A stretch of 64,000 nt of DNA from Spirochaetia bacterium 38H-sp (GTDB lineage: Bacteria > Spirochaetota > Spirochaetia > Winmispirales > Winmispiraceae), in assembly GCA_039023545.1 (NCBI GenBank), contig JBCHKQ010000002.1, positions 496,001 to 560,000 of the forward strand, in the 5' to 3' direction. Under the pieces are notes generated by a model that worked only from the letters and a program-made list of their open reading frames with translations, did not search any database and was not told where the DNA came from. Below, one piece after another: positions 1 through 64,000 of the stretch; position 1 is the stretch's first letter; every line of letters begins with the position of its first letter. A program made the translations under genes and the position numbers.

Positions 1-253
1 CGCTCATTATTTGCTCCTTTACACAACTTCTTATATGTGCATCAAGAAGCAATGTAGAAACACCTGAAAGAGCAGCCCTTACAGAGGTAATCTGGTTGAG
101 AATTCCATCGCAATAGACATCTTCTTCTATCATCTTCTTTATTCCTCTGATCTGACCTTCTATCCTGTTAAGCCTCTTTATAAGAGCATCTTTTGTCTCT
201 TTATCATGATGAGCATGTCTTTCTTCTATACTACAACTTTGACAAGTTTCCAT
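1..253 (-). CDS. csoR: CsoR/RcnR-family metal-sensing repressor, 3' end outside window
   Basis: This is a small all-helical DNA-binding repressor that releases DNA when it binds a metal, usually Cu(I). The visible 84 residues carry the family signature (RLNRIEGQIRGI near residue 27, then SVRAAL and LLLDAHIRSC). The expected Cu(I) ligands are present as Cys48, His73 and Cys77, the C-H-C pattern of CsoR rather than the RcnR nickel/cobalt set. The N terminus adds CxxC (4,7) and a His cluster (13-16), possibly extra metal contacts. The start is set by an AAGGAG eight bases before the ATG. It diverges from the SHOCT gene, with a CsoR-type operator between them. The C terminus is cut by the window edge. 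Confidence 0.9.
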   Translation of the reverse strand, partial: METCQSCSIEERHAHHDKETKDALIKRLNRIEGQIRGIKKMIEEDVYCDGILNQITSVRAALSGVSTLLLDAHIRSCVKEQIMS

Positions 254-369
254 TTACTTCTCCTTAAAAATATACCCCCTCCCCCTATACAAAATACTAT
301 ATATAGCAAAATCTGTCAAACATTATGATATGTTTTGTAAAAAAAAAGTTTATAAATTATGTAACATAT

Positions 370-386
370 ATACCCCCTAGGGGTAT
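370..386. promoter_or_regulatory. Probable CsoR operator
   Basis: The sequence ATACCCCCTAGGGGTAT is a near-perfect inverted repeat of the G/C-run type bound by CsoR repressors. It lies between csoR and the divergent SHOCT gene, about 20 bp upstream of a TATAAT (405-410), so a bound repressor would cover the -35 region of the SHOCT promoter. A related half site, TACCCCCT, recurs at 273-280 directly upstream of csoR, which would fit autoregulation. Assignment is by analogy with known CsoR sites. Confidence 0.75.
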
Positions 387-432
387 TTTATAGTATATTT
401 AAATTATAATCCATTAATAAGAGGAGAGACAT

Positions 433-1077
433 ATGAATAATTTAAAACTAAGAAAAATAGGCATAGTTATTGTGCTTGCTTTTCTTACACTAGCCCCTGT
501 TATGGCAGATTCTGATCACGCCAATTTATCAGTAGGCAGCGTTTTACAGGAAATCATGCAAAAACAGGGTGTAAACAATGAAAAAGACATAGACATAGCC
601 CATGTTCCGGAAGAACTTCTGGAAGAACTTGGAGATGCAGTTATGGAAGAATCCCATCCAGGCACAGCTCATGAGTTTATGGATACTATGATGGGTGGCG
701 AAGGCTCTGAGTCCCTAAGACAGGCTCATATAAATATGGGATACAACTACCTGCTTTCTTTGACAAAAGGAACCGGTTCTTGGGGAATGATGGGACCATA
801 TAATATGATGGGCACAGGAATGATGGGAGCGTGGGGAGGCTCTTCTTATACCCCTTTTTTTAGATACGGAGGCATAATTATGATGATTTTTGGTTTTCTA
901 GTTATAGCAGGACTTATTGCATTGATAGTAATGTCAGTAAGACAGACAGGATTCTTTAGAAAGCTTTCTTCTACAGAAGATGATGAAAACCCCCTTGATA
1001 TTCTGGACAGAAGACTGGCAAGAGGAGAAATCACAGAAGAAGAATACGACAAACTAAGAAAAAAGCTTACAGACTAA
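433..1077 (+). CDS. Exported/membrane SHOCT-domain protein, Met-rich
   Basis: The 214-residue protein has a signal peptide (about 1-26) and an acidic periplasmic region. A Met/Gly-rich stretch around 116-138 contains four MM pairs. One membrane helix (about 147-172) and a C-terminal SHOCT domain (about 187-214, LDRRLARGEITEEEYDKL) follow. Met-rich clusters outside the membrane commonly bind Cu(I). With the adjacent CsoR and its operator, a role in copper handling is likely but inferred. SHOCT domains are short oligomerisation modules, here predicted to face the cytoplasm. The start has a good GAGGAGAG ribosome site. The small LDCC gene follows 58 bp downstream, after a hairpin. Confidence 0.75.
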   Translation: MNNLKLRKIGIVIVLAFLTLAPVMADSDHANLSVGSVLQEIMQKQGVNNEKDIDIAHVPEELLEELGDAVMEESHPGTAHEFMDTMMGGEGSESLRQAHINMGYNYLLSLTKGTGSWGMMGPYNMMGTGMMGAWGGSSYTPFFRYGGIIMMIFGFLVIAGLIALIVMSVRQTGFFRKLSSTEDDENPLDILDRRLARGEITEEEYDKLRKKLTD

Positions 1078-1078
1078 A

Positions 1079-1108
1079 TTTTAGGGCGGGAAATAATCCG
1101 CCCTAAAA
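1079..1108 (+). terminator. Hairpin after the SHOCT gene
   Basis: An 11-bp perfect stem, TTTTAGGGCGG paired with CCGCCCTAAAA around an 8-base loop, starts two bases after the stop codon. The T-run is on the wrong side for a strong intrinsic terminator, so it may be partial and let some transcription reach the LDCC gene. Confidence 0.5.
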
Positions 1109-1135
1109 TCAGCTTACAATAACACGGAGGAAATC

Positions 1136-1375
1136 ATGGCAGGAATCATATCTAAGCTAAAAAAATGGGTAGACAAACTAGCAGAAGATAATAAAAAGAC
1201 CTTTGGAAACAACGCCACCCTGGACTGCTGTAATCTTCCAGGCAAAAAAGCAACAGAAAAAAGAACAGAGACAATGCCAGAAAGCAACTCCTATTATAGC
1301 ACGGCAGACGCAGAGCTAATCCAATATGAACAAGAATACAACAAAACAACAGAAAACCATAAAAGTAAACAATAG
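1136..1375 (+). CDS. Small LDCC-motif putative metal-binding protein
   Basis: This 79-residue cytoplasmic protein has no signal peptide. It carries the sequence TLDCCNLPGKK near residue 30, the LDCC motif used to define a family of small putative metal-binding proteins; the vicinal cysteines are the only obvious ligands. The N terminus is an amphipathic Lys-rich helix and the C terminus is polar and probably disordered. A strong GGAGGAAATC ribosome site precedes the ATG. Its position downstream of the CsoR-controlled SHOCT gene suggests a copper-related job, but no function has been shown as far as I know. Confidence 0.65.
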   Translation: MAGIISKLKKWVDKLAEDNKKTFGNNATLDCCNLPGKKATEKRTETMPESNSYYSTADAELIQYEQEYNKTTENHKSKQ

Positions 1376-1469
1376 ATTATACAACAAGGCATACCACAAC
1401 GGTAGTAAACACCTTGCACTATAGAAATAGTTTACGCATCACTCCACAAAGTGACATCGTTATTTTTGT

Positions 1470-1491
1470 AGCGGCTGTGCAGCCGCTTTTT
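1470..1491 (+). terminator. Intrinsic terminator of the SHOCT/LDCC unit
   Basis: AGCGGCT-GTGC-AGCCGCT forms a tight GC hairpin followed directly by TTTTT. It ends the plus-strand copper-type unit before the convergent pgsA gene. Confidence 0.85.
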
Positions 1492-1529
1492 GTTGTACCC
1501 GACTAACACAGCTCAACAGAGAACAACTT

Positions 1530-2114
1530 CTATTTTTCCTGTCTAAAAAAGCTCACAGCCACTCTAACATAATCAATAAAAGACATATAAGCCAAAACAA
1601 TGCTTACAGAAAAGCAGACAATCATTGCGACATTGAGATAAGATAGCCAGCCCAGAGCCGGGAAAATGTGCGGCCAAGAAAAGACAGCAAGCCCCATAAA
1701 AGTAGAAACAGAATAGAACACAGACTTTAGCTTTCCCCCTGCCCTCGCACCCATAGCAAAACCATGTCTTGAGAGAATCATTCTCAAAAAAAGAATCCCT
1801 AACTCTCTGTACATGATAAGTAAAAAAATCCATGCAGGCAGAATCCCTGCAACAACAAAAGCAAGAAAATAAGTAAGCCTTGCCACCACATCCGCAAAAG
1901 GATCCAGCAGTTTACCTATGTCGCTCACATTACCTGTCCTCCTCGCTACCATACCGTCAAAAAGATCACTTATCTCCATGACAGCATAAAGAACCCACAG
2001 TCCGAGCAGGACAGAAAAAACCGGCCTTGTTTTGGCAAGACCAAAAAGCACAAAAAAAACAGGCGCAAGAACAATGCGCGAAGAAGTAAGGATATTGGCA
2101 GCATGTTTCTTCAT
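1530..2114 (-). CDS. pgsA: CDP-alcohol phosphatidyltransferase (PgsA-like)
   Basis: This integral membrane enzyme transfers a phosphatidyl group from CDP-diacylglycerol to a small alcohol, probably glycerol-3-phosphate, at the inner membrane. The full catalytic signature D-G-x2-A-R-x8-G-x3-D-x3-D is present (DGMVARRTG...GKLLDPFAD), with several membrane helices in 194 residues, the usual PgsA length. A longer reading frame runs upstream, but its extra residues are translated through a repeat element and are not hydrophobic. I therefore start at the MKKHAANILTSSR methionine. No clear Shine-Dalgarno is seen. It diverges from a second enzyme of the same superfamily. Confidence 0.8.
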   Translation of the reverse strand: MKKHAANILTSSRIVLAPVFFVLFGLAKTRPVFSVLLGLWVLYAVMEISDLFDGMVARRTGNVSDIGKLLDPFADVVARLTYFLAFVVAGILPAWIFLLIMYRELGILFLRMILSRHGFAMGARAGGKLKSVFYSVSTFMGLAVFSWPHIFPALGWLSYLNVAMIVCFSVSIVLAYMSFIDYVRVAVSFFRQEK

Positions 2115-2157
2115 AATTAGCAGGCTAGTACAAGGCACAGCATTTGTCAACATAAAC

Positions 2158-2221
2158 ACCGAACGGCAGAGCTGCGGCTTTCCAAATAGAGAAAAAAGAC
2201 GCAGCTCTGCCTGCCTGCGGC
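2158..2221 (+). repeat. ACCGAAC two-hairpin repeat, copy 1
   Basis: ACCGAAC box, then a perfect 12-bp stem (2165-2176 with 2200-2211, 23-base loop), then the GCC-TGC-GGC mini-hairpin. It sits between the divergent pgsA and the next gene. Confidence 0.9.
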
Positions 2222-2317
2222 ATATAGAAAAAACGAATACTTTTGGCACTATCAAAAATCAAAATCCTGCATTTTTTACTATTTTCTATCAAAAAAAATA
2301 TAACACAATAGGTTTTA

Positions 2318-2346
2318 TTGACACCATTTTCTTTTAACTATACAGT
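2318..2346 (+). promoter_or_regulatory. Promoter of the second phosphatidyltransferase, leaderless type
   Basis: TTGACA, 17 bp, TACAGT. Only 8 bp separate the -10 box from the ATG at 2355 and there is no Shine-Dalgarno, so the transcript would begin at or just before the start codon. Confidence 0.6.
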
Positions 2347-2354
2347 AAAAAATC

Positions 2355-3152
2355 ATGGAAAAAGAAAAATACACCCCCGTTGCACATATTTGTGGTACTG
2401 TTCTGCTTCTTGCAGCAATACAGTGGGGTTTTGTAGCTGCTCTTATATTGATTTATGATATCACAATAACAAAACCCCTCATGGTTTTCTTCATAAGTTC
2501 TGCAGCATATCACACAGCTATGGCAGCTTTTTTGCTGATACAAAGAAAAGACTTTTATAACATAGAACACAAGCGTTTTCTTCTAAGAATCAATATACCC
2601 AACTATCTTAGCCTGTTTAGACTGAGTTCCATGCCTACAGTAACGCTTCTTCTTGTTCTTGCATGGCAATATCCAATTGCTATTATAGTCCTTGTATTTA
2701 CAGCAATTGTTTTTTTGACAGATTTTCTTGACGGATATATTGCAAGAAAAACCAATCAGATTACAAGGATTGGCCGTTATCTTGACAGCATGAGCGACTA
2801 CGCCATCCTGATAGTAATCTCCATTGTCTTCTATAATTATCATCTCATACCCATGTGGTTCTTATGGGTGGTAATTGCAAGACTGTTTATACAAGGAATC
2901 GGAATGGGAGTTCTTCTCCTCATAAAAGGAAAAGTCAGAGTAGAAAGCTCATTTCTTGCCAAAACAAGCATTTTTTCTATAATGGTTGTATACGGTCTTC
3001 ACATACTAAGCTTTTTCTATACATTGGAAATTCTCAACACGTATATTCTTCCTATAGTAGACATTATAGCAAGCATTATCCTTGCAATCTCACTTGCAGA
3101 AAAGCTTGCAAAGCTCTGGCAGTATAGCAAGCTACCTCCAGAGGAAATCTGA
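2355..3152 (+). CDS. CDP-alcohol phosphatidyltransferase family membrane protein
   Basis: The 265-residue polytopic membrane protein carries the complete CDP-alcohol phosphotransferase motif (DGYIARKTN...GRYLDSMSD) in its centre. Two extra N-terminal membrane helices (about 10-55) are not found in short PgsA proteins. The family makes phospholipids from CDP-diacylglycerol. The acceptor alcohol cannot be read from the sequence, and phosphatidylglycerophosphate, phosphatidylinositol-phosphate or cardiolipin synthesis are all possible. It diverges from pgsA. The ATG lacks a Shine-Dalgarno and lies 8 bp from a good -10 box, so it may be translated from a leaderless message. Confidence 0.75.
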   Translation: MEKEKYTPVAHICGTVLLLAAIQWGFVAALILIYDITITKPLMVFFISSAAYHTAMAAFLLIQRKDFYNIEHKRFLLRINIPNYLSLFRLSSMPTVTLLLVLAWQYPIAIIVLVFTAIVFLTDFLDGYIARKTNQITRIGRYLDSMSDYAILIVISIVFYNYHLIPMWFLWVVIARLFIQGIGMGVLLLIKGKVRVESSFLAKTSIFSIMVVYGLHILSFFYTLEILNTYILPIVDIIASIILAISLAEKLAKLWQYSKLPPEEI

Positions 3153-3192
3153 TTTTTAACTACTGCTATTAATAGCGAATCATTTATTTCTT

Positions 3193-3239
3193 CCGCTGGT
3201 AGGCAGCACGGACCGCGCAGCGGGTCGTGCGTTCGGTAT
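3193..3239 (-). repeat. ACCGAAC two-hairpin repeat, copy 2
   Basis: On the minus strand: ATACCGAACG, an 11-bp stem with two mismatches (3206-3216 with 3220-3230, 3-base loop), then a tail with CTG...CAG in place of the usual GCC...GGC. It lies between two plus-strand genes, in the antisense direction. Confidence 0.8.
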
Positions 3240-3336
3240 TATTTGTTTTTACACGGTCTTAGTTGACTTTGTTGCATAAGTAGCCTGAGTGGTGTTTTTA
3301 TGTTATATTAAAAAAAATATATATGAGGGAGAGGTT

Positions 3337-4509
3337 ATGATTGATTTTTACTTTTGGAATTATACAAGGGTTGTTTTTGGGCTTGAGGCAGAGAAGGAGC
3401 TTGAGTCCCATCTGGAGCTGCTGGGAGATAAGGTGCTTTTGCACTATGGAGGCGGTTCTATCAAGCAGATAGGTCTCTACGATACCGTGATAAAGACTCT
3501 CAAAAAGGCCGGGGTGAGTTTTGTGGAGCTGGGCGGGGTTAAGCCCAACCCAAGACTGAGTTTGGTGTACGAGGGTATTGAGCTATGCCGTAAGGAAGGT
3601 GTGACGGGTATTCTTGCAGTAGGCGGCGGTAGTGTTATAGATTCGGCAAAGGCCATTGCAGCAGGTGTGCCTTATGATGGAGATGTGTGGGATTTCTATA
3701 CAACAGATAAAAATCCGGATAAAGCTCTTCCCATAGGGGTTATGCTTACACTCCCAGCTGCAGGCAGTGAGACAAGTACCGGCAGTGTAATAACCAAGGA
3801 GGAAGGTGAGCTCAAGCGAGACACGGGTTCTCCTATCTTGAGGCCCCAGTTTGCAATTCTCAATCCCAAGTGGACGCTCAGTCTTCCCTGGTATCAGACG
3901 GCATGCGGTATAAGCGATATGTTTGCCCATATAATGGAAAGGTATTTTACTACAGTAGAACATGTTGAGCTTACGGATAGAATGGCAGAGGGTGCAATGA
4001 AGACTATAATTCATCAGGCATACAGGCTCAAGGAGAATCCGGATAACCTGGATGCAAGAAGCGAGATTATGTGGGCTGGGACTGTTGCACACAATGATAT
4101 CTTGCATACAGGACGTATCGGCGACTGGGCAACTCATATGATAGAGCATGAGCTCAGCGGGATATACGATATAGCGCATGGTGCAGGACTCAGCATAGTA
4201 TTCCCCGCATGGCAAAAATACATGCTGGACAAGCATCCACAGAAAATTGCTCAATTTGCCCACAGGGTTTTTGATATAGACTATTATCAGGATGATATAA
4301 AAGAGACCGCTCGCATGGGCATAAAGCGTCTAGAAGAGTTCTACCGAGATATGGAGCTTCCCGTAAGGCTCAAGGATGCAGGCATAGGCACCGACAGAAT
4401 CCGGGAGATGGCAAAGAAGGCCACCAGAGATGATAAAATCAAGCTTGGAAACTTCCATAAGCTGGACAGCAAGGCAATAGAAGAGATACTGCATCTTGCA
4501 GCAGAATAA
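3337..4509 (+). CDS. Iron-containing alcohol dehydrogenase (BdhA/YqhD type)
   Basis: The 390-residue cytoplasmic enzyme interconverts aldehydes and alcohols with NAD(P)H, consistent with a fermentative end step. The N-terminal Rossmann-like part has the GGGSVID cofactor loop. The C-terminal part has the Fe/Zn ligand region (GISDMFAHIMERYF, HTGRIGDWATHMIEH, IAHGAGLS), which supplies one Asp and three His as in group III alcohol dehydrogenases. The ATG at 3337 has GAGGGAGAGG in front. The longer frame upstream adds residues with no family match. The nearest relatives by pattern are butanol dehydrogenases, but substrate range is not readable. A strong terminator follows. Confidence 0.9.
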   Translation: MIDFYFWNYTRVVFGLEAEKELESHLELLGDKVLLHYGGGSIKQIGLYDTVIKTLKKAGVSFVELGGVKPNPRLSLVYEGIELCRKEGVTGILAVGGGSVIDSAKAIAAGVPYDGDVWDFYTTDKNPDKALPIGVMLTLPAAGSETSTGSVITKEEGELKRDTGSPILRPQFAILNPKWTLSLPWYQTACGISDMFAHIMERYFTTVEHVELTDRMAEGAMKTIIHQAYRLKENPDNLDARSEIMWAGTVAHNDILHTGRIGDWATHMIEHELSGIYDIAHGAGLSIVFPAWQKYMLDKHPQKIAQFAHRVFDIDYYQDDIKETARMGIKRLEEFYRDMELPVRLKDAGIGTDRIREMAKKATRDDKIKLGNFHKLDSKAIEEILHLAAE

Positions 4510-4529
4510 AAGTCATGATAGAAAAAAAT

Positions 4530-4560
4530 AAGGGAGAGGATAGTCCTCTCCTTTATTTTT
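4530..4560 (+). terminator. Intrinsic terminator of the alcohol dehydrogenase gene
   Basis: GGAGAGGA-TAG-TCCTCTCC with A/T-extended flanks and a TTTATTTTT tract. It lies inside the upstream extension of the rlpA reading frame, which argues that rlpA really starts at 4587. Confidence 0.85.
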
Positions 4561-4586
4561 GCAAGTATAACCCGATTATAAGACAG

Positions 4587-5162
4587 ATGAAGCGAGTATT
4601 CCTTTTTTTTGCATTCATTACAGCAGCAAACATCGCAGCACTTGAGCTGCAGGGCTATGCCTCATGGTATGGCCCGGGATTTGCGGGAAAACTAACTGCT
4701 TCAGGGGAAGTATTTGACCCTCAGAAACTCACAGCTGCACACAGAGACCTGCCATTTGGTACAAAAATACGCGTAACAAACCTTTCCAATAACAGGACAG
4801 TAGTGGTCACAATCAACGACAGAGGACCTTTTGTAAAAAACCGCATAATCGACCTGTCAAAAAAAGCAGCAGAAGAACTGGACATGATAAAAACAGGCAC
4901 GGCACTTGTAAAGCTGGAAATCATCAGCATTCCCAAAGGGCAGGAAAGACCGGTAATCCTGCAGGCAGGTGCATTTAAAGACAAAAAAAATGCAGAACAA
5001 CTATGCAGCCTGCTAAAGAAACATAAAATAAGCGCAATAATAGAAGAAACCCATACAAATTATAAAGTAATAGTTTACACAAAGAGCTCTTTGGAGAAGG
5101 CAACAAGAGAAAAGCTTGCAAAACTGGGCATAAAGAATGTCTTTAAGCGAAATAAAAAATAA
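4587..5162 (+). CDS. rlpA: RlpA-like septal lytic transglycosylase with SPOR domain
   Basis: The protein of 191 residues is exported by a signal peptide (about 1-18). A double-psi beta-barrel RlpA domain follows (about 20-115), with the diagnostic YASWYGPGFAGKLTASGE and INDRGPFVKNRIIDLS. A C-terminal SPOR domain (about 120-190, VILQAGAFKDKKNAEQL) binds denuded septal glycan strands. RlpA proteins cleave or bind peptidoglycan stripped of peptides and help daughter-cell separation. The ATG at 4587 immediately precedes the signal peptide, and the longer frame would run through a terminator. The stop codon overlaps a repeat element. Confidence 0.88.
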   Translation: MKRVFLFFAFITAANIAALELQGYASWYGPGFAGKLTASGEVFDPQKLTAAHRDLPFGTKIRVTNLSNNRTVVVTINDRGPFVKNRIIDLSKKAAEELDMIKTGTALVKLEIISIPKGQERPVILQAGAFKDKKNAEQLCSLLKKHKISAIIEETHTNYKVIVYTKSSLEKATREKLAKLGIKNVFKRNKK

Positions 5163-5229
5163 TACCGAACGTCGGGGCCGCGCCAAATAAAAGCAAAGCA
5201 GGAAAGGTGCAGCCCCTCCTGCCTTCGGC
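5162..5229 (+). repeat. ACCGAAC two-hairpin repeat, copy 3
   Basis: ATACCGAACG overlaps the last base of the rlpA stop codon. An 11-position stem (5174-5184 with 5206-5216; one mismatch, one G-U) is followed by the GCC-TTC-GGC mini-hairpin. Confidence 0.9.
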
Positions 5230-5286
5230 GAGGTATTTTTCCATCCAGAACACTATTGCATTATATTTTTTATTATGTCAGATCCT

Positions 5287-5332
5287 GCCGGAGGCAGTGC
5301 GTGACGCTGCAACGTCATCGCACGTTCGGTAT
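5287..5332 (-). repeat. ACCGAAC two-hairpin repeat, copy 4
   Basis: Minus-strand copy just upstream of the response-regulator gene. Compact stem (5297-5307 with 5312-5323, one bulged base) and a GCC-TCC-GGC mini-hairpin. Copies 3 and 4 face each other across 57 bp. Confidence 0.88.
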
Positions 5333-5341
5333 AAAATTTGT

Positions 5342-5370
5342 TTGTAAAATTGGACAAAATATCTGATAAT
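5342..5370 (+). promoter_or_regulatory. Promoter of the response-regulator/kinase gene, leaderless type
   Basis: TTGTAA, 17 bp, GATAAT, with 6 bp to the ATG at 5377. There is no Shine-Dalgarno. An overlapping TTGGAC-17-TATTAT (5350-5378) would instead place the RNA start near the internal ATG at 5389. Confidence 0.5.
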
Positions 5371-5376
5371 TATATT

Positions 5377-7173
5377 ATGGCAAAAATTATGCTTGTGGAG
5401 GATGAGGCACTCATCGCTCTGGATATAAAAAACAGTCTGGAGTCGGCCGGACACGAGGTTCTCTTGGCGGCCAATGCAAAAAAAGCGCTGGAATGTACAG
5501 AAAATAACCAAGATATAGAGCTTTTTATTCTGGATATAGGGCTTGATGGGAAACTGAGCGGGATAGAGCTTGCAGAAAAAATACGCAAGACAAAAAAAGA
5601 GAGCATAATATTTTTTTCCAACTTTTCGGACAACGATACACTCAACAGGCTTGCAAAGATAGAAAACAGTATATTCCTTCCCAAGCTTATATCTAGAGAG
5701 ATTCTCATAAGCAATATTTCTCTTTTGTTACATACCACAAAGAAAAAAAGAAAAAGGACAACTATAAATCCCATAAGCACGGCTTTTGCAGAGCTTTTTG
5801 AGACTATGGAGGAGGGAGTAAGTCTTAATCAGCTTGTGCCAGATATAAAAACTCCCACAGGCTATAAGATTATCAGGGTAAATCAGGCTTTTTGCAATAT
5901 CATAGGAAAGAAAAAAGAAGAACTGGAAGGCAAGATGGCAAATGAGGTTTTGCCGTCACTACCGGAGCATTTTGTAGAAAAGATGCTGGAGGTTGTAAGA
6001 GAAAGAAAATCTCAGAGGTTTAATCTGCATCTGGAGGATATCGATAGGCATCTTTCCGTATCACTCATTCCGTGGAACATGGGCTTCGGTGCCATATGGA
6101 GAGACATAACAGAAGAAATAAAGCTGACAGAGGCTCTTAGAAAAAGTGAGAGCCGCTACAGGGTGCTAGTGGAGAATCAGACTGATATGGTGGTTAAGGT
6201 GGATACAGAGGGACGTTTTTTGTATGTTAGTCCTTCTTATTGTGCTGTTTTTGGCAAAAGTGAGGAAGAACTTCTTGGCCGTTCTTTTGTCCCGCTGGTA
6301 CATCCAGACGACAGAGAATCGACTCTCAAAGCAATAGAGAATGTATACAGACCACCTTATACTGCCTACATGGAACAGCGTGCCATTACCAAGGACGGTT
6401 ATAGATGGATAGCGTGGAGCGACAGCGCTATTATGGATGAAGAAGGAAACATAAAGGCCATAATAGGAGTAGGAAGAGATATCCACGATAAAAAAACAGC
6501 GGAGATAGAACTTAATAAAACAAGAAAGAAGCTAGAGGAAACTCTAGAAGAAAAAGAAATTTTGCTTAAAGAGCTCATCCACAGGGTAAAAAATACTCTA
6601 TCTTTGATTCTGAGTTTTATACATCTGGAAAAAGCTTCCTGGGATAACAAGAGATTTTTGAGCAGGATGGATTCTCTTGAAGCAAGGATAAAGTCTTTAT
6701 CAGAACTCTATGGGCTTTTGCACTCTACGGGGAACATAAAAAAGATAGATGTATCTTTTTATATAGAAAAACTTGTGGAAACAATCATAAAAGCCTATGG
6801 GATGTATCATAAGATAGAACTTGTTACAAAGCTTGACAGTATAAAGATGCCAGCAAAGGAGGCAACAAGTATAGGACTAATAGTGACAGAAACAGTAACC
6901 AATGCCTGCAAATATGCTTTTGAAGGAAGAGAAAGTGGCAGGCTATCCATACAACTAAATAAGAAAGACGACCTAATATATATAAATATAGAAGACAACG
7001 GGATAGGCATACAGCAAAAAGAAGGGGAAAAAGGAGAAGATTTTGACCAATCAACACATGGTGGACTAGGATTGCAGCTTATTCCCCTTCTTGTACAGCA
7101 GCTTGGCGGGGACATAGAGACATCAACAGACAACACCGGTACTCGCATATGCATATCCATACCTGGGAAGTAA
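5377..7173 (+). CDS. Response regulator-PAS-PAS-HisKA_2 sensor histidine kinase
   Basis: The 598-residue cytoplasmic hybrid signalling protein begins with a receiver domain (about 1-120; acidic pocket E8/D9, phospho-acceptor Asp53 in FILDIG). Two PAS domains follow (about 145-260 and 265-385). Next are a HisKA_2-type dimerisation domain with His402 in LIHRVKNTL and a HATPase domain (N box TNACKYAFEG, G boxes DNGIG and GGLGLQL). The receiver-first order suggests that another kinase phosphorylates it and so modulates its own kinase. It has no membrane segment, so the input is internal. No partner regulator is adjacent. The start matches the receiver N terminus and lacks a Shine-Dalgarno. Confidence 0.85.
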   Translation: MAKIMLVEDEALIALDIKNSLESAGHEVLLAANAKKALECTENNQDIELFILDIGLDGKLSGIELAEKIRKTKKESIIFFSNFSDNDTLNRLAKIENSIFLPKLISREILISNISLLLHTTKKKRKRTTINPISTAFAELFETMEEGVSLNQLVPDIKTPTGYKIIRVNQAFCNIIGKKKEELEGKMANEVLPSLPEHFVEKMLEVVRERKSQRFNLHLEDIDRHLSVSLIPWNMGFGAIWRDITEEIKLTEALRKSESRYRVLVENQTDMVVKVDTEGRFLYVSPSYCAVFGKSEEELLGRSFVPLVHPDDRESTLKAIENVYRPPYTAYMEQRAITKDGYRWIAWSDSAIMDEEGNIKAIIGVGRDIHDKKTAEIELNKTRKKLEETLEEKEILLKELIHRVKNTLSLILSFIHLEKASWDNKRFLSRMDSLEARIKSLSELYGLLHSTGNIKKIDVSFYIEKLVETIIKAYGMYHKIELVTKLDSIKMPAKEATSIGLIVTETVTNACKYAFEGRESGRLSIQLNKKDDLIYINIEDNGIGIQQKEGEKGEDFDQSTHGGLGLQLIPLLVQQLGGDIETSTDNTGTRICISIPGK

Positions 7174-7224
7174 TAAAATATATTTTATATTACCTGTCTG
7201 TTTTCTTAGCTCTTTTGTGGCGGT

Positions 7225-7253
7225 TTGATTTTTATTTTTTTTTAAGCTAGAAT
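7225..7253 (+). promoter_or_regulatory. Promoter of dapL
   Basis: TTGATT, 17 bp, TAGAAT, about 28 bp upstream of the dapL start. The gene also has a normal AGGAG ribosome site. Confidence 0.6.
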
Positions 7254-7281
7254 CCGCTATAAAAACAACAGGAGTTAAGAT

Positions 7282-8505
7282 ATGATCAAGATAAATTCTA
7301 ATTATTCCAAGCTCAAGGCTTCTTATCTTTTTTCTACGATAGCAAAGAAAGTATCGGAATATCAGAAAAATAATCCGGATAAGAAGATAATAAAGATGGG
7401 TATAGGTGATGTTACTTTGCCTTTGCCTCCTGCTTGTGTTGCAGCTTTTTCTTCTGCAGTGGAGGAGATGGGCAAAGCCGATACTTTTAGGGGATATGGT
7501 CCAGAACAGGGATATGAGTTTTTGAGAAAGGCCATAGCAGATAATGATTTTAAGGCAAGGGGTATGGATATAGAGCCGGATGAGATTTTTGTCTCTGACG
7601 GTGCTAAGAGCGACAGTGCTAATATACAAGAGCTTTTTGCAGAGGATGTTAGGGTTGCAATACAGGACCCTGTTTATCCTGTATATCTAGATACCAATGT
7701 CATGGCTGGAAGATCAGGAGAACCGGCTGATGGCAGATATGATAATATAACATATCTTCCGTGTGTTCCCCAAAACAATTTTCTCCCGGATATTCCTGCT
7801 GAGACTGTGGACCTAATATACCTCTGCTATCCCAACAATCCTACTGGCGCTGTGGCGGATAAGACTTATCTCAAAAAATGGGTGGATTACGCAAGAGAAA
7901 ACAAGTCTATTATTATTTTTGATGCTGCTTATGAGGCTTTTATAACTGACGAGAATATCCCCCACTCCATATATGAGATAGAAGGTGCAAAAGAGGTTGC
8001 AATAGAGATAAGAAGTTTTTCCAAGACAGCAGGTTTTACAGGCACAAGATGTGCTTACACAGTTGTTCCCAAGGAATGTATTATAAAAGACGAGAACAAA
8101 ACAGAGTACAGTCTCAATGCCATGTGGTTTAGGAGACAGAGTACCAAGTTTAACGGAGTGTCTTACCCTGTGCAGAGGGCAGCAGAGGCTGTATACAGCG
8201 AGGAGGGTAAAAAACAGGTCAAGGAAAATATTGCATATTATCTAGAAAACGCACGTATTCTCAGAGAAGCCCTGGAGGGTCTGGGATATGAGTGTACGGG
8301 AGGTAAAAACTCTCCTTATATATGGATAAATACAGGCAAGGATTCCTGGGAGTTCTTTGACATGCTTCTTGATAAGGCACAGATTGTGTGTACTCCGGGT
8401 AGTGGATTTGGTAAGGCTGGAGAGGGTTTTGTACGGTTTAGCGCTTTTAACAGCAGAGAGAATGTTATAGAAGCTGCAGACAGATTAAAAAGGTTGCTGG
8501 GTTAG
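7282..8505 (+). CDS. dapL: LL-diaminopimelate aminotransferase
   Basis: This is a PLP-dependent class I aminotransferase that converts tetrahydrodipicolinate straight to LL-diaminopimelate, the precursor of lysine and peptidoglycan. Its 407 residues match the family length. Recognisable parts are [12 protein letters not shown] near the N terminus, [14 protein letters not shown], the substrate-binding [10 protein letters not shown] loop, YPNNPTGAV, and the PLP lysine in [11 protein letters not shown]. The AGGAG ribosome site is well spaced. DapL is typical of spirochaetes, chlamydiae and some clostridia, which helps place the organism. The acyltransferase gene begins 4 bp after its stop, so the two are probably co-transcribed. 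Confidence 0.95.
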
Positions 8506-8509
8506 TTTT

Positions 8510-9223
8510 ATGAGGAGTGTGGCTTTTCTTCTGTTTTTTATAGTGGGTCTCTTTACTATCTATGTTGTAACTCCGCTTTACTATATATTTAGTTTGTTTT
8601 CAAAAAGGCTTGCTAGTTATTTTCGCTGTGTTGCACCAACTGTGTGGGCAAAGTCTATTTTTATGATGGTGGGTGCTCCTGTTACGGTTGAGGGCAGAGA
8701 GAACCTTCCTGCGCATAACAGGATTTGCTTTGTTGCCAATCACGAGAGCTATGCAGATATCCCTCTTGTTTTTATTGCAACACGCAGATCCCCCGGGTTT
8801 ATAGCCCGCAAAGGGCTTGAGAAGGTGCCAGTAGTAGGGTTATGGATGTACATCCTCAAGTGTGTGCTTATAGATAGAAAAAGCCTCAGACAGGGTAAGC
8901 TTGCCATAGAAAAAGGCGCAGAACAGATAAAAAAAGGTACTCCCATGGTGATTTTCCCAGAAGGTACGCGCTCCAAGAGCTACAAGATGCGTCCGTTTAA
9001 GGGCGGTAGCTTTAAGCTTGCGTTTTTATCTGATGCTACTATTGTTCCACTTAGTATTGTAGGAAGCTTCAAGCTGTATGAGGAATACGGGGCTGTAAGG
9101 TCTCATCCCGTAAAGGTGGTTATTCACAAACCAATAGAGATAAAAAGTCTTTCACAAGAGGAGCGCATAACTCTTCCAGAGAAGGTACAGGAGATTATTG
9201 CTTCTGCTCTTCCCGATGCCTAA
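8510..9223 (+). CDS. plsC: 1-acyl-sn-glycerol-3-phosphate acyltransferase
   Basis: PlsC acylates lysophosphatidic acid to phosphatidic acid at the inner membrane. The 237-residue protein has an N-terminal membrane anchor (about 1-28). It carries the catalytic H-x4-D box (NHESYAD), the second arginine-containing block (LIDRKSLRQG) and the substrate block FPEGTRSK. It follows dapL after 4 bp, and the plus-strand terminator at 9239-9272 ends the unit. Its pairing with dapL links envelope lipid and peptidoglycan precursor supply. Confidence 0.9.
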   Translation: MRSVAFLLFFIVGLFTIYVVTPLYYIFSLFSKRLASYFRCVAPTVWAKSIFMMVGAPVTVEGRENLPAHNRICFVANHESYADIPLVFIATRRSPGFIARKGLEKVPVVGLWMYILKCVLIDRKSLRQGKLAIEKGAEQIKKGTPMVIFPEGTRSKSYKMRPFKGGSFKLAFLSDATIVPLSIVGSFKLYEEYGAVRSHPVKVVIHKPIEIKSLSQEERITLPEKVQEIIASALPDA

Positions 9224-9232
9224 GAGGCTTTG

Positions 9233-9272
9233 ATACCGAAAGGGCTTAACGCATAGCGTTAAGCCCTTTTTA
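9233..9272 (+). terminator. Terminator carrying an ATACCGAA box (repeat-family copy 5)
   Basis: A 14-bp perfect stem (9239-9252 with 9256-9269, 3-base loop) and a T tract end the dapL-plsC unit. It is preceded by ATACCGAA, the 5' box of the repeat family, but lacks the GCC-NNN-GGC tail. Confidence 0.85.
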
Positions 9273-9343
9273 TGTTTGTCATATTAGTGTTTTAAACAGG
9301 TGTGCGTATTGTTTCTTATCCGTTATTTGCGCTTATATCCTTA

Positions 9344-9423
9344 GCCGCAGGCAGGAGGGAAGCGCGCCTTGCTTTCTTTTTTGCTTTATTGGCGCGCTTA
9401 CGACGTTCGGTATAAAAATAGTT
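9344..9423 (-). repeat. ACCGAAC two-hairpin repeat, copy 6
   Basis: Minus-strand copy upstream of the GT-C gene. Box ATACCGAACGTCG, 9-bp perfect stem (9360-9368 with 9391-9399), GCC-TGC-GGC mini-hairpin. It belongs to the GTCG subgroup with copies 3, 11, 13, 16 and 23. Confidence 0.9.
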
Positions 9424-9505
9424 TTAAAAAAAAGTTTTTGTTGAAAAATACGCTTTTTAATGTGAAAATGTTTAGAGATTTTAGAGTTTTTACAAGGAGT
9501 GTATT

Positions 9506-12500
9506 GTGAGGAAGGGAGTTTTGCTTCTTGTTTTTTTGCTTCTGGGAGGGGTTTTTCTATCCGCAGAGGAGGTTATAAAAAATCCAGGTTTTGAGGAGTG
9601 GAATAAGGATATTCCTACTGCTTGGGCTCTGCATACGTGGAAGAATATAAAAGGGGTAGTTTTTGAGCGCTCGGATGTATCTCACAGCGGCAAGTTCTCT
9701 GTGTATTTGGAGAATATGGTAGAGGAGGACAGCAAGGTTTTTCAGACTGTACGGGTAAAGCCTGGGGCTTTGTACCGCTTTTCTGCCTGGGTAAAAGCAG
9801 AGGGAGTGCCAAGAGAGATGCTCGGTGCAAATTTGTCTGCTATGGAGTCCATGGAGCATTCTATGGATGTAAAGGATACAGGCGGAAGGTGGCAGCAAAT
9901 TGTGGTTTATGCACGGGCGGGTAAGAATCAGGACTCAGTAAGGCTCACTCTTAGACTCGGGGGATATGGTGCCTTGAGCCGCGGTAAGGTGTGGTTTGAC
10001 GATGTTTCTTTTGTACAGGTTAAGGCTGTACCAGAGGGTGCCCAGGTTATAAAGCTCTACAGAGAGGAGAATATTGCCTCAGTAAAGCATGGCTTTCCAC
10101 TGGGAAAGATTGTTTTTGTGTTTCTTATATATGTTTTTCTTGCCTATTTCTTATATAAGAGGCGAAATATTCTTACCTCCAGGACAGGTACAAAAAGATA
10201 TGTTGCAATCATGCTTGGAGCTGCTTTTCTTCTGAGACTGCTTGTTGCTGTTTCCTATCCAGGACATGTGACGGATATGCCAACTTTTTACGGCTGGGCA
10301 ACAGAGCTTGCGGATAAGGGTATTTTTTCTTTTTATGGGAGTAATACTTTTAAGGATTATCCGCCAGGATATCTTTATATCCTATATGTTGCAGGACTTC
10401 TTATTAGGTTGACAGGAGCTGCTTACGGAAGCTGGCTTTCTATTCTACTTCTCAAGCTTCCGTCCATGCTGATTGACCTTTTATCCGCTTTTATAATAAT
10501 ACGGCGGTTTAAGGATTCTCGCGGGCTTGCTCTCGCCACTCTATATGTCTTTAATCCAGCTGTAATATACAATTCTTCTCTGTACGGACAGGTGGATAGC
10601 ATATTGGGGCTGCTTATTATGCTTGTTGTTCTTTCCTATTGGGACAGACGATATGTAGTTTCTGCTATGTGGCTTGGGATTATGCTTGCCATAAAACCTC
10701 AGGCTATGCTCTTTGCACCTATAGGCTTGTTCTTTGCAGTAAAGGTGCTTGTACCTGTTATAAAGGCATTGTTTTTAAAACTGATAAACAAGGACAAGGG
10801 CAAAATAGATTTTACGCAAGCCATTATACTTACAAAGGCGCTTTTTGCGTGTACAGGTGCCTATGTTATACTGCATGTTCCTTTCTTTATCATGTATCCG
10901 GCAAAATTCTCCGAGCTTTATATGCGAATCATGTCTTCCTATCCTTTTGTCAGCGTAAACGCTGCTAATTTTTGGGCTCTTATGGGATACAACTGGAAGA
11001 CTGTTCTCTTTAAGTTTTTCGGTATACCGTTCTTTGTATGGCAGAAAGTAATACAGCTTGTGCTTCTTTTTTCCGCCGCTTTTGTCTACTTTGCAGAAGA
11101 AAGAGGCAGCTTATCAGACAAAATAGCATACTCAGGCTGCAAAGAAAAAACAAGGAAAACAGAGGATAAACTCGGGGAGGCTGAGACAGATACTAATAAA
11201 AAAGAGTCGAACATAGAGCTCAGCTCCGTATCAACACAAGTAGATAAAAAGCCTCTTTATGCAGATAAAAAAGTCTCAGAAAACAAATCGGCAAGGAAGA
11301 ATACACATAATAACAAAGAAAGAAATAATACAGACAATGCAAACGACGTATATAAAAGTTCGCCTGTCATAACAGCTCTGTTTCTTGCAGTATTGGGCTT
11401 TACTTTTCTTATGAGGATGCATGAGCGTTATCTCTATCCTGCTATTATCCTTTCTATTTGTGCCTTTCTGACAACCAGTCGCAAAGGCTTCCTTGTATTG
11501 TTTTTTTCCCTCAGTTTTTCCAACTTTATCAATCTGGCACAGGTCATATACCTTGCAAAAACACAAAGCTTTGTCATAGAGCCGGATGCCGCCCTGTTTT
11601 TATCTTCTATCATCTGTGTTATAAGTGCGTTGGGACTAATCCTCATGCTTTTCCCACGTATAACAGGAGCAATAAGTACTTTTATATCCGGTATATACAA
11701 AAAATTGTCTACAGCTCACAACAAGAACAACGATGCCTCTGTAGCAGAAGATTTTCTTAGTAGACTAAAAAAAGAAAAAACAGATAAAAAGACTATTCTA
11801 ATGCTCACAATAATTACTGCAGTATATTCTGTAGTAGCACTCATAAACCTGGGCTCTGCCTCTACTCCAACTACAATCTATAAACCACAGGTTAGAGACA
11901 CTTATTTTGTTATAGAAAAAAAAGAAACCAAGGATACGGAAGGCATAGCATGGTACAGAGGATACGGCTCGGGAAGCTACATAGTCTACACATCACAGGA
12001 CAGAAAAAACTGGAAACAAGTTAATAAAATAGAAAACACCAATATATGGGCTGAATTTGGCTGGCAGCTTCTAGATTTGACACAGGGGAAAAGCGACAAA
12101 TACCTTCTTATCAGAACAGAAAAGCCCGGACAAGCCATACATGAGATTATTCTTTATAACAGCGATTTTAAAGCAATCGCAGTCAGCATGCCGGAGAGCT
12201 TTAGAAGCCCTGCTGATGAGGGAATACCTGAGAATCTCATAGATGAGCAGACAAGCTGGAACGGTAATATTGGCTTTTACACTAACATGTACTTTGACGA
12301 GATATACCATGCTAGAACTGCCTATGAGTACGCAAAAGGAATACGTCCACTTGAGACAACACACCCTCCTCTAGGCAAACTAATAATGTCACTGGGAATT
12401 CTTATATTTAAGATGACACCCTTTGGCTGGCGCATACCTGGCACACTCATAGGGATACTCATGCTCCCTCTCATCTTTCTTCTTGCAAAAGAGCTGTTTA

Positions 12501-13492
12501 AAAGAAATGACCTAGCCCTTATTACAACAGCCCTTATTGCAACAGAAAGCCTACACTTTGTGCAAACACGTATAGCTACAATAGACAGCTATGCGGTATT
12601 TTTTATCATCCTAATGTACATACCAATGGTAAAATACTATCTTGCAGACAACAAAGAAGCAGGACAGTTTAAAAAGTACGCAATACCACTTATGATGTCC
12701 GGCATCTTCTTTGGACTTGGAGCAGCTTCCAAGTGGACATGCATATACGCAGGAGGAGCACTGGCCTTTCTGTATTTTACAAAGCTGGGCATGGCAATCT
12801 ACAAAAAAGACATAACAATACAACAAGCTATTATCAATATGCTGTGGGCATTTGTATGCTTTATTGCATTACCGGCAATAATCTACAGTATAAGCTACAT
12901 ACCCTTTGCCATATCAGAAGGGGTAAAAAACGCTCCAGACCTTATAAAACTAATAATAAGAGAACAAAAAGGCATGTACGTATATCACAGCCAGGTAAAA
13001 GACCCACACCCCTTTGCCTCGCCATGGTGGCAATGGCCTCTTATGATAAAACCAATGTGGTACTATTCTGGACAAAAATATCTTCCACAAGGCTACATAT
13101 CCAGCATATTAGCAGTTGGAAACCCGTTCACCTTCTGGATAGGAAGTCTTAGCATGCTGGCACTCATCTTTTTTGCAAAAAAAGATAAAACAGCAAGCCT
13201 GATACTAATACTATTTGCCTTCCAGTATCTTCCATGGGCAATAAGCCCTCGTACGGTAACATTTATATACCACTTTTTTACATCAACACCATTTATAATA
13301 CTGGCACTGGCATACATCCTAGGCTTTCTTGCAAACAAATTTCCGCACAGGAAAAAACTCATATTCATAACCGCAATAACAATAAGCACAATACTATTTG
13401 CCGCATTTTATCCCATACTAAGCGGAGCAGTTATAAGCAAAAACTATGCAAGCCTGCTTAGATGGTTTAACACATGGTATTTTTACCAGTAA
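9506..13492 (+). CDS. Giant double GT-C glycosyltransferase with exported carbohydrate-binding-like domain
   Basis: The 1328-residue membrane protein has these parts in order. A signal peptide (1-20). A jelly-roll, CBM4/9-like domain (about 22-175, NPGFEEWN...WFDDVSF). A first GT-C membrane domain (about 230-530, TDMPTFYGW...DYPPGYLYI, resembling GPI-type mannosyltransferases). A charged, low-complexity cytoplasmic insert (about 530-620) and more helices. An extracellular beta-domain (about 785-895). A PMT/GT39 domain (about 920-1328) with the FDEIYHART acidic motif and HPPLGK. GT39 enzymes move mannose from a polyprenyl-phosphate carrier to proteins. Two GT-C cores in one chain is unusual. 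It starts at GTG with AAGGAG, and a polyprenyl-phosphate glycosyltransferase gene follows. Confidence 0.75.
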   Translation: MRKGVLLLVFLLLGGVFLSAEEVIKNPGFEEWNKDIPTAWALHTWKNIKGVVFERSDVSHSGKFSVYLENMVEEDSKVFQTVRVKPGALYRFSAWVKAEGVPREMLGANLSAMESMEHSMDVKDTGGRWQQIVVYARAGKNQDSVRLTLRLGGYGALSRGKVWFDDVSFVQVKAVPEGAQVIKLYREENIASVKHGFPLGKIVFVFLIYVFLAYFLYKRRNILTSRTGTKRYVAIMLGAAFLLRLLVAVSYPGHVTDMPTFYGWATELADKGIFSFYGSNTFKDYPPGYLYILYVAGLLIRLTGAAYGSWLSILLLKLPSMLIDLLSAFIIIRRFKDSRGLALATLYVFNPAVIYNSSLYGQVDSILGLLIMLVVLSYWDRRYVVSAMWLGIMLAIKPQAMLFAPIGLFFAVKVLVPVIKALFLKLINKDKGKIDFTQAIILTKALFACTGAYVILHVPFFIMYPAKFSELYMRIMSSYPFVSVNAANFWALMGYNWKTVLFKFFGIPFFVWQKVIQLVLLFSAAFVYFAEERGSLSDKIAYSGCKEKTRKTEDKLGEAETDTNKKESNIELSSVSTQVDKKPLYADKKVSENKSARKNTHNNKERNNTDNANDVYKSSPVITALFLAVLGFTFLMRMHERYLYPAIILSICAFLTTSRKGFLVLFFSLSFSNFINLAQVIYLAKTQSFVIEPDAALFLSSIICVISALGLILMLFPRITGAISTFISGIYKKLSTAHNKNNDASVAEDFLSRLKKEKTDKKTILMLTIITAVYSVVALINLGSASTPTTIYKPQVRDTYFVIEKKETKDTEGIAWYRGYGSGSYIVYTSQDRKNWKQVNKIENTNIWAEFGWQLLDLTQGKSDKYLLIRTEKPGQAIHEIILYNSDFKAIAVSMPESFRSPADEGIPENLIDEQTSWNGNIGFYTNMYFDEIYHARTAYEYAKGIRPLETTHPPLGKLIMSLGILIFKMTPFGWRIPGTLIGILMLPLIFLLAKELFKRNDLALITTALIATESLHFVQTRIATIDSYAVFFIILMYIPMVKYYLADNKEAGQFKKYAIPLMMSGIFFGLGAASKWTCIYAGGALAFLYFTKLGMAIYKKDITIQQAIINMLWAFVCFIALPAIIYSISYIPFAISEGVKNAPDLIKLIIREQKGMYVYHSQVKDPHPFASPWWQWPLMIKPMWYYSGQKYLPQGYISSILAVGNPFTFWIGSLSMLALIFFAKKDKTASLILILFAFQYLPWAISPRTVTFIYHFFTSTPFIILALAYILGFLANKFPHRKKLIFITAITISTILFAAFYPILSGAVISKNYASLLRWFNTWYFYQ

Positions 13493-13512
13493 ACATAAAC
13501 GGAGGAAATAAC

Positions 13513-14448
13513 ATGGTATCCATCATAATACCCGTATTTAACGAAGAAGAAGTTCTCAACGAACTCTATAAAAGAATCACAACAGTAATGGACAGTACAA
13601 AAGAAGACTATGAGCTTGTATTCATAGATGACGGAAGCAGTGACAACACATACTCCATGTTAAAAGAATTGCATAAAAAAGACAGAAGATGCAAAATTAT
13701 TCACTTTTCACGCAACTTTGGACACCAGATAGCAATAACAGCAGGCATGGACTACTGCAAAGGAGACGCTATAGTCATAATAGACGCAGACCTGCAAGAT
13801 CCACCAGAACTAATACCAGAAATGCTGGAAAAATGGAAACAAGGAGCACAGATAGTACATGCAAAAAGAAAAAAAAGAAAAGGAGAAAGCATCTTTAAAA
13901 AAGCAACAGCCGCCATATTTTACAGAACGCTCAAAGCACTCACAAACGTAGAAATACCAGTTGACGTAGGGGACTTTAGACTCATGGATAAAAAAGTAGT
14001 CCAGTCATTAAGAAGCATGAGAGAAAGAAACCGCTTTGTGCGAGGACTGGTAAGCTGGACAGGCTACAAACAAGCAGAAGTAACATACATACGCGACCCG
14101 CGCTTTGCAGGCACAACCAAATATCCGCTCAAAAAAATGATACGCTTTGCACTCAACGGCATAACATCCTTCTCCGACAAACCCCTCAAGATAGCAAGCC
14201 TTCTTGGCTTTCTGCTCTCAACAGCAGGCTTTATCTACATGCTCTACGTACTTTACCAGAAATTATTTACAACACAAGTCGTACAAGGATGGACAACAAT
14301 AGTTGTTTTGATACTTGTATTCAACGGATTCACCCTCCTCTCACTTGGAATATTAGGAGAATACGTAGGCAGAATATACGAAGAAATAAAACAGCGCCCT
14401 CTATACATAATAGAAGAAAGCCTTGGCTTAGAGGACTCAAAAGAATGA
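13513..14448 (+). CDS. Polyprenyl-phosphate glycosyltransferase, GT2 (DPM1/GtrB-like)
   Basis: The 311-residue enzyme charges polyprenyl phosphate with a sugar from a nucleotide donor on the cytoplasmic face, making the donor that GT-C enzymes use. The N-terminal GT-A fold has IIIPVFNEEEVL, the DDGSSDNT donor site and the metal-binding DADLQDPPE. Two C-terminal membrane helices (about 230-290) are typical of GtrB. GGAGGAAATAAC precedes the ATG at 13513. It follows the giant GT-C gene by 20 bp and overlaps the gtrA gene by 4 bases, so donor synthesis, presumed flipping and transfer are encoded together. Confidence 0.9.
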   Translation: MVSIIIPVFNEEEVLNELYKRITTVMDSTKEDYELVFIDDGSSDNTYSMLKELHKKDRRCKIIHFSRNFGHQIAITAGMDYCKGDAIVIIDADLQDPPELIPEMLEKWKQGAQIVHAKRKKRKGESIFKKATAAIFYRTLKALTNVEIPVDVGDFRLMDKKVVQSLRSMRERNRFVRGLVSWTGYKQAEVTYIRDPRFAGTTKYPLKKMIRFALNGITSFSDKPLKIASLLGFLLSTAGFIYMLYVLYQKLFTTQVVQGWTTIVVLILVFNGFTLLSLGILGEYVGRIYEEIKQRPLYIIEESLGLEDSKE

Positions 14449-14867
14449 AAAAACCCCACATCCTGCAGTTTTTAAAATACAACGCAGTAGGCATCCTTAA
14501 CACAACAATAGACATAACAACCTTTGCCATACTAACAGCAATGGGCCTTGCAGCAGAAATATCGCAGATAATATCCTACACACTTGGCATGGCAAACAGC
14601 TACCTGCTCAACCGATACTGGACATTTGCAAAAAAAGAAACCCCCACACACAAAGAGGCCTTGAGATTCATAATCGTTAATCTCACAGGACTTGCCATAT
14701 CTATAGCAACAATAAGCCTCACAAAAATAACACTAGGCAGCACAGAAACCGGGAACACAATGATAGCAAAATGGCCCGTATACACAATAGCAGGAAAAGC
14801 ACTTGCAATGGCTCTAAGCATAGGCATAACATTTCCACTCAACAAAAACTGGGTATTTAAAAAATAA
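14445..14867 (+). CDS. GtrA-family membrane protein (putative lipid-linked sugar flippase)
   Basis: The 140-residue protein has four predicted membrane helices and the GtrA pattern (FLKYNAVGILNTTIDITTF at the start, NSYLLNRYWTF in the middle, FPLNKNWVFKK at the end). GtrA proteins are thought to flip polyprenyl-phosphate sugars across the membrane. The ATGA overlap with the preceding GT2 gene fixes the start at 14445 and implies translational coupling. It is the last gene of the three-gene glycosylation operon, and a repeat element begins three bases after its stop. Confidence 0.88.
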   Translation: MKKPHILQFLKYNAVGILNTTIDITTFAILTAMGLAAEISQIISYTLGMANSYLLNRYWTFAKKETPTHKEALRFIIVNLTGLAISIATISLTKITLGSTETGNTMIAKWPVYTIAGKALAMALSIGITFPLNKNWVFKK

Positions 14868-14870
14868 AAA

Positions 14871-14938
14871 ACCGAACGGTCTTACCACTGCCACGCAAGC
14901 AAAATAAACCGCAGGCGGCGGTAAGACCTGCCTGCGGC
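14871..14938 (+). repeat. ACCGAAC two-hairpin repeat, copy 7
   Basis: Between the convergent gtrA and mannanase genes. ACCGAAC box, 9-bp perfect stem (14878-14886 with 14920-14928) that can extend imperfectly, then a GCC-TGC-GGC mini-hairpin. Confidence 0.9.
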
Positions 14939-14957
14939 AAACATAAAGTAAACAAAA

Positions 14958-16247
14958 CTAGTAAGAATTAATATGGACATGCCCCCAATCAACAGAAGAC
15001 TTATAATGAATATACCATAAGCCATCGGAAGCAGCAGGAATCTGCCACTGATACATAAACTTATTCTTACAATCTACACCATTTATATCCAACAAATCGA
15101 GATTCCAAGAATTAAGCTGTGCATTCCAGTTCTGAGAGACAGCAAAACCATCAGTCTTCCAAAAAAACTCCCCCTTACCATTAAAAACAAAAGGCAAAGA
15201 AATCATCACATAAGAACCGGAAGTAGGAGTAATACTTGGTGTCGGTGTTGGTGTCGGTGTTGGTGTCGGTGTTGGTGTCGGTGTTGGTGTCGAAGAAGAA
15301 AGAACATTATTCTTAAACCATAACCCCCAGGAAGTAGGATTTGCAGCATCAAAACTATTAACCATATCAAGATACTCTACCCCGCCTCCATTGCCGCTCC
15401 AACTCCAGCCCATAAGACCAACACCATAACGGACAGCATAAGAGACAATTGCATCCTCATCGGGATTACCATCGCTATGCATATTGCCAAACTCCCCTAC
15501 AACAAGAGGCAGCCCCATGTCCTTAAATACCTTCATATAAGACTCAACCTCGGCAGGAGTATCAAAAACTCCGTACATATGTATTGAAAAAATAAGATTA
15601 TTAAGAGAATCCGCCGCAGCAACAGAAAGCGCATTATCTCTCATGGTAAAAGACCAATCCTGTCCCCAGTTGGGAGCATCTATCATTATGGTGTGGGTAA
15701 AACCAGCAGCCCTAAGAGAAGAAATAGCATTCTTTGTATCCGTTATCCAGTTTTGATAATTTCTGTTACCATAAGGCTCATTACCAATATTAATTATGAC
15801 AAAATCCTCATTACCAATAAGAACAGATTTTATCTCCTTCCAATAAGAAACAGCATCAGCAAGCGAACAGGCAGCACTATCCTCTCCATACCCTGTAGTA
15901 TCATGCACCTCAAGCACAAGATAAGAATAACCAATAGTTCTTGCAAGATTGATTATGTTTTTCACATCACTTGCAGAGTTTTTTGTCCATCTATACCCAT
16001 TGGACAAAACAACACGTACAGTATTTGCTCCCCAGTTCTTTATGCCCATAAGTGAACTCTCAAGCTTATCCGTATACCAAGTATGGGCATGATTTATTCC
16101 CCTTATCTCAGATGCGGCAATACCTGCACTTATCGCCCTGGAAGGCAATTCGGCAAGATAATAAGCCGTATCCGTATCTAGCGAACAGGAAACCGCTCCC
16201 ATAATAAGAGCAAAAAGAATAAAAAAAGATAAAAACCATCGTTTCAT
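14958..16247 (-). CDS. GH5 (subfamily 8-like) endo-beta-mannanase lipoprotein with CBM64-like module
   Basis: The 429-residue secreted lipoprotein has a signal peptide ending at a lipobox with Cys21. A GH5 barrel (about 45-325) follows, with acid/base Glu157 in NIGNEPYG and nucleophile Glu252 in VVGEFGN; the GWSWSGN segment suits the GH5_8 mannanase subfamily. Then come a (TP)n linker encoded by 12-bp repeats and a C-terminal module (about 345-429, GEFFWKTDGF...WYIHYKSSVDWGH). I read that module as CBM64, a crystalline-polysaccharide binder. The upstream mannanase gene shares this module, promoter layout and operator. GGGGAGGTT precedes the ATG. Subfamily and substrate are inferred. Confidence 0.88.
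   Translation of the reverse strand: MKRWFLSFFILFALIMGAVSCSLDTDTAYYLAELPSRAISAGIAASEIRGINHAHTWYTDKLESSLMGIKNWGANTVRVVLSNGYRWTKNSASDVKNIINLARTIGYSYLVLEVHDTTGYGEDSAACSLADAVSYWKEIKSVLIGNEDFVIINIGNEPYGNRNYQNWITDTKNAISSLRAAGFTHTIMIDAPNWGQDWSFTMRDNALSVAAADSLNNLIFSIHMYGVFDTPAEVESYMKVFKDMGLPLVVGEFGNMHSDGNPDEDAIVSYAVRYGVGLMGWSWSGNGGGVEYLDMVNSFDAANPTSWGLWFKNNVLSSSTPTPTPTPTPTPTPTPTPSITPTSGSYVMISLPFVFNGKGEFFWKTDGFAVSQNWNAQLNSWNLDLLDINGVDCKNKFMYQWQIPAASDGLWYIHYKSSVDWGHVHINSY
15238..15291 (-). repeat. 12-bp tandem repeat encoding the Thr-Pro linker
   Basis: Four and a half copies of a 12-bp unit encode alternating Pro-Thr between the GH5 barrel and the binding module. Such linkers are flexible and their copy number can vary between strains. 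Confidence 0.9.
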
Positions 16248-16282
16248 TAAGCAACCTCCCCAGAATATATTCCGATTTCTAG

Positions 16283-16292
16283 AAACCGGTGT
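16283..16292. promoter_or_regulatory. Operator-like AAACCGGTGT at the GH5_8 start site
   Basis: This near-copy of the AAACCGGTTT palindrome found upstream of the other mannanase covers the expected RNA start of this gene. A further variant, AAATCGGTTT, lies at 16398-16407. A LacI-family repressor is the likely binder, by motif style only. Confidence 0.6.
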
Positions 16293-16295
16293 AAT

Positions 16296-16324
16296 ATTCT
16301 ACACTGAGATATTAGACTTGTCAA
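16296..16324 (-). promoter_or_regulatory. Promoter of the GH5_8 mannanase
   Basis: On the minus strand: TTGACA, exactly 17 bp, TAGAAT. The predicted RNA start near 16289 falls in the operator-like palindrome. Confidence 0.8.
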
Positions 16325-16435
16325 ATTTTTTGAGTTATTTTATAAAATAGAGTTATTGGATAAAGTTTTCATATACTATGGGATAATATATACTTATAAA
16401 TCGGTTTAAATGGCCGCACTAAGGCGGCCAAAAAA

Positions 16436-18064
16436 TCATTTTATTTCGAGATGAGACCAGTCTACAGAAGACTTAAAATGTATATACCAGAAACCATCTT
16501 CATTAGGAGTTATGGTATGCTGAGCAACCCACAGGTTGGAATAATCCGTACCATTAATATCCAGAAGCTCAATATTCCATGAGTTGATAAACCTTCCCCA
16601 ATTCGCAGTCCTAGAAAAAGCATCAGTTTTCCAAAAAAATTCACCACTGCCATCATAAATCATAGGCAAAGTTATATACTCATAAGGCGGGTGACTTGGG
16701 ACAGGTGTAGTTGGGACAGGTGTAGTTGGGACAGGTGTAGTTGGGACAGGTGTAGTTGGGACAGGTGTAGTTGGGACAGGTGTAGTTGGGACAGGTGTAG
16801 CTTCGCTCTTTGCAGCCATATATGCCGCATGTTCTCTAAAGACAGCAAGTTCCGGAGCTCCGGCCATAACTCCAAACTTAGGATCTACAAGCCTGTCCGT
16901 ATACCACCAGAAAAGACTTCCATCTACATCATACTGCTCAATAGCATCAAAAACTCCTCTCCAAAAAACAAGCCTGTCCGTATCATGGCTGTTCCATTCT
17001 CCAAGCAGAAGGGGTTTGCCGATAACCTTGTGAGCATCATCAACCCAAGCCTTTATCAGAAGCTGTGTTGCCGTAAGCAGATCACTCACTCCATAGTGAG
17101 AAAGAAGCTGCTCTCTGGCCCAATGCTCGGTGGGATACGGATGAGCAGAACAAAAGTCTATATAAGGTGACTGATGGATATAGACAAAGGGATTGCCCTC
17201 ATCACCTCCAAACCCGTACTTGAGTTCATGTCCCTCCAACCCTGTGCCAACCATATGGTTAGGGTCAAGAGCCTTGATAAATGCTGCCATTTCATCAACC
17301 CACGCCCTGAGGTGCTCACCTGGAACGCTCTCCGCCACATCCTGGTAACGTGGCTCATTCATAAGTTCCCATGCAAATATAGTTGGATCATCTTTATAGG
17401 CTATACCCGTATAATGATTGACTCTTGTTACAAAATGCCTAACATAGTTTCTGTACTGTTCTTTACATCCGAGATTGGTAAAAAATATTGCCCGTGCCGC
17501 ATGACTGCCATAGGGAAGACCTTCCCATTTTAATCTCTGGTCTATTCCACCATAGGCCTCCCAATAATTTTCCAGAGTGATTATTATTCTCACACCATGT
17601 CTTCTTGCAGAATCAAGAATGTAGTCAAATAGCATAAACTGAGGTTCACTGTAGACTCCTTTTTCCGGTTCAAAGCCATGCCACACCTCATGGGAAAAGC
17701 CCCATATCCTAAGAACATTGACACCATCTGCTGCAAGATTCTCAAAATGTGCATCTATCCTTGCCTTGTCCATAAATAGACGTTCTATAAGGTCCGTACT
17801 TCCTGTATTACTGCCATCACCAAACGTAAACAAATCATAGGTGTTAGCTCCAGTAACATAAAAGGGTTTTCCATCGAGAATAAAGTTGGTACCTTCTGCA
17901 TAAACAAAACCTGAAGGAACAAAAGAGACTGCTCTTTGTATGTTCATGGACTCTGTATCAGAAAATAAGACCTCCTGAGAACAGGAGACAAATAAGGAAA
18001 GCAGGAATATTATTCCCACAATGTACAGAGATTTTTTCTCTGATAAGTTTAAAAAAATTTTCAT
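16436..18064 (-). CDS. GH5 (subfamily 7-like) endo-beta-mannanase lipoprotein with CBM64-like module
   Basis: This 542-residue secreted lipoprotein has its lipobox Cys at residue 28. The GH5 domain (about 50-415) shows acid/base Glu237 in AWELMNEPR and nucleophile Glu356 in LGEWN, with the FILDGKPFYVTGANTYDL opening typical of GH5_7 mannanases. A (PVPTT)n linker (about 423-457) encoded by seven 15-bp repeats leads to a CBM64-like module (about 460-542) closely matching that of the other mannanase. Ribosome site GGGGAGGTT. Two AAACCGGTTT operators flank its -10 box. Together with ManA it points to mannan use; activity on mannan is inferred from family. Confidence 0.9.
   Translation of the reverse strand: MKIFLNLSEKKSLYIVGIIFLLSLFVSCSQEVLFSDTESMNIQRAVSFVPSGFVYAEGTNFILDGKPFYVTGANTYDLFTFGDGSNTGSTDLIERLFMDKARIDAHFENLAADGVNVLRIWGFSHEVWHGFEPEKGVYSEPQFMLFDYILDSARRHGVRIIITLENYWEAYGGIDQRLKWEGLPYGSHAARAIFFTNLGCKEQYRNYVRHFVTRVNHYTGIAYKDDPTIFAWELMNEPRYQDVAESVPGEHLRAWVDEMAAFIKALDPNHMVGTGLEGHELKYGFGGDEGNPFVYIHQSPYIDFCSAHPYPTEHWAREQLLSHYGVSDLLTATQLLIKAWVDDAHKVIGKPLLLGEWNSHDTDRLVFWRGVFDAIEQYDVDGSLFWWYTDRLVDPKFGVMAGAPELAVFREHAAYMAAKSEATPVPTTPVPTTPVPTTPVPTTPVPTTPVPTTPVPSHPPYEYITLPMIYDGSGEFFWKTDAFSRTANWGRFINSWNIELLDINGTDYSNLWVAQHTITPNEDGFWYIHFKSSVDWSHLEIK
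16696..16800 (-). repeat. Seven perfect 15-bp tandem repeats encoding the Pro-Thr linker
   Basis: Seven exact in-frame copies of a 15-bp unit encode PVPTT repeats. Exact identity, including silent positions, indicates recent expansion or ongoing homogenisation by slippage. Confidence 0.95.
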
Positions 18065-18086
18065 ATAACCTCCCCAATATCCGGAT

Positions 18087-18096
18087 AAACCGGTTT
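18087..18096. promoter_or_regulatory. AAACCGGTTT operator 1 of the GH5_7 gene
   Basis: Perfect 10-bp palindrome over the predicted transcription start. Its centre is exactly 20 bp from that of the second copy, about two helical turns, so two dimers would sit on the same DNA face. Confidence 0.75.
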
Positions 18097-18101
18097 TTAG
18101 G

Positions 18102-18130
18102 ATTTTAAACCGGTTTGTTTATTATGTCAA
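18102..18130 (-). promoter_or_regulatory. Promoter of the GH5_7 mannanase
   Basis: On the minus strand: TTGACA, 17 bp, TAAAAT. One operator fills the spacer and the other the start site, a layout expected for repression. Confidence 0.8.
18107..18116. promoter_or_regulatory. AAACCGGTTT operator 2 of the GH5_7 gene
   Basis: Identical palindrome in the -35/-10 spacer, directly abutting the -10 box. A weaker palindrome of similar form, AAATCGATTT, lies further upstream at 18161-18170. Confidence 0.75.
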
Positions 18131-18235
18131 ATTTCTTTAATAAAAGATTTATACTAAAGTAAATCGATTTCTTGATTTTAACAAAGAAAAATCAGTTGCA
18201 ACCATAAAAACTCTGGAATAATAGGTAAAATATAT

Positions 18236-18275
18236 AAAAAAAGGCAGTGGCTGTTAGGCCACTGCCGTTCGGTAT
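18236..18275 (-). terminator. nifU terminator carrying an ATACCGAAC box (repeat-family copy 8)
   Basis: On the minus strand: ATACCGAAC, then an 8-bp perfect stem (18243-18250 with 18259-18266), then a run of seven T. It ends the nifS-nifU unit. It has the repeat family's 5' box but a T tract instead of the mini-hairpin. Confidence 0.88.
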
Positions 18276-18296
18276 GAGTCTTTTAAAAAACACATA

Positions 18297-18893
18297 TCAA
18301 CCATAGAGGTGTGTAAACTGATGCAAAAGCTCATCTGCCTTGGGTTTGCATTTGCCGCATACAGTGCCTATCTTGGTGTGCTCCTGTAATTCTTCCCATG
18401 TTCTGACGCCGTGGTCACGTACCATGGACTCTATATCCTGCTCAGTTATATTGAGACAGTTGCACACTACTTTTGCAGCCTGTTTTTCTATCTCTCCTTC
18501 GCGACCTGTGCGCTTAAGATAATCCTCTATCGCCGCACGCAGCGCTTTATCTCCAAGAACGGAGCAATGTATTTTATGCTCAGGGAGTCCACCAAGACGC
18601 TCCACAATCTGATCCGGGGTTATCTTATAGGCATCCTTGATGTGCATGCCCTTTACAGCTTCAGACAACATGGATGTAGAAGCAATAGCACTAGCACAGC
18701 CATACGTCTTCCATCTGCAGTCAATAATCATATCATTCTCAACCTTGATAACAACAAGCATCTGGTCGCCACACTGTACATTACCAACAAGCCCCCTGCC
18801 ATCGGGAGAAAACTCATCCTCAGGAACATCTAAAACATTCTTAGGATTCATAAAATGTTCCTGCACAATATCAGAATAAAGCCAATCGCTCAT
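18297..18893 (-). CDS. nifU: NifU-like Fe-S scaffold (IscU domain plus [2Fe-2S] BFD domain)
   Basis: The 198-residue cytoplasmic scaffold assembles Fe-S clusters from sulfur supplied by NifS. The N-terminal IscU domain (about 1-125) has the three cluster cysteines (NVQCGD, YGCASAIA, HCSVLG). The C-terminal BFD-like domain (about 140-195) has the CNC...CGKC cysteines of a stable [2Fe-2S] site. The third, NfuA-like domain of nitrogen-fixation NifU is absent, as in many anaerobes. It follows nifS by 17 bp with its own AAGGAG, and ends at a terminator. PFOR in this window is an obvious client. Confidence 0.92.
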   Translation of the reverse strand: MSDWLYSDIVQEHFMNPKNVLDVPEDEFSPDGRGLVGNVQCGDQMLVVIKVENDMIIDCRWKTYGCASAIASTSMLSEAVKGMHIKDAYKITPDQIVERLGGLPEHKIHCSVLGDKALRAAIEDYLKRTGREGEIEKQAAKVVCNCLNITEQDIESMVRDHGVRTWEELQEHTKIGTVCGKCKPKADELLHQFTHLYG

Positions 18894-18910
18894 AAAAACT
18901 CCTTGTAAAA

Positions 18911-20089
18911 TTATCCGGAATATACAGAAGATATCTTTCTAAGCCTCTCCACGACAGGAGGTAGTACCTCAAGAACATAATCAACATCTTCTTCCGTACT
19001 TGCCCAACCAAGGCTAAAGCGTATGGACCCGTGAGCTCTCTCTGGGTCAGAATCAATAGCAAGAAGAACATGCGACGGATCAAGAGAACCTGAGGCACAG
19101 GCAGAGCCGGTAGAAACAGCAACTCCCATCATATCAAGCCCTAGCAAGATAGCCTCACCCTCAATCCCTCTAAAAGAAACATTGAGAGTACCGGGGAGAC
19201 AATACTCAGGATGCCCGTTTACAATCACATCCTTTATATTCTCCTCAATCCCCTGCCTCAATTTCTCGCGCAGAGCCCACAGTCTGGAAGACTCCTCTCC
19301 CAGTTTCTCCTGAGCAATCTCACAAGCCTTACCAAGTCCGGCAATCCCCTGAGTATTATACGTACCCGCACGTTTACCATGCTCCTGATGACCACCATGT
19401 ATAAAAGTACAAAAAGGAGTACCCTTTCTCACGTACAGAACACCAACCCCCTTGGGACCGCCGATCTTATGAGCAGAAAAACTAAGATAATCCACATCGA
19501 GTTCTTTTACAGACACAGGAACCTTACCCACAGCCTGCACCGCATCTGTATGAAAAAGAGCACCCTTCTTATGTGCAATACTTGCAGCAGCCTTAATATC
19601 CTGCAAAGTACCAATCTCATTATTTGCCATCATAAGAGACACAAGAGCAGTATCGGACGTAACAAGCTCATCCAGTTTATCAAGATCAAACCTGCCATAA
19701 GAATCCACAGATACATACGACACAGAAATACCCGTATGCTCAAGAAACCGCGCAGTAGACAAGATACTAGGATGCTCGATAACAGATGTGACAACAGAAG
19801 AACGCCCCAGAGAAGCACAAGAACAAGAAGAACTCCCACAGGAGAACATCTTGAGTACGCTATTATTACTCTCAGACCCGCCACCAGTAAAAACAATCTC
19901 CTCCGGCTCAGCCCCTATAAGACGTGCAACAGCCTTTCTAGCACCCTCAACCAGAGCAGAAGCCTCCCTACCAAAGCCATGGAGACTGGACGCATTACCA
20001 AAAACATCCAGAGCATCCATAAGAACATCCCGCACCTCTGGCAAAACAGGCGTTGTGGCATTATAATCCATATAAACTCGTTTTTTCAT
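18911..20089 (-). CDS. nifS: Cysteine desulfurase, NifS/IscS type
   Basis: This PLP enzyme of 392 residues removes sulfur from cysteine and passes it to NifU. Recognisable are MDYNATTP at the N terminus, the GGGSESNN substrate loop, HTDAVQAVGK, the PLP lysine in SFSAHKIGGPKG, and the persulfide cysteine in SACASGSL. The start at 20089 matches the family N terminus. The frame runs 13 residues further upstream with another possible ATG at 20101, and neither start has a strong ribosome site. It is the first gene of the nifS-nifU unit. Confidence 0.92.
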   Translation of the reverse strand: MKKRVYMDYNATTPVLPEVRDVLMDALDVFGNASSLHGFGREASALVEGARKAVARLIGAEPEEIVFTGGGSESNNSVLKMFSCGSSSCSCASLGRSSVVTSVIEHPSILSTARFLEHTGISVSYVSVDSYGRFDLDKLDELVTSDTALVSLMMANNEIGTLQDIKAAASIAHKKGALFHTDAVQAVGKVPVSVKELDVDYLSFSAHKIGGPKGVGVLYVRKGTPFCTFIHGGHQEHGKRAGTYNTQGIAGLGKACEIAQEKLGEESSRLWALREKLRQGIEENIKDVIVNGHPEYCLPGTLNVSFRGIEGEAILLGLDMMGVAVSTGSACASGSLDPSHVLLAIDSDPERAHGSIRFSLGWASTEEDVDYVLEVLPPVVERLRKISSVYSG

Positions 20090-20184
20090 CCCAAAACCCA
20101 TAAAAATAAGATAGACAAAAATTATCAAATAAAATGCTTATAGTAAAGTAGACAAAATTAATAAACTATACAAATAATAAAAAA

Positions 20185-20254
20185 ATACCGAACGGAGTCC
20201 CTGCACCATACAGAGAAAAACAAGCAGCACGGTGCAGGGACTCCTGCCTGCGGC
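20185..20254 (+). repeat. ACCGAAC two-hairpin repeat, copy 9
   Basis: The best preserved copy: ATACCGAACG, a perfect 14-bp stem (20194-20207 with 20231-20244, 23-base loop), then GCC-TGC-GGC. It lies between divergent nifS and the MFS gene. Confidence 0.95.
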
Positions 20255-20268
20255 GCAAAATAAAATCA

Positions 20269-20297
20269 TTGATTCTCGTATTAGAATACATTATCAT
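20269..20297 (+). promoter_or_regulatory. Promoter of the MFS gene, leaderless type
   Basis: TTGATT, 17 bp, TATCAT. Only 5 bp separate the -10 box from the ATG at 20303, and no Shine-Dalgarno is present. Confidence 0.55.
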
Positions 20298-20302
20298 GGC
20301 CT

Positions 20303-21550
20303 ATGGCAACGGACATAGAAAAAACAATCAGACAAGACCCCAACATAAGAAAATTCTGCTTCTACGGATTCTTTAAAAACCTAAAGTTTTTTGAACCTTA
20401 TTTATACCTCTATCTTATCAATCAGGGATTTTCCTTTTTTCTTATAGGAACACTGTTTTCCATACAAGAAGCAATAGTATACCTCATGGAAATCCCATCC
20501 GGAGTATTTGCCGACAATTATGGAAAAAAAACAGCTCTGATTATAGCATTCTCGTTTTACATAGCATCATTTGCAGGCTTTTTCTTTATAAAAAACTTTG
20601 CAATCGCAGTAATAGCCATAAGCCTTTATGCGCTGGGAGAAGCATTTCGCTCGGGAACACACAAAGCACTAATATACAATTACCTTGAGCATAAAAACTG
20701 GTTTGAATACAAAACACTTGTCTACGGCAGAACACGCTCTTTTTCTCTCATAGGCTCAGCACTATCCGCAATACTATCCATAGCATTTATAATAGGACTC
20801 CCATCCGTAAAGTGGCTTTTTTTGCTATCAATCCTCCCCTACCTCATAGATGCGCTGCTTGTCATAAGCTACCCGCAATACCTTGACGAAAAACAAAGAA
20901 CTAAATTTTCCGCATCAGGACTGATAAAAGATACATTTTTACACCTAAAAAAAATAATAAAAAGAAAAAAACTTCTCCGAGTCCTTATCAACTCCGCACA
21001 ATTTGACGCATCGTTTAAAGTAACAAAAGACTACATACAGCCAATATTAAAGACCATGATAATGGCAAGCCCAATTATGCTGTTTCCCTTCTTAGAAAAA
21101 GAACAAAACATAAAAGCCATACTTGGAATAACCTATGCTCTCTTCTACATATTTAGTGCAGCAGCATCAAGAAACATATATAAGCTTACTAAAAAAACTA
21201 GCTCCGTCAATCTCTTAAACACAGGATACCTGATCCTTGCAATCCTCATGGCAATAACAGCACTAATAATAAAGCTCAATATAGTCATATTGATACCTAT
21301 CCTATTCTTTGCCCTTTACATAGTAAAAAATGCAAGGCGACCAATAATAGTAGATGTTCTTGGCGATATAATAGAAAAAACAGAGCGCGCAACAGTCTTA
21401 TCCGTAGACAGCCAGCTAAGATCCATTGCCATGGTCGTATTATCTCCCCTGTTTGGACTCATTGCAGATACTGCAGGACTCTCAGGTGCATTTATAATAC
21501 TTGGAGCACTTCTTATACTCCTGTACCCCGTAATAAGCTGCAGAAAATAG
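20303..21550 (+). CDS. Major facilitator superfamily transporter
   Basis: The 415-residue protein has about twelve membrane helices. The loop between helices 2 and 3 has the MFS motif (IPSGVFADNYGKKTALI), and helix 4 follows an ALGEAFRSGTHKALIY segment common in drug/H+ antiporter-like members. The substrate cannot be told. The ATG has no ribosome site and lies 5 bp after a good -10 box, so it may be leaderless. An earlier in-frame ATG would fall inside the -10 box. It stands alone, convergent with the next gene. Confidence 0.8.
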   Translation: MATDIEKTIRQDPNIRKFCFYGFFKNLKFFEPYLYLYLINQGFSFFLIGTLFSIQEAIVYLMEIPSGVFADNYGKKTALIIAFSFYIASFAGFFFIKNFAIAVIAISLYALGEAFRSGTHKALIYNYLEHKNWFEYKTLVYGRTRSFSLIGSALSAILSIAFIIGLPSVKWLFLLSILPYLIDALLVISYPQYLDEKQRTKFSASGLIKDTFLHLKKIIKRKKLLRVLINSAQFDASFKVTKDYIQPILKTMIMASPIMLFPFLEKEQNIKAILGITYALFYIFSAAASRNIYKLTKKTSSVNLLNTGYLILAILMAITALIIKLNIVILIPILFFALYIVKNARRPIIVDVLGDIIEKTERATVLSVDSQLRSIAMVVLSPLFGLIADTAGLSGAFIILGALLILLYPVISCRK

Positions 21551-21698
21551 CACTACAATATTGCAGCCATAGAACGCATCAGAATTATTTATATACTATA
21601 GAAATACAGTGCGGCTTTTGCACAAAACCAATGATACAAAAAAAGAAGAACAACCTGTCCTTCCTCCATTTTTTTTCAAAAAAATATACAAATAACTA

Positions 21699-22694
21699 CT
21701 ACATTCCCCTATCAAAGTATTCGCGTATTTTTTTATGAAGATGAACATAAGCAATAGAAAATATAATTTGAAACAACGGCAAAATAGCAGCAGGTATGGC
21801 CACCATAGCAGAAAAGGCAAGCATGGCAATAGCAATAGCAGTACCATTATTCTTACCAGTACTTAAAAAGGCAATAGCCATATGCTCCTTATAATCTATT
21901 TTAAAAAGTTTATTGACTACAGTCATAAGAGGAAACATAATTGCAAGATATATCAATGTTACAAAAGCAAGATTAACAACAACAGTCCAGTTCTTAAACA
22001 GTACCGGAGCCTTTAGCATAAAGATAAGAGTGACCATAAAAAGCATTGTTATCATGCTTATAAAAGAAAACAGAGGTTTAATCTTCTTAAATCCATTTTC
22101 CCCCTTACTCTTTATAATGATCCTTCTAGTTATATCACCCGCAAACATTGGCACTATAAGCACAAGGACTACTGTCTTCAACAACAAACCAAGAGGAATA
22201 GCAATATTATAAGCCTTCCCTAAGATATGTATAAAGAAAGGCAAGAAAATTGGAATAAGGACAAAAATAAACCCCATTGCAACAGTAGCTATCTCCAAAC
22301 CACCTTCCACAAGACCGGTATAACCAAGACTCATAGACGAGCCGGGTATCAACATAACCAGCATAAAACCAAGCGCTATCTCCTGGTCATGGATAAACAA
22401 TTTTACAAGTAAAATACTAATCAAAGGAGTAATAACAAAATTATATAGAACAGTCATAATGATTGGCTTAGGCTTCTTTAAGACACCGGGAATCTTTTCT
22501 AGATTAAGATTAATCATCATGGGATATATCATCATAAAAACAAAAACAGTAATCAAAACACTCAAAACAGATTTGTTAGCCACAACAAACCCGGGAAAAA
22601 GCACTCCCAATGACCATCCCACTGCTATGGATAAAAGAGCATACCACATAAGATTCTTCTTAAGATGTTCTGTCAATCTCTGTATCATATCCAT
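21699..22694 (-). CDS. Bile acid:sodium symporter/ACR3-superfamily permease
   Basis: The 331-residue protein has about ten membrane helices and the superfamily fold pattern, with inverted repeats ending in crossed helices. The STGKNNGTAIAIA segment near residue 275 and PGSSMSLGYTGL near 125 resemble arsenite permeases and their uncharacterised relatives. There is no arsR or arsC next to it, so arsenite export is only one option. Start is at the ATG following AAGGATGATGAT. It overlaps no other gene, and the flanking intergenic DNA shows no regulator site I recognise. Confidence 0.7.
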   Translation of the reverse strand: MDMIQRLTEHLKKNLMWYALLSIAVGWSLGVLFPGFVVANKSVLSVLITVFVFMMIYPMMINLNLEKIPGVLKKPKPIIMTVLYNFVITPLISILLVKLFIHDQEIALGFMLVMLIPGSSMSLGYTGLVEGGLEIATVAMGFIFVLIPIFLPFFIHILGKAYNIAIPLGLLLKTVVLVLIVPMFAGDITRRIIIKSKGENGFKKIKPLFSFISMITMLFMVTLIFMLKAPVLFKNWTVVVNLAFVTLIYLAIMFPLMTVVNKLFKIDYKEHMAIAFLSTGKNNGTAIAIAMLAFSAMVAIPAAILPLFQIIFSIAYVHLHKKIREYFDRGM

Positions 22695-22930
22695 ATCATC
22701 ATCCTTACGCTTAATTCAAAACAATAAGATAGTTTCATTATTTCAGAATATAGCAACAATAATAATATATGTCAAACCTTATATATCTTTTTGCCTATTG
22801 CCACAAAAACCTCATACGCATAGTTATATAGAATTATTTGCAAAACAATTTTAAAAAGCAAAGTGAAAATTATACCCAGCAGAGGAACAATTAGTTCTCC
22901 ATCATAAGCTTACCCAGCTAGACACAGAAG

Positions 22931-24136
22931 TTATCTCATACTCCTTACAAACTCTGATGCTGCAACATATTTATCCACAAAACTTACAAGATACCCCTCT
23001 CGTGTTATGGGAGGAATAACAGTGAGCGGCCACATGTGTCTTATTATAATATCTCGTTCTATCTTCCCTATATAAGGGAAATCCTTTTTTGCATTTTTAT
23101 ATGATATTGTAGGATGAGAAAAACCGTGAGGAAGAGAGCTTTGTTTTGCCCCCCACTTCTTCCAATCATAGAAAAAATAATCATGCAGAAGAGCACCCTG
23201 CACTGTCTCTTTAAGCCTCAGATTCATCCTTCTGGCAAAAAGATAAGAGACCCACGCAACCTTTAGATTGTGCTGGTAAATGCTTTTTCCATGATGGTTT
23301 ATTGATTTTATCCGTCTGTATTTCTCAGTCTCTGTAATCTCGGAAGCAAGCTTTCTAAACTCTTTGTAAAGCCCGTACCTGCTTTGTCTATCCATTGTCT
23401 TAAAAACCTTTTTGTTTACGCTGTCTCTTATGGCAAATATGATATTCTTATCTATCCTCGCCGGTTTAAGCAATTCTGCAAGGTTTTTTCTCAAAAAGCC
23501 AAAAGCCCTCGCAGGTCTTAGCATCCTAGCAAGCTCCATATCGGAAAGGTTGCTGAGAATAGATTTTATGACTTGAGTTGTTTTTTCAACACTCACAGCC
23601 TTTCTAAGTTCTATGATAAGAGAGGCAAATCTCTTATAAAGCTTAAAAGAATAAACAGTATCGACTGCAATGTAGACATAGAACAAAACAAGTATAATAA
23701 GAGCTGTATCCTGCTGTACGGAGCGCAACAATTCTGTAAAAAACGGTTGTATTATCTCAATCTCTGCAAAAGAAAGGATAGCCCAAAAGGAGCTAAAAAG
23801 GAGACAAACCCTACCGTTGATGTTGAGCGGAAAATTGGAATAATCCCAGAATTTAAGACCAAACGTTTTTTCTATTATATAGGAAGTAAAATATTCCAGA
23901 GATGTGGCTATAAGAGTAAAAATAAAAATCCTTATTCCAAAGGGTAAAAACAAAAGGCTGTCGTTTACAAGCAGGATAAATACGGCTCCAAATCCGTATA
24001 TAGGGATAAAAGGCCCGTATAAGGAACCTGAGTTTATAAGGGTTTTTGTTGTGATACTCCTGTAAGCGGACTCTATTATCCATCCCAGAAAGGAGTATAG
24101 CATAAAATAAAACGCAAGGCTTTCCAACTCATGCAT
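22931..24136 (-). CDS. Fusion of a CmpB-type (ABC-transporter type IV-like) membrane domain with an HD phosphohydrolase domain
   Basis: Residues 1-190 form about five helices matching the putative ABC-transporter type IV (CmpB) family (FLGWIIESAYRS, SGSLYGPFIPIYGFG, SLEYFTSYIIEKTFGLKFWDYS). Residues about 280-401 form a metal-dependent HD domain with HN at the first ligand, LLHDY for the HD pair, IRHMWP for the fourth-helix His and FVDKYVA for the final Asp. The two families usually occur as separate proteins, so this is a membrane-tethered HD enzyme whose nucleotide substrate is unknown. No clear Shine-Dalgarno precedes the ATG. Function is not established. Confidence 0.75.
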   Translation of the reverse strand: MHELESLAFYFMLYSFLGWIIESAYRSITTKTLINSGSLYGPFIPIYGFGAVFILLVNDSLLFLPFGIRIFIFTLIATSLEYFTSYIIEKTFGLKFWDYSNFPLNINGRVCLLFSSFWAILSFAEIEIIQPFFTELLRSVQQDTALIILVLFYVYIAVDTVYSFKLYKRFASLIIELRKAVSVEKTTQVIKSILSNLSDMELARMLRPARAFGFLRKNLAELLKPARIDKNIIFAIRDSVNKKVFKTMDRQSRYGLYKEFRKLASEITETEKYRRIKSINHHGKSIYQHNLKVAWVSYLFARRMNLRLKETVQGALLHDYFFYDWKKWGAKQSSLPHGFSHPTISYKNAKKDFPYIGKIERDIIIRHMWPLTVIPPITREGYLVSFVDKYVAASEFVRSMR

Positions 24137-24237
24137 GCGTAAAAAATAATATGGTATCTTAACATCATCAACTCTTTTTTTTACAAAAACACAGAAGGCA
24201 TATCTGTAAAAACGAGCATAATCTTTTCCCTGTATTC

Positions 24238-24309
24238 GCCACAGGCAGGCAGAGAGGCGTATATCTCACCTGTTTTTCTTAATAAGGGCGCATTTCTGCC
24301 GTTAGGTAT
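24238..24309 (-). repeat. ACCGAAC repeat, degenerate copy 10
   Basis: Minus-strand relic. The box reads ATACCTAACG, the long stem is decayed, and the GCC-TGT-GGC mini-hairpin survives. It lies downstream of the xylanase gene. Confidence 0.65.
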
Positions 24310-24310
24310 A

Positions 24311-24340
24311 AAAAATGCTCCCCTTAAAACAGGGGAGCAT
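24311..24340 (-). terminator. Terminator of the GH10 xylanase gene
   Basis: ATGCTCCCC pairs with GGGGAGCAT around an 8-base loop, and on the minus strand a run of T follows. It is 20 bp past the stop codon. Confidence 0.88.
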
Positions 24341-24359
24341 AAAATGCTAGAAGGCAACC

Positions 24360-25391
24360 TTACTTTTTATTTTTCTCAGCATACTCTGCAAGTATTTTGC
24401 CCATGCTGATATATAGCTCTTTGGGCTTAAGCTGTCTGTCAAAGGGATGGGCGCTTCCGTAGCCGGGAAAAGTGCCTGGAACCCAGCTATTGGCATCGGT
24501 GTATCCCCACATTACAAAACAGGAGACCTTTTCTTCCAGTGCAATCCTAAGCAGCTTCTCATAGATCTCTTTCTGCAACTTTTCCTTCTGTGGTGTCATA
24601 GGCATTTTTACCCTGACATCGATCTCAGTAAAAGAAACAGTGAGTCCAAGGTCATAAAACCTGTGTATATTCTTACGCAATGCCTGCTCATTAAGAGGAT
24701 AGTCCGTGCTGAGATGCAACTGAAAACCCACACCATCTATAGGCACTCCGCGCTCAACCATGCCCTTTACAAAGTTATAAAAACCATCACCTTTAATAGT
24801 TCCAGCATACTCATTGCTATAGTCATTGAGAATAAGTTTAACAGACGGATCCGTTTCCTTTGCAATCCGGAAAGCGATATCCGCATAGTCAGGCCCTATA
24901 GTGTCAAGCCAGACCGTTTTCCTAAGCCCGCCTGTCTCATCATCTATAATCTCATTACAAACATCATATTCATAAAATTTTCCCTTATATCGTGTTAGGA
25001 CCTGGGTTATGGTATCCTCAATCACCTTGATACCTTCCTCACGCGTACGGATATTGCGTGCAAAAGCCGGCAACTGATTATGCCAGATAAAAGTATGACC
25101 GCGCAACTTCATACCCTTCTCAGTTGCAGCCTCGACAAAATCGTCAACAGGATTCCAGTTCCAGAAACGCGGATTGGGCCTCAGATTTTCCAGCTTCATG
25201 ATATTCTCTGTTACAACAATATTAAAGTTATCCTCTATCAACTTGGATGCAACAGGGTCAAAGAGGTCGCTAGAACGCACAGCAACACCGAAAAGAAGCC
25301 CATTTTTATCGGCAAGGCTTCTCATATTCTCCTCACAAGATACAAATAAAAACCCTACTAACAGAAGTAGCAATACTACTCTCTTTCTCAT
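24360..25391 (-). CDS. GH10 endo-beta-1,4-xylanase lipoprotein
   Basis: The 343-residue secreted lipoprotein has a signal peptide ending at lipobox Cys19 and a single GH10 barrel. Catalytic residues are acid/base Glu147 in YDVCNEII and nucleophile Glu256 in VSFTEIDVR; the -1 subsite motif GHTFIWHNQLP is intact. The usual WDVVNE is YDVCNE here, a mild departure. It cleaves xylan backbone outside the cell. The start at 25391 has AAGGAG and begins the signal peptide, while the longer frame adds 16 implausible residues. No binding module is attached, unlike the two mannanases, and the AAACCGGTTT operator is absent. Confidence 0.92.
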   Translation of the reverse strand: MRKRVVLLLLLVGFLFVSCEENMRSLADKNGLLFGVAVRSSDLFDPVASKLIEDNFNIVVTENIMKLENLRPNPRFWNWNPVDDFVEAATEKGMKLRGHTFIWHNQLPAFARNIRTREEGIKVIEDTITQVLTRYKGKFYEYDVCNEIIDDETGGLRKTVWLDTIGPDYADIAFRIAKETDPSVKLILNDYSNEYAGTIKGDGFYNFVKGMVERGVPIDGVGFQLHLSTDYPLNEQALRKNIHRFYDLGLTVSFTEIDVRVKMPMTPQKEKLQKEIYEKLLRIALEEKVSCFVMWGYTDANSWVPGTFPGYGSAHPFDRQLKPKELYISMGKILAEYAEKNKK

Positions 25392-25443
25392 AGAATACTC
25401 CTTGTTTTTATTATACACATTTCCTGCATATCTATGCAAAAAT

Positions 25444-25472
25444 ATGATAAATCAACATCTTTATAAAGTCAA
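25444..25472 (-). promoter_or_regulatory. Promoter of the GH10 xylanase
   Basis: Minus strand: TTGACT, 17 bp, TATCAT, about 50 bp upstream of the start codon. Confidence 0.65.
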
Positions 25473-25492
25473 TTAAAAAAGATAAATTATCA

Positions 25493-25564
25493 ATACCGAA
25501 CGTCGTTTCCGCGCCATATTTGGCAGAACAAAGCAAAGAAGGCGCGGAAACTCCTGCCTGCGGC
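25493..25564 (+). repeat. ACCGAAC two-hairpin repeat, copy 11
   Basis: ATACCGAACGTCG, 11-bp perfect stem (25505-25515 with 25541-25551), GCC-TGC-GGC mini-hairpin. Between divergent xylanase and PHP genes. Confidence 0.93.
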
Positions 25565-25685
25565 GCACATGCAAAAGAACAAACAAGATAATTACAAACA
25601 ATTCTCACCAATCAGTCCATACTTATTGACTTGTAAACATAATAGTAAGAAGATAAAAGCAGAACTTTTTGTAAAAGGAGTTATG

Positions 25686-26516
25686 ATGCAGCACACCAAC
25701 TATCATACACATTCTTTCTTCTGTGACGGCAAGGGAAAGCCTATAGACTACGTAAGAGAAGCAGAGAAAAAAGGCTTCTTGGCATTGGGTTTTTCTTCTC
25801 ATGCTCCGCTGCCATACAAGAACAGCTGGACGCTCAAGGAAAAAGATCTGGAAAAATATAGAGAAACCATACTGGAGTTAAAACAAAGTGCAGAACGACT
25901 TGATATATATCTTGGACTTGAGATTGACTATCTTCCTCCGCACATGAGCCCTTATGACCAAAGGTTCCAGCCACTGGATTATACGATAGGCTCGGTACAT
26001 ATAGCAGAAGATATGGCAACACACACCTTCTACGAATTGGACGGAGACGAAAAAAAATACAAAGAAGCTATTTCTTTTTTTGGCGGGGTACAGCAGATGG
26101 TAGAATGGTATTACAATCAGATTGCTATCATGTGCAAAGAAACCCCACCTACAATCGTGGGACACTTTGACCTCATCAAGAAAAACAATCCAGGAAACAA
26201 GTATTTCACTGGAGAAGAGTCCTGGTATAAAAAGGCGGTAGAAAAGGCTTTGGATGCAGTAGCAGATGCAGGTTGTATACTTGAGATAAATACGGGTGGT
26301 CTTGCAAGAAAAAAGACAACAGAAGCTTATCCGTCGGACTGGATTCTCTCTGAGTGCAGGCAGAGGGATATTCCCGTAACACTTTGCTCGGATGCTCACG
26401 ATCCAGCTCAGATAGATTTTGGCCTTGATGATGCGCTAGAGAGTGTAAAAAAAGCAGGATATACAGAAATATATGCATTGCTGGGAGGAGAATGGCGACC
26501 AAGATCGCTGGAATAG
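25686..26516 (+). CDS. PHP-domain histidinol-phosphatase (HisK/HisJ type)
   Basis: The 276-residue cytoplasmic metal-dependent phosphatase carries the PHP motifs in order: NYHTHSFFCDG, FSSHAPLP, LEIDYLP, GHFDLIKKN and CSDAHDP. This set and length fit the HisK group that dephosphorylates histidinol phosphate, although no other his gene is nearby. Two adjacent ATGs exist. The second (25686) is five bases after AAAGGAG and is preferred over 25683, which would be too close. The upstream frame extension crosses a repeat element and is rejected. Confidence 0.8.
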   Translation: MQHTNYHTHSFFCDGKGKPIDYVREAEKKGFLALGFSSHAPLPYKNSWTLKEKDLEKYRETILELKQSAERLDIYLGLEIDYLPPHMSPYDQRFQPLDYTIGSVHIAEDMATHTFYELDGDEKKYKEAISFFGGVQQMVEWYYNQIAIMCKETPPTIVGHFDLIKKNNPGNKYFTGEESWYKKAVEKALDAVADAGCILEINTGGLARKKTTEAYPSDWILSECRQRDIPVTLCSDAHDPAQIDFGLDDALESVKKAGYTEIYALLGGEWRPRSLE

Positions 26517-26833
26517 TGTTAAGCATACAAGCCATAAATCCATCTTAAAATAACTGTTATATATAGAAGAACTCTGTCTGTACAACACTGTTTTATACAA
26601 AACTCACATCACACAATGTACAGAATCAGCTCATGTTTGTATGCGCCCGCAGGCAGGCAGATCCGTGCCACCTCTGCATGTTATGACATATAATGAAGAC
26701 AGCCTCGTTTCTATCCGTATACCTTAGCTGGCACGGTTCTGCCGTTCGGTATAAAAATATAATATAACTAGGATTCTGGCTGGACAAAAAATAGGTATGG
26801 CAATATCATACTCAAAAAAAATACGGGAGTTTT
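26517..26833. other. 317-bp gene-free stretch
   Basis: It contains repeat copy 12 (26645-26752) and a GGGAG ribosome site for the next gene at its end. In the first 128 bases I see no gene, terminator or RNA structure that I can support. Confidence 0.7.
26645..26752 (-). repeat. ACCGAAC two-hairpin repeat, copy 12, long loop
   Basis: Minus strand: ATACCGAACG, 15-position stem with one mismatch (26656-26670 with 26729-26743), 58-base loop, then GCC-TGCG-GGC with a 4-base loop. The longest copy that carries no insertion of another copy. Confidence 0.88.
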
Positions 26834-27367
26834 ATGGCTTCTCTTTACAGCAGGGAAAAGCAACTGGATATAACAGCCTTCCTTACAGCATTAAGTATGT
26901 TTTTTTCTACGCTTGAGTACCTTGTGCCAAAACCGCTGCCATATATCCGTCTGGGGCTGGCCAATATACCCCTTATTGCAGCGCTGCCTGTCCTGGATGT
27001 GCCGTACTATTTACTGCTTATAGCTGGCAAAGCCATAGGCCAGGCCATAGTCAATGGCACGCTGCTGTCCTATGTGTTTCTCTTCTCGATAGCCGGTTCT
27101 GTTTCTTCCGGTACTCTCATGCTGCTCGTAAGCCGCATTGCAAAAAAACATATAAGCCCCATAGGAATAAGCACCTTGGGTGCCTTTGTGAGCAATAGCG
27201 TACAGCTTAGCCTATCTGTACTGTACATATTCGGCACATCTGCAATAGTCATAGCTCCTGTTTTTCTCGGCATAGGCACAGTAAGCGGATTTACAGTAGG
27301 CCTCATATGCCTGCTGTACTTTAAAAAATCCCAGTGGTACAAAAAACTTATTGGCGGAAAACTCTAG
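26834..27367 (+). CDS. Gx transporter family protein (heptaprenyl diphosphate synthase component I-like)
   Basis: The 177-residue protein has about five to six membrane helices and the family start (ITAFLTALSMFFSTLEYLVPKPLP...RLGLANIPLIAAL). Members were once annotated as heptaprenyl diphosphate synthase component I. They look like ECF-type substrate-binding S components, and the NG..L and GxxSN segments fit. The next gene starts immediately after its stop and resembles an EcfT-type membrane protein, which supports a two-part importer. The substrate is unknown. Confidence 0.78.
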   Translation: MASLYSREKQLDITAFLTALSMFFSTLEYLVPKPLPYIRLGLANIPLIAALPVLDVPYYLLLIAGKAIGQAIVNGTLLSYVFLFSIAGSVSSGTLMLLVSRIAKKHISPIGISTLGAFVSNSVQLSLSVLYIFGTSAIVIAPVFLGIGTVSGFTVGLICLLYFKKSQWYKKLIGGKL

Positions 27368-27943
27368 ATGAAAAAAAAAGCACAATACCTTGAGCTTATA
27401 AGCGGAATAGGCCTTATGATAACCCTGCTTATGACAGACTCCCTTATACTAAAACTCTCATTTACACTTACGGCAGCCATCCTGGCAAACTGTTCTGGCA
27501 AAAGAATAAAACCACTCTATTTTATCCTCTTTATAACAGGCATAAGCTTTTTTGAACTCCTCATCCCCCGCGGCAGGATAATCACAAACATAGCGGGACT
27601 TAACATAACTCAGGATGCACTTGCAAGCGGTCTAAAAAAAGGCCTGACACTTACAGGACTCATCTTCCTATCTCTCTTTGCAGTAAAAAAAGACCTACCG
27701 ATTCCCGGCAGAATAGGACGCTACTTTGCAAAAGTCTTTGAATACTACGCAAACCTCATGTCCCGCAAAAAAACAATAAACAGACACAACATAGTAGCAA
27801 GCCTGGACACCATCCTGACAGAAAGCAAGCAGCTATCGACAGAAAAAGAATCCGTAGGCACTAAGCACATCCCTGCAGCAATACCCGTAAGCATCCTGAC
27901 AATAGAAATTATAATCAGCATAACCCTTGGCATCAGCCAATAA
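27368..27943 (+). CDS. Small membrane protein, EcfT/CbiQ-like
   Basis: The 191-residue protein has about five hydrophobic segments and a cytoplasmic stretch (about 115-150). The PRGRI...ITQDALASGLKKGLTLTGLIFLSL region resembles the transmembrane coupling subunit of ECF/cobalt transporters, but the protein is shorter than typical EcfT and I do not see the full coupling-helix signature. It directly abuts the Gx transporter gene, so the two are co-translated. No ATPase gene is adjacent, and a shared EcfA elsewhere would be needed. Assignment is tentative. Confidence 0.5.
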   Translation: MKKKAQYLELISGIGLMITLLMTDSLILKLSFTLTAAILANCSGKRIKPLYFILFITGISFFELLIPRGRIITNIAGLNITQDALASGLKKGLTLTGLIFLSLFAVKKDLPIPGRIGRYFAKVFEYYANLMSRKKTINRHNIVASLDTILTESKQLSTEKESVGTKHIPAAIPVSILTIEIIISITLGISQ

Positions 27944-27947
27944 AACC

Positions 27948-28014
27948 ATACCGAACGTCGTCCCTGCACCAACCGGAGCAAAAAAAGACAAGCGCAGGGA
28001 CTCCTGCCTACGGC
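27948..28014 (+). repeat. ACCGAAC two-hairpin repeat, copy 13
   Basis: Four bases after the preceding stop codon, between convergent genes. GTCG subgroup; 8-bp perfect stem (27960-27967 with 27994-28001) and GCC-TAC-GGC mini-hairpin. Confidence 0.92.
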
Positions 28015-28093
28015 AAATACAAAGCAAAACAGAAAACCTATCTTACACAAAAGCTCCACAAATACAAAAAGTATTGATATAGAATTTCACACA

Positions 28094-28903
28094 TCAACCC
28101 AAAGCAACATCCAAAAGCATCATAACCGCAAACCCCACAATAGCACCGTGAGTAGAAATATCAGAATTACCGGACAACTGAGATTCCGGAATAACATCCT
28201 CTATAACAACAAAGATCATAGCCCCGGCTGCAAAAGCAAGAGCATATGGCAAAACAGGCTGCATAACCATAACAAGAGCAGCTCCAATAACTGCAAAAAC
28301 AGGCTCAACCATAGCTGACATCTGCCCCCAGAAAAAACTAGCCCCCACACTCATCCCCTCACGCCTTAAAGGAGCGGATACAGCAAGCCCTTCTGGAAAA
28401 TTCTGAATCCCTATACCAATAGCCAACGCAATAGCACCAGCAACACCCGCAGAAGGGATTCCTGCACCAATAGCACCAAAAGCAACACCCACGGCAAGCC
28501 CTTCGGGAATATTGTGCAAAGTGATAGCTGCAACAAGCAACACAGTTTTCTTCCAGGTAGTATGTATACCCTCAGCATGTTCAATAGGTTCGCCAGGATG
28601 CAAATGAGGGAGAACAAGGTCCATAATTCTTAGCACAACCGCACCAAGCAAAAAGCCTACAACAGCAGGAACCCAAGGAATCATCCCCATTCTCTCGGCC
28701 ATATCTATGGAAGGAGCCAAAAGCGACCAAAAACTAGCTGCTATCATGACACCTGCAGCAAATCCCAGCATCATATCAAGAAGCTTACGAGAAGGATTCT
28801 TAAAAATAAAAACACTCCCTGCGCCCAACAAAGTCATAAACCAAGTAAAAAGCCCCGCAATAAGAGCCTGCATCACGACTCCAAGACTATAAAACCAACT
28901 CAT
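28094..28903 (-). CDS. ZIP-family metal transporter (GufA/ZupT-like)
   Basis: The 269-residue protein has eight membrane helices. It carries the paired metal-binding motifs of ZIP proteins, HNIPEGLAVGVAFG in helix 4 and IQNFPEGLAVSAPLR in helix 5, with a His-containing loop (HLHPGEPIEHAEGIH) before them. It imports divalent metals, mainly zinc, into the cytoplasm. GufA-type members are eight-helix like this. AAAGGAG precedes the ATG. The neighbouring divergent gene encodes a small zinc-ribbon protein. Confidence 0.9.
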   Translation of the reverse strand: MSWFYSLGVVMQALIAGLFTWFMTLLGAGSVFIFKNPSRKLLDMMLGFAAGVMIAASFWSLLAPSIDMAERMGMIPWVPAVVGFLLGAVVLRIMDLVLPHLHPGEPIEHAEGIHTTWKKTVLLVAAITLHNIPEGLAVGVAFGAIGAGIPSAGVAGAIALAIGIGIQNFPEGLAVSAPLRREGMSVGASFFWGQMSAMVEPVFAVIGAALVMVMQPVLPYALAFAAGAMIFVVIEDVIPESQLSGNSDISTHGAIVGFAVMMLLDVALG

Positions 28904-28936
28904 AAAAAACTCCTTTCCTTACAAAACCTATCAGAT

Positions 28937-28942
28937 TATAAT
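28937..28942 (+). promoter_or_regulatory. -10 box of the zinc-ribbon gene, leaderless type
   Basis: A perfect TATAAT ends 6 bp before the ATG at 28949. The -35 region (TTTCCT at 17 bp) is poor. No ribosome site is present. Confidence 0.45.
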
Positions 28943-28948
28943 ATAAAA

Positions 28949-29137
28949 ATGAAAAAAAATACAGAAAACATTACAGCAGAATGTCCCTTTTGCTACAAAC
29001 AAAGCATATACCCACTGCCTCCATTAACACAAAAAGAAGACGGACACAGACTAGTCTGCAAAAATTGCAAAAGAGGCTTTCTTCTTTATAGGAAAAAAGG
29101 CCTCATAAAAGAAAAACACATAACATACATACTTTAA
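28949..29137 (+). CDS. Small zinc-ribbon protein
   Basis: The 62-residue protein has two CxxC knuckles (ECPFCYKQ near 11-14 and VCKNCKRG near 37-40), the layout of a structural zinc ribbon. No other domain is visible, so it could bind nucleic acid or protein. It lacks a Shine-Dalgarno, but a TATAAT ends six bases before the ATG, consistent with a leaderless transcript. It diverges from the ZIP transporter gene. I consider it a real gene because the cysteine pattern is intact, with moderate confidence. Confidence 0.6.
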   Translation: MKKNTENITAECPFCYKQSIYPLPPLTQKEDGHRLVCKNCKRGFLLYRKKGLIKEKHITYIL

Positions 29138-29320
29138 AAAAGGAAAACCTCCTGCGCACAAAAGCCAGCAACATTCCAGAAAAAGACTATTAAAAAAGAC
29201 ATGCACTGCGCACACCCATCAAAAAACTGTGTAGCATTACACGCTTACATACAGCATCACAATCAAAGCCGCAAAAACCGTAGATATAAAAGACAGAGAC
29301 AAATAATAAAGAAAAAGCCC

Positions 29321-29998
29321 CTATGCCAAGCCCAAAGCCTTTTTCTGTGCTGCAAAAATACGCTCTATCCCGTCTTCTGCAAAATCCAGCATCCTCTCAA
29401 GCTGCTCGCGGGAAAAAGCTCCGTGCTCCCCATTTCCCTGAACCTCTACAATCAAATTATCCAGCATCACCACATTAAAATCCACCTGAGCAACACTATC
29501 ATGAGCATAATCCAGATCAAGCACATACTCCCCATCCACAATACCCACACTCACAGCAGCAACCTGACCAGCAACAAGCTCGCTCACATCCCTATCAGAA
29601 GAAGCAGCAAGAGAGCCAAGCGCCTGATACAACGCCACCCAGCCCCCGCTTATCGCAGCAGTACGCGTACCTCCATCAGCCTGCAAAACATCACAGTCCA
29701 CATATACAGTGTACTCGCCAAGCCGGTCCATATGCACAGCAGCCCTCAGCGACCTACCTATAAACCGTTGAATCTCAACCGAGCGACTATCTCTCTCCCT
29801 CCTCTTGCGGCCACCTGGAACACTGGCAGGAAGCATAGCATACTCGGCAGTAACCCAGCCCTTCTCAGTCCCCTCAAGAAAAGGAGGCACACCCTCCTGC
29901 AAAGAAGCAGTACACAAAACCCTGGTATTACCAAAAGAAGCAATACATGACCCATCCGCAAAAGAAACTACACCGCACTCAAAACTAACATCTCTCAT
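29321..29998 (-). CDS. rph: RNase PH with shortened N terminus
   Basis: This phosphorolytic 3'-5' exoribonuclease trims tRNA 3' ends. The 225 residues contain family blocks GNTRVLCTAS, GWVTAEYAMLP, RSVEIQRFIGRSLRA, YVDCDVLQADGGTRTAAI and, near the end, VEVQGNGEHGAFSREQL. Standard RNase PH begins MRxDGRxxDELRPV about 12-15 residues earlier; here only MRDVSFE is preceded by an ATG. The longer frame adds a hydrophobic string that does not match. The start lacks a ribosome site, and a -10 box ends 7 bp before it. It is either a natural short form or has a misassigned start. Confidence 0.88.
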   Translation of the reverse strand: MRDVSFECGVVSFADGSCIASFGNTRVLCTASLQEGVPPFLEGTEKGWVTAEYAMLPASVPGGRKRRERDSRSVEIQRFIGRSLRAAVHMDRLGEYTVYVDCDVLQADGGTRTAAISGGWVALYQALGSLAASSDRDVSELVAGQVAAVSVGIVDGEYVLDLDYAHDSVAQVDFNVVMLDNLIVEVQGNGEHGAFSREQLERMLDFAEDGIERIFAAQKKALGLA

Positions 29999-30005
29999 AC
30001 CACCA

Positions 30006-30034
30006 ATCCTAAAAAGCAACACAATAACTGTCAA
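30006..30034 (-). promoter_or_regulatory. Promoter of rph, leaderless type
   Basis: Minus strand: TTGACA, 17 bp, TAGGAT, then 7 bp to the ATG. The predicted RNA start coincides with the start codon. Confidence 0.5.
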
Positions 30035-30192
30035 CAGCAAAATCCATAAAAACCGCCATTATACAAGCCTATCCTTTTCTTACTCCAGATAGGACACAAC
30101 ATGAAAAAACATAGGAGCACATACATTCTAAGCTTGCATAAAATAAAAGAAAATACACAACCCAGCACAACAAAAAGCAAGAAACCAATTAC

Positions 30193-30221
30193 TTGCCCGC
30201 AGAAAAAAAACAATATATAGT
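30193..30221 (+). promoter_or_regulatory. Promoter of the ferritin-like/VIT1 gene
   Basis: TTGCCC, 17 bp, TATAGT, 25 bp upstream of the ATG, which has its own AAGGAG. Confidence 0.5.
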
Positions 30222-30246
30222 AAAAACACGATAGAAGGAGAAAACA

Positions 30247-31113
30247 ATGGACAACAAGACGAGGAAAACAATAGAACAATTTCAAAAGACAGAAACAACA
30301 GAACACTACGTATACAAAAAACTCGCAGCAACAATAAAAGGAGAAAACCGCAAAATACTAGAAAAAATAGCGGATGACGAAGAAAAACACGCAAAAATAT
30401 GGCAAAAATACACAGGCAAAAACACAAAACCATCAAAACTAAAGGCATTCTTCTACATAATACTTGCAAAACTCATAAGCTTTACCTTTGCCATAAAATT
30501 GATGGAAAAAAACGAGGAAAAAGCAGAAAAAGCCTATAAAACAATAATAGAAGAAATCCCGGAAGCAAAAACAATCATGCAGGAAGAAAACCAGCACGAA
30601 GAACAACTCACAGCCATGCTGGACGAAGAACGACTGGACTACATAGGCTCAATGGTACTAGGAATAAACGACGCACTAGTAGAACTCACAGGCGCACTTG
30701 CAGGCCTAAGCTTTGCACTACAAAACACCAGCCTCATAGGACTGACAGGCCTCATAACAGGCATATCCGCATCACTATCCATGGCAGCATCAGAGTATCT
30801 CTCAACCCGCTCTGAAAAAACAGGAAAATCCCCGATAAAAGCAGCCCTGTATACAGGCAGCATCTACCTGATGACAGTAATACTCCTAGTACTCCCCTAC
30901 TTCCTTTTTGAATCATACATGACAGCCCTTGCAGTAACACTTGCAACAGCAATACTCATAATACTGATCTTTACATTCTTCATAAGCATAGTAAAAGAAG
31001 AAAAACTCATAAAACTATTTCTTGAGATGACACTCGTAAGCCTGGGAGTAGCAATAGCATCATTTGGCATAGGAATACTGGCAAGAACACTATTCAACAT
31101 AGAAATACAATAA
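30247..31113 (+). CDS. Ferritin-like domain fused to VIT1/CCC1 iron/manganese transporter (MbfA-like)
   Basis: The 288-residue protein begins with a rubrerythrin-like four-helix domain (about 1-125). Its iron ligands are spread as E..H (TETTEHYVYKK), DDEEKH and EENQHEEQ. A five-helix VIT1/CCC1 domain follows (about 130-288, VLGINDALVELTGALAGL). Members such as MbfA export iron, or sequester it and protect against peroxide. AAGGAG gives a clear start. It lies away from the feo genes but would balance their iron import. Direction of transport is inferred from family. Confidence 0.88.
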   Translation: MDNKTRKTIEQFQKTETTEHYVYKKLAATIKGENRKILEKIADDEEKHAKIWQKYTGKNTKPSKLKAFFYIILAKLISFTFAIKLMEKNEEKAEKAYKTIIEEIPEAKTIMQEENQHEEQLTAMLDEERLDYIGSMVLGINDALVELTGALAGLSFALQNTSLIGLTGLITGISASLSMAASEYLSTRSEKTGKSPIKAALYTGSIYLMTVILLVLPYFLFESYMTALAVTLATAILIILIFTFFISIVKEEKLIKLFLEMTLVSLGVAIASFGIGILARTLFNIEIQ

Positions 31114-31181
31114 ACCGAACGGTTTACCTGCGCCATATCTGTAAAAACATAAAGAAAGGCGCAGGCAAACCTGCCTCTGGC
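31114..31181 (+). repeat. ACCGAAC two-hairpin repeat, copy 14
   Basis: Begins directly after the preceding stop codon, between convergent genes. 13 pairs and one mismatch (31121-31134 with 31158-31171), GCC-TCT-GGC mini-hairpin. Confidence 0.92.
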
Positions 31182-31206
31182 AGATAAAAGCAAAAACAAA
31201 AAGAAA

Positions 31207-31821
31207 CTATCTCTTATCAGAAGGAGAATACCTTAGCTCAGAACCCACAACAATCTGCCCCTTCTCTATCCTGAGAACAGGCACAGTAGTAATCCTGATA
31301 TCCTTCTTTCTCTTATCAGGAAGCGTAACCTCAACAAAAGACTCAAAAGGCTTGGGACCCGGAAAATCAAAAGCAATAGTATAAAACCTTGCAAGGTCTA
31401 CCTCTGCAACCTTAAGTCTCTTACCCAAAACCTTAACAACCACATCAAAGGAAGCCCTGGTGACCCTTACTTTAATTCTGTTGGAGTCAAGGTCATAGCG
31501 TACAGAAACCTCTCCCCGTGCAGGAGCTGTGTAAGAAATCCTAAGAGAAGGAACCTTTACAGACACATCCCCCTCAAACCTGGCCCTATCAGACTCAAGA
31601 ACAATCCTTGGATTTCTTATCTCCCATACATACTCACCCCTGACACCAGCAACACTAAACCGCTCCTTATTAGAAAGAGGCCCTATAGCCTCAAGAAACT
31701 TGTTGAGAGCAGTCTGTTTTATAACAATACTTGCATCAGGCTCCGGATTATCCGCAAAAACCGGAAAAACAGAGAAAAAAACAAGCACAAGAAAGACAAC
31801 GCATAATCTATATATTTTCAT
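31207..31821 (-). CDS. Uncharacterised exported protein
   Basis: The 204-residue protein has a signal peptide (about 1-22, ending VFADN) and no membrane segment after it. The mature part is rich in alternating beta-strand patterns (VSVKVPSLRISYTAP, EVSVRYDLDSNRIKVRVT) and ends with Lys/Arg-rich segments. The pattern is reminiscent of periplasmic lipid-binding (DUF1439/TULIP-like) proteins, but I cannot assign it. AGGAGG precedes the ATG at 31821; the longer frame is rejected. It is 57 bp downstream of gph on the same strand and probably co-transcribed. Confidence 0.65.
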   Translation of the reverse strand: MKIYRLCVVFLVLVFFSVFPVFADNPEPDASIVIKQTALNKFLEAIGPLSNKERFSVAGVRGEYVWEIRNPRIVLESDRARFEGDVSVKVPSLRISYTAPARGEVSVRYDLDSNRIKVRVTRASFDVVVKVLGKRLKVAEVDLARFYTIAFDFPGPKPFESFVEVTLPDKRKKDIRITTVPVLRIEKGQIVVGSELRYSPSDKR

Positions 31822-31878
31822 AAAAGCCTCCTTGCAAAACGAGAACATACAACAGAGTAACACAACTGGTAACAAAAA

Positions 31879-32541
31879 TCAGGAAAAAAACTCAAGAAGC
31901 TCACAAGCACTATCTGCAACAAAATCGGCACCAGCTTTTTCCAGCTCTTCTCTGCCACGGAATCCCCATGCAGCACCGCAGGAAGATGCTCCTGCAGCCT
32001 TTGCCGTAAAAACATCCACATCAGAGTCCCCAACCATACATACACAAGAAGGCTCCTTCTCCAGTTCCCATGCAGATATTATTCTCTTAAGCCCTGCAGG
32101 GTCAGGCTTGGGCTTTTCACCATCCTTGTGCCCCAAAAGAATATCAAAATATTCCAATGGCAAAAAAGGTTTTACAGAATCTTTTACTATAAAATCTGGC
32201 TTATTGGAAAGAACAGCCATAGGAATTCCCATCTTCTTCAGATGTTCAAGCAGTTCTTTTATCCCCGGATAAAGACAGGTACTTCTATGCGCTCTATCTG
32301 CGTATTCTTTTCTAAAAAGAGCATAAAGCCTTTCTATCTCACTCTCTTGTCTTAAGGAAGGAGGCAAAGCTCTTTCTATAAGTGTTATTGCACCGTCTCC
32401 TACCATTTTGCCATAGGCTTGCACAGGATGCTCGGGATATCCATTATCGGATAAGACCTTGTTACAGGCTAAGGCTATATCTTCCAGGGTGTTGATAAGG
32501 GTTCCATCCAGATCAAAAACTACTGCTTTTATTTTTTTCAT
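31879..32541 (-). CDS. gph: HAD phosphatase, phosphoglycolate phosphatase-like
   Basis: The 220-residue cytoplasmic enzyme has all HAD motifs: DLDGTLINT (nucleophile and acid/base Asp), LSNKP (motif II), the lysine in KPKPDP (motif III) and MVGDSDVDVFTAKAAG (motif IV). A helical cap lies between motifs I and II. This layout fits phosphoglycolate phosphatase or the related beta-phosphoglucomutase/pyrophosphatase group, so the exact substrate is uncertain. Start at MKKIKAVVFDLDGT; a GTG ten codons upstream is possible. No strong ribosome site is visible. Confidence 0.82.
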   Translation of the reverse strand: MKKIKAVVFDLDGTLINTLEDIALACNKVLSDNGYPEHPVQAYGKMVGDGAITLIERALPPSLRQESEIERLYALFRKEYADRAHRSTCLYPGIKELLEHLKKMGIPMAVLSNKPDFIVKDSVKPFLPLEYFDILLGHKDGEKPKPDPAGLKRIISAWELEKEPSCVCMVGDSDVDVFTAKAAGASSCGAAWGFRGREELEKAGADFVADSACELLEFFS

Positions 32542-32602
32542 GTGCTTAAAACTAACAGAAAACCTGTCCACATGACAAGCAAAACATGTTTTTTACTGTT
32601 GA

Positions 32603-32676
32603 TTGCTAAAAGCAGGCATAACTGTGCAATTTCTTCTTTTTTTGCTTTACCATGGCACAGTTATGCCGTTCGGTAT
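32603..32676 (-). repeat. ACCGAAC two-hairpin repeat, copy 15
   Basis: Minus strand: ATACCGAACG and a perfect 13-bp stem (32615-32627 with 32655-32667, 27-base loop). The tail keeps TGCCTGC, but its GGC half is lost. Between divergent gph and phosphatase genes. Confidence 0.85.
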
Positions 32677-32752
32677 TTTATTTTTTAAAAAATTTGCAGA
32701 GCGTATGGGTTTCTTCTATAATTAAAGCAGTTCTTTTATAAGGGAGATGGTA

Positions 32753-33703
32753 GTGGATAGTATTTCTTACTCTAGGTTGAGCCCACTGGAAAAGCTTGAG
32801 ATTGCCATAGATGTTGTGCGCAATATGGATACATCTATGAGGCCATTAAACTCAGACGGCAATCCGGGTGGTCTTGTGGAGTTTTCCGATGATGACGACA
32901 GGGAAATCATTATTATAGGCGACTTACACGCCAACAAAAATAATCTTAAGAGAATTCTTATGGATTCTGGTAATCTCGCAAAGCTAAGAGACAACAGAGC
33001 AGTACTGGTTTTTTTGGGCGATATTATTCATGATGACCGCTCTGGGTATATGCGCGAGATGGAGTCTTCCATAAAAATTATGGAGGTTACTCTACATCTT
33101 CTAGAACGATATCCCAATAATGTGGTTTATATTCTGGGCAATCACGAGACTATGAACAGTCAGATTGCCAAGCATGGTATTCAACAAGGGCTTGAGTACA
33201 GACGGGCACTTGTAGAGTACTACGGAGAGGAATATGCCAATCTTATGCAGGTCTTTTTTGATAGTCTGCCTGTTTTTGTCAAGCATCCTTATTTTCTTGC
33301 AACGCATGCAGGACCACCAAGGGGAGGTATTACGCGCGAAGAGATTATTAATATAGATCATTTTCCCAACCTTAAACATCAGCTTCTGTGGAATAGGTTG
33401 AATGAGCTCCGCTCCACTCCAAGTATGAAGGAGTACGGAGAAGAGGACATTGTAGAGACCCGCAGACTACTAGGATGTCCTGAAAATATTCCTTTTATTG
33501 TAGGACATAACCCTATGTGGAAATGGGGTGGAGATGATTCTATCTGGATAAATCCTGTTGGTACAAAGAATCATATAATTTTATACAGTAATCTGCCAAA
33601 AAAATGTCCTTATCTGGTTTTTAAGGACTCTATGCAATATATCGTAAAATATGCAGACCTAAGGTTAAAAAAGCGCAGGTTTGTACTTGATGATTATGCC
33701 TAG
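32753..33703 (+). CDS. PPP-type metallophosphoesterase
   Basis: The 316-residue protein carries the phosphoprotein-phosphatase signature series: IIIGDLHANKNNL (GDxH), FLGDIIHDDRSGY (GDxxDR-like) and ILGNHET (GNHE). Distal metal His residues follow in FLATHAGPPRGG and FIVGHNPMW. Such enzymes use two metals to hydrolyse phosphate monoesters, often on Ser/Thr of proteins or on Ap4A. AAGGGAG abuts an ATG at 32747, so the GTG at 32753 with 6-base spacing is the likelier start. The next gene, 26 bp on, looks kinase-like, suggesting an opposed pair beside the paralog cluster. Confidence 0.8.
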   Translation: MDSISYSRLSPLEKLEIAIDVVRNMDTSMRPLNSDGNPGGLVEFSDDDDREIIIIGDLHANKNNLKRILMDSGNLAKLRDNRAVLVFLGDIIHDDRSGYMREMESSIKIMEVTLHLLERYPNNVVYILGNHETMNSQIAKHGIQQGLEYRRALVEYYGEEYANLMQVFFDSLPVFVKHPYFLATHAGPPRGGITREEIINIDHFPNLKHQLLWNRLNELRSTPSMKEYGEEDIVETRRLLGCPENIPFIVGHNPMWKWGGDDSIWINPVGTKNHIILYSNLPKKCPYLVFKDSMQYIVKYADLRLKKRRFVLDDYA

Positions 33704-33729
33704 TTATTGTTATACGGAGGGGAAATCTT

Positions 33730-34653
33730 ATGGAATATTTTGACTACACCAATCTGGAAGACTTTCTTGCAGATGAGGATATTATAGATGCTCTTAATAT
33801 AAAAAAACCGATAGAAAAGCTTGTTGCATACTATTGCACGGATGAGATTCTTGAAATCAGGGAGGGTATGCGAATACCGTTTTTTGCAGAGATAAGAAAC
33901 TATATTGGAGCAGTAGAAAAGGAAAATCCTTCTGAAAAGTGGCTTATAAAACCAGTGGATGATGAAAAGACTCAAAAACAGACAGAGATTGCAACTATCT
34001 GCTATTTTATAGACCACATGACAAGAACACCTTCTGCTCCAAGCATAATCACAAAGATAGATGGAAGGACATACAAAGCCACCAAGATGATTGCTCGATC
34101 TGAGCAGTTGTCTGGTGCCAATTACATGGAGATAAGAGAACTCAAGGAGCAACTTCTCCTGGACCTTATAAACCGATGGATATACTATGACGAGGACAGA
34201 AATCCCAACAACTATGTTATAAGATATAACAGCAAAAACAATCAGATTGTCATTCCCATAGATTTCTTAAACTCGGATTTATTATACAAAGGGATGAAAA
34301 TCAAAGGAAACGATGAGAGTTTTGGATGGAGCAGACTAGAAAAGACTCGTTATCTTACTCCTCTCAAGATAGAGAACTTTCTCATATACGATATGAAGTT
34401 TTTCAATATGCGTTTTGATTACTTCAACAGTCTTGACATGAGGAAACTACAGGAGATGTGCCGTGTAGTACTAAGGCATAATCCGGATAAGAACGAGCTG
34501 GCACAAAATATAACGGATAACATAAAACACAGAGTTGACTATGTTTACGAATATTTTAATAAGCATTTTCCTTACGAGAGAGTGCATGATGACGAGGACA
34601 AATACAACGACATGGGAGAAGCCTTTAAGAATATATATAACAAGTTTGACTGA
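33730..34653 (+). CDS. Uncharacterised protein, possible HipA/PI4K-like kinase fold
   Basis: I do not recognise a named family in these 307 residues. Several features suggest a divergent kinase of the HipA/PI3-4K type. These are a candidate ATP lysine in EKWLIKP or YKATKM, a D-x-N-x-x-N catalytic-loop-like YDEDRNPNNYVIR, and a following hydrophobic-I-D-F (VIPIDF) in the place of the metal-binding DFG-like motif. It is soluble with an acidic C terminus. GGAGGGG precedes the ATG. It follows the PPP phosphatase by 26 bp on the same strand, and both converge on the paralog cluster. Kinase activity is a hypothesis. Confidence 0.55.
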   Translation: MEYFDYTNLEDFLADEDIIDALNIKKPIEKLVAYYCTDEILEIREGMRIPFFAEIRNYIGAVEKENPSEKWLIKPVDDEKTQKQTEIATICYFIDHMTRTPSAPSIITKIDGRTYKATKMIARSEQLSGANYMEIRELKEQLLLDLINRWIYYDEDRNPNNYVIRYNSKNNQIVIPIDFLNSDLLYKGMKIKGNDESFGWSRLEKTRYLTPLKIENFLIYDMKFFNMRFDYFNSLDMRKLQEMCRVVLRHNPDKNELAQNITDNIKHRVDYVYEYFNKHFPYERVHDDEDKYNDMGEAFKNIYNKFD

Positions 34654-34670
34654 TTCTTATGTGAGATAAA

Positions 34671-34711
34671 AGCATAAAAAAAGGGCCGACTAAGCGGTCC
34701 TTTTTTATGCT
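34671..34711. terminator. Bidirectional terminator between the kinase-like gene and the paralog cluster
   Basis: A long inverted repeat (AGCATAAAAAA...GGACCG core...TTTTTTATGCT) with A-rich left and T-rich right flanks can stop RNA from both sides of this convergent junction. Confidence 0.88.
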
Positions 34712-34724
34712 TTGTACTAGAAAT

Positions 34725-35441
34725 TTATCCAGGAACTTTACCATAGAAATACTCCGGCGCCACCCCAAACTTGACAGAATCTGACTTTTCCAGAGTAGTC
34801 TCTGTAAGAGAATTGATAAGTGAGCGCGTATTATCAAAGTAATCAGAACGTATGCGGGAACTCTGCCTTGCTATTTCCAGCTTATTTTCATCCGTTTCGT
34901 ATGGCATATCAAGATCAGAGAAAAACAGCAGTACATCGAGGATGAGTCTATTAAGAGATTCATCTTGGTCTTGTTCTTCATCAAGAAACTTTCCAAGAGC
35001 ATTTACATCGCTTACAGTAGGCTGATACAGCTGATAACCTTCTTCCACAGAGTTATAAATCTTTGCCATATAACCTACTATGACTTCCAAGCTCCTTCTG
35101 TACACCTCATTCTTTTTGTAATTTCTCATAAACTCAAAGAAGCTTTCTATAATATAATGGTTAGGAATGACCTCTTCCATAAAGGTTGCAGCATCATACC
35201 CATCCAAGAGCACATCAACAGCAGCTGCATTATTGGCAAATAGAACATAGAGGAAAAGAGGATAATTATCAGAGTTAAGTCCGACACTATTGAGATAGCC
35301 AGCATATGCAACAAGAGCGTTTACATCTTTGGGATCTTTGGGATCAAGGATAGCTGTCAGATACTCATTTTTGAGAAAATCTATATACTCTTTTTCTATT
35401 ACTCCAAGTTCCAGCTGTTTTTTTGCCCATTCTATATTCAT
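34725..35441 (-). CDS. Paralog family protein 1 (uncharacterised)
   Basis: This 238-residue soluble, mostly helical protein is the most divergent of five paralogs in this cluster. Shared landmarks are AYAGYLNSVGLNSDNYPLFLYVL near residue 45, VDVLLDGYDAATF, GYQLYQPTVSDVNALGKFLDEE, a LNRLILDVL helix, and the closing SRIRSDYFDNTR...VKFGVAPEYF. I do not know a function. It is the last gene of the minus-strand series, separated from paralog 2 by a terminator-like hairpin, so it may be expressed at a lower level. GGGAGG precedes the ATG. Confidence 0.7.
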   Translation of the reverse strand: MNIEWAKKQLELGVIEKEYIDFLKNEYLTAILDPKDPKDVNALVAYAGYLNSVGLNSDNYPLFLYVLFANNAAAVDVLLDGYDAATFMEEVIPNHYIIESFFEFMRNYKKNEVYRRSLEVIVGYMAKIYNSVEEGYQLYQPTVSDVNALGKFLDEEQDQDESLNRLILDVLLFFSDLDMPYETDENKLEIARQSSRIRSDYFDNTRSLINSLTETTLEKSDSVKFGVAPEYFYGKVPG

Positions 35442-35457
35442 GTTGCCTCCCGAAAAA

Positions 35458-35494
35458 AGCCGGCGACAAGGTAGTAAACAAAAAGCCGCCGGCT
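35458..35494 (-). terminator. Hairpin with T-run between paralogs 2 and 1
   Basis: On the minus strand AGCCGGCG pairs with CGCCGGCT across a 21-base loop, followed by TTTTTT. It lies 11 bp after the paralog 2 stop codon and could attenuate expression of paralog 1. Confidence 0.7.
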
Positions 35495-35504
35495 ATAACT
35501 GATC

Positions 35505-36323
35505 TTATTCTTCTTTCGTCTCTTCTGCTGCCGCTGCGGTAGGAGACTCAGGGGCGACTTTCTTTCCTCTTGTCGTAGTCTTTACAGAAGCTTCTCCTGC
35601 TACCGTATCCTCTTTAAAAAGCTTGGACTGCTTAAAATCTACAAGCTTTCTTGGAGCAACCTCAAACTTCTTGTAGTCCATCCTTACAAGAAGTACAGGT
35701 GGAATAACTTCACTAAGATGCTTTGTCTCATCAAAGAAGAAATTCCTTATCTCGTTGGCGTGTATAGCTACCTCTTCCATATTACGGTTTTCAGGCTCAA
35801 GACCTTCAAGCTGAGAAATCTTATCCAATATATCAAGTATAACACGGTTAAGAGAGTCTTCCTGTCCTACTTCCTCATCAAGATGCTTTCCCAAAGAGTT
35901 GACATCCGATACAGACAGGTCATATAATCTATAACCATCTATTGGTACATTGTAGGCAGCCTGGAGAATACCTAAAATTACTGACAGGGTTTTAGCGTAT
36001 ATTGCTCCGGGGTGCCTTTCTGCTAGAAGGGCAAAACAGGCTGCCAAAATCTCATAATTGGGCTGTATCGAGCTAAAAAACAAGAAGGGGTCTCTGTCAC
36101 CTATAAGGGCATCTATAACCCAGTGATTTCCTATCTCAAGAACCTTTATAAATATGGGATAGTTCTCGTTAGTAAGTCCTGTTTTATTAAGGAAGTTGGC
36201 ATAGGTTATTGCAGCTTCTACAGCTTCTGTTGTTCTGCATCCCATTATGCCATATAGAATATTGTTTTCTATTGTTGCTATGTCTTTGTTAGTAAAGACT
36301 TTGTTTCTATCAAGTAATATCAT
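35505..36323 (-). CDS. Paralog family protein 2 (uncharacterised), with Ala/Glu/Lys-rich tail
   Basis: The 272-residue family member matches paralog 3 most closely: AITYANFLNKTGLTNENYPIFIKVLEIGNHWVIDALIGDRDPFLFF, then HPGAIYAKTLSVILGILQAAYN and VSDVNSLGKHLDEE. After the family end motif (DYKKFEVAPRKLVDF) it carries a unique charged, low-complexity tail of about 40 residues. No signal peptide, membrane segment or catalytic motif is visible. GGGAGGACGTAT precedes the ATG. It follows paralog 3 by 11 bp. Confidence 0.72.
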   Translation of the reverse strand: MILLDRNKVFTNKDIATIENNILYGIMGCRTTEAVEAAITYANFLNKTGLTNENYPIFIKVLEIGNHWVIDALIGDRDPFLFFSSIQPNYEILAACFALLAERHPGAIYAKTLSVILGILQAAYNVPIDGYRLYDLSVSDVNSLGKHLDEEVGQEDSLNRVILDILDKISQLEGLEPENRNMEEVAIHANEIRNFFFDETKHLSEVIPPVLLVRMDYKKFEVAPRKLVDFKQSKLFKEDTVAGEASVKTTTRGKKVAPESPTAAAAEETKEE

Positions 36324-36334
36324 ATACGTCCTCC

Positions 36335-37033
36335 CTAGTCCTCAAAAACCTTTTCTGGTAATACTTCCTTGACAAGGAAGTCCGATTTGACAAGAAGAAC
36401 CTGAGGAATAACATCTTCCATCTTCTTACGCTTATCAAAGAAGTGACTTCTTATCAGGTTACATTGTCTTGCTATAAGTTCCATTTCTTCTCCTCCCTGT
36501 CCTTCCAGGAGAGATATCCTGTCCAAGATATCAAGTATTGCTCTGTTTACAGGATCAGATTGTCCTTTTTCCTTGTTGAGATGTTTACCTAGGTTATTGA
36601 CATCATTGATAGATACGTTATGTATCTTATATCCATCCTTGGCATAGCTGTATGCAGCCTGCAATATTCCAAGAACTATGGACAATGTCTTGGGATATAT
36701 ACCTCCCGGATGCCAGTTGGTAAGCAACCTAAACGCTGTGGAAAGAAGATGCTTAGTAGGCAATATAGGAGTAAGGAAGAGGAAGGGATCGGAATCTCCA
36801 AGAAGAGAATCTATTACCCAGTGGTTATCTATCTCCAACAATTTTAAAAACAGGGGATAGTTCTGATTGTTGAGCCCGCTAAGCCTAAGAAACTTTGCAT
36901 AGGTTATAGCGGCCTCCACGGCATCAGGGGTCCTACAGGCAAAAATGTTGTTAATGAGATGATTTTCTACTCTGAAAATCGACTCTTCCGACCATATTTC
37001 CTGATGGAAACTGTCCAATTTACTATCGGCCAT
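36335..37033 (-). CDS. Paralog family protein 3 (uncharacterised)
   Basis: The 232-residue soluble family member has the shared core AITYAKFLRLSGLNNQNYPLF, DNHWVIDSLLGDSDPFLFL, HPGGIYPKTLSIVLGILQAAYS, NDVNNLGKHLNKEKGQ and the end SDFLVKEVLPEKV. The strong similarity to paralog 2, including the HWVID and PGxxYxKTLS segments, suggests a late duplication. Of two adjacent ATGs the second (37033) is better spaced from AGGAGG than 37036. It follows paralog 4 by about 20 bp in the same transcript. Function unknown. Confidence 0.72.
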   Translation of the reverse strand: MADSKLDSFHQEIWSEESIFRVENHLINNIFACRTPDAVEAAITYAKFLRLSGLNNQNYPLFLKLLEIDNHWVIDSLLGDSDPFLFLTPILPTKHLLSTAFRLLTNWHPGGIYPKTLSIVLGILQAAYSYAKDGYKIHNVSINDVNNLGKHLNKEKGQSDPVNRAILDILDRISLLEGQGGEEMELIARQCNLIRSHFFDKRKKMEDVIPQVLLVKSDFLVKEVLPEKVFED

Positions 37034-37056
37034 CATGACCTCCTAAAGATTTATTT

Positions 37057-37755
37057 TTATGCTTTAAAAGGGACAACGTCCCTGGGCATAACCGTATTTT
37101 TCTTGTAGTCATCCCTGACCAGCAATTTCTCTGGGATAACTTTTTCCATACCAAGCCTTCTATCAAAGAATGCATTTCTTATTGCTATGGCATGAGCTGC
37201 CAGCTTATCAATCACAGGATCTGCCTTATTGATAGATTTAAACCCTCCGATGTCTCCCAAAATATCTAGAATAAATCTATTGATAGAATCTCGCTGGTCC
37301 TTTGTCTTATCAAGATATTTCCCTATGGCATTGAGATGTTCCAAAGTGAGAGGATATATCCTGTAACCCTCTTTGGGAGAATGATAAGTTCTATAGATTA
37401 TACCAAAGATTATCTGAAGAACCTTCTCATACAGATTGCCAGGTGCATATTGATCAAGAAGCTTTAACGCAAAATCTACTATATATGCATTTACTTCTAC
37501 CTTGGCAAAATAATCAAAAGCATCCTCACCCTCTAGAAGTGCATCTATCACATGATAATTTCCAGCAACCAGAATTTCTAAAACCAGAGGATAGTTCTGA
37601 CTATCCATCCCCTGTCTGTTAATATACTTGGCAAGTTCTATGGAGGCTTCTACTGCCTGAGGGGTCTCACATCTTAAAAAGTCAGTAACCGATCTGACTC
37701 GCATTTTGTATAGCTCTTCCTCCGTAAATATGGAGGTCCACGACATATTAAGCAT
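37057..37755 (-). CDS. Paralog family protein 4 (uncharacterised)
   Basis: The 232-residue member of the cluster family has SIELAKYINRQGMDSQNYPLVLEIL, NYHVIDALLEGEDAFDYF, APGNLYEKVLQIIFGII, LNAIGKYLDKTKDQ and the end DDYKKNTVMPRDVVPF. It starts a separate translational block: 117 bp lie between it and the anchored partner gene, containing a perfect GTCAACA-CCC-TGTTGAC palindrome just upstream of its GAGGAGG ribosome site. The block (paralogs 4, 3, 2, then 1) may therefore have its own control. Function unknown. Confidence 0.72.
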   Translation of the reverse strand: MLNMSWTSIFTEEELYKMRVRSVTDFLRCETPQAVEASIELAKYINRQGMDSQNYPLVLEILVAGNYHVIDALLEGEDAFDYFAKVEVNAYIVDFALKLLDQYAPGNLYEKVLQIIFGIIYRTYHSPKEGYRIYPLTLEHLNAIGKYLDKTKDQRDSINRFILDILGDIGGFKSINKADPVIDKLAAHAIAIRNAFFDRRLGMEKVIPEKLLVRDDYKKNTVMPRDVVPFKA

Positions 37756-37781
37756 TTTTTCCTCCTCAAGGTGCTTTTACA

Positions 37782-37798
37782 GTCAACACCCTGTTGAC
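37782..37798. promoter_or_regulatory. Perfect 17-bp inverted repeat upstream of paralog 4
   Basis: GTCAACA-CCC-TGTTGAC is a 7+3+7 perfect palindrome about 27 bp before the paralog 4 start. It looks like a repressor or activator site; it has no T tract, so it is not a terminator. No second copy was noticed in the window. Confidence 0.55.
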
Positions 37799-37872
37799 AT
37801 ACCTTACTTTTTTAGCCTAGTATATGGCATAAAAAAAATCAAATTTTTCTCTACATTTTTTGTGTGATAATT

Positions 37873-39708
37873 CTATTTTTTTAAGATAATGAATTTTTCT
37901 AGAGGAAGAATGGTATCCATATTTTGGATATTGGGAAATCTTTGCTGGTTTAAAGACTGCAAGTGGGCAATAAAATTCTGCCAAGAAGAATCGGCAAGAG
38001 ATTGCAAATCATGAGAAAGCGATGATTTGTTTTTTTTTATATATTCATAGAGGTCATAAAAGCTCTGCCCTTTATTTACACGCCAGACCACAACTCCATC
38101 TTCTAGGGAGATAGTAAAATCTTTTTCCATAGGAATAATATCCTTTTCCAGAGCAGTGCTGTTTTTCTCGGGTGTTTTATTTTCTATCTGTATCTGAGGA
38201 GACTCATTTTCTGCTGGCTGTGTGATTGCTGTTTTTTCTTCTACAGGACTAACAGGAGGATTTTTCTTTGAGAATACTAGCATTAACCATAAGATAATAA
38301 AGCCTATCAAAAGTCCGGATAAGATTAATAAGAGTGTCTTCTCATTTTCTTTAAAAAAAGAACTGGGAATCCAAGCCATTTCTTTTTTCTGTGTACTTGT
38401 TGCTTTTTTTTCTGTTTTATGTTCTTGCTCTACTTTTGCTTCTTTTTTATCTTTTTTCCACTTGTTTTTGTCCAGTCTATCCAGTCTTATTCCTCTCTCT
38501 TTGTTGGGATCTATATAATCCCCATATTCTATGACTGTTTTTTTTATTATTGTTTCTTCTGTAAGAGCAAAATCTCTTTGCTGTTTTTCCCTGTGTTCTA
38601 TTACAGGACTTTTTATACTGTTATCATCTTCTTTTTTTCTTCTTTTACTTACCTTTTTGTTATCCAGACCTGTATATTCCTCGTATTTTGCATCTGATTT
38701 TTCTGTATCAGGAAGTATCTGAGGTCTGTTATCCTCCGTATTATCATCTCTCCTCTCAGAAGAGTCCATAACAGGTCTGACAAGGTTATCATAGGCAGAA
38801 CCTTTCTTAATGCTATCCAGATCTATGCTTGCCCTTTCTGCAGGCTCTTGTGTATCTTCTTCTTCCTTTTGTCGCATAGAAGAAAAATCATATCTGTCAG
38901 GTTCGGAGTACTCTCTATGATGCTTTATCTCTACGTTTTCTCTATCAGGTAGTTCCGTACTTTCTGTATCCTTATCTATTTCTATAACATATTCTTGGGG
39001 AAGGTTGGAAACATCTCTTTTTTCTTTATCAACAGTATAGACTGGTTTCTCTTCTTTTTTTTCTTCCCTGGAGAATACTATCCTTTCTTTCTGCTCTTTC
39101 CAGTTATCTTTGAGTGTTGCATTTTCGTCCATATAGTCGACTATATCTACTATTACATAATCAGGTATTTTTATTTCTATATGAAGAAGAATTATACATA
39201 TAAGTTCTTTGTTTTGGCTGTTGAGATCCACCCTGCAGTTTTGAAGAAGAAGATAGAAAACAACGTCTTCTGCACTTTTAAATGGCACTCTTTTAAAATC
39301 TTCTACTATTCTGGAATATATATCTTCTATGGAAAAAAACAGACGCTCCGTTATGTCATATACCAGTGCCTTAGGTAGAGGTATCTTGTTGTCAAAGAGA
39401 TATCTTATTACAAAAGGAAAATCGTTGAGATACAACCTGTTTCTGAGAGCTCTATAGGCATCCTCATACAGCTCTCTGACAGGTATACCACTTTTTTTTA
39501 AGATTATGAGACTAAGAAAAGCCTCATGCTTATCCGCATCTTTTTTTCTTATTATTTTTAAAGCTTCCTGCTGTAGAACATCTCTTTCTTTTTGCTCTTT
39601 TATTGCAGAAAGCTCATCCAGACTCCTGTGCACTCTGTCACACCATCCATACAGTCTAAATACAGAGAACAGCTCTTCCAAATATTCCGGAATATTCCGG
39701 ATAGCCAT
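37873..39708 (-). CDS. Membrane-anchored partner protein with disordered middle and LysM-like C terminus
   Basis: The 611-residue protein has a helical N-terminal domain (about 1-205). Its NDFPFVIRYLFDNK segment faintly echoes the NYPLFLxxLxxNN core of the neighbouring paralogs. A long charged, probably disordered region (about 205-455) and one membrane helix near 462-484 (LLLILSGLLIGFIILWLML) follow. After another linker comes a final domain (about 540-611) of LysM-like pattern (VVWRVNKGQSFYDLY...LPLEKFIILKK). It could bridge cytoplasm and cell wall. It begins one base after paralog 5 ends, with AAGGAGA inside that gene, so the two are translationally coupled. I do not recognise the full-length protein. 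Confidence 0.7.
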   Translation of the reverse strand: MAIRNIPEYLEELFSVFRLYGWCDRVHRSLDELSAIKEQKERDVLQQEALKIIRKKDADKHEAFLSLIILKKSGIPVRELYEDAYRALRNRLYLNDFPFVIRYLFDNKIPLPKALVYDITERLFFSIEDIYSRIVEDFKRVPFKSAEDVVFYLLLQNCRVDLNSQNKELICIILLHIEIKIPDYVIVDIVDYMDENATLKDNWKEQKERIVFSREEKKEEKPVYTVDKEKRDVSNLPQEYVIEIDKDTESTELPDRENVEIKHHREYSEPDRYDFSSMRQKEEEDTQEPAERASIDLDSIKKGSAYDNLVRPVMDSSERRDDNTEDNRPQILPDTEKSDAKYEEYTGLDNKKVSKRRKKEDDNSIKSPVIEHREKQQRDFALTEETIIKKTVIEYGDYIDPNKERGIRLDRLDKNKWKKDKKEAKVEQEHKTEKKATSTQKKEMAWIPSSFFKENEKTLLLILSGLLIGFIILWLMLVFSKKNPPVSPVEEKTAITQPAENESPQIQIENKTPEKNSTALEKDIIPMEKDFTISLEDGVVVWRVNKGQSFYDLYEYIKKNKSSLSHDLQSLADSSWQNFIAHLQSLNQQRFPNIQNMDTILPLEKFIILKK

Positions 39709-39709
39709 C

Positions 39710-40450
39710 TCAGTCTCCTTCTTCCGGGTTTATATATCTTGGCTCCACTTCTTTTCCCTTGGGATCCATCATGAGAAGCACCTCAGGTATCGCGTCTTCC
39801 AGACGTTTGATATTGTCAAAATAAGCCATGCGGATTTTGTTAGCAGCAAGAGCAACAGCCTTTATCCTCTTATTGGACTCGTCTATGCCCATGAGGTATA
39901 CGTCAAAGAGTATATCTAGTATCAGCTCATTATTTTCTTCTTCCTGTTTTTTCTTTTTGTTTATATATTTACCTATGTTATAAACATCAGCAACTGTAAG
40001 CGGATATATAGAATACCCAAACTGAGATAATTTATACGTATTTTGCAATATTCCCATAAGAGCAAGAAGAACCTTGTTGTTGATATGATTTCTGTCAAAC
40101 CTTGCCAATATTCTAAAAGCCTCTTTTACAAGATATCTGTTGGGCTTTATGTGACTAAAAAGAAGATTGGGGTTTCTTCTTCCTATAAGGGCGTTTACAA
40201 CATGAGAATTATTTGTTTCAAGAAATCTGAGGAAAATAAGATAGTTATCTGAGTTGATACCCATATGATTGAGTACTCTTGCCAGAGAAACAGCAGCATC
40301 AACCTCAAGACTGTCCAGACACAGCAAAACCCTGTCTATCAGCTTGATAAAATTATCTCGTGTCTGCTTACCGTATATTTTATCTTCTTCTGTAAACCTA
40401 TCGTGATTTTTATACCTTATTATTTTGTCAGGTCTATCTCTGTTAGCCAT
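39710..40450 (-). CDS. Paralog family protein 5 (uncharacterised), first gene of the cluster
   Basis: The 246-residue soluble family member shows AVSLARVLNHMGINSDNYLIFLRFL, SHVVNALIGRRNPNLLF, NNKVLLALMGILQNTYKLSQFGYSIYPLTVADVYNIGKYI and the end VEPRYINPEEGD. It has an Arg/Lys-rich N terminus (RDRPDKIIRYKNHDRF), unlike its paralogs. It is the promoter-proximal gene of the minus-strand cluster, and translation appears coupled to the anchored partner gene one base downstream. That coupling makes it the best candidate for direct contact with that protein. Function unknown. Confidence 0.72.
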   Translation of the reverse strand: MANRDRPDKIIRYKNHDRFTEEDKIYGKQTRDNFIKLIDRVLLCLDSLEVDAAVSLARVLNHMGINSDNYLIFLRFLETNNSHVVNALIGRRNPNLLFSHIKPNRYLVKEAFRILARFDRNHINNKVLLALMGILQNTYKLSQFGYSIYPLTVADVYNIGKYINKKKKQEEENNELILDILFDVYLMGIDESNKRIKAVALAANKIRMAYFDNIKRLEDAIPEVLLMMDPKGKEVEPRYINPEEGD

Positions 40451-40533
40451 ATGTACCTATTATATTATATTTATTACTTATATCGGCTGCAAACTTTTTA
40501 AAAAGAATATGTCATAATAATAAATCATTTTTA

Positions 40534-40563
40534 TAAAAAAAGGGCCGGATAGACTCCGACCCT
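40534..40563 (-). terminator. Terminator of the lipoprotein gene
   Basis: Minus strand: AGGG-T-CGGA...TCCG-G-CCCT hairpin followed by seven T. It separates the lipoprotein gene from the paralog cluster. Confidence 0.8.
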
Positions 40564-40584
40564 AAATAATCATTCTTGTATAAC

Positions 40585-41658
40585 CTATTTTAATTTTTCT
40601 TCTGTACTGGAATCTATAGTCAAATCCAAAAATAACGGAACAGTAGTTCCCTCAATATCTATAGAAGTATCAATCTTATATTTTATATTTAGTTTATCGC
40701 TTTTTTCTCTTATCATCCCTGTTCTCACATCCAGAACATAAGTTCCAGAGGTTTCTGCAACAAGAGGTATATCTTTTATGGTATCCAAAAGAAGCATAAC
40801 AAAAAGCATATCATTCTCATATTCTCCTCCTGCCTGCTCCATTAAAAATCCAACAAGAGAACCTATAAATTTCTGTATATCAAAATTAGCAGTGCTTTTG
40901 TATTCTATTTTTGCTTTACTCATATCGAGACTACTTACTATATAATCACTTTTATAGGAAAAAGGAAGGCTGATGGCTGATAAATCCATACCGGTAAAAG
41001 AAAGAAGCTCTCCTACGTTAAATTCTGTATTATCCTCTAAGCTCCAGGAAGAACCTACTTTTATATTTCCATTTGGAAAATAGGCAAAGAAAGGTTCCAT
41101 AAGCTTATTATTGTTGGAGATAATAGAGTTTATAAATCCATCGATATCCATCATATTAATCATTGCAATGACATTCTCATCAGCCTCTGATTTTTTCATC
41201 ATGTCTATATAAAACTCTTTTAATCCCATTATCTCAGAAATACGTGCTTTCTTATCATACACAATCTTAAACACTGACAGATTCATATCCATAAGAGTGG
41301 ACATAGCTTTATCTGAAAAATCCACCTGGCTTAAATCTTTAAAAATTCCAGTACCTGTCATAGAAATCTTGGGAGCATTAACAAACTTATAACTTATGAC
41401 AGTATATTCTCCCTTTCTTTCTTCCGGAAACAGAACCGTATTTCCTCCAGAAACAACATAATCAAAGCTGCCTTCCTCTTTCTCTCCCATAACAGCAACA
41501 GACAAAGTCACTTTCATATTGGTACTTTGCTCATACTGATACTGTTTTCCTATCTCAGGCAAAAAAGCCAACTTTAGGCCATCCTCAGGCACCGATTTAC
41601 AGGAGAAAAAAATAATTACAAGCAAGACTAACATAATAATCAATTTTGTTTTTTTCAT
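40585..41658 (-). CDS. Uncharacterised lipoprotein
   Basis: The 357-residue exported protein has a signal peptide with lipobox FFSC (Cys20). The mature part shows beta-rich repeats (YQYEQSTNMKVTLSV, KVGSSWSLEDNTEF, GTYVLDVRTGMIREKSDKLNIKYKI). It resembles DUF6263-type spirochaete and Bacteroidota lipoproteins in layout, but I cannot assign it firmly. Alone in its transcript: GAGAGAGAG precedes the ATG and a terminator follows. It is upstream of the paralog cluster on the same strand but transcriptionally separate. Confidence 0.65.
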   Translation of the reverse strand: MKKTKLIIMLVLLVIIFFSCKSVPEDGLKLAFLPEIGKQYQYEQSTNMKVTLSVAVMGEKEEGSFDYVVSGGNTVLFPEERKGEYTVISYKFVNAPKISMTGTGIFKDLSQVDFSDKAMSTLMDMNLSVFKIVYDKKARISEIMGLKEFYIDMMKKSEADENVIAMINMMDIDGFINSIISNNNKLMEPFFAYFPNGNIKVGSSWSLEDNTEFNVGELLSFTGMDLSAISLPFSYKSDYIVSSLDMSKAKIEYKSTANFDIQKFIGSLVGFLMEQAGGEYENDMLFVMLLLDTIKDIPLVAETSGTYVLDVRTGMIREKSDKLNIKYKIDTSIDIEGTTVPLFLDLTIDSSTEEKLK

Positions 41659-41775
41659 ACTCTCTCTCTTTTTAACATTAATTTTCTTAATACTATGTCT
41701 TTTTAATCACAAAAATCTAGCACTAGTGTATCGGGATTTGCCACTTTCTCTTATATGCCGTATTTTTTATTTTTT

Positions 41776-41889
41776 GCCGCAGGCAGGAGGAGCTGCGTTT
41801 TATGCCGAACGCACAGCCCGCTACGCGGTCTGTGCTGCCTCCAGCCGGGGGAAAATCAAGATAGAGGAGCGCAGCGACGACATTCGGTC
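41776..41889 (-). repeat. ACCGAAC two-hairpin repeat, copy 16, interrupted by copy 17
   Basis: Minus strand: box ACCGAATG with GTCG, short GCTGCG/CGCAGC stem (41792-41797 with 41870-41875), then GCC-TGC-GGC. Its loop holds another copy in the opposite direction. The box overlaps the end of the DUF188 gene. Confidence 0.85.
41802..41848 (+). repeat. ACCGAAC repeat, copy 17, nested in the loop of copy 16
   Basis: Plus strand: ATGCCGAACG, an 11-bp stem with one mismatch (41811-41821 with 41825-41835) and a CTG...CAG tail, closely like copy 2. It is wholly inside the loop of copy 16. Confidence 0.85.
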
Positions 41890-42365
41890 TATTGTTTTTT
41901 ATATTCTTTTTCCAATCTGGTAAGAACTTTGTCAAATGTCGCAGCAAATGCGTGCACATCTTTATCCGAAAAAGTTTTTGTCCTTATATCTTCCACTATT
42001 CCCAGCTCTCTGAGTTCTTTGAAAGTGTTTCTAATGGAAAGCCTCTCACGGATGTTGTCTTCTGTAAACTCACCACCCCTGTCGTTGATGACTACCACAC
42101 CTTTTTCTACCAGCTTTGCCGCAAGCGGGATGTCGCGGGTTATGACTAGGTTGCCTACTCTTGCACAGTCGATTATATAGTTATCTGCCGCTTCTTTTTC
42201 CATGCCGACTTTTACAGGCTTTATCATGGCGTCCTTGGGCAGCTTTAGGTTTCTGTTGCTTACAACACAGGCGGGGATTCTTCTTTTGACACAGGCACGA
42301 AAGACTATATTACGAATTTTCTCAGGAAGAGAGTCGGCATCAAGATATATGCAAAGCTCTGCCAT
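41889..42365 (-). CDS. YaiI/YqxD family protein (DUF188, PIN-like)
   Basis: The 158-residue cytoplasmic protein has the DUF188 pattern: LDADSLPEKIRNIV at the N terminus, VGMEKEAADNYIIDCARVGNLVITRDIPLAAKLVEKG in the middle, and INDRGGEFTEDNIRERLS. The acidic residues resemble those of PIN nucleases, but no activity is known. The start at 42365 fits the family N terminus. It begins one base after the manA stop codon and is therefore probably co-expressed with manA, although no functional link is obvious. Confidence 0.85.
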   Translation of the reverse strand: MAELCIYLDADSLPEKIRNIVFRACVKRRIPACVVSNRNLKLPKDAMIKPVKVGMEKEAADNYIIDCARVGNLVITRDIPLAAKLVEKGVVVINDRGGEFTEDNIRERLSIRNTFKELRELGIVEDIRTKTFSDKDVHAFAATFDKVLTRLEKEYKKQ

Positions 42366-42366
42366 A

Positions 42367-43563
42367 TCAGTCCTTACATGGCACAGAAGCACAATACAAC
42401 CTTCCGCCTTCTACACTTATGCGAGACTGCCCAACACTGCCGGCTATAACAGCAGACTGTCCACGTGTAAGCTCAAGGACACCTCCCTGCCACTCTATAC
42501 TTGCCCTCTCGCCTATCAGAATAAGGATTTCTATGGAACTATTCTTGTGCTCCCTGCTCCCCTCTTCTATAAAAGTCAGGGAAAACTCATCCGTAGGCAA
42601 GGAATAACCCCATTTTTTGCTATCCGTAACCTGCGGACGTAGAATCTCCACACAGGAAGAGCTTTCAAATCTGAGAACTCTCATAAGCTCCTTTACATCC
42701 ACATGCTTAGGGGTGCAGCCTCCTCTGAGCACATTATCGGAATTGGCCATAAGCTCAACACCAACACCTTCCAGATAAGCATGCAGCACACCTGCAGGCA
42801 GAAACATCGCCTCACCTGGAGCAAGCTTTACAAGATTGAGATAAAGCGGAGCAAGAACACCGATATCACCTGGATAGAGCATAAACAAACGCTCAAGCCA
42901 CCTGTACTCCGGCTCGGGATTATCCCTAAAAGCAGAAAAAGCCATAGAAACAACCTTCTCCTTGACCTCAGGCTCACAGCTCATAATCCCCTCAAAAAAG
43001 GCAGCCAACCCCCTTGGAGATTTATCAACCTCAAGCCTGTCTACATAAGCAGAAAAAGGCTCAAAAGCAGGATGTCTGAAACGAGCGATAATATCGGAAG
43101 GCTCTCTAAAACCACGCAAAGCCCAAAAAGGTGTAAGTGCACATATGACCTCAGGCTTATGATTATCATCCTTATAATTACGATTGGCTGCATCAAGAGG
43201 AATACCAATCTCATTCTCACGAGCAAACCCTGCCTCAGCCTGCCTCTTATCCGGATGAGCCTGTATGGAAAGCGGCGATGCAATACCCAGCACCTTAAAA
43301 AGAAAAGGCAAAGAACCAAAACGAGAGGCGCAGCACTCACCGAGCCAACCCTCAGGCTCGGATGCAATAACATCCAACAAAGAGAACCTGTTATCACCCA
43401 CAATCACAAAAGAAGGAGACTTGGGATGAGCCCCCATCCACAACTCGGCCATAGGCATGTCATCAGGATTATCCATAGCAAGAAACTCAGAAAAAGCAGA
43501 CTTAGACCCCCATGCATAATTCTGAACAGAATTCTCAAGCAAATAAACACCAGGTACAAGCAT
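42367..43563 (-). CDS. manA: Mannose-6-phosphate isomerase, class I
   Basis: The zinc enzyme of 398 residues converts mannose-6-phosphate to fructose-6-phosphate. Family blocks are NYAWGSKSAFSEF at the N terminus, AELWMGAHPKSPS, the zinc-site LSIQAHPDK and NHKPEVICAL (Gln, His, Glu ligands), and MFLPAGVLHAYLEGVGVELMANSDNVLRGG with the last His and catalytic Arg. GGGAGG precedes the ATG. With the two mannanases it provides the intracellular entry of mannan-derived sugar to glycolysis, and the next gene in that route, pfp, is divergent next door. Confidence 0.94.
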   Translation of the reverse strand: MLVPGVYLLENSVQNYAWGSKSAFSEFLAMDNPDDMPMAELWMGAHPKSPSFVIVGDNRFSLLDVIASEPEGWLGECCASRFGSLPFLFKVLGIASPLSIQAHPDKRQAEAGFARENEIGIPLDAANRNYKDDNHKPEVICALTPFWALRGFREPSDIIARFRHPAFEPFSAYVDRLEVDKSPRGLAAFFEGIMSCEPEVKEKVVSMAFSAFRDNPEPEYRWLERLFMLYPGDIGVLAPLYLNLVKLAPGEAMFLPAGVLHAYLEGVGVELMANSDNVLRGGCTPKHVDVKELMRVLRFESSSCVEILRPQVTDSKKWGYSLPTDEFSLTFIEEGSREHKNSSIEILILIGERASIEWQGGVLELTRGQSAVIAGSVGQSRISVEGGRLYCASVPCKD

Positions 43564-43654
43564 ATAACCTCCCGATAGAAAAAGTTATAACAGAAACACA
43601 AAAAAACAAAAAGCCACCAGAACATAAAAACCATGTTTCTATCAATAAGAAATT

Positions 43655-43703
43655 ATACCGAACGGCTGCCCGCAAGTTTTAATGCGGGCAGCCTGCCTAT
43701 GGC
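43655..43703 (+). repeat. ACCGAAC two-hairpin repeat, copy 18
   Basis: Compact copy between divergent manA and pfp: ATACCGAACG, perfect 11-bp stem (43664-43674 with 43683-43693, 8-base loop), GCC-TAT-GGC. Confidence 0.94.
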
Positions 43704-43740
43704 AAAATAAAAAACAAAGAAGAATAACAGGCATACCGAC

Positions 43741-43769
43741 TTGAATAACAGCCCTTAGATAGGTAAACT
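43741..43769 (+). promoter_or_regulatory. Promoter of pfp
   Basis: TTGAAT, 17 bp, TAAACT, 33 bp upstream of the pfp start. Confidence 0.5.
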
Positions 43770-43801
43770 GGCATATCCTACTCCAAAACAAGGAGAAACT
43801 C

Positions 43802-45466
43802 ATGCAAAAGATATCAGCTTTACAAAAAGCACGTTACGGGTATATTCCCAAACTTCCGCCGGTAATACAGGAAGACCTATCCAAGATACAGGCACAGCTT
43901 GGAGAACCTACAGAAGCCGTTGCAGACAGAGAAGAGCTCAAAAAACTCTTTGAAAAAACATACGGCAAACCCATTGCAACCTTTAGCAGAGGCAGCAACC
44001 CAGATGCAAGCAAAAAACGCAAAGTAGGAGTAATTCTCTCAGGAGGACCTGCACCGGGAGGACACAACGTAATTTGCGGGCTTTACGACGCACTAAAGAA
44101 GGCAAACAGAGAATCCGTACTTATTGGCTTTAAAAACGGACCTGCAGGAATCCTCGAGAATGAGTATATAGAGCTCAACGACAAGATAATCAACGACTAC
44201 AGAAACACAGGCGGATTTGACATCATAGGCTCCGGAAGAACCAAGATAGAAACACCTAAGCAGTTTGAACAGGCCTTTAAGACAGCACAGGAACAGCAAC
44301 TGGACGCAGTAGTCATAATAGGAGGAGACGACTCTAACACCAATGCAGCACTTCTTGCAGAATTCTTTGCAAAAAAAGGCACAAACATACAGGTAATAGG
44401 AATACCAAAGACAATAGACGGAGATCTTAAAAACCAGTACATAGAAGCCTCATTTGGCTTTGACACAGCTACAAAAGTATACTCCGAGCTCATAGGAAAC
44501 ATAGAGCGCGATGCAATCTCCTCTCACAAATACTGGCACTTTATTCGCCTCATGGGTAGATCCGCATCTCATATAGCCCTGGAGTGTGCACTTCAGACAC
44601 AACCCAACATCTGCATAATATCAGAAGAAGTAAGAGCCAAGAACATGACACTGGCTCAGATAGTAGACCAGATAACAGACTCGGTAGTAAAAAGAGCAGA
44701 GAAAGGCTACAACTACGGAGTAATCCTAGTACCGGAAGGACTCATAGAGTTTATACCGGAAGTAGGAAACCTTATAGAAGAGCTTAACACACTCCTTGCA
44801 AAAGAAGCAGCGGAATTTGAAAAACTTGAGGACACAAAAGCACAGATAGACTGGGTAAGCAGCAAGCTCACAGGCAGAAACAAAGACGTATTTGTCAGCC
44901 TACCTGCAGGTATACAGGCACAGCTCCTTATGGACAGAGACCCCCACGGAAACGTGCAGGTATCAAGAATAGAGACAGAAAAACTGCTAATAGAAATGGT
45001 AGCAACAAAACTCAAGAAGCTCAAAGCAGAAGGCAAGTATAATGGTAAATTCAGTGCTATCAACCACTTCTTTGGCTATGAAGCACGCTGTGCATTCCCC
45101 AGCAACTTTGACGCTGACTACTGCTATGCACTCGGATTTACTGCTTTTGTTCTCATAGCAAACAACCTCACAGGTTACCTTGCATCAGTAAGGAACCTCT
45201 CCCGTCCCGCATCAGATTGGGAAGCAGGTGGAATACCTCTGACTATGATGATGAACATGGAAAAGCGTCACGGTGAGATGAAGCCAGTTATCAGAAAAGC
45301 ACTCGTGGAGCTTGACGGCGCACCGTTTAAGACATTTGCAAGCCAGAGGGACGAATGGGCAGTGGAAACCTGCTACCAATTCCCAGGCGCAATACAGTAC
45401 TATGGTCCAGATGATGTTTGCAATCAGCCTACAAAGACACTCAAGCTGGAACAAGAAACAGAATAA
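43802..45466 (+). CDS. pfp: Pyrophosphate-dependent 6-phosphofructokinase
   Basis: The 554-residue long-type PFK reversibly phosphorylates fructose-6-phosphate using PPi. Diagnostic residues are the GGDDSNTNA loop (Asp instead of the ATP-type Gly) and PKTIDGDL (Lys at the position that sets PPi preference). The family opening [16 protein letters not shown] and the substrate block [15 protein letters not shown] are intact. Long PPi-PFKs are typical of spirochaetes, chlamydiae and plants. AAGGAG precedes the ATG, and a strong bidirectional terminator follows. It saves ATP in fermentative glycolysis and pairs logically with PFOR. Confidence 0.95.
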
Positions 45467-45475
45467 AAAACAAGC

Positions 45476-45505
45476 AAAAAAGGCTGCCATGAGGCAGCCT
45501 TTTTT
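45476..45505. terminator. Terminator after pfp
   Basis: AAAAAAGGCTGCC-ATGA-GGCAGCCTTTTTT is a 13-bp perfect stem with A and T runs, strong on the plus strand and potentially active on both. Confidence 0.93.
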
Positions 45506-45594
45506 ACTGTTGTAACACAAGATGTGCTGTATGGTAAATCCATAAATAGAGCCTAAAAATAGAGTTACAATGACAATAATGCCTTTTCTTACGA

Positions 45595-45636
45595 CCAGAG
45601 GCAGAGCAGAGCACTTGTGCTCTGCTCGTTCGGTAT
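45595..45636 (-). repeat. ACCGAAC two-hairpin repeat, copy 19
   Basis: Minus strand: ATACCGAACG, perfect 11-bp stem (45604-45614 with 45617-45627), then GCC-TCT-GGT, in which the last pair becomes a G-T wobble. Downstream of the GH3 gene. Confidence 0.9.
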
Positions 45637-45677
45637 AAAAAAATCCCCTGGCACGTAAGATGATTGCTGTTTTTTTA

Positions 45678-47954
45678 TTATTGTTCTTTTGTGCTGTTTA
45701 GTGCGGTAAGCATATTGTCCAGGTCTTCCGGTGAGAATTGACCTCCGCTAAAGGCTATCAGGTTTCTAAGAGGCAGGTCTTCCAGCAGGGCTTCTGCCAT
45801 TCTTCTGTTTTTTACCCATAATGGATACATGGGACCGCCTTCTGACAGCAAGTCTTTCTTTATTCTTTCGCCTGCGCTGCGTGCATATGGATGGGCAAGG
45901 AGATCTCCTATTGTGCTGTTGGGTGTAAATGCAGGTGGCATAACAAAATCAGATATTACACGGATTTTCTTTGTAAGCCGTATATCCTGTGAGGATGCCC
46001 CTGCCATGATGATAAAATCACCGCTTTCAACACGCCAGTCAGATATTGCAGGTTCGTAGTAGGCAAAGGCTCGCCTATCAAGGACAAACTCCACTGTTTT
46101 GCTTTCTCCACTCTCCAAAAAGATTTTTTCAAAACCTTTTAACTCCTTTTCCGGTCTTCTCACGCTGCTTTGAGGGTCAGATACATAAAGCTGCACTGTT
46201 TCTTTTCCAGCTCTGCTGCCTGTGTTGCATATCCTTATCCGTACTATAAGCTTTTCTTCTTCTTTTATCTCTTCTGCGCTTGTTTCTATGGATTGGTAGT
46301 CAAAGCTTGTATATGACAGTCCATGACCAAAGGGGAAAAGAGGTGCTATTTTTTTGCTGTCATAGTATCTGTATCCCACAAAAATACTCTCTCCGTAGAC
46401 AGATTTGTCTCCTTCTCCGGGGAAGTAAAGATGTGCGGGATTGTGCTCAAGCAAAACAGGGAATGTCTCGGCTAGCTTTCCAGATGGGTTTACTTTGCCT
46501 GTGAGTATGTCAGCAGCTGCTCCGCCTGCTGCCTGTCCTCCCAGATAGGCTTCCAGCACCGCGTCAACTTTGTCTATCCATGGCATCTCAACAGGTGCTC
46601 CGTTAAACAGTACAACTACTGTTTTACTGCAAACTTTTGCAACTTCCTCCACCAGTCTGTTATGCGACTCCGGCAGCTTCATGTGCGGCCGATCGTAGCA
46701 CTCTGACTCCCAGGTTTCTGGAAGTCCCACACAGACTACTGCGACTTCTGCTTGTTTTGCGCATTCTACTGCCTCTATAAGCTGCTTTTCTGTCTGACTG
46801 CAGTTGTCATCAATTGTATAGCCTTCTGCAAAGCTAACAGAAGAGGAAGATATTGCAGAAAATTCATCCACAAGGCTGTCCACCTTTGTCGCATTGATAT
46901 TGGAGCTTCCTCCGCCCTGGTAGCGTACATTACGTGCAAAAGCGCCTATAAAGGCAACAGCGGAGACTGTCTCGAGAGGGAGCAAATTATTATTGTTCTT
47001 AAGAAGAACCATACATTCTGATGCAATACGCCTTGCAGCCTTGTGCTGCTCTTCTTTGTCATAGGACACTGCATCCTTTTTGGCGGACAACACACGGTTT
47101 TGCACGTCTAGTATCCGGCTGACAGCCCTGTCGAGCACAGTCTCATCCAACCTACCCTCTCTGAGAGCTGCAAGCAGCTTTGCAGGACCTGTGCCAAAAG
47201 TACCCGGCATCTCAAGCTCAAGTCCTGCTTTGACAGCAGCTACTATATCGTTTACAGCACCCCAATCTGACATAACAAAGCCGTCAAATCCCCACTCGTC
47301 CCTCAAAATATGCGATAACAGATACTCATTCTCTGTACAAAAAGAGCCGTTAACTTTGTTGTAGGCAGCCATCACTGTCCACGGCCTGCCTTTTTTTACA
47401 GCAATCTCAAAGCCAGCAAGATATATTTCCCTGAGTGCCCTCTCATCTATAATCTCATCCGTTGTCATCCGCCTAAATTCCTGATTATTGGCTGCATAAT
47501 GCTTTACACTCGTACCAACTCCCTCTGCCTGCACAGCCCGTATATAAGCCGCTGCAAGTTCGCCCGCAAGATATGGGTCCTCAGACATATACTCAAAGTT
47601 ACGTCCGCAAAGAGGAGAACGCTTGATATTGATAGCCGGACCCAGGAGCACCCATACCCCCTCAGCCCTGGCAGTTTGCCCAAGCATAGAACCAAGCTCG
47701 GCAATAAGCTCCCTGTCCCAGGAACTGGCAAGAGCACAGCCTGCGGGGAAGCAAACAGCAGGATGACTCTGATGAGCAGCCTCCATCTCCGGAGTAACAT
47801 CAACAAGCTTTCTAAGTCCGTGAGGTCCGTCTTGCAAAAGCATGGGTTTAATACCCAGTCGCTCTACAGAAACTGTTGTCCAAAAATCCGCCCCGCTTAG
47901 CAAAGCCACCTTCTCTTCCTGACTCAACTCGGAAACAATCTTATCTATATCCAT
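45678..47954 (-). CDS. GH3 beta-glucosidase/beta-glycosidase
   Basis: The 758-residue enzyme has no signal peptide, so it acts in the cytoplasm on imported oligosaccharides. Domain order is the GH3 barrel (about 1-300) with LLQDGPHGLR, KHYAANNQE and the nucleophile Asp in VMSDWGAVND, then the alpha/beta sandwich (about 330-560, acid/base region), then a fibronectin III-like C-terminal domain (about 590-670). Layout fits bacterial beta-glucosidases, with some xylosidase or mannosidase activity possible. The start at 47954 has AGGAG; an ATG five codons earlier overlaps that site and is rejected. Confidence 0.9.
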   Translation of the reverse strand: MDIDKIVSELSQEEKVALLSGADFWTTVSVERLGIKPMLLQDGPHGLRKLVDVTPEMEAAHQSHPAVCFPAGCALASSWDRELIAELGSMLGQTARAEGVWVLLGPAINIKRSPLCGRNFEYMSEDPYLAGELAAAYIRAVQAEGVGTSVKHYAANNQEFRRMTTDEIIDERALREIYLAGFEIAVKKGRPWTVMAAYNKVNGSFCTENEYLLSHILRDEWGFDGFVMSDWGAVNDIVAAVKAGLELEMPGTFGTGPAKLLAALREGRLDETVLDRAVSRILDVQNRVLSAKKDAVSYDKEEQHKAARRIASECMVLLKNNNNLLPLETVSAVAFIGAFARNVRYQGGGSSNINATKVDSLVDEFSAISSSSVSFAEGYTIDDNCSQTEKQLIEAVECAKQAEVAVVCVGLPETWESECYDRPHMKLPESHNRLVEEVAKVCSKTVVVLFNGAPVEMPWIDKVDAVLEAYLGGQAAGGAAADILTGKVNPSGKLAETFPVLLEHNPAHLYFPGEGDKSVYGESIFVGYRYYDSKKIAPLFPFGHGLSYTSFDYQSIETSAEEIKEEEKLIVRIRICNTGSRAGKETVQLYVSDPQSSVRRPEKELKGFEKIFLESGESKTVEFVLDRRAFAYYEPAISDWRVESGDFIIMAGASSQDIRLTKKIRVISDFVMPPAFTPNSTIGDLLAHPYARSAGERIKKDLLSEGGPMYPLWVKNRRMAEALLEDLPLRNLIAFSGGQFSPEDLDNMLTALNSTKEQ

Positions 47955-47967
47955 AAAAACTCCTGTC

Positions 47968-47981
47968 ACAATGTTAATTGT
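47968..47981. promoter_or_regulatory. Palindrome ACAATGTTAATTGT upstream of GH3
   Basis: A 5-4-5 inverted repeat 14 bp before the GH3 start, overlapping the expected untranslated leader. It could be a repressor operator, and differs from the AAACCGGTTT sites at the mannanases. Confidence 0.4.
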
Positions 47982-48018
47982 ATTCTTATATAAAAAGCTT
48001 TAAAAAGCAACATAAATG

Positions 48019-48089
48019 ATATCGAACGGGCTTGCCGCAGGTTGTTTTGAATAAATAAGAGCACCCCTGCGGCAAACCCTGCCTTAGGC
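48019..48089 (+). repeat. ACCGAAC two-hairpin repeat, copy 20
   Basis: Box ATATCGAACG, 14-position stem with one mismatch (48028-48041 with 48066-48079), GCC-TTA-GGC mini-hairpin. Faces copy 21 in the same divergent intergenic region. Confidence 0.9.
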
Positions 48090-48112
48090 AAATATGCAGA
48101 AAAACAGACTGT

Positions 48113-48162
48113 GCTACCGCCAGGAGGCAGAGCAGACCGCCTGCGGTCTGCTCGTTCGGTAT
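48113..48162 (-). repeat. ACCGAAC two-hairpin repeat, copy 21
   Basis: Minus strand: ATACCGAACG, perfect 11-bp stem (48130-48140 with 48143-48153), GCC-TCCT-GGC with a 4-base loop. Confidence 0.92.
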
Positions 48163-48189
48163 GTTTTTGTTTTATTTTCATAATATGGC

Positions 48190-48218
48190 TTGAAGCTTTT
48201 TCTATGCTCTTTTAAAGT
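48190..48218 (+). promoter_or_regulatory. Promoter of the glycosyltransferase gene, leaderless type
   Basis: TTGAAG, 17 bp, TAAAGT. The ATG at 48226 lies 7 bp after the -10 box, and no Shine-Dalgarno is present. Confidence 0.5.
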
Positions 48219-48225
48219 TATGGAC

Positions 48226-49746
48226 ATGGAGCTTTTAATCTTTCACTATCATCTTAAGCCTGGTGGGGTTACGTCCGTTATTGTAGATTCTATAAAGGCT
48301 TTTTTACAGGATAATGATAGCTGGACTGTCAGAGTTATTACGGGAAGTAGCGAAGATACCGAGGCTTTTAAAAACAGGCTCGGAGTTTTTGCCCAGCGTG
48401 TAATTTTGCAGGTTGAGCCGCTTGTGGGCTATGCAGAAGAAGATCTGGATGAGCAAGATGCTAGTGAGAGAATAAGCGATATAAAGAGTCTGCTTGAGAG
48501 ACTGTGTGATGAGGAGAGGGTTTTCTGGATTCATAACTTTCATCTTGGCAAAAATCCGTATTTTACTGAGGCTGTTATAAGACTCGCACAAGAAGGCAGA
48601 CAAAAGATTGTCCTGCATGTACATGATTTTCCGGAGAGTGGCCGCTATATCAATCTGGGAAGAATAAGGAAATACGTAAAAGGCCCCCTTTATCCGACAA
48701 GCAACAATGTGCGTTATGCGCTCATCAACAACAGGGATGTCAGAATACTGTCTCATGCAGGGATTCCGGAAGATATGATATTTCTTCTTGATAACCCTTA
48801 TCATCCTCTGGATTTTGGAGAATATACAGAAGAGAAGAAAAACAGTCTGCAGGATGTTCTAAAGATAGGGCAGAATAAGAAGCTTTTTCTTTCTCCTGTC
48901 AGGGCAATAAGAAGAAAGAACATACTCGAGAGTGCCCTTATTTCCATTATGGTGGATGTTGTATACGGGGTTTCTCTTCCCGGGACATCAGGACAGGAAG
49001 TACATTATTCTGAGCTTGTTGCACGATGTATGAGAGATACAGGTAATATTTCTTCCCTGGGGATTACAGCGGAAAACAGTGGCATCTCTTTCCCTTCTGT
49101 TCTCAAATCCGCAGACAGTCTCATAAGTTCTTCTGTACAAGAAGGCTTTGGATACTTGTTTCTACAGGCTATAGATTCGGCACGGCCGCTTATTGCGCGC
49201 AGACTGGATATTATTGACGGGTTTGACCATATCTTTGAGAATTATCCTGTTTTCTTATATGAGCATTTTTTTATCCCTACAGGATTTTTTGATATAAATA
49301 CAGAACATATAGGAAAAAAATATCAGAAAAAAATTGATAAACTTGCTTCTTATGTGCCTGAGAGTGTCACTATAGAGCTTAAAGAGGAGATAAATAATAT
49401 TGTACAAAAGGAAAGAGTGGAGTTTTCTTTTTTGCCCGTGGAGATGCAGGAAAAGGTTCTTTTGAAGGCATATACTGATAAAGAAAGCATAAAAGCTATA
49501 AAACAGGAAAACCACGGTTTTGCTGAGAATGTGCTAAGCATTGTCTCACAGAATATTCCCAATGATGCAGCCACACGACTTGCCAGATTTTCCCTTGCTT
49601 TTCATAAGAAAACCATGCAGGATATTATCTCCAGTTTTGACAAGATACCCGTAACAAGCTGCAGCATAGAAGCTAGAGAAACAGAAGAAACCGTCCTGCA
49701 CAGCTTTGCAAGAGTGGATTATCTGCGACTTTTATATGATTTTTGA
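48226..49746 (+). CDS. GT-B fold glycosyltransferase-like protein
   Basis: The 506-residue soluble protein has the layout of family 4 (GT-B) glycosyltransferases. The N-terminal half opens with FHYHLKPGGVTSVI and has VLHVHDFPE. The C-terminal half has FLSPVRAIRRKN and the donor-site SSSVQEGFGYLFLQAIDSARPLIA. In that last motif the second conserved Glu of E-x7-E is Gln, so activity may differ. The last 150 residues are helical and unmatched. I prefer the ATG at 48226 because it is 7 bp after a -10 box; 48220 is an alternative. Acceptor and donor unknown. Confidence 0.65.
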   Translation: MELLIFHYHLKPGGVTSVIVDSIKAFLQDNDSWTVRVITGSSEDTEAFKNRLGVFAQRVILQVEPLVGYAEEDLDEQDASERISDIKSLLERLCDEERVFWIHNFHLGKNPYFTEAVIRLAQEGRQKIVLHVHDFPESGRYINLGRIRKYVKGPLYPTSNNVRYALINNRDVRILSHAGIPEDMIFLLDNPYHPLDFGEYTEEKKNSLQDVLKIGQNKKLFLSPVRAIRRKNILESALISIMVDVVYGVSLPGTSGQEVHYSELVARCMRDTGNISSLGITAENSGISFPSVLKSADSLISSSVQEGFGYLFLQAIDSARPLIARRLDIIDGFDHIFENYPVFLYEHFFIPTGFFDINTEHIGKKYQKKIDKLASYVPESVTIELKEEINNIVQKERVEFSFLPVEMQEKVLLKAYTDKESIKAIKQENHGFAENVLSIVSQNIPNDAATRLARFSLAFHKKTMQDIISSFDKIPVTSCSIEARETEETVLHSFARVDYLRLLYDF

Positions 49747-49952
49747 TATCGCAGCTTTGCTTACTGGCTAAAATATCAGAATAAAAATATTTTATTTTTT
49801 GTGTTTGGAAGCATAAAAGCCAAAAGCGCTTATAAAATTAGGTAAAAAAGTATAGAATTCCTTTATCAAGAGATATTTTTGTATTTTTTTGATTCTAAAA
49901 GAATATTAAAAAGCAATTTTTCACATTATATCCGCATATCCTGCTTTTGCAC

Positions 49953-49981
49953 TTGAATATTGGCTATAAACCGGCTATAGT
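49953..49981 (+). promoter_or_regulatory. Promoter of the PFOR gene
   Basis: TTGAAT, 17 bp, TATAGT, 36 bp upstream of the start. The rest of the 270-bp upstream region is AT-rich with no operator that I recognise. Confidence 0.6.
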
Positions 49982-50017
49982 TATTTACCAAAAAATCCAC
50001 AATTAAAGAGGTCAATC

Positions 50018-53000
50018 ATGGCAGAAAAACGCATGGTGACTATCGATGGTAATACAGCAGCAGCTTACGTTGCTCATGCTACCAACGAGGTCATTGCCAT
50101 CTATCCCATCACACCATCTTCTCCAATGGGAGAATTATTGGATGCATATTCTGCAGCAGGCAGAAAGAACATATGGGGAACCATCCCCTCTGTTGTAGAA
50201 ATGCAGTCAGAGGCAGGTGCAGCTGGTGCAGTACATGGAGCACTCAGCACAGGTGCACTCACTACTACTCTTACAGCTTCACAGGGTCTCCTGCTTATGA
50301 TTCCTAACATGTATAAGATCGCAGGAGAGCTTACACCTACTGTTTTTCATATAGCAGCACGTGCTGTTGCAGCTCAGGCTCTTTCTATTTTCGGAGACCA
50401 CTCCGATGTTATGGCAGCAAGAGCAACGGGATTTGCCTTTCTTGCTTCCAACAATGTTCAGGAAGTTATGGATATGGCTCTCATTTCTCAGGCTGCAACA
50501 CTGGAGTCACGTGTTCCTTTCCTTCATTTCTTTGACGGTTTTCGCGTCTCTCACGAGATACAGAAGGTAGAAGAGATTCCCTATGAGGTAATGAAGGAAA
50601 TGATTCCTCAGGAACTGGTAAATGCTCACAGAGAAAGAGCTCTTGATCCCGAGCATCCAACTATCAAAGGAACAAGCCAGAATCCTGATGTTTTCTTTGC
50701 AGCAAGAGAGACTGTCAACAAGTACTATGAGGCAACACCCGCTATTGTCCAGAAGGTGATGGATAAGTTTGCATCCCTTACCGGCAGACAGTACAAACTC
50801 TTTGACTATGTCGGTGCTCCCGATGCAGAAAGAGTGGTTGTTATCATGGGCTCCGGTGCTGACACAATGGAAGAAACCGTAGAATATCTTGTTGCAAAGG
50901 GAGAGAAAGTAGGTGTTCTTAAAGTAAGGCTCTTTCGCCCATTTAGCTTTAAGGACTTTGTTGATGCTCTCCCATCTACGACCAAGGCAATTGCTGTTCT
51001 TGATAGAACAAAGGAGCCTGGCTCCATAGGAGAACCTCTCTATGAGGATGTAAGAACTGCAATAGGCGAGGTAATGACTGTAGATAAGAGCAAGTTTAAA
51101 ACATATCCTGTAGTTGTAGGCGGACGTTACGGACTTGGCTCCAACGAGTTTACTCCTGGCATGTGTAAAGCTGTTCTTGACAACCTCAAGCAGGATAAGC
51201 CCAAGAACCACTTTACAGTAGGTATCTATGACGACCTCTCTTACACAAGCCTTGAGTGGGACGAAAACTTTACAACAGAGGATGATGATACATTCCGCGC
51301 TGTTTTCTACGGGCTTGGTTCCGACGGTACAGTTGGTGCCAACAAGAACAGTATCAAGATAATAGGTGAAGCAACAGATAACAATGCAATGGGATACTTT
51401 GTTTATGACTCCAAGAAAGCAGGAGCTATGACAGTATCCCACCTTAAGTTTGGTAAGAAACCCATCAAGGGCGCATATCTCATAAACGATGCTCATTTTC
51501 TTGCATGTCATAAGTTTAGCTTTCTTGAGAAATACGATATACTCAGCAAGCTAAAGAAGGGGGGAATATTCCTTCTTGACGCACCTTATGACAAGGACCA
51601 TGTCTGGGACCATCTTCCTGCAGAAGTACAGAAACAGATAATAGAAAAAGAAGCCAAATTCTATATCATCAATGCACAGAGACTGGCAGAAGAAGTAGGT
51701 ATGCCCGGACGTATCAATGTCATAATGCAGACCGCTTTCTTTAAGATCGCAGGCATACTGCCAGAGGATGAGGCCATTGCTCTTATAAAGAAAGCAATAG
51801 AAAAAACATACGGAAAGAAAGGCCCTGAAATTGTTGCAAGCAATATCAAAGCTGTAGATGCAGCATTGGACAACCTTTTCCAGGTTGATTATCCCAAGCA
51901 GGTAACAAGCAATATACATATGAAGCCTGCTGTTCCAGCCGATGCTCCTCAGTTTGTAAAGGAAGTTATAGGAGAAATCATAGCAGGTCGGGGAGAAAAA
52001 ATCCCTGTATCCAAGCTTCCTGATGACGGAACATACCCCGTAGGAACAACCAAGTACGAGAAACGCAATATAGCAGAGAAAATTCCCGTATGGAATCCCG
52101 ATGTATGTATACAGTGTGGTGACTGTTCTGCCGTATGTCCACATGCAGTAATCCGCATGAAGGTATACGAGGAAAAAGAACTTGCCAATGCTCCCGAAAC
52201 ATTTAAGTCCACTGACGCTAAGGGTAAGGACTTTGCAGGACTCAAGTTTACAATACAGGTTGCACCCGAGGATTGTACTGGTTGCGGAGCATGTGTAAAC
52301 ATCTGTCCGGCATATGAGAAGGATGCGGATGGCAACAAAACAGAGCGCAAGGCAATCAACATGGAGTGGCAGGAGCCTCTAAGAGAACAGGAAGTACCCA
52401 ACTGGGAATTCTTCCTCAAGCTGCCCAACATTGACCGCAACAAACTCAACCTCAATACAACAAAAGGCACACAGCTTCTTGAGCCTCTTTTTGAGTTCTC
52501 AGGAGCATGTGCAGGCTGTGGAGAGACACCTTATGTAAAGCTTATGTCCCAGCTCTTTGGTGACAGAGCAATCATAGCAAATGCAACAGGCTGTTCCTCA
52601 ATCTACGGAGGAAACCTACCCACAACACCATATACAACAAGAAGAGACGGACGTGGTCCCGCATGGTCAAACTCACTCTTTGAGGACGCTGCGGAGTTTG
52701 GATTTGGCATGCGCCTTACCGCAGATAAACTCTACGAATATGCAAAAGAACTCGTAGAAAACATGCTGGCCGACAAAGCAGACGTATCTGCAGACCTGCT
52801 TACAAAAATAAAAGACAACAAGCAGGAAACATTTGACGAGATAGAAGCACAAAGACAGTTTGTTGCAGACCTTAAGAAAGCACTTGCCAACAGCAAGCAC
52901 CCCTCAGCAAAAGAACTCCTGGGTGTAGCAGACTATCTGATAAAGAAATCCGTATGGATACTCGGCGGAGACGGTTGGGCATACGACATTGGATACGGCG

Positions 53001-53596
53001 GACTTGATCACGTGTTGGCATCTGGCAGGAACGTAAACGTTCTTGTTATGGACACAGAAGTCTACTCTAACACAGGCGGACAGATGTCCAAAGCCACACC
53101 CATAGGAGCAATAGCCAAGTTTGCTGCCAGCGGAAAACCAATCCGAAAGAAAGACCTGGGGCTCATGGCAATGAGCTACGGCTACGTTTATGTGGCAAAA
53201 GTTGCAATGGGCTACAACAGAATGCAGGTGATAAAAGCAATGCAGGAAGCAGAAGCCTACCCCGGTCCGTCCCTCATCATAGCATACAGCCACTGTGTGG
53301 CACATGGAATCAACATGGCCAAGGGAATGAACCAGCAGAAAGCAGCAGTAGAATCCGGCGTATGGCCACTCTACCGCTACAATCCGCTCCTCTCGGAACA
53401 GGGCAAAAACCCGCTGGTACTCGACTCCAAGGAGCCAAAGCTACCGGTAGAAGACTACATGTACAACGAGATAAGATTCCGCGCACTCAAGCAGATGGAT
53501 CCGGAGAAAGCAAGCCTCTTCTTGGAAGAAGCAAAGAAAAACATAGCACAGCAATACCGCTTTTATAAGCACCTTGCTGACATGCCAACAGAATAA
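50018..53596 (+). CDS. nifJ: Pyruvate:ferredoxin (flavodoxin) oxidoreductase
   Basis: The 1192-residue single-chain enzyme oxidises pyruvate with CoA to acetyl-CoA and CO2 and reduces ferredoxin. All parts are present. The N-terminal pyrimidine-type domain has ATNEVIAIYPITPSSPMGE. A two-cluster ferredoxin insert has CIQCGDCSAVCPH and CTGCGACVNICP. The proximal cluster cysteines are in ACAGCGE. The TPP-binding region has GGDGWAYDIGYGGLDHVLASG and VYSNTGGQ. AGAGG precedes the ATG. Oxygen-sensitive PFOR marks an anaerobe and links pyruvate to the alcohol and acetyl-CoA ends of fermentation. It stands alone, with a terminator right after. Confidence 0.97.
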   Translation: MAEKRMVTIDGNTAAAYVAHATNEVIAIYPITPSSPMGELLDAYSAAGRKNIWGTIPSVVEMQSEAGAAGAVHGALSTGALTTTLTASQGLLLMIPNMYKIAGELTPTVFHIAARAVAAQALSIFGDHSDVMAARATGFAFLASNNVQEVMDMALISQAATLESRVPFLHFFDGFRVSHEIQKVEEIPYEVMKEMIPQELVNAHRERALDPEHPTIKGTSQNPDVFFAARETVNKYYEATPAIVQKVMDKFASLTGRQYKLFDYVGAPDAERVVVIMGSGADTMEETVEYLVAKGEKVGVLKVRLFRPFSFKDFVDALPSTTKAIAVLDRTKEPGSIGEPLYEDVRTAIGEVMTVDKSKFKTYPVVVGGRYGLGSNEFTPGMCKAVLDNLKQDKPKNHFTVGIYDDLSYTSLEWDENFTTEDDDTFRAVFYGLGSDGTVGANKNSIKIIGEATDNNAMGYFVYDSKKAGAMTVSHLKFGKKPIKGAYLINDAHFLACHKFSFLEKYDILSKLKKGGIFLLDAPYDKDHVWDHLPAEVQKQIIEKEAKFYIINAQRLAEEVGMPGRINVIMQTAFFKIAGILPEDEAIALIKKAIEKTYGKKGPEIVASNIKAVDAALDNLFQVDYPKQVTSNIHMKPAVPADAPQFVKEVIGEIIAGRGEKIPVSKLPDDGTYPVGTTKYEKRNIAEKIPVWNPDVCIQCGDCSAVCPHAVIRMKVYEEKELANAPETFKSTDAKGKDFAGLKFTIQVAPEDCTGCGACVNICPAYEKDADGNKTERKAINMEWQEPLREQEVPNWEFFLKLPNIDRNKLNLNTTKGTQLLEPLFEFSGACAGCGETPYVKLMSQLFGDRAIIANATGCSSIYGGNLPTTPYTTRRDGRGPAWSNSLFEDAAEFGFGMRLTADKLYEYAKELVENMLADKADVSADLLTKIKDNKQETFDEIEAQRQFVADLKKALANSKHPSAKELLGVADYLIKKSVWILGGDGWAYDIGYGGLDHVLASGRNVNVLVMDTEVYSNTGGQMSKATPIGAIAKFAASGKPIRKKDLGLMAMSYGYVYVAKVAMGYNRMQVIKAMQEAEAYPGPSLIIAYSHCVAHGINMAKGMNQQKAAVESGVWPLYRYNPLLSEQGKNPLVLDSKEPKLPVEDYMYNEIRFRALKQMDPEKASLFLEEAKKNIAQQYRFYKHLADMPTE

Positions 53597-53605
53597 AAAA
53601 TAATA

Positions 53606-53644
53606 ATACCGAACGCCCACCCCTCTCGGGGTGGGCTTTTTTTT
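53606..53644 (+). terminator. PFOR terminator carrying an ATACCGAACG box (repeat-family copy 22)
   Basis: ATACCGAACG, then GCCCACCCC-TCTC-GGGGTGGGC (53615-53623 with 53628-53636), then eight T. A strong intrinsic terminator with the repeat family's 5' box and no mini-hairpin. Confidence 0.93.
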
Positions 53645-53676
53645 GTAGCCATGATAAAATAAGCACAGGAGGAAAC

Positions 53677-54189
53677 ATGGAAAAAGAATACAAGAGAATA
53701 GCCCCCAAAGACATAAAGCAAGACCCCTTTACACTTATATCAAAAACATGGTTTCTTCTCACAGCTGCTACAGAAACAGGCTACAACACAATGACATGCT
53801 CTTGGGGAGCTCTGGGACACCTATGGCATAAAGACATCTGCATAGTATATGTAAGACCCACACGATTTACATATGAGTTTATGCAAAAAGCAGATTACTT
53901 TACCCTTAGCTTTCTACCAGAAAAACACAGAAAAATACTACAATACTGCGGAAGCCATTCAGGAAGAAACACCGATAAAATAAAGGACACCGGCCTTAAT
54001 CCCATAGAAACAGAAAAGTCCATAGCCTTTAAAGAAGCAGACCTTATAATAGAAGCACAAAAAATGGCACATCAGATTATCAGCCCCAAAAGCTTTGACA
54101 TACCAGAGGAGATAGAACCTCTATATCCAGAAAAAGACTATCATATGATGTATACAGGAAAGATAACAAACATCTGGCAAAAAAAATAG
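53677..54189 (+). CDS. Flavin reductase-like FMN-binding split-barrel protein
   Basis: The 170-residue cytoplasmic protein matches the flavin reductase-like/flavoredoxin family: LLTAATETGYNTMTCSWGALGHLWHKDICIVYVRPTRFTYEFM, then FTLSFLPEKHRKILQYCGSHSGRNTDK. It binds FMN and probably carries electrons or reduces flavin with ferredoxin or NAD(P)H. Its place 80 bp after PFOR is suggestive, but a terminator separates them. AGGAGGAAAC precedes the ATG. Confidence 0.85.
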   Translation: MEKEYKRIAPKDIKQDPFTLISKTWFLLTAATETGYNTMTCSWGALGHLWHKDICIVYVRPTRFTYEFMQKADYFTLSFLPEKHRKILQYCGSHSGRNTDKIKDTGLNPIETEKSIAFKEADLIIEAQKMAHQIISPKSFDIPEEIEPLYPEKDYHMMYTGKITNIWQKK

Positions 54190-54214
54190 GCTGTCCAACA
54201 TATCCCGGACAGCC
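54189..54214 (+). terminator. Weak hairpin after the flavin reductase-like gene
   Basis: GGCTGTCC pairs with GGACAGCC (10-base loop), overlapping the stop codon; no T tract follows, so termination is doubtful. The remaining 265 bp to the PilZ gene are AT-rich, and I see only a TATAAT at 54444-54449. Confidence 0.4.
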
Positions 54215-54479
54215 TTAGAACACACGCCGCAGGAGCAACGCTCCCAGAAAACAATAAGCAAATAACATGCCAAAAATCGCAGCTTATATTTACATTTGAG
54301 ACAATATTTTAGACATGTCATAAAATAAAGACACAAAGCAATGTATCATTATTATACATCTGGCATCTGATCATTGTATCAAAAAAATCGGATAAAAATT
54401 CATATTTTTTTTACAAAAAGCAGGAAAAATTTAAAAAATCCATTATAATAAAATAGAAAAACGTAAGGGAGCTTCTATC

Positions 54480-54824
54480 ATGGAAGAAAGAAGAAAAACA
54501 CAACGATTCACAGTTACAAGACTTGCCAGTGTATCACCAATGGAAGAAGAACACTTTGACAGACTCAAGGTTACGGACATAAGCACCGGCGGGATGCGCT
54601 TTATAAGCAAAAAAGAATTTGCAAAAGGAGCAACAATCTTTTTTGCTGTAGAAGTAGAAACAGACGATGGTATTGTTCCTATACAAGGAGAAGGAAGAGT
54701 AATTCATGCAGAAAAAAACAACAATGATTTTTTAATTGGCATAGAATTTACCTATCTTCCTGACCTCGAAAATGAAAAGCTGCAAGAACTCTTACTGCTT
54801 GAAAAATTCGAAGCAAGCAAATAG
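54480..54824 (+). CDS. PilZ-domain protein
   Basis: The 114-residue single-domain protein has the c-di-GMP-binding elements of PilZ: the RRKTQRF motif (RxxxR form) at residues 4-10 and DISTGGMRF (D-x-S-x-x-G) near 35. It would act as a c-di-GMP receptor, for motility or envelope control. The GGDEF enzyme encoded 2 kb away could supply the signal. AAGGGAG precedes the ATG. It is a monocistronic gene with its own terminator. Confidence 0.9.
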   Translation: MEERRKTQRFTVTRLASVSPMEEEHFDRLKVTDISTGGMRFISKKEFAKGATIFFAVEVETDDGIVPIQGEGRVIHAEKNNNDFLIGIEFTYLPDLENEKLQELLLLEKFEASK

Positions 54825-54829
54825 CATGT

Positions 54830-54853
54830 AGCCCCATAAGGGGCTTTTTTTTT
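54830..54853 (+). terminator. Terminator of the PilZ gene
   Basis: AGCCCC-ATAA-GGGGCT followed by nine T, six bases after the stop codon. Confidence 0.93.
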
Positions 54854-54909
54854 GCCCCAAACTGCTTTACAAAAAATATATTTTATGCAAAATACAAAAA
54901 GAGGAAGTC

Positions 54910-55560
54910 ATGAAATATAAAATATCAGCATCCATACTCAACGCCAATTTTCTGAGACTTGGACAGGAAATATCGGAAATAAAAGACTACATTGATGAGA
55001 TACATCTTGACATAATGGACGGACACTATGTTGATAACATATCCTTTGGCCCGGATATAATATCTCTTATAAGGAAAGAATTTTCAGACATTACATTGGA
55101 TACCCATCTTATGATATGTAATCCGGATAAGTACTGGCATACATTCATAGAAGCGGGAGCGGATATCCTGGTATTTCATAAGGAAGCAACACAGAAAGCA
55201 TACCATATTCTGGAAAAAATAAAAAAAAGCGGAAAACTAGCAGGGATATCCCTTAATCCAGCTACGGACATAAACCAGATAGAGCCACTTGTAGATGTGA
55301 TAGACAGGGTTCTTATCATGACAGTAGAACCCGGTTTTGGAGGGCAGAGCTTTATAAAACCCATGTTAAAAAAGATAGAAAAAGCAAGAAAGATACTGGG
55401 AGACAATATTGATATAGAAGTAGACGGAGGAATCAACAATAATACTGTAAAAGATGCTCAGAAAGCAGGAGCCAACACATTCGTTGTCGGCTCCCATATC
55501 TTTAAATCTTCAGATAAAATAGCAGAAATAGAAAAACTAAGAGAGATTTTAGAGCACTAA
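54910..55560 (+). CDS. rpe: Ribulose-phosphate 3-epimerase
   Basis: The TIM-barrel enzyme of 216 residues interconverts ribulose-5-phosphate and xylulose-5-phosphate. Motifs: ISASILNANFLRLGQEI with substrate Ser, IHLDIMDGHYVDNISFGP (metal His and Asp), THLMI, MTVEPGFGGQSF, and EVDGGINNNT with the last catalytic Asp. AGAGGAAG precedes the ATG. Its stop codon directly abuts the stop of the convergent rpiA, so the two pentose-phosphate enzymes meet tail to tail with no spacer or terminator. It supports use of xylose from xylan. Confidence 0.95.
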   Translation: MKYKISASILNANFLRLGQEISEIKDYIDEIHLDIMDGHYVDNISFGPDIISLIRKEFSDITLDTHLMICNPDKYWHTFIEAGADILVFHKEATQKAYHILEKIKKSGKLAGISLNPATDINQIEPLVDVIDRVLIMTVEPGFGGQSFIKPMLKKIEKARKILGDNIDIEVDGGINNNTVKDAQKAGANTFVVGSHIFKSSDKIAEIEKLREILEH

Positions 55561-56265
55561 TCAATCAGAAAGATGTTCTATTGCACCATCACTCTTTGCA
55601 ACAAGAACAATAGGCCGTACCAAAGAAAAAAAGCCATTCTCGTACACTCCCGGTATGGAGTTTATAAGTCTCTCCATATCAGGACCATCAACAGGAGTCT
55701 TAAAAAGAACATCAAAGATGATATTCCCATTGTCCGTTATAACTGGACCACATTTTCCCGTACCGACCCTTATTGTAAAATCAGCTCTCATTGATTTTAA
55801 CCGTCTTGCAACTACAGCTCTAGCAACAGGAACAACCTCTACAGGAACAGGAAAACCTGTGCCTATGGAAGGAACAAGCTTGCTCTCATCAACTACTACA
55901 ACAAATTTATCCGCATTATAAGCAACAAGCTTTTCCATAAAAAGTGCAGCCCCTCCCCCCTTAACAAGAGAAAGGCAAGAAGAAACCTCATCCGCACCAT
56001 CAATTGCAACATCCACATGCCCGTTTATATCATTGCTGTTTAATGAGCGCAGAGGGATTCCCAGTCTCTCCGCCTCTATCTCTGTCTCTAAGCTTGTAGT
56101 AACGGCAAGAATATTCTTTAGTTTGCCTGACTTAAGATGCTCTGCAACTCGTCTTATAGCCCATATAGCAGTAGAACCAGTACCCAGACCTATTTTTTGT
56201 CCGCTTTTTACAAATTTATCCACTGCTTCATAGGCAACAATTTTTTTTAACTCATCCTTGGTCAT
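55561..56265 (-). CDS. rpiA: Ribose-5-phosphate isomerase A
   Basis: The 234-residue enzyme interconverts ribose-5-phosphate and ribulose-5-phosphate. Family signature segments are GLGTGSTAIWAIRRV, DVAIDGADEVSSCLSLVKGGGAAL (catalytic Asp, Glu, Lys), VVDESKLV and the C-terminal DNGNIIFDV. The start at MTKDELKK has GGAGAAGAG before it; the frame continues 20 residues upstream without family match. Convergent with rpe with zero intergenic bases. Confidence 0.95.
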   Translation of the reverse strand: MTKDELKKIVAYEAVDKFVKSGQKIGLGTGSTAIWAIRRVAEHLKSGKLKNILAVTTSLETEIEAERLGIPLRSLNSNDINGHVDVAIDGADEVSSCLSLVKGGGAALFMEKLVAYNADKFVVVVDESKLVPSIGTGFPVPVEVVPVARAVVARRLKSMRADFTIRVGTGKCGPVITDNGNIIFDVLFKTPVDGPDMERLINSIPGVYENGFFSLVRPIVLVAKSDGAIEHLSD

Positions 56266-56334
56266 GCTCTTCTCCGTAGAAATAAACTGTGGGGATACAA
56301 TAACACAAAAAAATACAATATACAATATTTATGG

Positions 56335-58005
56335 TTAATCATAATAAGAAACTACTTTATTTCTTCCCTTATGCTTTGCCATATAAAGAGCCTTATCTGC
56401 GGCCTTTATAAGAGAATCAAGAGAGTTTATGTTTCCCGACAACGAAGCAACACCTATGCTTACTGTAAAATCAACACTCATTTTGTCTATATTTATAGAA
56501 AGAAGTTCTATTTTTTCTCTTATTCTGTTGGCAATGGCAAGGGCATCATCCTGGTCAGTATAAGGCAATAAGATGGCAAACTCCTCTCCTCCTATACGAG
56601 CAGCTATATCCGTTTTCCTAAGGAGAGAAGACAATGCAGATGAAAATCCGACCAGAGCCGTATCTCCTACAGCATGGCCATAGTTATCATTGATATTTTT
56701 AAAATGATCCAAATCAAGAATCATAAAACTGACAGGCGCACCCAATGCAATACATCTGTCAATCACAGGCCCTGCAGTATTAAAAAAATATCTTCTATTA
56801 TAAAGGCCTGTTAAATCATCAACTATGCTTTGAAGACGAAAATTATTAAAATGATCAACAATGCCTAGCGTAATAACAAATACCAAGAGTATTATACCTA
56901 TCTCCTTGGTATGTAGTGTAAGCACATTACTTGGCATAAGGCCAAATCCTCTCAGGGCAAAAACAGCTATACCAACTATAAAAAATACAAACCCCGTGAG
57001 TGCAAATCCCCCTGCCCTATCCCCAGCAGCTATGGAAGAAACCATAGAAATAAGATTGGGAACAACAAACAGAACACCGAGAATGGCAAATAGAATAAGT
57101 GATAAAGAAACAGGCAAAAAAAGCAAAGAGACAATCGTAAAAAATCCCCATCCGTAAACAACATAATACAGATACCTTAGCATCAGTCTGAGCCTGCCCG
57201 GAGAAAGGAAATCATACATAAAAGAAGAAAAAGCCATGAGGCCTATGGTACCTGAAATTATATAAAAATAATATTTCCAGGAAGTAGTCTCGGGAGACAG
57301 AAGTATAAATAAAAAACCATCCTGAATGCTGTTAAAAACAAAGGCACAGATAATAAAAATATTAAAAAAGACAAAATGCCTTAACTTATAGTTGGCATAA
57401 AAAATAATAATTATTACAAATAAAAGGAGCAGAAGCCCCATATACATACCATAGACCAAATTTATCCTTGCGGAATAATCAAAAAGTATATTTTCTCTCC
57501 ATAGATATAAAGGAAATCTGAGAGTACCTCTGGTTTTTATCTTGAGATAAACTGTGTAATGCCCTGTAGGCAGTACCCCAAGCGAAAAAACAGGATTTCT
57601 ATACTGATATGTACGGTTTCTAAAAGGCTTTCTATCACTAATATAATCAAAATCTATAACTTTATCTTTGGAGATAAGATACATTGATACAAAATCAAGC
57701 AAAGGATAATCCACTTCCAAAAGCCATTTTCTATCGAAAGATGCTTTGGTATCTATATCAATCTTTAACCAAATATAAGAATCATTAAACCCATATGAGC
57801 TTTTATCCGCATAGGTAAAATCAATATATCTGTTTTTTTCACCATCTATTATATCATAAATAGAAAGGTCCTTATCACCCGCAAAGTACATTTGAATGCT
57901 ATTATAAGGTATGCCAATCTTCTCTTGGGAAGACAAGACAATGGGCTCTGCAAACAGAGTATAGCAGAAAATAGTGCTTATAAGAAATATTAATTTTTTA
58001 TGCAT
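56335..58005 (-). CDS. 7TMR-DISM diguanylate cyclase (GGDEF)
   Basis: The 556-residue membrane protein has a signal peptide (about 1-18), then a periplasmic beta-sandwich 7TMR-DISM extracellular domain (about 25-165, YIDFTYADKSSYGFNDSYIWLKI), which often binds carbohydrate-like ligands. Seven membrane helices (about 170-370) and a C-terminal GGDEF domain (about 395-556) follow. The active site reads RIGGEEFAIL, and an RxxD inhibitory site (RKTD) lies five residues before it, so the enzyme should make c-di-GMP with product inhibition. The start at 58005 begins the signal peptide; 58011 is an alternative. The PilZ protein nearby is a possible receiver. Confidence 0.9.
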   Translation of the reverse strand: MHKKLIFLISTIFCYTLFAEPIVLSSQEKIGIPYNSIQMYFAGDKDLSIYDIIDGEKNRYIDFTYADKSSYGFNDSYIWLKIDIDTKASFDRKWLLEVDYPLLDFVSMYLISKDKVIDFDYISDRKPFRNRTYQYRNPVFSLGVLPTGHYTVYLKIKTRGTLRFPLYLWRENILFDYSARINLVYGMYMGLLLLLFVIIIIFYANYKLRHFVFFNIFIICAFVFNSIQDGFLFILLSPETTSWKYYFYIISGTIGLMAFSSFMYDFLSPGRLRLMLRYLYYVVYGWGFFTIVSLLFLPVSLSLILFAILGVLFVVPNLISMVSSIAAGDRAGGFALTGFVFFIVGIAVFALRGFGLMPSNVLTLHTKEIGIILLVFVITLGIVDHFNNFRLQSIVDDLTGLYNRRYFFNTAGPVIDRCIALGAPVSFMILDLDHFKNINDNYGHAVGDTALVGFSSALSSLLRKTDIAARIGGEEFAILLPYTDQDDALAIANRIREKIELLSINIDKMSVDFTVSIGVASLSGNINSLDSLIKAADKALYMAKHKGRNKVVSYYD

Positions 58006-58156
58006 AGCCATAATCCCAAGTAGATTGTTTTTCTGTAAAACTATAACCCATATTATTGCAAAACACAATAAAATCTTATAAGTGATAAGTTAATTTGCTT
58101 GCACAGCATAGATATTTTCTCTACTATTTATATTTTTATGAGTGAGGTTTGTTTAT

Positions 58157-58933
58157 ATGTCTGTCTCTTTGATACTTGATTATTCTGGCACTGTATGTAC
58201 AGAAGCCCCGAGACTTGCAATCCCGGAAAATCTGGACAAGGCCTTACAATCCTCTGGGCTAAAGACAATGGGCATGGATGTTTTTGCATACTGGAATAAG
58301 GTCGTATTGCCATACTGGGATATTGCAAAAAAAGGAGAAATAAGTTTGCTGGAATGTATAGAAAGAGCTGCAATCCACAGAATATCAGGCGGATACACCA
58401 TTTCTGCAAAAAAGTTTGTAAAGATTTTTATGTCTATGCTGTATCCGCATATGCTATGGGAAAAAGCAATCCGGTCTTTTATAGAAAACTCAATACGCAT
58501 TGTAATAGCTACAGAGCACTATAAAGAAGCAGCAGAAGCTATAGAAAGCTATCTGATAGAACGCAACATCATATCCGCCATATATCCGCATAAAGCTCCA
58601 TGTACTATAGTATGCTCGTCAAACATAGGAGAGGCAAAGGACTCTGGAGTATTCTGGGATGCAGTAAAGGATGCTGCAGAAGGAGCAGAACGCCTTATAT
58701 ATGTTGATGATTTTAACCTCAATGAAGCAGAATTTTTATCAGGAAAGGATATAGATAAGAAAACACATCTGGAAAAGATGTTAAAAAACAGCAGCCGGTT
58801 TCTTACCATAATGGGAGCAAAAGAGATAGATATTTTCCCTTTTGTTTTGGAAAATATTTTTGCAGATAAAGGAGAGCTGGAAAAAGAACTTGCGACAAAG
58901 ATAAGGCAAATAGAAAATGCAGTATATGTGTGA
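58157..58933 (+). CDS. HAD-like protein with altered motif I
   Basis: The 258-residue protein shows a HAD-like N terminus, SLILDYSGTVC, in which the second Asp of DxDGT is Ser. A helical cap region follows, then RIVIATEHYKEAAEA in the motif II position and RLIYVDDFNLNEAEF in the motif IV position. Loss of the second Asp is seen in haloacid dehalogenases and some non-phosphatase members, so simple phosphatase activity is doubtful. ATG at 58157 with GAGG nine bases before; a GTG at 58142 is possible. No functional context is apparent. Confidence 0.6.
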   Translation: MSVSLILDYSGTVCTEAPRLAIPENLDKALQSSGLKTMGMDVFAYWNKVVLPYWDIAKKGEISLLECIERAAIHRISGGYTISAKKFVKIFMSMLYPHMLWEKAIRSFIENSIRIVIATEHYKEAAEAIESYLIERNIISAIYPHKAPCTIVCSSNIGEAKDSGVFWDAVKDAAEGAERLIYVDDFNLNEAEFLSGKDIDKKTHLEKMLKNSSRFLTIMGAKEIDIFPFVLENIFADKGELEKELATKIRQIENAVYV

Positions 58934-58993
58934 TATCGTGATAAGCTCAAATTAATGCTTGTATTTCCGATACTTGTATAAAGGTGTGGTTGT

Positions 58994-60310
58994 ATGAATT
59001 TAAACAAGGTTGTTTTTAGAGAAGAAGACAGGTTTTTATATGTATGGCGACTCATCCTGTCGCTTGTTTCTTTGTATTATGCTTTTAGGTTACCTCTTGT
59101 ACTTGTGAGAAAGAGTTCTTATCCTGCTTTTTTTATTGTCGACATTATGGCTGCCTTTGTGTTTCTTGTAGACATATTTGTTCAGTCAAGAACTGCAATA
59201 AAAAGAGAAGGTAAGTTCATAACAGATATAAAGTCTCTTTCCAAAGATTATTTTTCTTCTTCCAGGTTTTTTATTGATCTTATTGCAGCTCTTCCTCTTG
59301 ATGTTTTTCTTATATGGACGACTCATCTTTCTTTTTTTGCTCCTCTTGCCCTGCTTAGACTTCTTAAGCTTTTGCGGCTCAAGGATAATCTGGAGTATAT
59401 GGCTACTGTCAAGTTTAATCCTGCTCTTTTTAGGCTTTTGCTTATGGTCTTGTGGATTATTCTTGCTGCTCATTCTATTGCATGTGGTTGGCTGGCTATA
59501 AGCGGCATAGATTCTTCCGATTCTTTTTCCTATCAATATCTTAGGGCTATTTACTGGACTATAACTACTCTTACAACTATTGGTTATGGCGATATTACTC
59601 CGTCTTCTCCTGCTCTTATCATGTATACAATTCTAATAGAATTGATTGGTGCTGCCATGTATGGTTTGATAATAGGTAGTATTGCAAACCTTATTTCCAA
59701 GATGGATACTGCCAAGATTATGCATAGGGAGAAGGTGGAAAAAATCAATGCTTTTCTTTCTTACAAGCATATTTCGCCTGAGCTCCAGAAAAAAATAAGG
59801 GACTACTTTGATTATCTTTGGGATACAAGGCGAGGGCATGCGGAGGAGTCTGTTCTTACAGAGATTCCTCATTCTCTTAAGCTCGCTGTTGCACTTGAGA
59901 TTCATAAGGATGTTATCCAGAAGGTACCTCTTTTTAAAGATGCAAATGATGATTTTATCAGGGATATCATCCTGCATCTGCAATCTTATATTGTAAGTCC
60001 AGGGGATTATATCATCCGTGCTGGGGAGATTGGTCTTGATATGTTCTTTATCAACCGGGGTTCTGTTGAGGTTGTGTCTGCGGATGAGTCCGTAAGGTAT
60101 GCTGTTTTATCGGAGGGACAGTTTTTCGGGGAGATGGCTCTTGTTTTGCAGGCTCCGCGTACTGCTACGGTAAGGTCTCTGGAATATTGCGACTTGTATA
60201 GGCTCGATAAGGGTACTTTTGATAATATTCTTATAAGGTATCCGGATGTCGCTTCACAGATAGAAATGCTTGCACAGCAAAGAAAGGCTGAGATAGATAA
60301 GAAAAAATAG
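58994..60310 (+). CDS. Cyclic nucleotide-gated potassium channel
   Basis: The 438-residue protein has six membrane helices in its first 235 residues, with an S4-like arginine/lysine-containing segment (LLRLLKLLRLKDNL). The K+ selectivity filter TTIGYGDI lies near residue 196. A C-linker and a cyclic nucleotide-binding domain (about 310-430) follow, with the phosphate cassette GEMALVLQAPRTATV. It resembles MloK1 and HCN/CNG channels and would gate K+ flow by cAMP or cGMP. The cassette Thr after the Arg favours either nucleotide. AAGGTG is a weak ribosome site. No cyclase is adjacent. Confidence 0.92.
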   Translation: MNLNKVVFREEDRFLYVWRLILSLVSLYYAFRLPLVLVRKSSYPAFFIVDIMAAFVFLVDIFVQSRTAIKREGKFITDIKSLSKDYFSSSRFFIDLIAALPLDVFLIWTTHLSFFAPLALLRLLKLLRLKDNLEYMATVKFNPALFRLLLMVLWIILAAHSIACGWLAISGIDSSDSFSYQYLRAIYWTITTLTTIGYGDITPSSPALIMYTILIELIGAAMYGLIIGSIANLISKMDTAKIMHREKVEKINAFLSYKHISPELQKKIRDYFDYLWDTRRGHAEESVLTEIPHSLKLAVALEIHKDVIQKVPLFKDANDDFIRDIILHLQSYIVSPGDYIIRAGEIGLDMFFINRGSVEVVSADESVRYAVLSEGQFFGEMALVLQAPRTATVRSLEYCDLYRLDKGTFDNILIRYPDVASQIEMLAQQRKAEIDKKK

Positions 60311-60321
60311 GCTCCATATTT

Positions 60322-60392
60322 GCCGCGCAGGCAGGAGGAAGAGCGCCTCCATGCCTGCTTTGCTCTGTATGGCGCGCTTCCGACGTTCGGTT
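60322..60392 (-). repeat. ACCGAAC two-hairpin repeat, copy 23
   Basis: Minus strand between convergent genes: ACCGAACGTCG, 9-position stem with one mismatch (60339-60347 with 60371-60379), GCC-TGCGC-GGC with a 5-base loop. GTCG subgroup. Confidence 0.9.
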
Positions 60393-60399
60393 TTTTGTT

Positions 60400-60837
60400 T
60401 TATTCATCCAAGCACATGTGGCCTTTGTCAGGGTTATATTTGAATTTTACGGGCATGCATTCTTCTGCAAATTCTATGTAGCTTACAAATCTGTCTAGGA
60501 GTTCTTCTGTTATGGCGTGTTCTATTTTGCATGCGTTTTCTTCTGCCATCCGTTCGTCAGCACCAAGGATTTTTAGAAAAAAGCGTTTTAATATGCTGTG
60601 TTTTCTGTAAACGTCTTTTGCTATGCTGAGGCCCTGTCCGGTCAGCTCTATTGTGTCGTAGGGAGAGTATTCTATGTAGCCTTTGTCGGAGAGCGTGTGT
60701 AGGGAGTTGGATACTGTGGAACGGGATACGTTGAGGTGTTTTGCTATATCGCGCACACGGGCTGTTTTTTTCTTGTCTGTGAGAAGATATATTGCCTCAA
60801 GATAATCTTCCATTCTTGATGTGATGTTGTCTGCCAT
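60400..60837 (-). CDS. DtxR/MntR-family metal-dependent repressor
   Basis: The 145-residue cytoplasmic regulator has a winged helix-turn-helix (about 5-65, EDYLEAIYLL, RVRDIAKHLNVSRSTVSN). A metal-binding/dimerisation domain follows (about 70-140), with ligand-type residues in RKHSILKRFF, EENACKIEHAI and MPVKFKYNPDKGHMC. It is the last gene of feoA-feoB-dtxR, one base after the feoB stop codon. It very likely senses Fe(II) (or Mn(II)) and represses this operon, possibly at the palindrome upstream of feoA. Confidence 0.9.
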   Translation of the reverse strand: MADNITSRMEDYLEAIYLLTDKKKTARVRDIAKHLNVSRSTVSNSLHTLSDKGYIEYSPYDTIELTGQGLSIAKDVYRKHSILKRFFLKILGADERMAEENACKIEHAITEELLDRFVSYIEFAEECMPVKFKYNPDKGHMCLDE

Positions 60838-60838
60838 T

Positions 60839-63100
60839 TTATTCCTCCATTACTGGTCTTCTTCTGCCTGCCATGAATAGTCCTCCTATGAGAAACAGGA
60901 TGAGAGCAAGTGTTGTTGCAAGCCATAAAGGGCTCTCCATGGTGGCAAGCTGATAGAATAGTGTTGCAAGTATCCATGCAAGTAGTGTCAGATATATTGC
61001 TGTTGCCGCCGCTATGGTTTTTCCCATCTGGGTGCTTATTGCAGCTATTGTAGCAATACATGGCGAGTATATAAGTACAAACAATAGGTACGCATATGCG
61101 CTCTGAGGTGTAAAGAGATTCTTAACTCTGGTAAGGGCTCCGGAATTTTCTAAGCTCTCATCTTCTACTGAAAAAATGAGAGATAAGATATCTCTGCCTA
61201 GTTGTTTAAAGGATTCTAACAGGCTTTTGCCTATGTAGGCAAGAGATAAGGGATTGTCTTCTGCAACATCTCCTACTGTCTGAGCACTTGTGTCTTCTGA
61301 GGCATACATTGACTGCAGTGTGCCTATGATTGTTTCTTTTGCAAAAAGTCCGGTAAAAAGCCCTGCTACGGCAGGCCAGTTATCTTTTTCTATCCCCATG
61401 GGACGAAAAACAGGACTTATTGCCTGTCCTGTTTTTATGAGGATGGAGTCTGGGGATTCTGGCTCCAGTTTTATACCATCTTTGTTTATAACTATCGTAT
61501 TTAGTAATGTAAGAATAAAGACTGCTGTTGTTATTGCTATACCAGCCCTTTTTATATATGAGGAGAATCTTATCCATGTTACTTTTAGAACATAATTTAG
61601 CTTGGGTAGGTGATAAGGGGGGAGCTCCATAACAAGTGGGCTTATTTTACCTTTAAACAGGGTGCTTTTTAACAAAAAGCCGGTGCCAACAGCTAATATT
61701 ATACCAACAAAATACAGGGAGAAAACCACAAGTCCTGCATTACGTGGGAAAAGCATGCTGGCAAAAAGGACATATACAGGAAGCCTTGCTCCACATGACA
61801 TAAGAGGTGCCATGAATATGCTGATTATTTTTTCTTTCTTTGTTTCCAGCGTTTTTGTGGCAAGAACAGAACTTACTGTACATCCAAAGCCCAGTAAAAG
61901 AGGGACAAAGGCTTTTCCTGACAATCCCAGACTTCTTAGGCTTCTGTCAGCAACAAAGGCAGCCCTTGCCATATAGCCAAAATCCTCAAGGATTGTAAGT
62001 AAAAAAAACAGTATGTATATTATTGGGATAAATGTTGCAACTGTCTGTATGCCGCTACCTATGGCCATAATAAAGGTCTGCAAGAACCCGGGAGCAGATA
62101 AAGAAGAAAGAAAAGCCACCGGCAGTTCTACTGCAAATAACCCTGCTATACTGTCAAAAAAGTCTATAAAAACACCGCCAAACGATGTGGTAAGCCAGAA
62201 CATAAGAAACAGCACTCCCCAGAAGATAGGAAGTCCCCATACCTTATGCAGCACTATATTGTCTATACGCTCGGTTATAGTAAGTGTTTCTTTACCTTTT
62301 TTTACCCGATGCATGATATCATCTATATAAGAATAAAGGGTTTCTGCTACATATATATCCGGCTCCTTTCCTATATCCCGAGATATTCTATCTATCTCTT
62401 CCTGCAGCTTTTTCCTTTTGGCAATCTCCAGGGGATATAAAGAAAAGAACTCCTCATCACCCTGGAAAAGAAGCAAAAACAGAGTTCTTTTTACATCGGA
62501 AGACAGCTCTATATGAGCAAACTCCTTTTCTTTCTCAGAAAGCCAATACTCCAACCTGCTGTCATATTTTATAGACAAAGAAGAAACAGGTCTCTCAAAA
62601 CAGGAGCGGCTTACCGCTTCTACCAGCAATTTTGCATCCTTCTTATCCCGCGTATCAACAAGGGATACGGGAAGCTTTAGCAAAGAGGAAAAATGATTAA
62701 CATTTATATCTATACCATTTATTCCCAGCAGGTCCTTCTTGGTTATAACAATATGCATGGGCAGTCCCTGCTGAATAAGCTGCATGGTGAGAAACATGCT
62801 TTTTTCTATGGAAAGTCCATCAATTACCGTAAGAACGAGATCAACCTTTTCCTTTAGAACAAACTCAAAGGCAACACGCTCCTCTGTAAGAGAAGAGCCA
62901 ATCGCATATATACCTGGCAAATCTATTATCTTAAGCCTTATATCCTCTCCGTCATAAACAGCATCTTTTATACCATCCTTTCTTTCTATGGTTACCCCCG
63001 GCCAATTACCTACAAACTCGGTTCTATCCGTGAGCGCATTAAAAACAGAAGTTTTTCCTGTGTTGGGCGTACCCACAAGGCCTATTACAAACTCTCTCAT
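60839..63100 (-). CDS. feoB: Ferrous iron transporter FeoB
   Basis: The 753-residue inner-membrane Fe(II) importer has an N-terminal G domain with P-loop GTPNTGKTS (about 10-18), switch GNWPGVTIERKDG, DLPGIYAIG (G3) and ITKKD (G4). The helical GDI-like spacer and about eight to nine membrane helices follow, including the two Gate motifs (GFGCTVSSVLATKTLE and LFAKETIIGTLQSM, each with a conserved Cys or equivalent). It overlaps feoA by 4 bases (ATGA). Fe(II) uptake fits an anaerobe with a large Fe-S demand. Confidence 0.96.
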   Translation of the reverse strand: MREFVIGLVGTPNTGKTSVFNALTDRTEFVGNWPGVTIERKDGIKDAVYDGEDIRLKIIDLPGIYAIGSSLTEERVAFEFVLKEKVDLVLTVIDGLSIEKSMFLTMQLIQQGLPMHIVITKKDLLGINGIDINVNHFSSLLKLPVSLVDTRDKKDAKLLVEAVSRSCFERPVSSLSIKYDSRLEYWLSEKEKEFAHIELSSDVKRTLFLLLFQGDEEFFSLYPLEIAKRKKLQEEIDRISRDIGKEPDIYVAETLYSYIDDIMHRVKKGKETLTITERIDNIVLHKVWGLPIFWGVLFLMFWLTTSFGGVFIDFFDSIAGLFAVELPVAFLSSLSAPGFLQTFIMAIGSGIQTVATFIPIIYILFFLLTILEDFGYMARAAFVADRSLRSLGLSGKAFVPLLLGFGCTVSSVLATKTLETKKEKIISIFMAPLMSCGARLPVYVLFASMLFPRNAGLVVFSLYFVGIILAVGTGFLLKSTLFKGKISPLVMELPPYHLPKLNYVLKVTWIRFSSYIKRAGIAITTAVFILTLLNTIVINKDGIKLEPESPDSILIKTGQAISPVFRPMGIEKDNWPAVAGLFTGLFAKETIIGTLQSMYASEDTSAQTVGDVAEDNPLSLAYIGKSLLESFKQLGRDILSLIFSVEDESLENSGALTRVKNLFTPQSAYAYLLFVLIYSPCIATIAAISTQMGKTIAAATAIYLTLLAWILATLFYQLATMESPLWLATTLALILFLIGGLFMAGRRRPVMEE

Positions 63101-63435
63101 GCAGTCCTCCGCAACAACAGTACATTGGCCTCTTCTTTTCTGAGCGATACATTAAAACCTCTCACCTGTATCTCAACAGGGTCACCAAGAGGCGCTCTTC
63201 TTTTTAAAAGAATCTCTGTTCCCGGAATAAAACCCATAGAAAGAAGCTTACGCCTGTAGGGTCCCATCTGGCCGGAAAAACCCACAACAACTGCTCTCTC
63301 CCCCTCTCTGAGAGAAGAAATAGATATGATATCATCGGAAAAATCAGCAGAAGGTTCTACACAGCACGCTCTACCTGCGAGCCTCCCCCTCCTGCCTCCT
63401 CCGTATCCATGCTTCTTACGCCCCATACCAAACAT
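63097..63435 (-). CDS. feoA: FeoA-like protein with basic, Gly/His-rich N-terminal extension
   Basis: The 112-residue cytoplasmic protein has a C-terminal SH3-like FeoA domain (about 38-110, LREGERAVVVGFSG...RRKLLSMGFIPGTEILLKRRAPLGDPVEIQVRGFNVSLRKEEA) that supports FeoB. Ahead of it is an unusual 35-residue extension, GRKKHGYGGGRRGRLAGRACC, containing a vicinal Cys pair. GGAGGGC lies before the ATG at 63435. A longer upstream frame is rejected because it runs through the operator and ribosome site. First gene of the feo operon. Confidence 0.9.
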   Translation of the reverse strand: MFGMGRKKHGYGGGRRGRLAGRACCVEPSADFSDDIISISSLREGERAVVVGFSGQMGPYRRKLLSMGFIPGTEILLKRRAPLGDPVEIQVRGFNVSLRKEEANVLLLRRTA

Positions 63436-63446
63436 AAGCCCTCCAC

Positions 63447-63468
63447 AATGTTTTATATATAAAACATT
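63447..63468. promoter_or_regulatory. Perfect 22-bp palindrome, probable iron-repressor operator of feoA-feoB-dtxR
   Basis: AATGTTTTATA-TATAAAACATT is perfectly symmetric and ends 11 bp before the feoA start codon. It overlaps the likely -10 region (TATAAA, with TTGTTA about 18 bp upstream). The operon encodes a DtxR-family repressor, so it is the natural binding site. The size and symmetry suit DtxR/MntR operators, but the sequence differs from the well-known ones. Confidence 0.7.
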
Positions 63469-63580
63469 ATCAATATAACAAAACAAAATCAATATCACCA
63501 TGATATTTTTTTTGCAAACATTGTTTTTCTAAGAAAGGAGGGTTATTTTTACTCATATATAATGCATATGGAGGTTGATT

Positions 63581-64000
63581 ATGAAAAACAGACTTATAAA
63601 AACCGCAATTATACTACTATTATTTGCAACAGCTTTCTCATCATGTGAGCTGTTTACAAACCAGACAGTGACCATAGCAATAAAACTGGTAAACATGCCC
63701 CCAGGCGTCATACCCACAGCCCCTGCCTACTCTGTAAAAGAGGACAGCAATATAACTGTAACAGAATACTCTGTGCGTATATATAAAATAGAAGTCCGCG
63801 ACTCCTACGGCACAGAAACACTCTGGGAAAACTCATCCGGAACCAGAGCCAACATAGCAGACGGAGACCTTATCCTCACAGACGAAAATGGAGATCTTTA
63901 TTCCCTCTACTCCGGCACCTATGACGAAGTCCTGGTAACCATGGATAAAGACATATACATTGATGCTGTATACGAACCATACTCCGACACAACCTATACA
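63581..64000 (+). CDS. Uncharacterised lipoprotein, 3' end outside window
   Basis: The visible 140 residues start with a signal peptide and lipobox FSSC (Cys22). The mature part is rich in Thr, Ser, Asp and Tyr, with beta-strand-like segments (TVTIAIKLVNMP, YSVRIYKIEVRDSYG, ADGDLILTDENGDLYSLYSG). I do not recognise a family; the pattern suits a surface or periplasmic beta-sandwich protein. GGAGG six bases before the ATG gives a clear start. It diverges from feoA. The C terminus is cut by the window edge. Confidence 0.8.
   Translation, partial: MKNRLIKTAIILLLFATAFSSCELFTNQTVTIAIKLVNMPPGVIPTAPAYSVKEDSNITVTEYSVRIYKIEVRDSYGTETLWENSSGTRANIADGDLILTDENGDLYSLYSGTYDEVLVTMDKDIYIDAVYEPYSDTTYT

Follow-up and report, generated by a model that had tools for sequence, protein, structure and literature searches.

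The intergenic regions of Spirochaetia bacterium 38H-sp probably carry lineage-specific non-coding repeats of the REP/BIME type with a new tag, which would be recognized and dispersed as single-stranded DNA and some copies of which would be terminators. The unit consists of a 7-nt tag, which reads ACCGAAC on one strand and GTTCGGT on its complement, a hairpin of free sequence and a DNA mini-hairpin. In nearly every copy, the tag and the pairing are conserved and the letters of the stem are free. According to their loops, the copies divide into the classes L1 and L2 (long-loop), S (short-loop) and T (T-run). In the window, the whole stretch of 64,000 nucleotides analyzed here, the elements are as follows.

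2158-2222, plus: L2 element; box 2158-2164, long-loop hairpin, mini-hairpin TGCCTGCGGCA; 33.6 bits
3194-3237, minus: S element; box 3231-3237, short-loop hairpin, imperfect mini-hairpin; 23.1 bits
5164-5230, plus: L1 element (AACGTC...TCC); left half of composite 5164-5330
5286-5330, minus: S element; right half of composite 5164-5330 (167 bp); 50.2 bits, the best in the window
9235-9272, plus: T element; variant box ACCGAAA, hairpin, T-run
9343-9411, minus: L1 element; convergent with the element at 9235
14871-14939, plus: L2 element; 3 nt past the stop codon of 14445-14867
18236-18273, minus: T element; box, 9-bp hairpin and T7, the form of an intrinsic terminator
20187-20255, plus: L2 element; divergent spacer, perfect 14-bp stem
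24237-24307, minus: L2 element; variant box ACCTAAC
25495-25565, plus: L1 element; divergent spacer
26645-26750, minus: L2 element; unusually long loop of 52 nt
27950-28015, plus: L1 element; past a stop codon, convergent spacer
31114-31182, plus: L2 element; directly adjoins a stop codon
32604-32674, minus: L2 element; divergent spacer, perfect 13-bp stem, weak mini-hairpin
41804-41846, plus: S element; variant box GCCGAAC
43657-43704, plus: S element; 39.7 bits
45593-45634, minus: S element
48021-48090, plus: L2 element; variant box ATCGAAC; left half of composite 48021-48160
48118-48160, minus: S element; right half of composite 48021-48160
53608-53644, plus: T element; box, 9-bp hairpin, T8
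60321-60391, minus: L1 element

When at most one mismatch in the box and a hairpin score of at least 7 were required, 21 elements were obtained in the window. An exact box at 5330 (minus strand), the stem of which is imperfect, raises the total to 22, with 12 on the plus and 10 on the minus strand; thus, the 23 elements (12 plus, 11 minus) counted in the sequence-only reading were correct to within one. A covariance model (R1) built from 13 copies gave 23 matches in the window at E ≤ 1, 19 of them with E < 0.01; its match at 41775-41803 (minus strand) is doubtful. The claim that no copy lies in a coding region held: every box in the window is intergenic, two of them adjoin stop codons (5162 and 31113), and the elements are found in tandem, divergent and convergent spacers alike, as had been described.

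The family is real, as judged by its enrichment over shuffled sequences and random intergenic positions. In the window, ATACCGAAC occurs 14 times against 0.22 expected, a count that no shuffle reached, and there are 18 copies of ACCGAAC where 2.3 would be expected. Across the genome, exact copies of the box ATACCGAAC number 339, and the reversed control gives 35. A hairpin with a score of at least 7 follows 87% of the boxes and 17% of random intergenic positions. The model search was also strongly enriched, and the family withstood this check. Ascertainment by the exact box was controlled by searching from the mini-hairpin instead: the tag was found independently, with zero or one mismatch, in 186 of 195 copies with hairpin and mini-hairpin. 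No Rfam family matched the window above its gathering score; the best sub-threshold match (E = 0.23) lies outside the elements.

The second hairpin in most copies is a conserved TGCC-TNC-GGCA mini-hairpin. This corrects the sequence-only reading, in which every full element has a short second hairpin: in 68 of 323 copies (about one-fifth), a T-run replaces it and produces a terminator-like form. Stems open with G/C first pairs. The L1 hairpin begins with CGTC (AACGTC...TCC), and CGTC is found mainly in this class (38 copies) and in a few S copies. All 38 L1 copies possess a TC/TC mismatch, which is a tandem GA on the complement. For T copies, homology beyond the tag and hairpin is not evident. 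In an ungapped alignment of 13 copies, 11 of 12 stem pairs are altered on both sides and 94.7% of the alignment cells remain paired, against 76% in shuffles. This result agrees with the earlier observation that the stems vary and their arms stay complementary.

The stems also contain information on the strand that folds. On the box strand, isolated stem mismatches number 63 for A·C and 17 for G·T (p = 2e-7; 55:12 when counted per element), whereas the bias is reversed in box-less terminators (28:49). The computed stability is higher for the complement in all four classes. Furthermore, the loop of the mini-hairpin is TNC, with N free, in 102 of 148 cases, which corresponds to GNA on the complement; a GNA loop renders DNA mini-hairpins exceptionally stable (PMC4686876). 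The main-hairpin loops show no preference for GNA. Because of the A·C excess on the box strand, the GNA loop of the mini-hairpin and the tandem GA of the L1 copies, the pattern points to the complementary strand, which ends with GTTCGGT, as the one that folds. The mRNA of copies just past a stop codon carries the non-folding strand, and DNA is therefore favored over RNA. The mismatch asymmetry could, however, be caused by strand-biased mutation and not by selection. A UNCG RNA tetraloop was considered as the reason for TNC and rejected, because its register leaves one pair and a C·C mismatch.

Close neighbors are convergent in all 63 pairs on contigs 1 and 2, where 197 elements are single; this convergent pairing was absent from the sequence-only reading. 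Most close pairs are composites of 135-160 bp, in the order box, long-loop hairpin, TGCCTNCGGCA, spacer, TGCCGNAGGCA, short-loop hairpin and inverted box. Unlike units (L and S) frequently pair head to head in this way, in composites of about 150 bp, the ends of which are terminal inverted repeats (ACCGAAC...GTTCGGT) as in a MITE; the majority of copies are half units. In most best pairs, the similarity between copies runs from -2 to -5 of the box to the mini-hairpin or the opposite box, and one pair of copies is identical across 42 nt, solely inside the element limits. Because the similarity ends at the box and mini-hairpin, the units constitute, as judged from sequence comparison, a homologous, bounded and dispersed family. 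In the composite flanks, no target-site duplication was evident by eye beyond the TA/AT imposed by the inverted ends.

The Y1/HUH (RAYT-like) transposase that had been predicted was not found: the 99.87% complete genome gave no match to Y1/RAYT (PF01797), and the same search was positive in 5 of 14 controls. Likewise, DDE_Tnp_1, IS110, TnpB and reverse transcriptase had no match in the genome, and the only full-length tyrosine recombinases are XerC and XerD, which are housekeeping enzymes by context and sequence. None of the genes that lie alone between two neighboring elements is transposase-like. A search of contigs 1 and 2 for an autonomous copy yielded no repeated genes other than two pairs.

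The host is a thermophilic spirochaete with several hundred elements between its genes. In the sampled Spirochaetia, the repeats are absent: class-wide scans gave only chance-level single matches, three with the pattern and two with the model, each in a different genome. Relatives of the same bacterial family lack the element (the one sampled has a GC content of 62%), and the genus was represented by one genome. A scan of genome contigs gave only three Ruegeria matches, of which the one examined appears to be coding. In a viral scan, 24 single matches in unrelated contigs were read as chance because their arms are not complementary by eye.

On the REP/BIME-like reading, a protein would bind the folded strand as single-stranded DNA, at its hairpin and tag, and would have dispersed the units, by analogy with TnpA_REP on REPs. 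Such a protein would not be a resident Y1 transposase and may have diverged or been lost. Copies located about 10 nt past stop codons likely have a secondary host role as terminators or mRNA 3′-end structures: T copies are shaped like ordinary U-tract terminators, and L and S copies occupy sites where terminators are expected. Against dispersal as a mobile repeat, the tag is kept in old, diverged copies beyond the expectation for decaying mobile repeats, which calls for a continuing function. An unlikely variant is that a protein other than the Y1/HUH transposases recognizes the sites throughout the genome in their folded, single-stranded DNA form; it would sense the hairpin shape and the 3′ GTTCGGT, ignore the stem letters, and either spread the sites or employ them in a chromosomal function. 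Conservation of the tag and pairing in nearly all copies would thereby be explained.

The positions of the copies suggest another explanation, which we consider rather improbable: host regulatory RNA signals. The elements would then be a lineage-specific kind of terminator or mRNA 3′-end structure whose upstream tag is recognized by an RNA-binding factor, and local duplication together with convergence, not transposition, would have spread them. The boxes lie about 10 nt past stop codons (medians 8-12 nt), occupancy peaks in convergent spacers, and the 68 copies with a hairpin and T-run fit this idea. In convergent spacers, a U-tract terminator is present in 1 of 42 genes with an L or S copy past the stop codon, as compared with 35 of 98 genes without an element. 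However, the copies are not confined to gene 3′ ends in the sense orientation, the pattern of ordinary terminators: many occupy divergent spacers or run antisense to genes in tandem. Sense 3′-end orientation with a U-tract applies to most T copies only, whereas L and S copies occur in all orientations and possess no U-tract. In addition, 93 of the 140 intrinsic terminators of the genome have no box, the folding strand is not that of the sense mRNA, and the copies are bounded homologues.

It is very unlikely that the elements are only relics of an old inverted-repeat element, with palindromes kept perfect by template switching (quasi-palindrome correction) and pairing unselected. The S alignment, in which stems diverge freely yet stay perfect and intermediates are few, would fit such relics, but template switching would not keep the unpaired 7-nt tag, the TNC loop and the TC/TC mismatch; moreover, the closest S copies differ by 16 single and 8 double changes, as step-by-step compensation predicts. 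A short word present so many times in a single lineage also recalls recognition words that mark a whole genome, for example DNA-uptake sequences or signals of replication polarity. Uptake words are mostly inside genes, whereas 323 of 355 ACCGAAC boxes (contigs 1 and 2, 1.565 Mb) are intergenic and the boxes are linked to hairpins; a replication-polar signal was rejected because the boxes show no strand preference by replichore. We give this idea hardly any credence.

The REP/BIME-like reading extends tagged-hairpin repeats, with a new tag, to (probably) the order Winmispirales. The family is an unusually clean natural experiment: in hundreds of copies, the stem sequence is free and the structure is not, and the folded strand can therefore be deduced from sequence alone. 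Spread without a RAYT, a question known for CGTC REPs, arises here too, in a genome where searches for several mobile-element enzyme families found none.

The statement that no family with such a pattern has been described was too strong, because REPs, BIMEs and CGTC-tagged REPs share the tag, hairpin, dimers and position with the present family (PMC3733652). T copies resemble intrinsic terminators in their hairpin and T-run near stop codons; the family differs from these in its invariant upstream tag, its opposite-strand mismatch bias and a T-run that is mostly missing. Integron attC sites share a conserved 7-nt outer box (RYYYAAC/GTTRRRY-like), a variable structured interior and folded single-stranded DNA. 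However, ACCGAAC deviates at position 4 (G for Y), there are four separate hairpins instead of one, and no array is formed; attC was rejected on account of this departure and the missing integron integrase (only XerC/XerD are present). The REP-like, IS200/IS605 logic proposed earlier is sustained in part: a structure-recognized, REP-like family is the best reading, but in IS200/IS605/RAYT systems the recognized strand has its guide box on the 5′ side of the hairpin, whereas the apparent folding strand here has the box 3′, and Y1 is absent. CGTC REPs (dRS3 in Neisseria, RPE-4/RPE-6 in Rickettsia), reported in Spirochaetes and Thermotogae, are likewise tagged hairpins with inverted dimers and no known dedicated transposase. 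Their stems are 8-9 bp with A/T first pairs, their loops 4-5 nt and their tail mostly CCA; here, the first pairs are G/C, the stems and loops are longer, the invariant tag reaches outside CGTC, and CGTC itself is limited to L1 and a few S copies. REPs lie <20 nt past stop codons and are rare near promoters (PMC3733652), a placement that the present boxes, which avoid promoters too, share. GTAG REPs, BIMEs and REPINs, like the present repeats, are high-copy intergenic tagged hairpins just past stop codons, with singletons and with inverted dimers that join unlike units, such as y-z1 and y-z2 of E. coli; their folded single-stranded DNA is recognized strand-specifically, as is proposed here (PMC3733652, PMC8266576, PMC3116915). 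Relative to REP repeats, the present family differs in its tag and its layout, both of which are new, and its genome lacks the enzymes that are known to mobilize REPs: GTAG REPs have RAYT/TnpA_REP, whereas this genome has no Y1 transposase; the tag is ACCGAAC and not GTAG, and words of the GTAG type are missing from the most over-represented intergenic words; and the free stem sequence and second conserved mini-hairpin are features of the present family.

The family of intergenic two-hairpin elements with an ACCGAAC box, which the sequence-only reading had proposed, is real. The window (40% GC) lies on contig 2 of a genome of 2.35 Mb in 25 contigs (99.87% complete), and the detailed analysis covered contigs 1 and 2 (1.565 Mb, two thirds of the genome) with simple gene calls. 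Box counts were greatly above those in shuffled sequences; genome-wide, ATACCGAAC occurs 339 times versus 35 times for the reversed pattern. Of the 355 ACCGAAC boxes on contigs 1 and 2, 323 are intergenic by these simple gene calls, and intergenic sequence makes up roughly 9% of the DNA. A hairpin with a score of at least 7 starts at 87% of the boxes, as compared with 17% of random intergenic positions. With a covariance model trained on 13 copies of the S class, the window yielded 23 matches at E<=1 and a 400-kb portion of contig 1 yielded 78 at E<=0.01, whereas 400 kb from the sister genus contained a single marginal match. There are three main kinds of element, S, L and T, and L has two subclasses:

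S: box, then a short-loop hairpin, then the mini-hairpin TGCC-TNC-GGCA
L: box, then a hairpin whose loop is A-rich and about 25 nt long, then the mini-hairpin TGCC-TNC-GGCA
L1: GTC at the start and TCC at the end, flanking the stem
L2: pairing begins right at the box
T: box, then a hairpin, then a T-run

All 63 pairs of elements less than 450 bp apart are convergent. Most of these composites measure 135-160 bp, others cluster at about 82 bp, and the most frequent partners are L and S. When copies were compared with one another by Blast, similarity began at about position -3 relative to the box and continued as far as the mini-hairpin's end, or through the composite to the opposite box; past these limits it was as a rule absent. 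The composite halves also occur in reshuffled combinations. Because similarity stops at the element limits and the halves are reshuffled, the elements are homologous, bounded and modular dispersed units. Two complete composites 8 kb apart on contig 1 (797473-797622 and 805757-805904; 82% identity over 165 bp) are a possible local duplication, and one of them adjoins a gene that is among the few duplicated ones (804249-805718 / 820042-821496). Near 661519 on contig 2, a short tandem repeat of the unit TGCTTTT lies next to an element.

In the ungapped alignment of the 13 S copies, both sides had changed in 11 of 12 stem pairs, and within standard pairs there were no one-sided changes. All five measures were above 500 of 500 shuffles and also above slid controls. 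Between the most similar S copies, single changes are commoner than double ones, and at greater distance the ratio flips, as compensatory evolution predicts. Across all classes, the outer pairs (about eight) are retained far above independence. A box-independent search for hairpin plus mini-hairpin found 195 copies, with the exact box in 154 and one mismatch in 32. Thus, the tag is kept even in copies with diverged stems.

Isolated stem mismatches, read on the strand carrying the box, are A.C in 63 cases versus G.T in 17 (p=2e-7; 55 versus 12 when counted per element). In box-less terminators of the same genome the ratio is reversed, with 49 G.T and 28 A.C mismatches on the transcribed strand. 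Since a wobble pair turns into A.C when read on the opposite strand, the bias points to the complement, either as the strand on which folding is protected or as the one whose cytosines mutate. DNA and RNA parameters alike give the complement a higher computed stability than the box strand in each of the four classes. Tandem GA mismatches are favourable, and the TC/TC internal loop present in 38 of 38 L1 copies reads as such a mismatch on the complement. In 102 of 148 cases the loop of the mini-hairpin reads TNC, N being free, which on the complement is GNA closed by C-G; DNA mini-hairpins with this loop and closure have been described as extraordinarily stable (PMC4686876). Many copies after stop codons are oriented so that the mRNA carries the box strand rather than the complement. 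Therefore, selection on the complement would be easier to explain if it acted on single-stranded DNA than on RNA.

When a stop codon lies on the box side, the median distance to it is 8-12 nt in S and T copies and 8-19 nt in L copies; a start codon on that side is about 60-90 nt away. Among spacers of 60-120 bp, an element is present in 64% of convergent and in no divergent ones, and at 200-350 bp occupancy is about equal in all spacer types. In convergent spacers, a U-tract terminator was found for 1 of 42 genes whose stop is followed by an L or S copy, and for 35 of 98 genes with no element. The position at stop codons and this scarcity suggest that some copies probably serve to terminate or protect transcripts, a role likewise proposed for REPs, the tagged hairpin repeats of other bacteria. 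No replication-strand preference of the elements was found.

A genome search for Y1, RT (RVT_1), DDE_Tnp_1, TnpB and IS110 gave no match to any, and in terms of these families mobile-element enzymes are apparently scarce in the genome. It has two full-length tyrosine recombinases, which by their context are XerC and XerD. A short tyrosine-recombinase fragment with an internal stop on contig 7 (36939-37046) is possibly a phage or island remnant. Multi-copy genes are almost absent from contigs 1 and 2.

Nothing comparable was found with the strict L pattern in 84,980 species genomes (three Ruegeria matches, of which the one inspected looks coding), with the L/S pattern in 296 other Spirochaetia genomes (three single matches), with the S covariance model in 97 Spirochaetia genomes (two single matches, at chance level) or in viral contigs. 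In the genome set, the host is the sole member of its genus, and its order holds just two further genomes, both of one other genus; the sampled one has 62% GC. These relationships fit the order Winmispirales, whose members are Winmispira (formerly Spirochaeta thermophila) and the thermophile Rarispira pelagica, so the host is probably a Rarispira. An Rfam scan of the window gave no family match. A sub-threshold match to STnc50 at 45471-45556 (minus strand), adjoining the S element at 45593-45634, is probably due to chance, its score being 31 of the 55 bits needed.

REPs are tagged hairpins that form inverted dimers and lie near stop codons, and their mobilisation is thought to be due to RAYTs, Y1 transposases that bind just one of the strands, in folded form (PMC3733652, PMC8266576). 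CGTC-tagged REPs, which have no known transposase, are present in Spirochaetes; a proportion of their dimers have two stem-loops at the spacer ends. The ACCGAAC family works like both; however, it failed the tests for the tag and stem that define each of them, and in the comparison with RAYT-mobilised REPs the transposase test failed as well. Therefore, the family should be classed next to REPs and CGTC-tagged REPs rather than within either.
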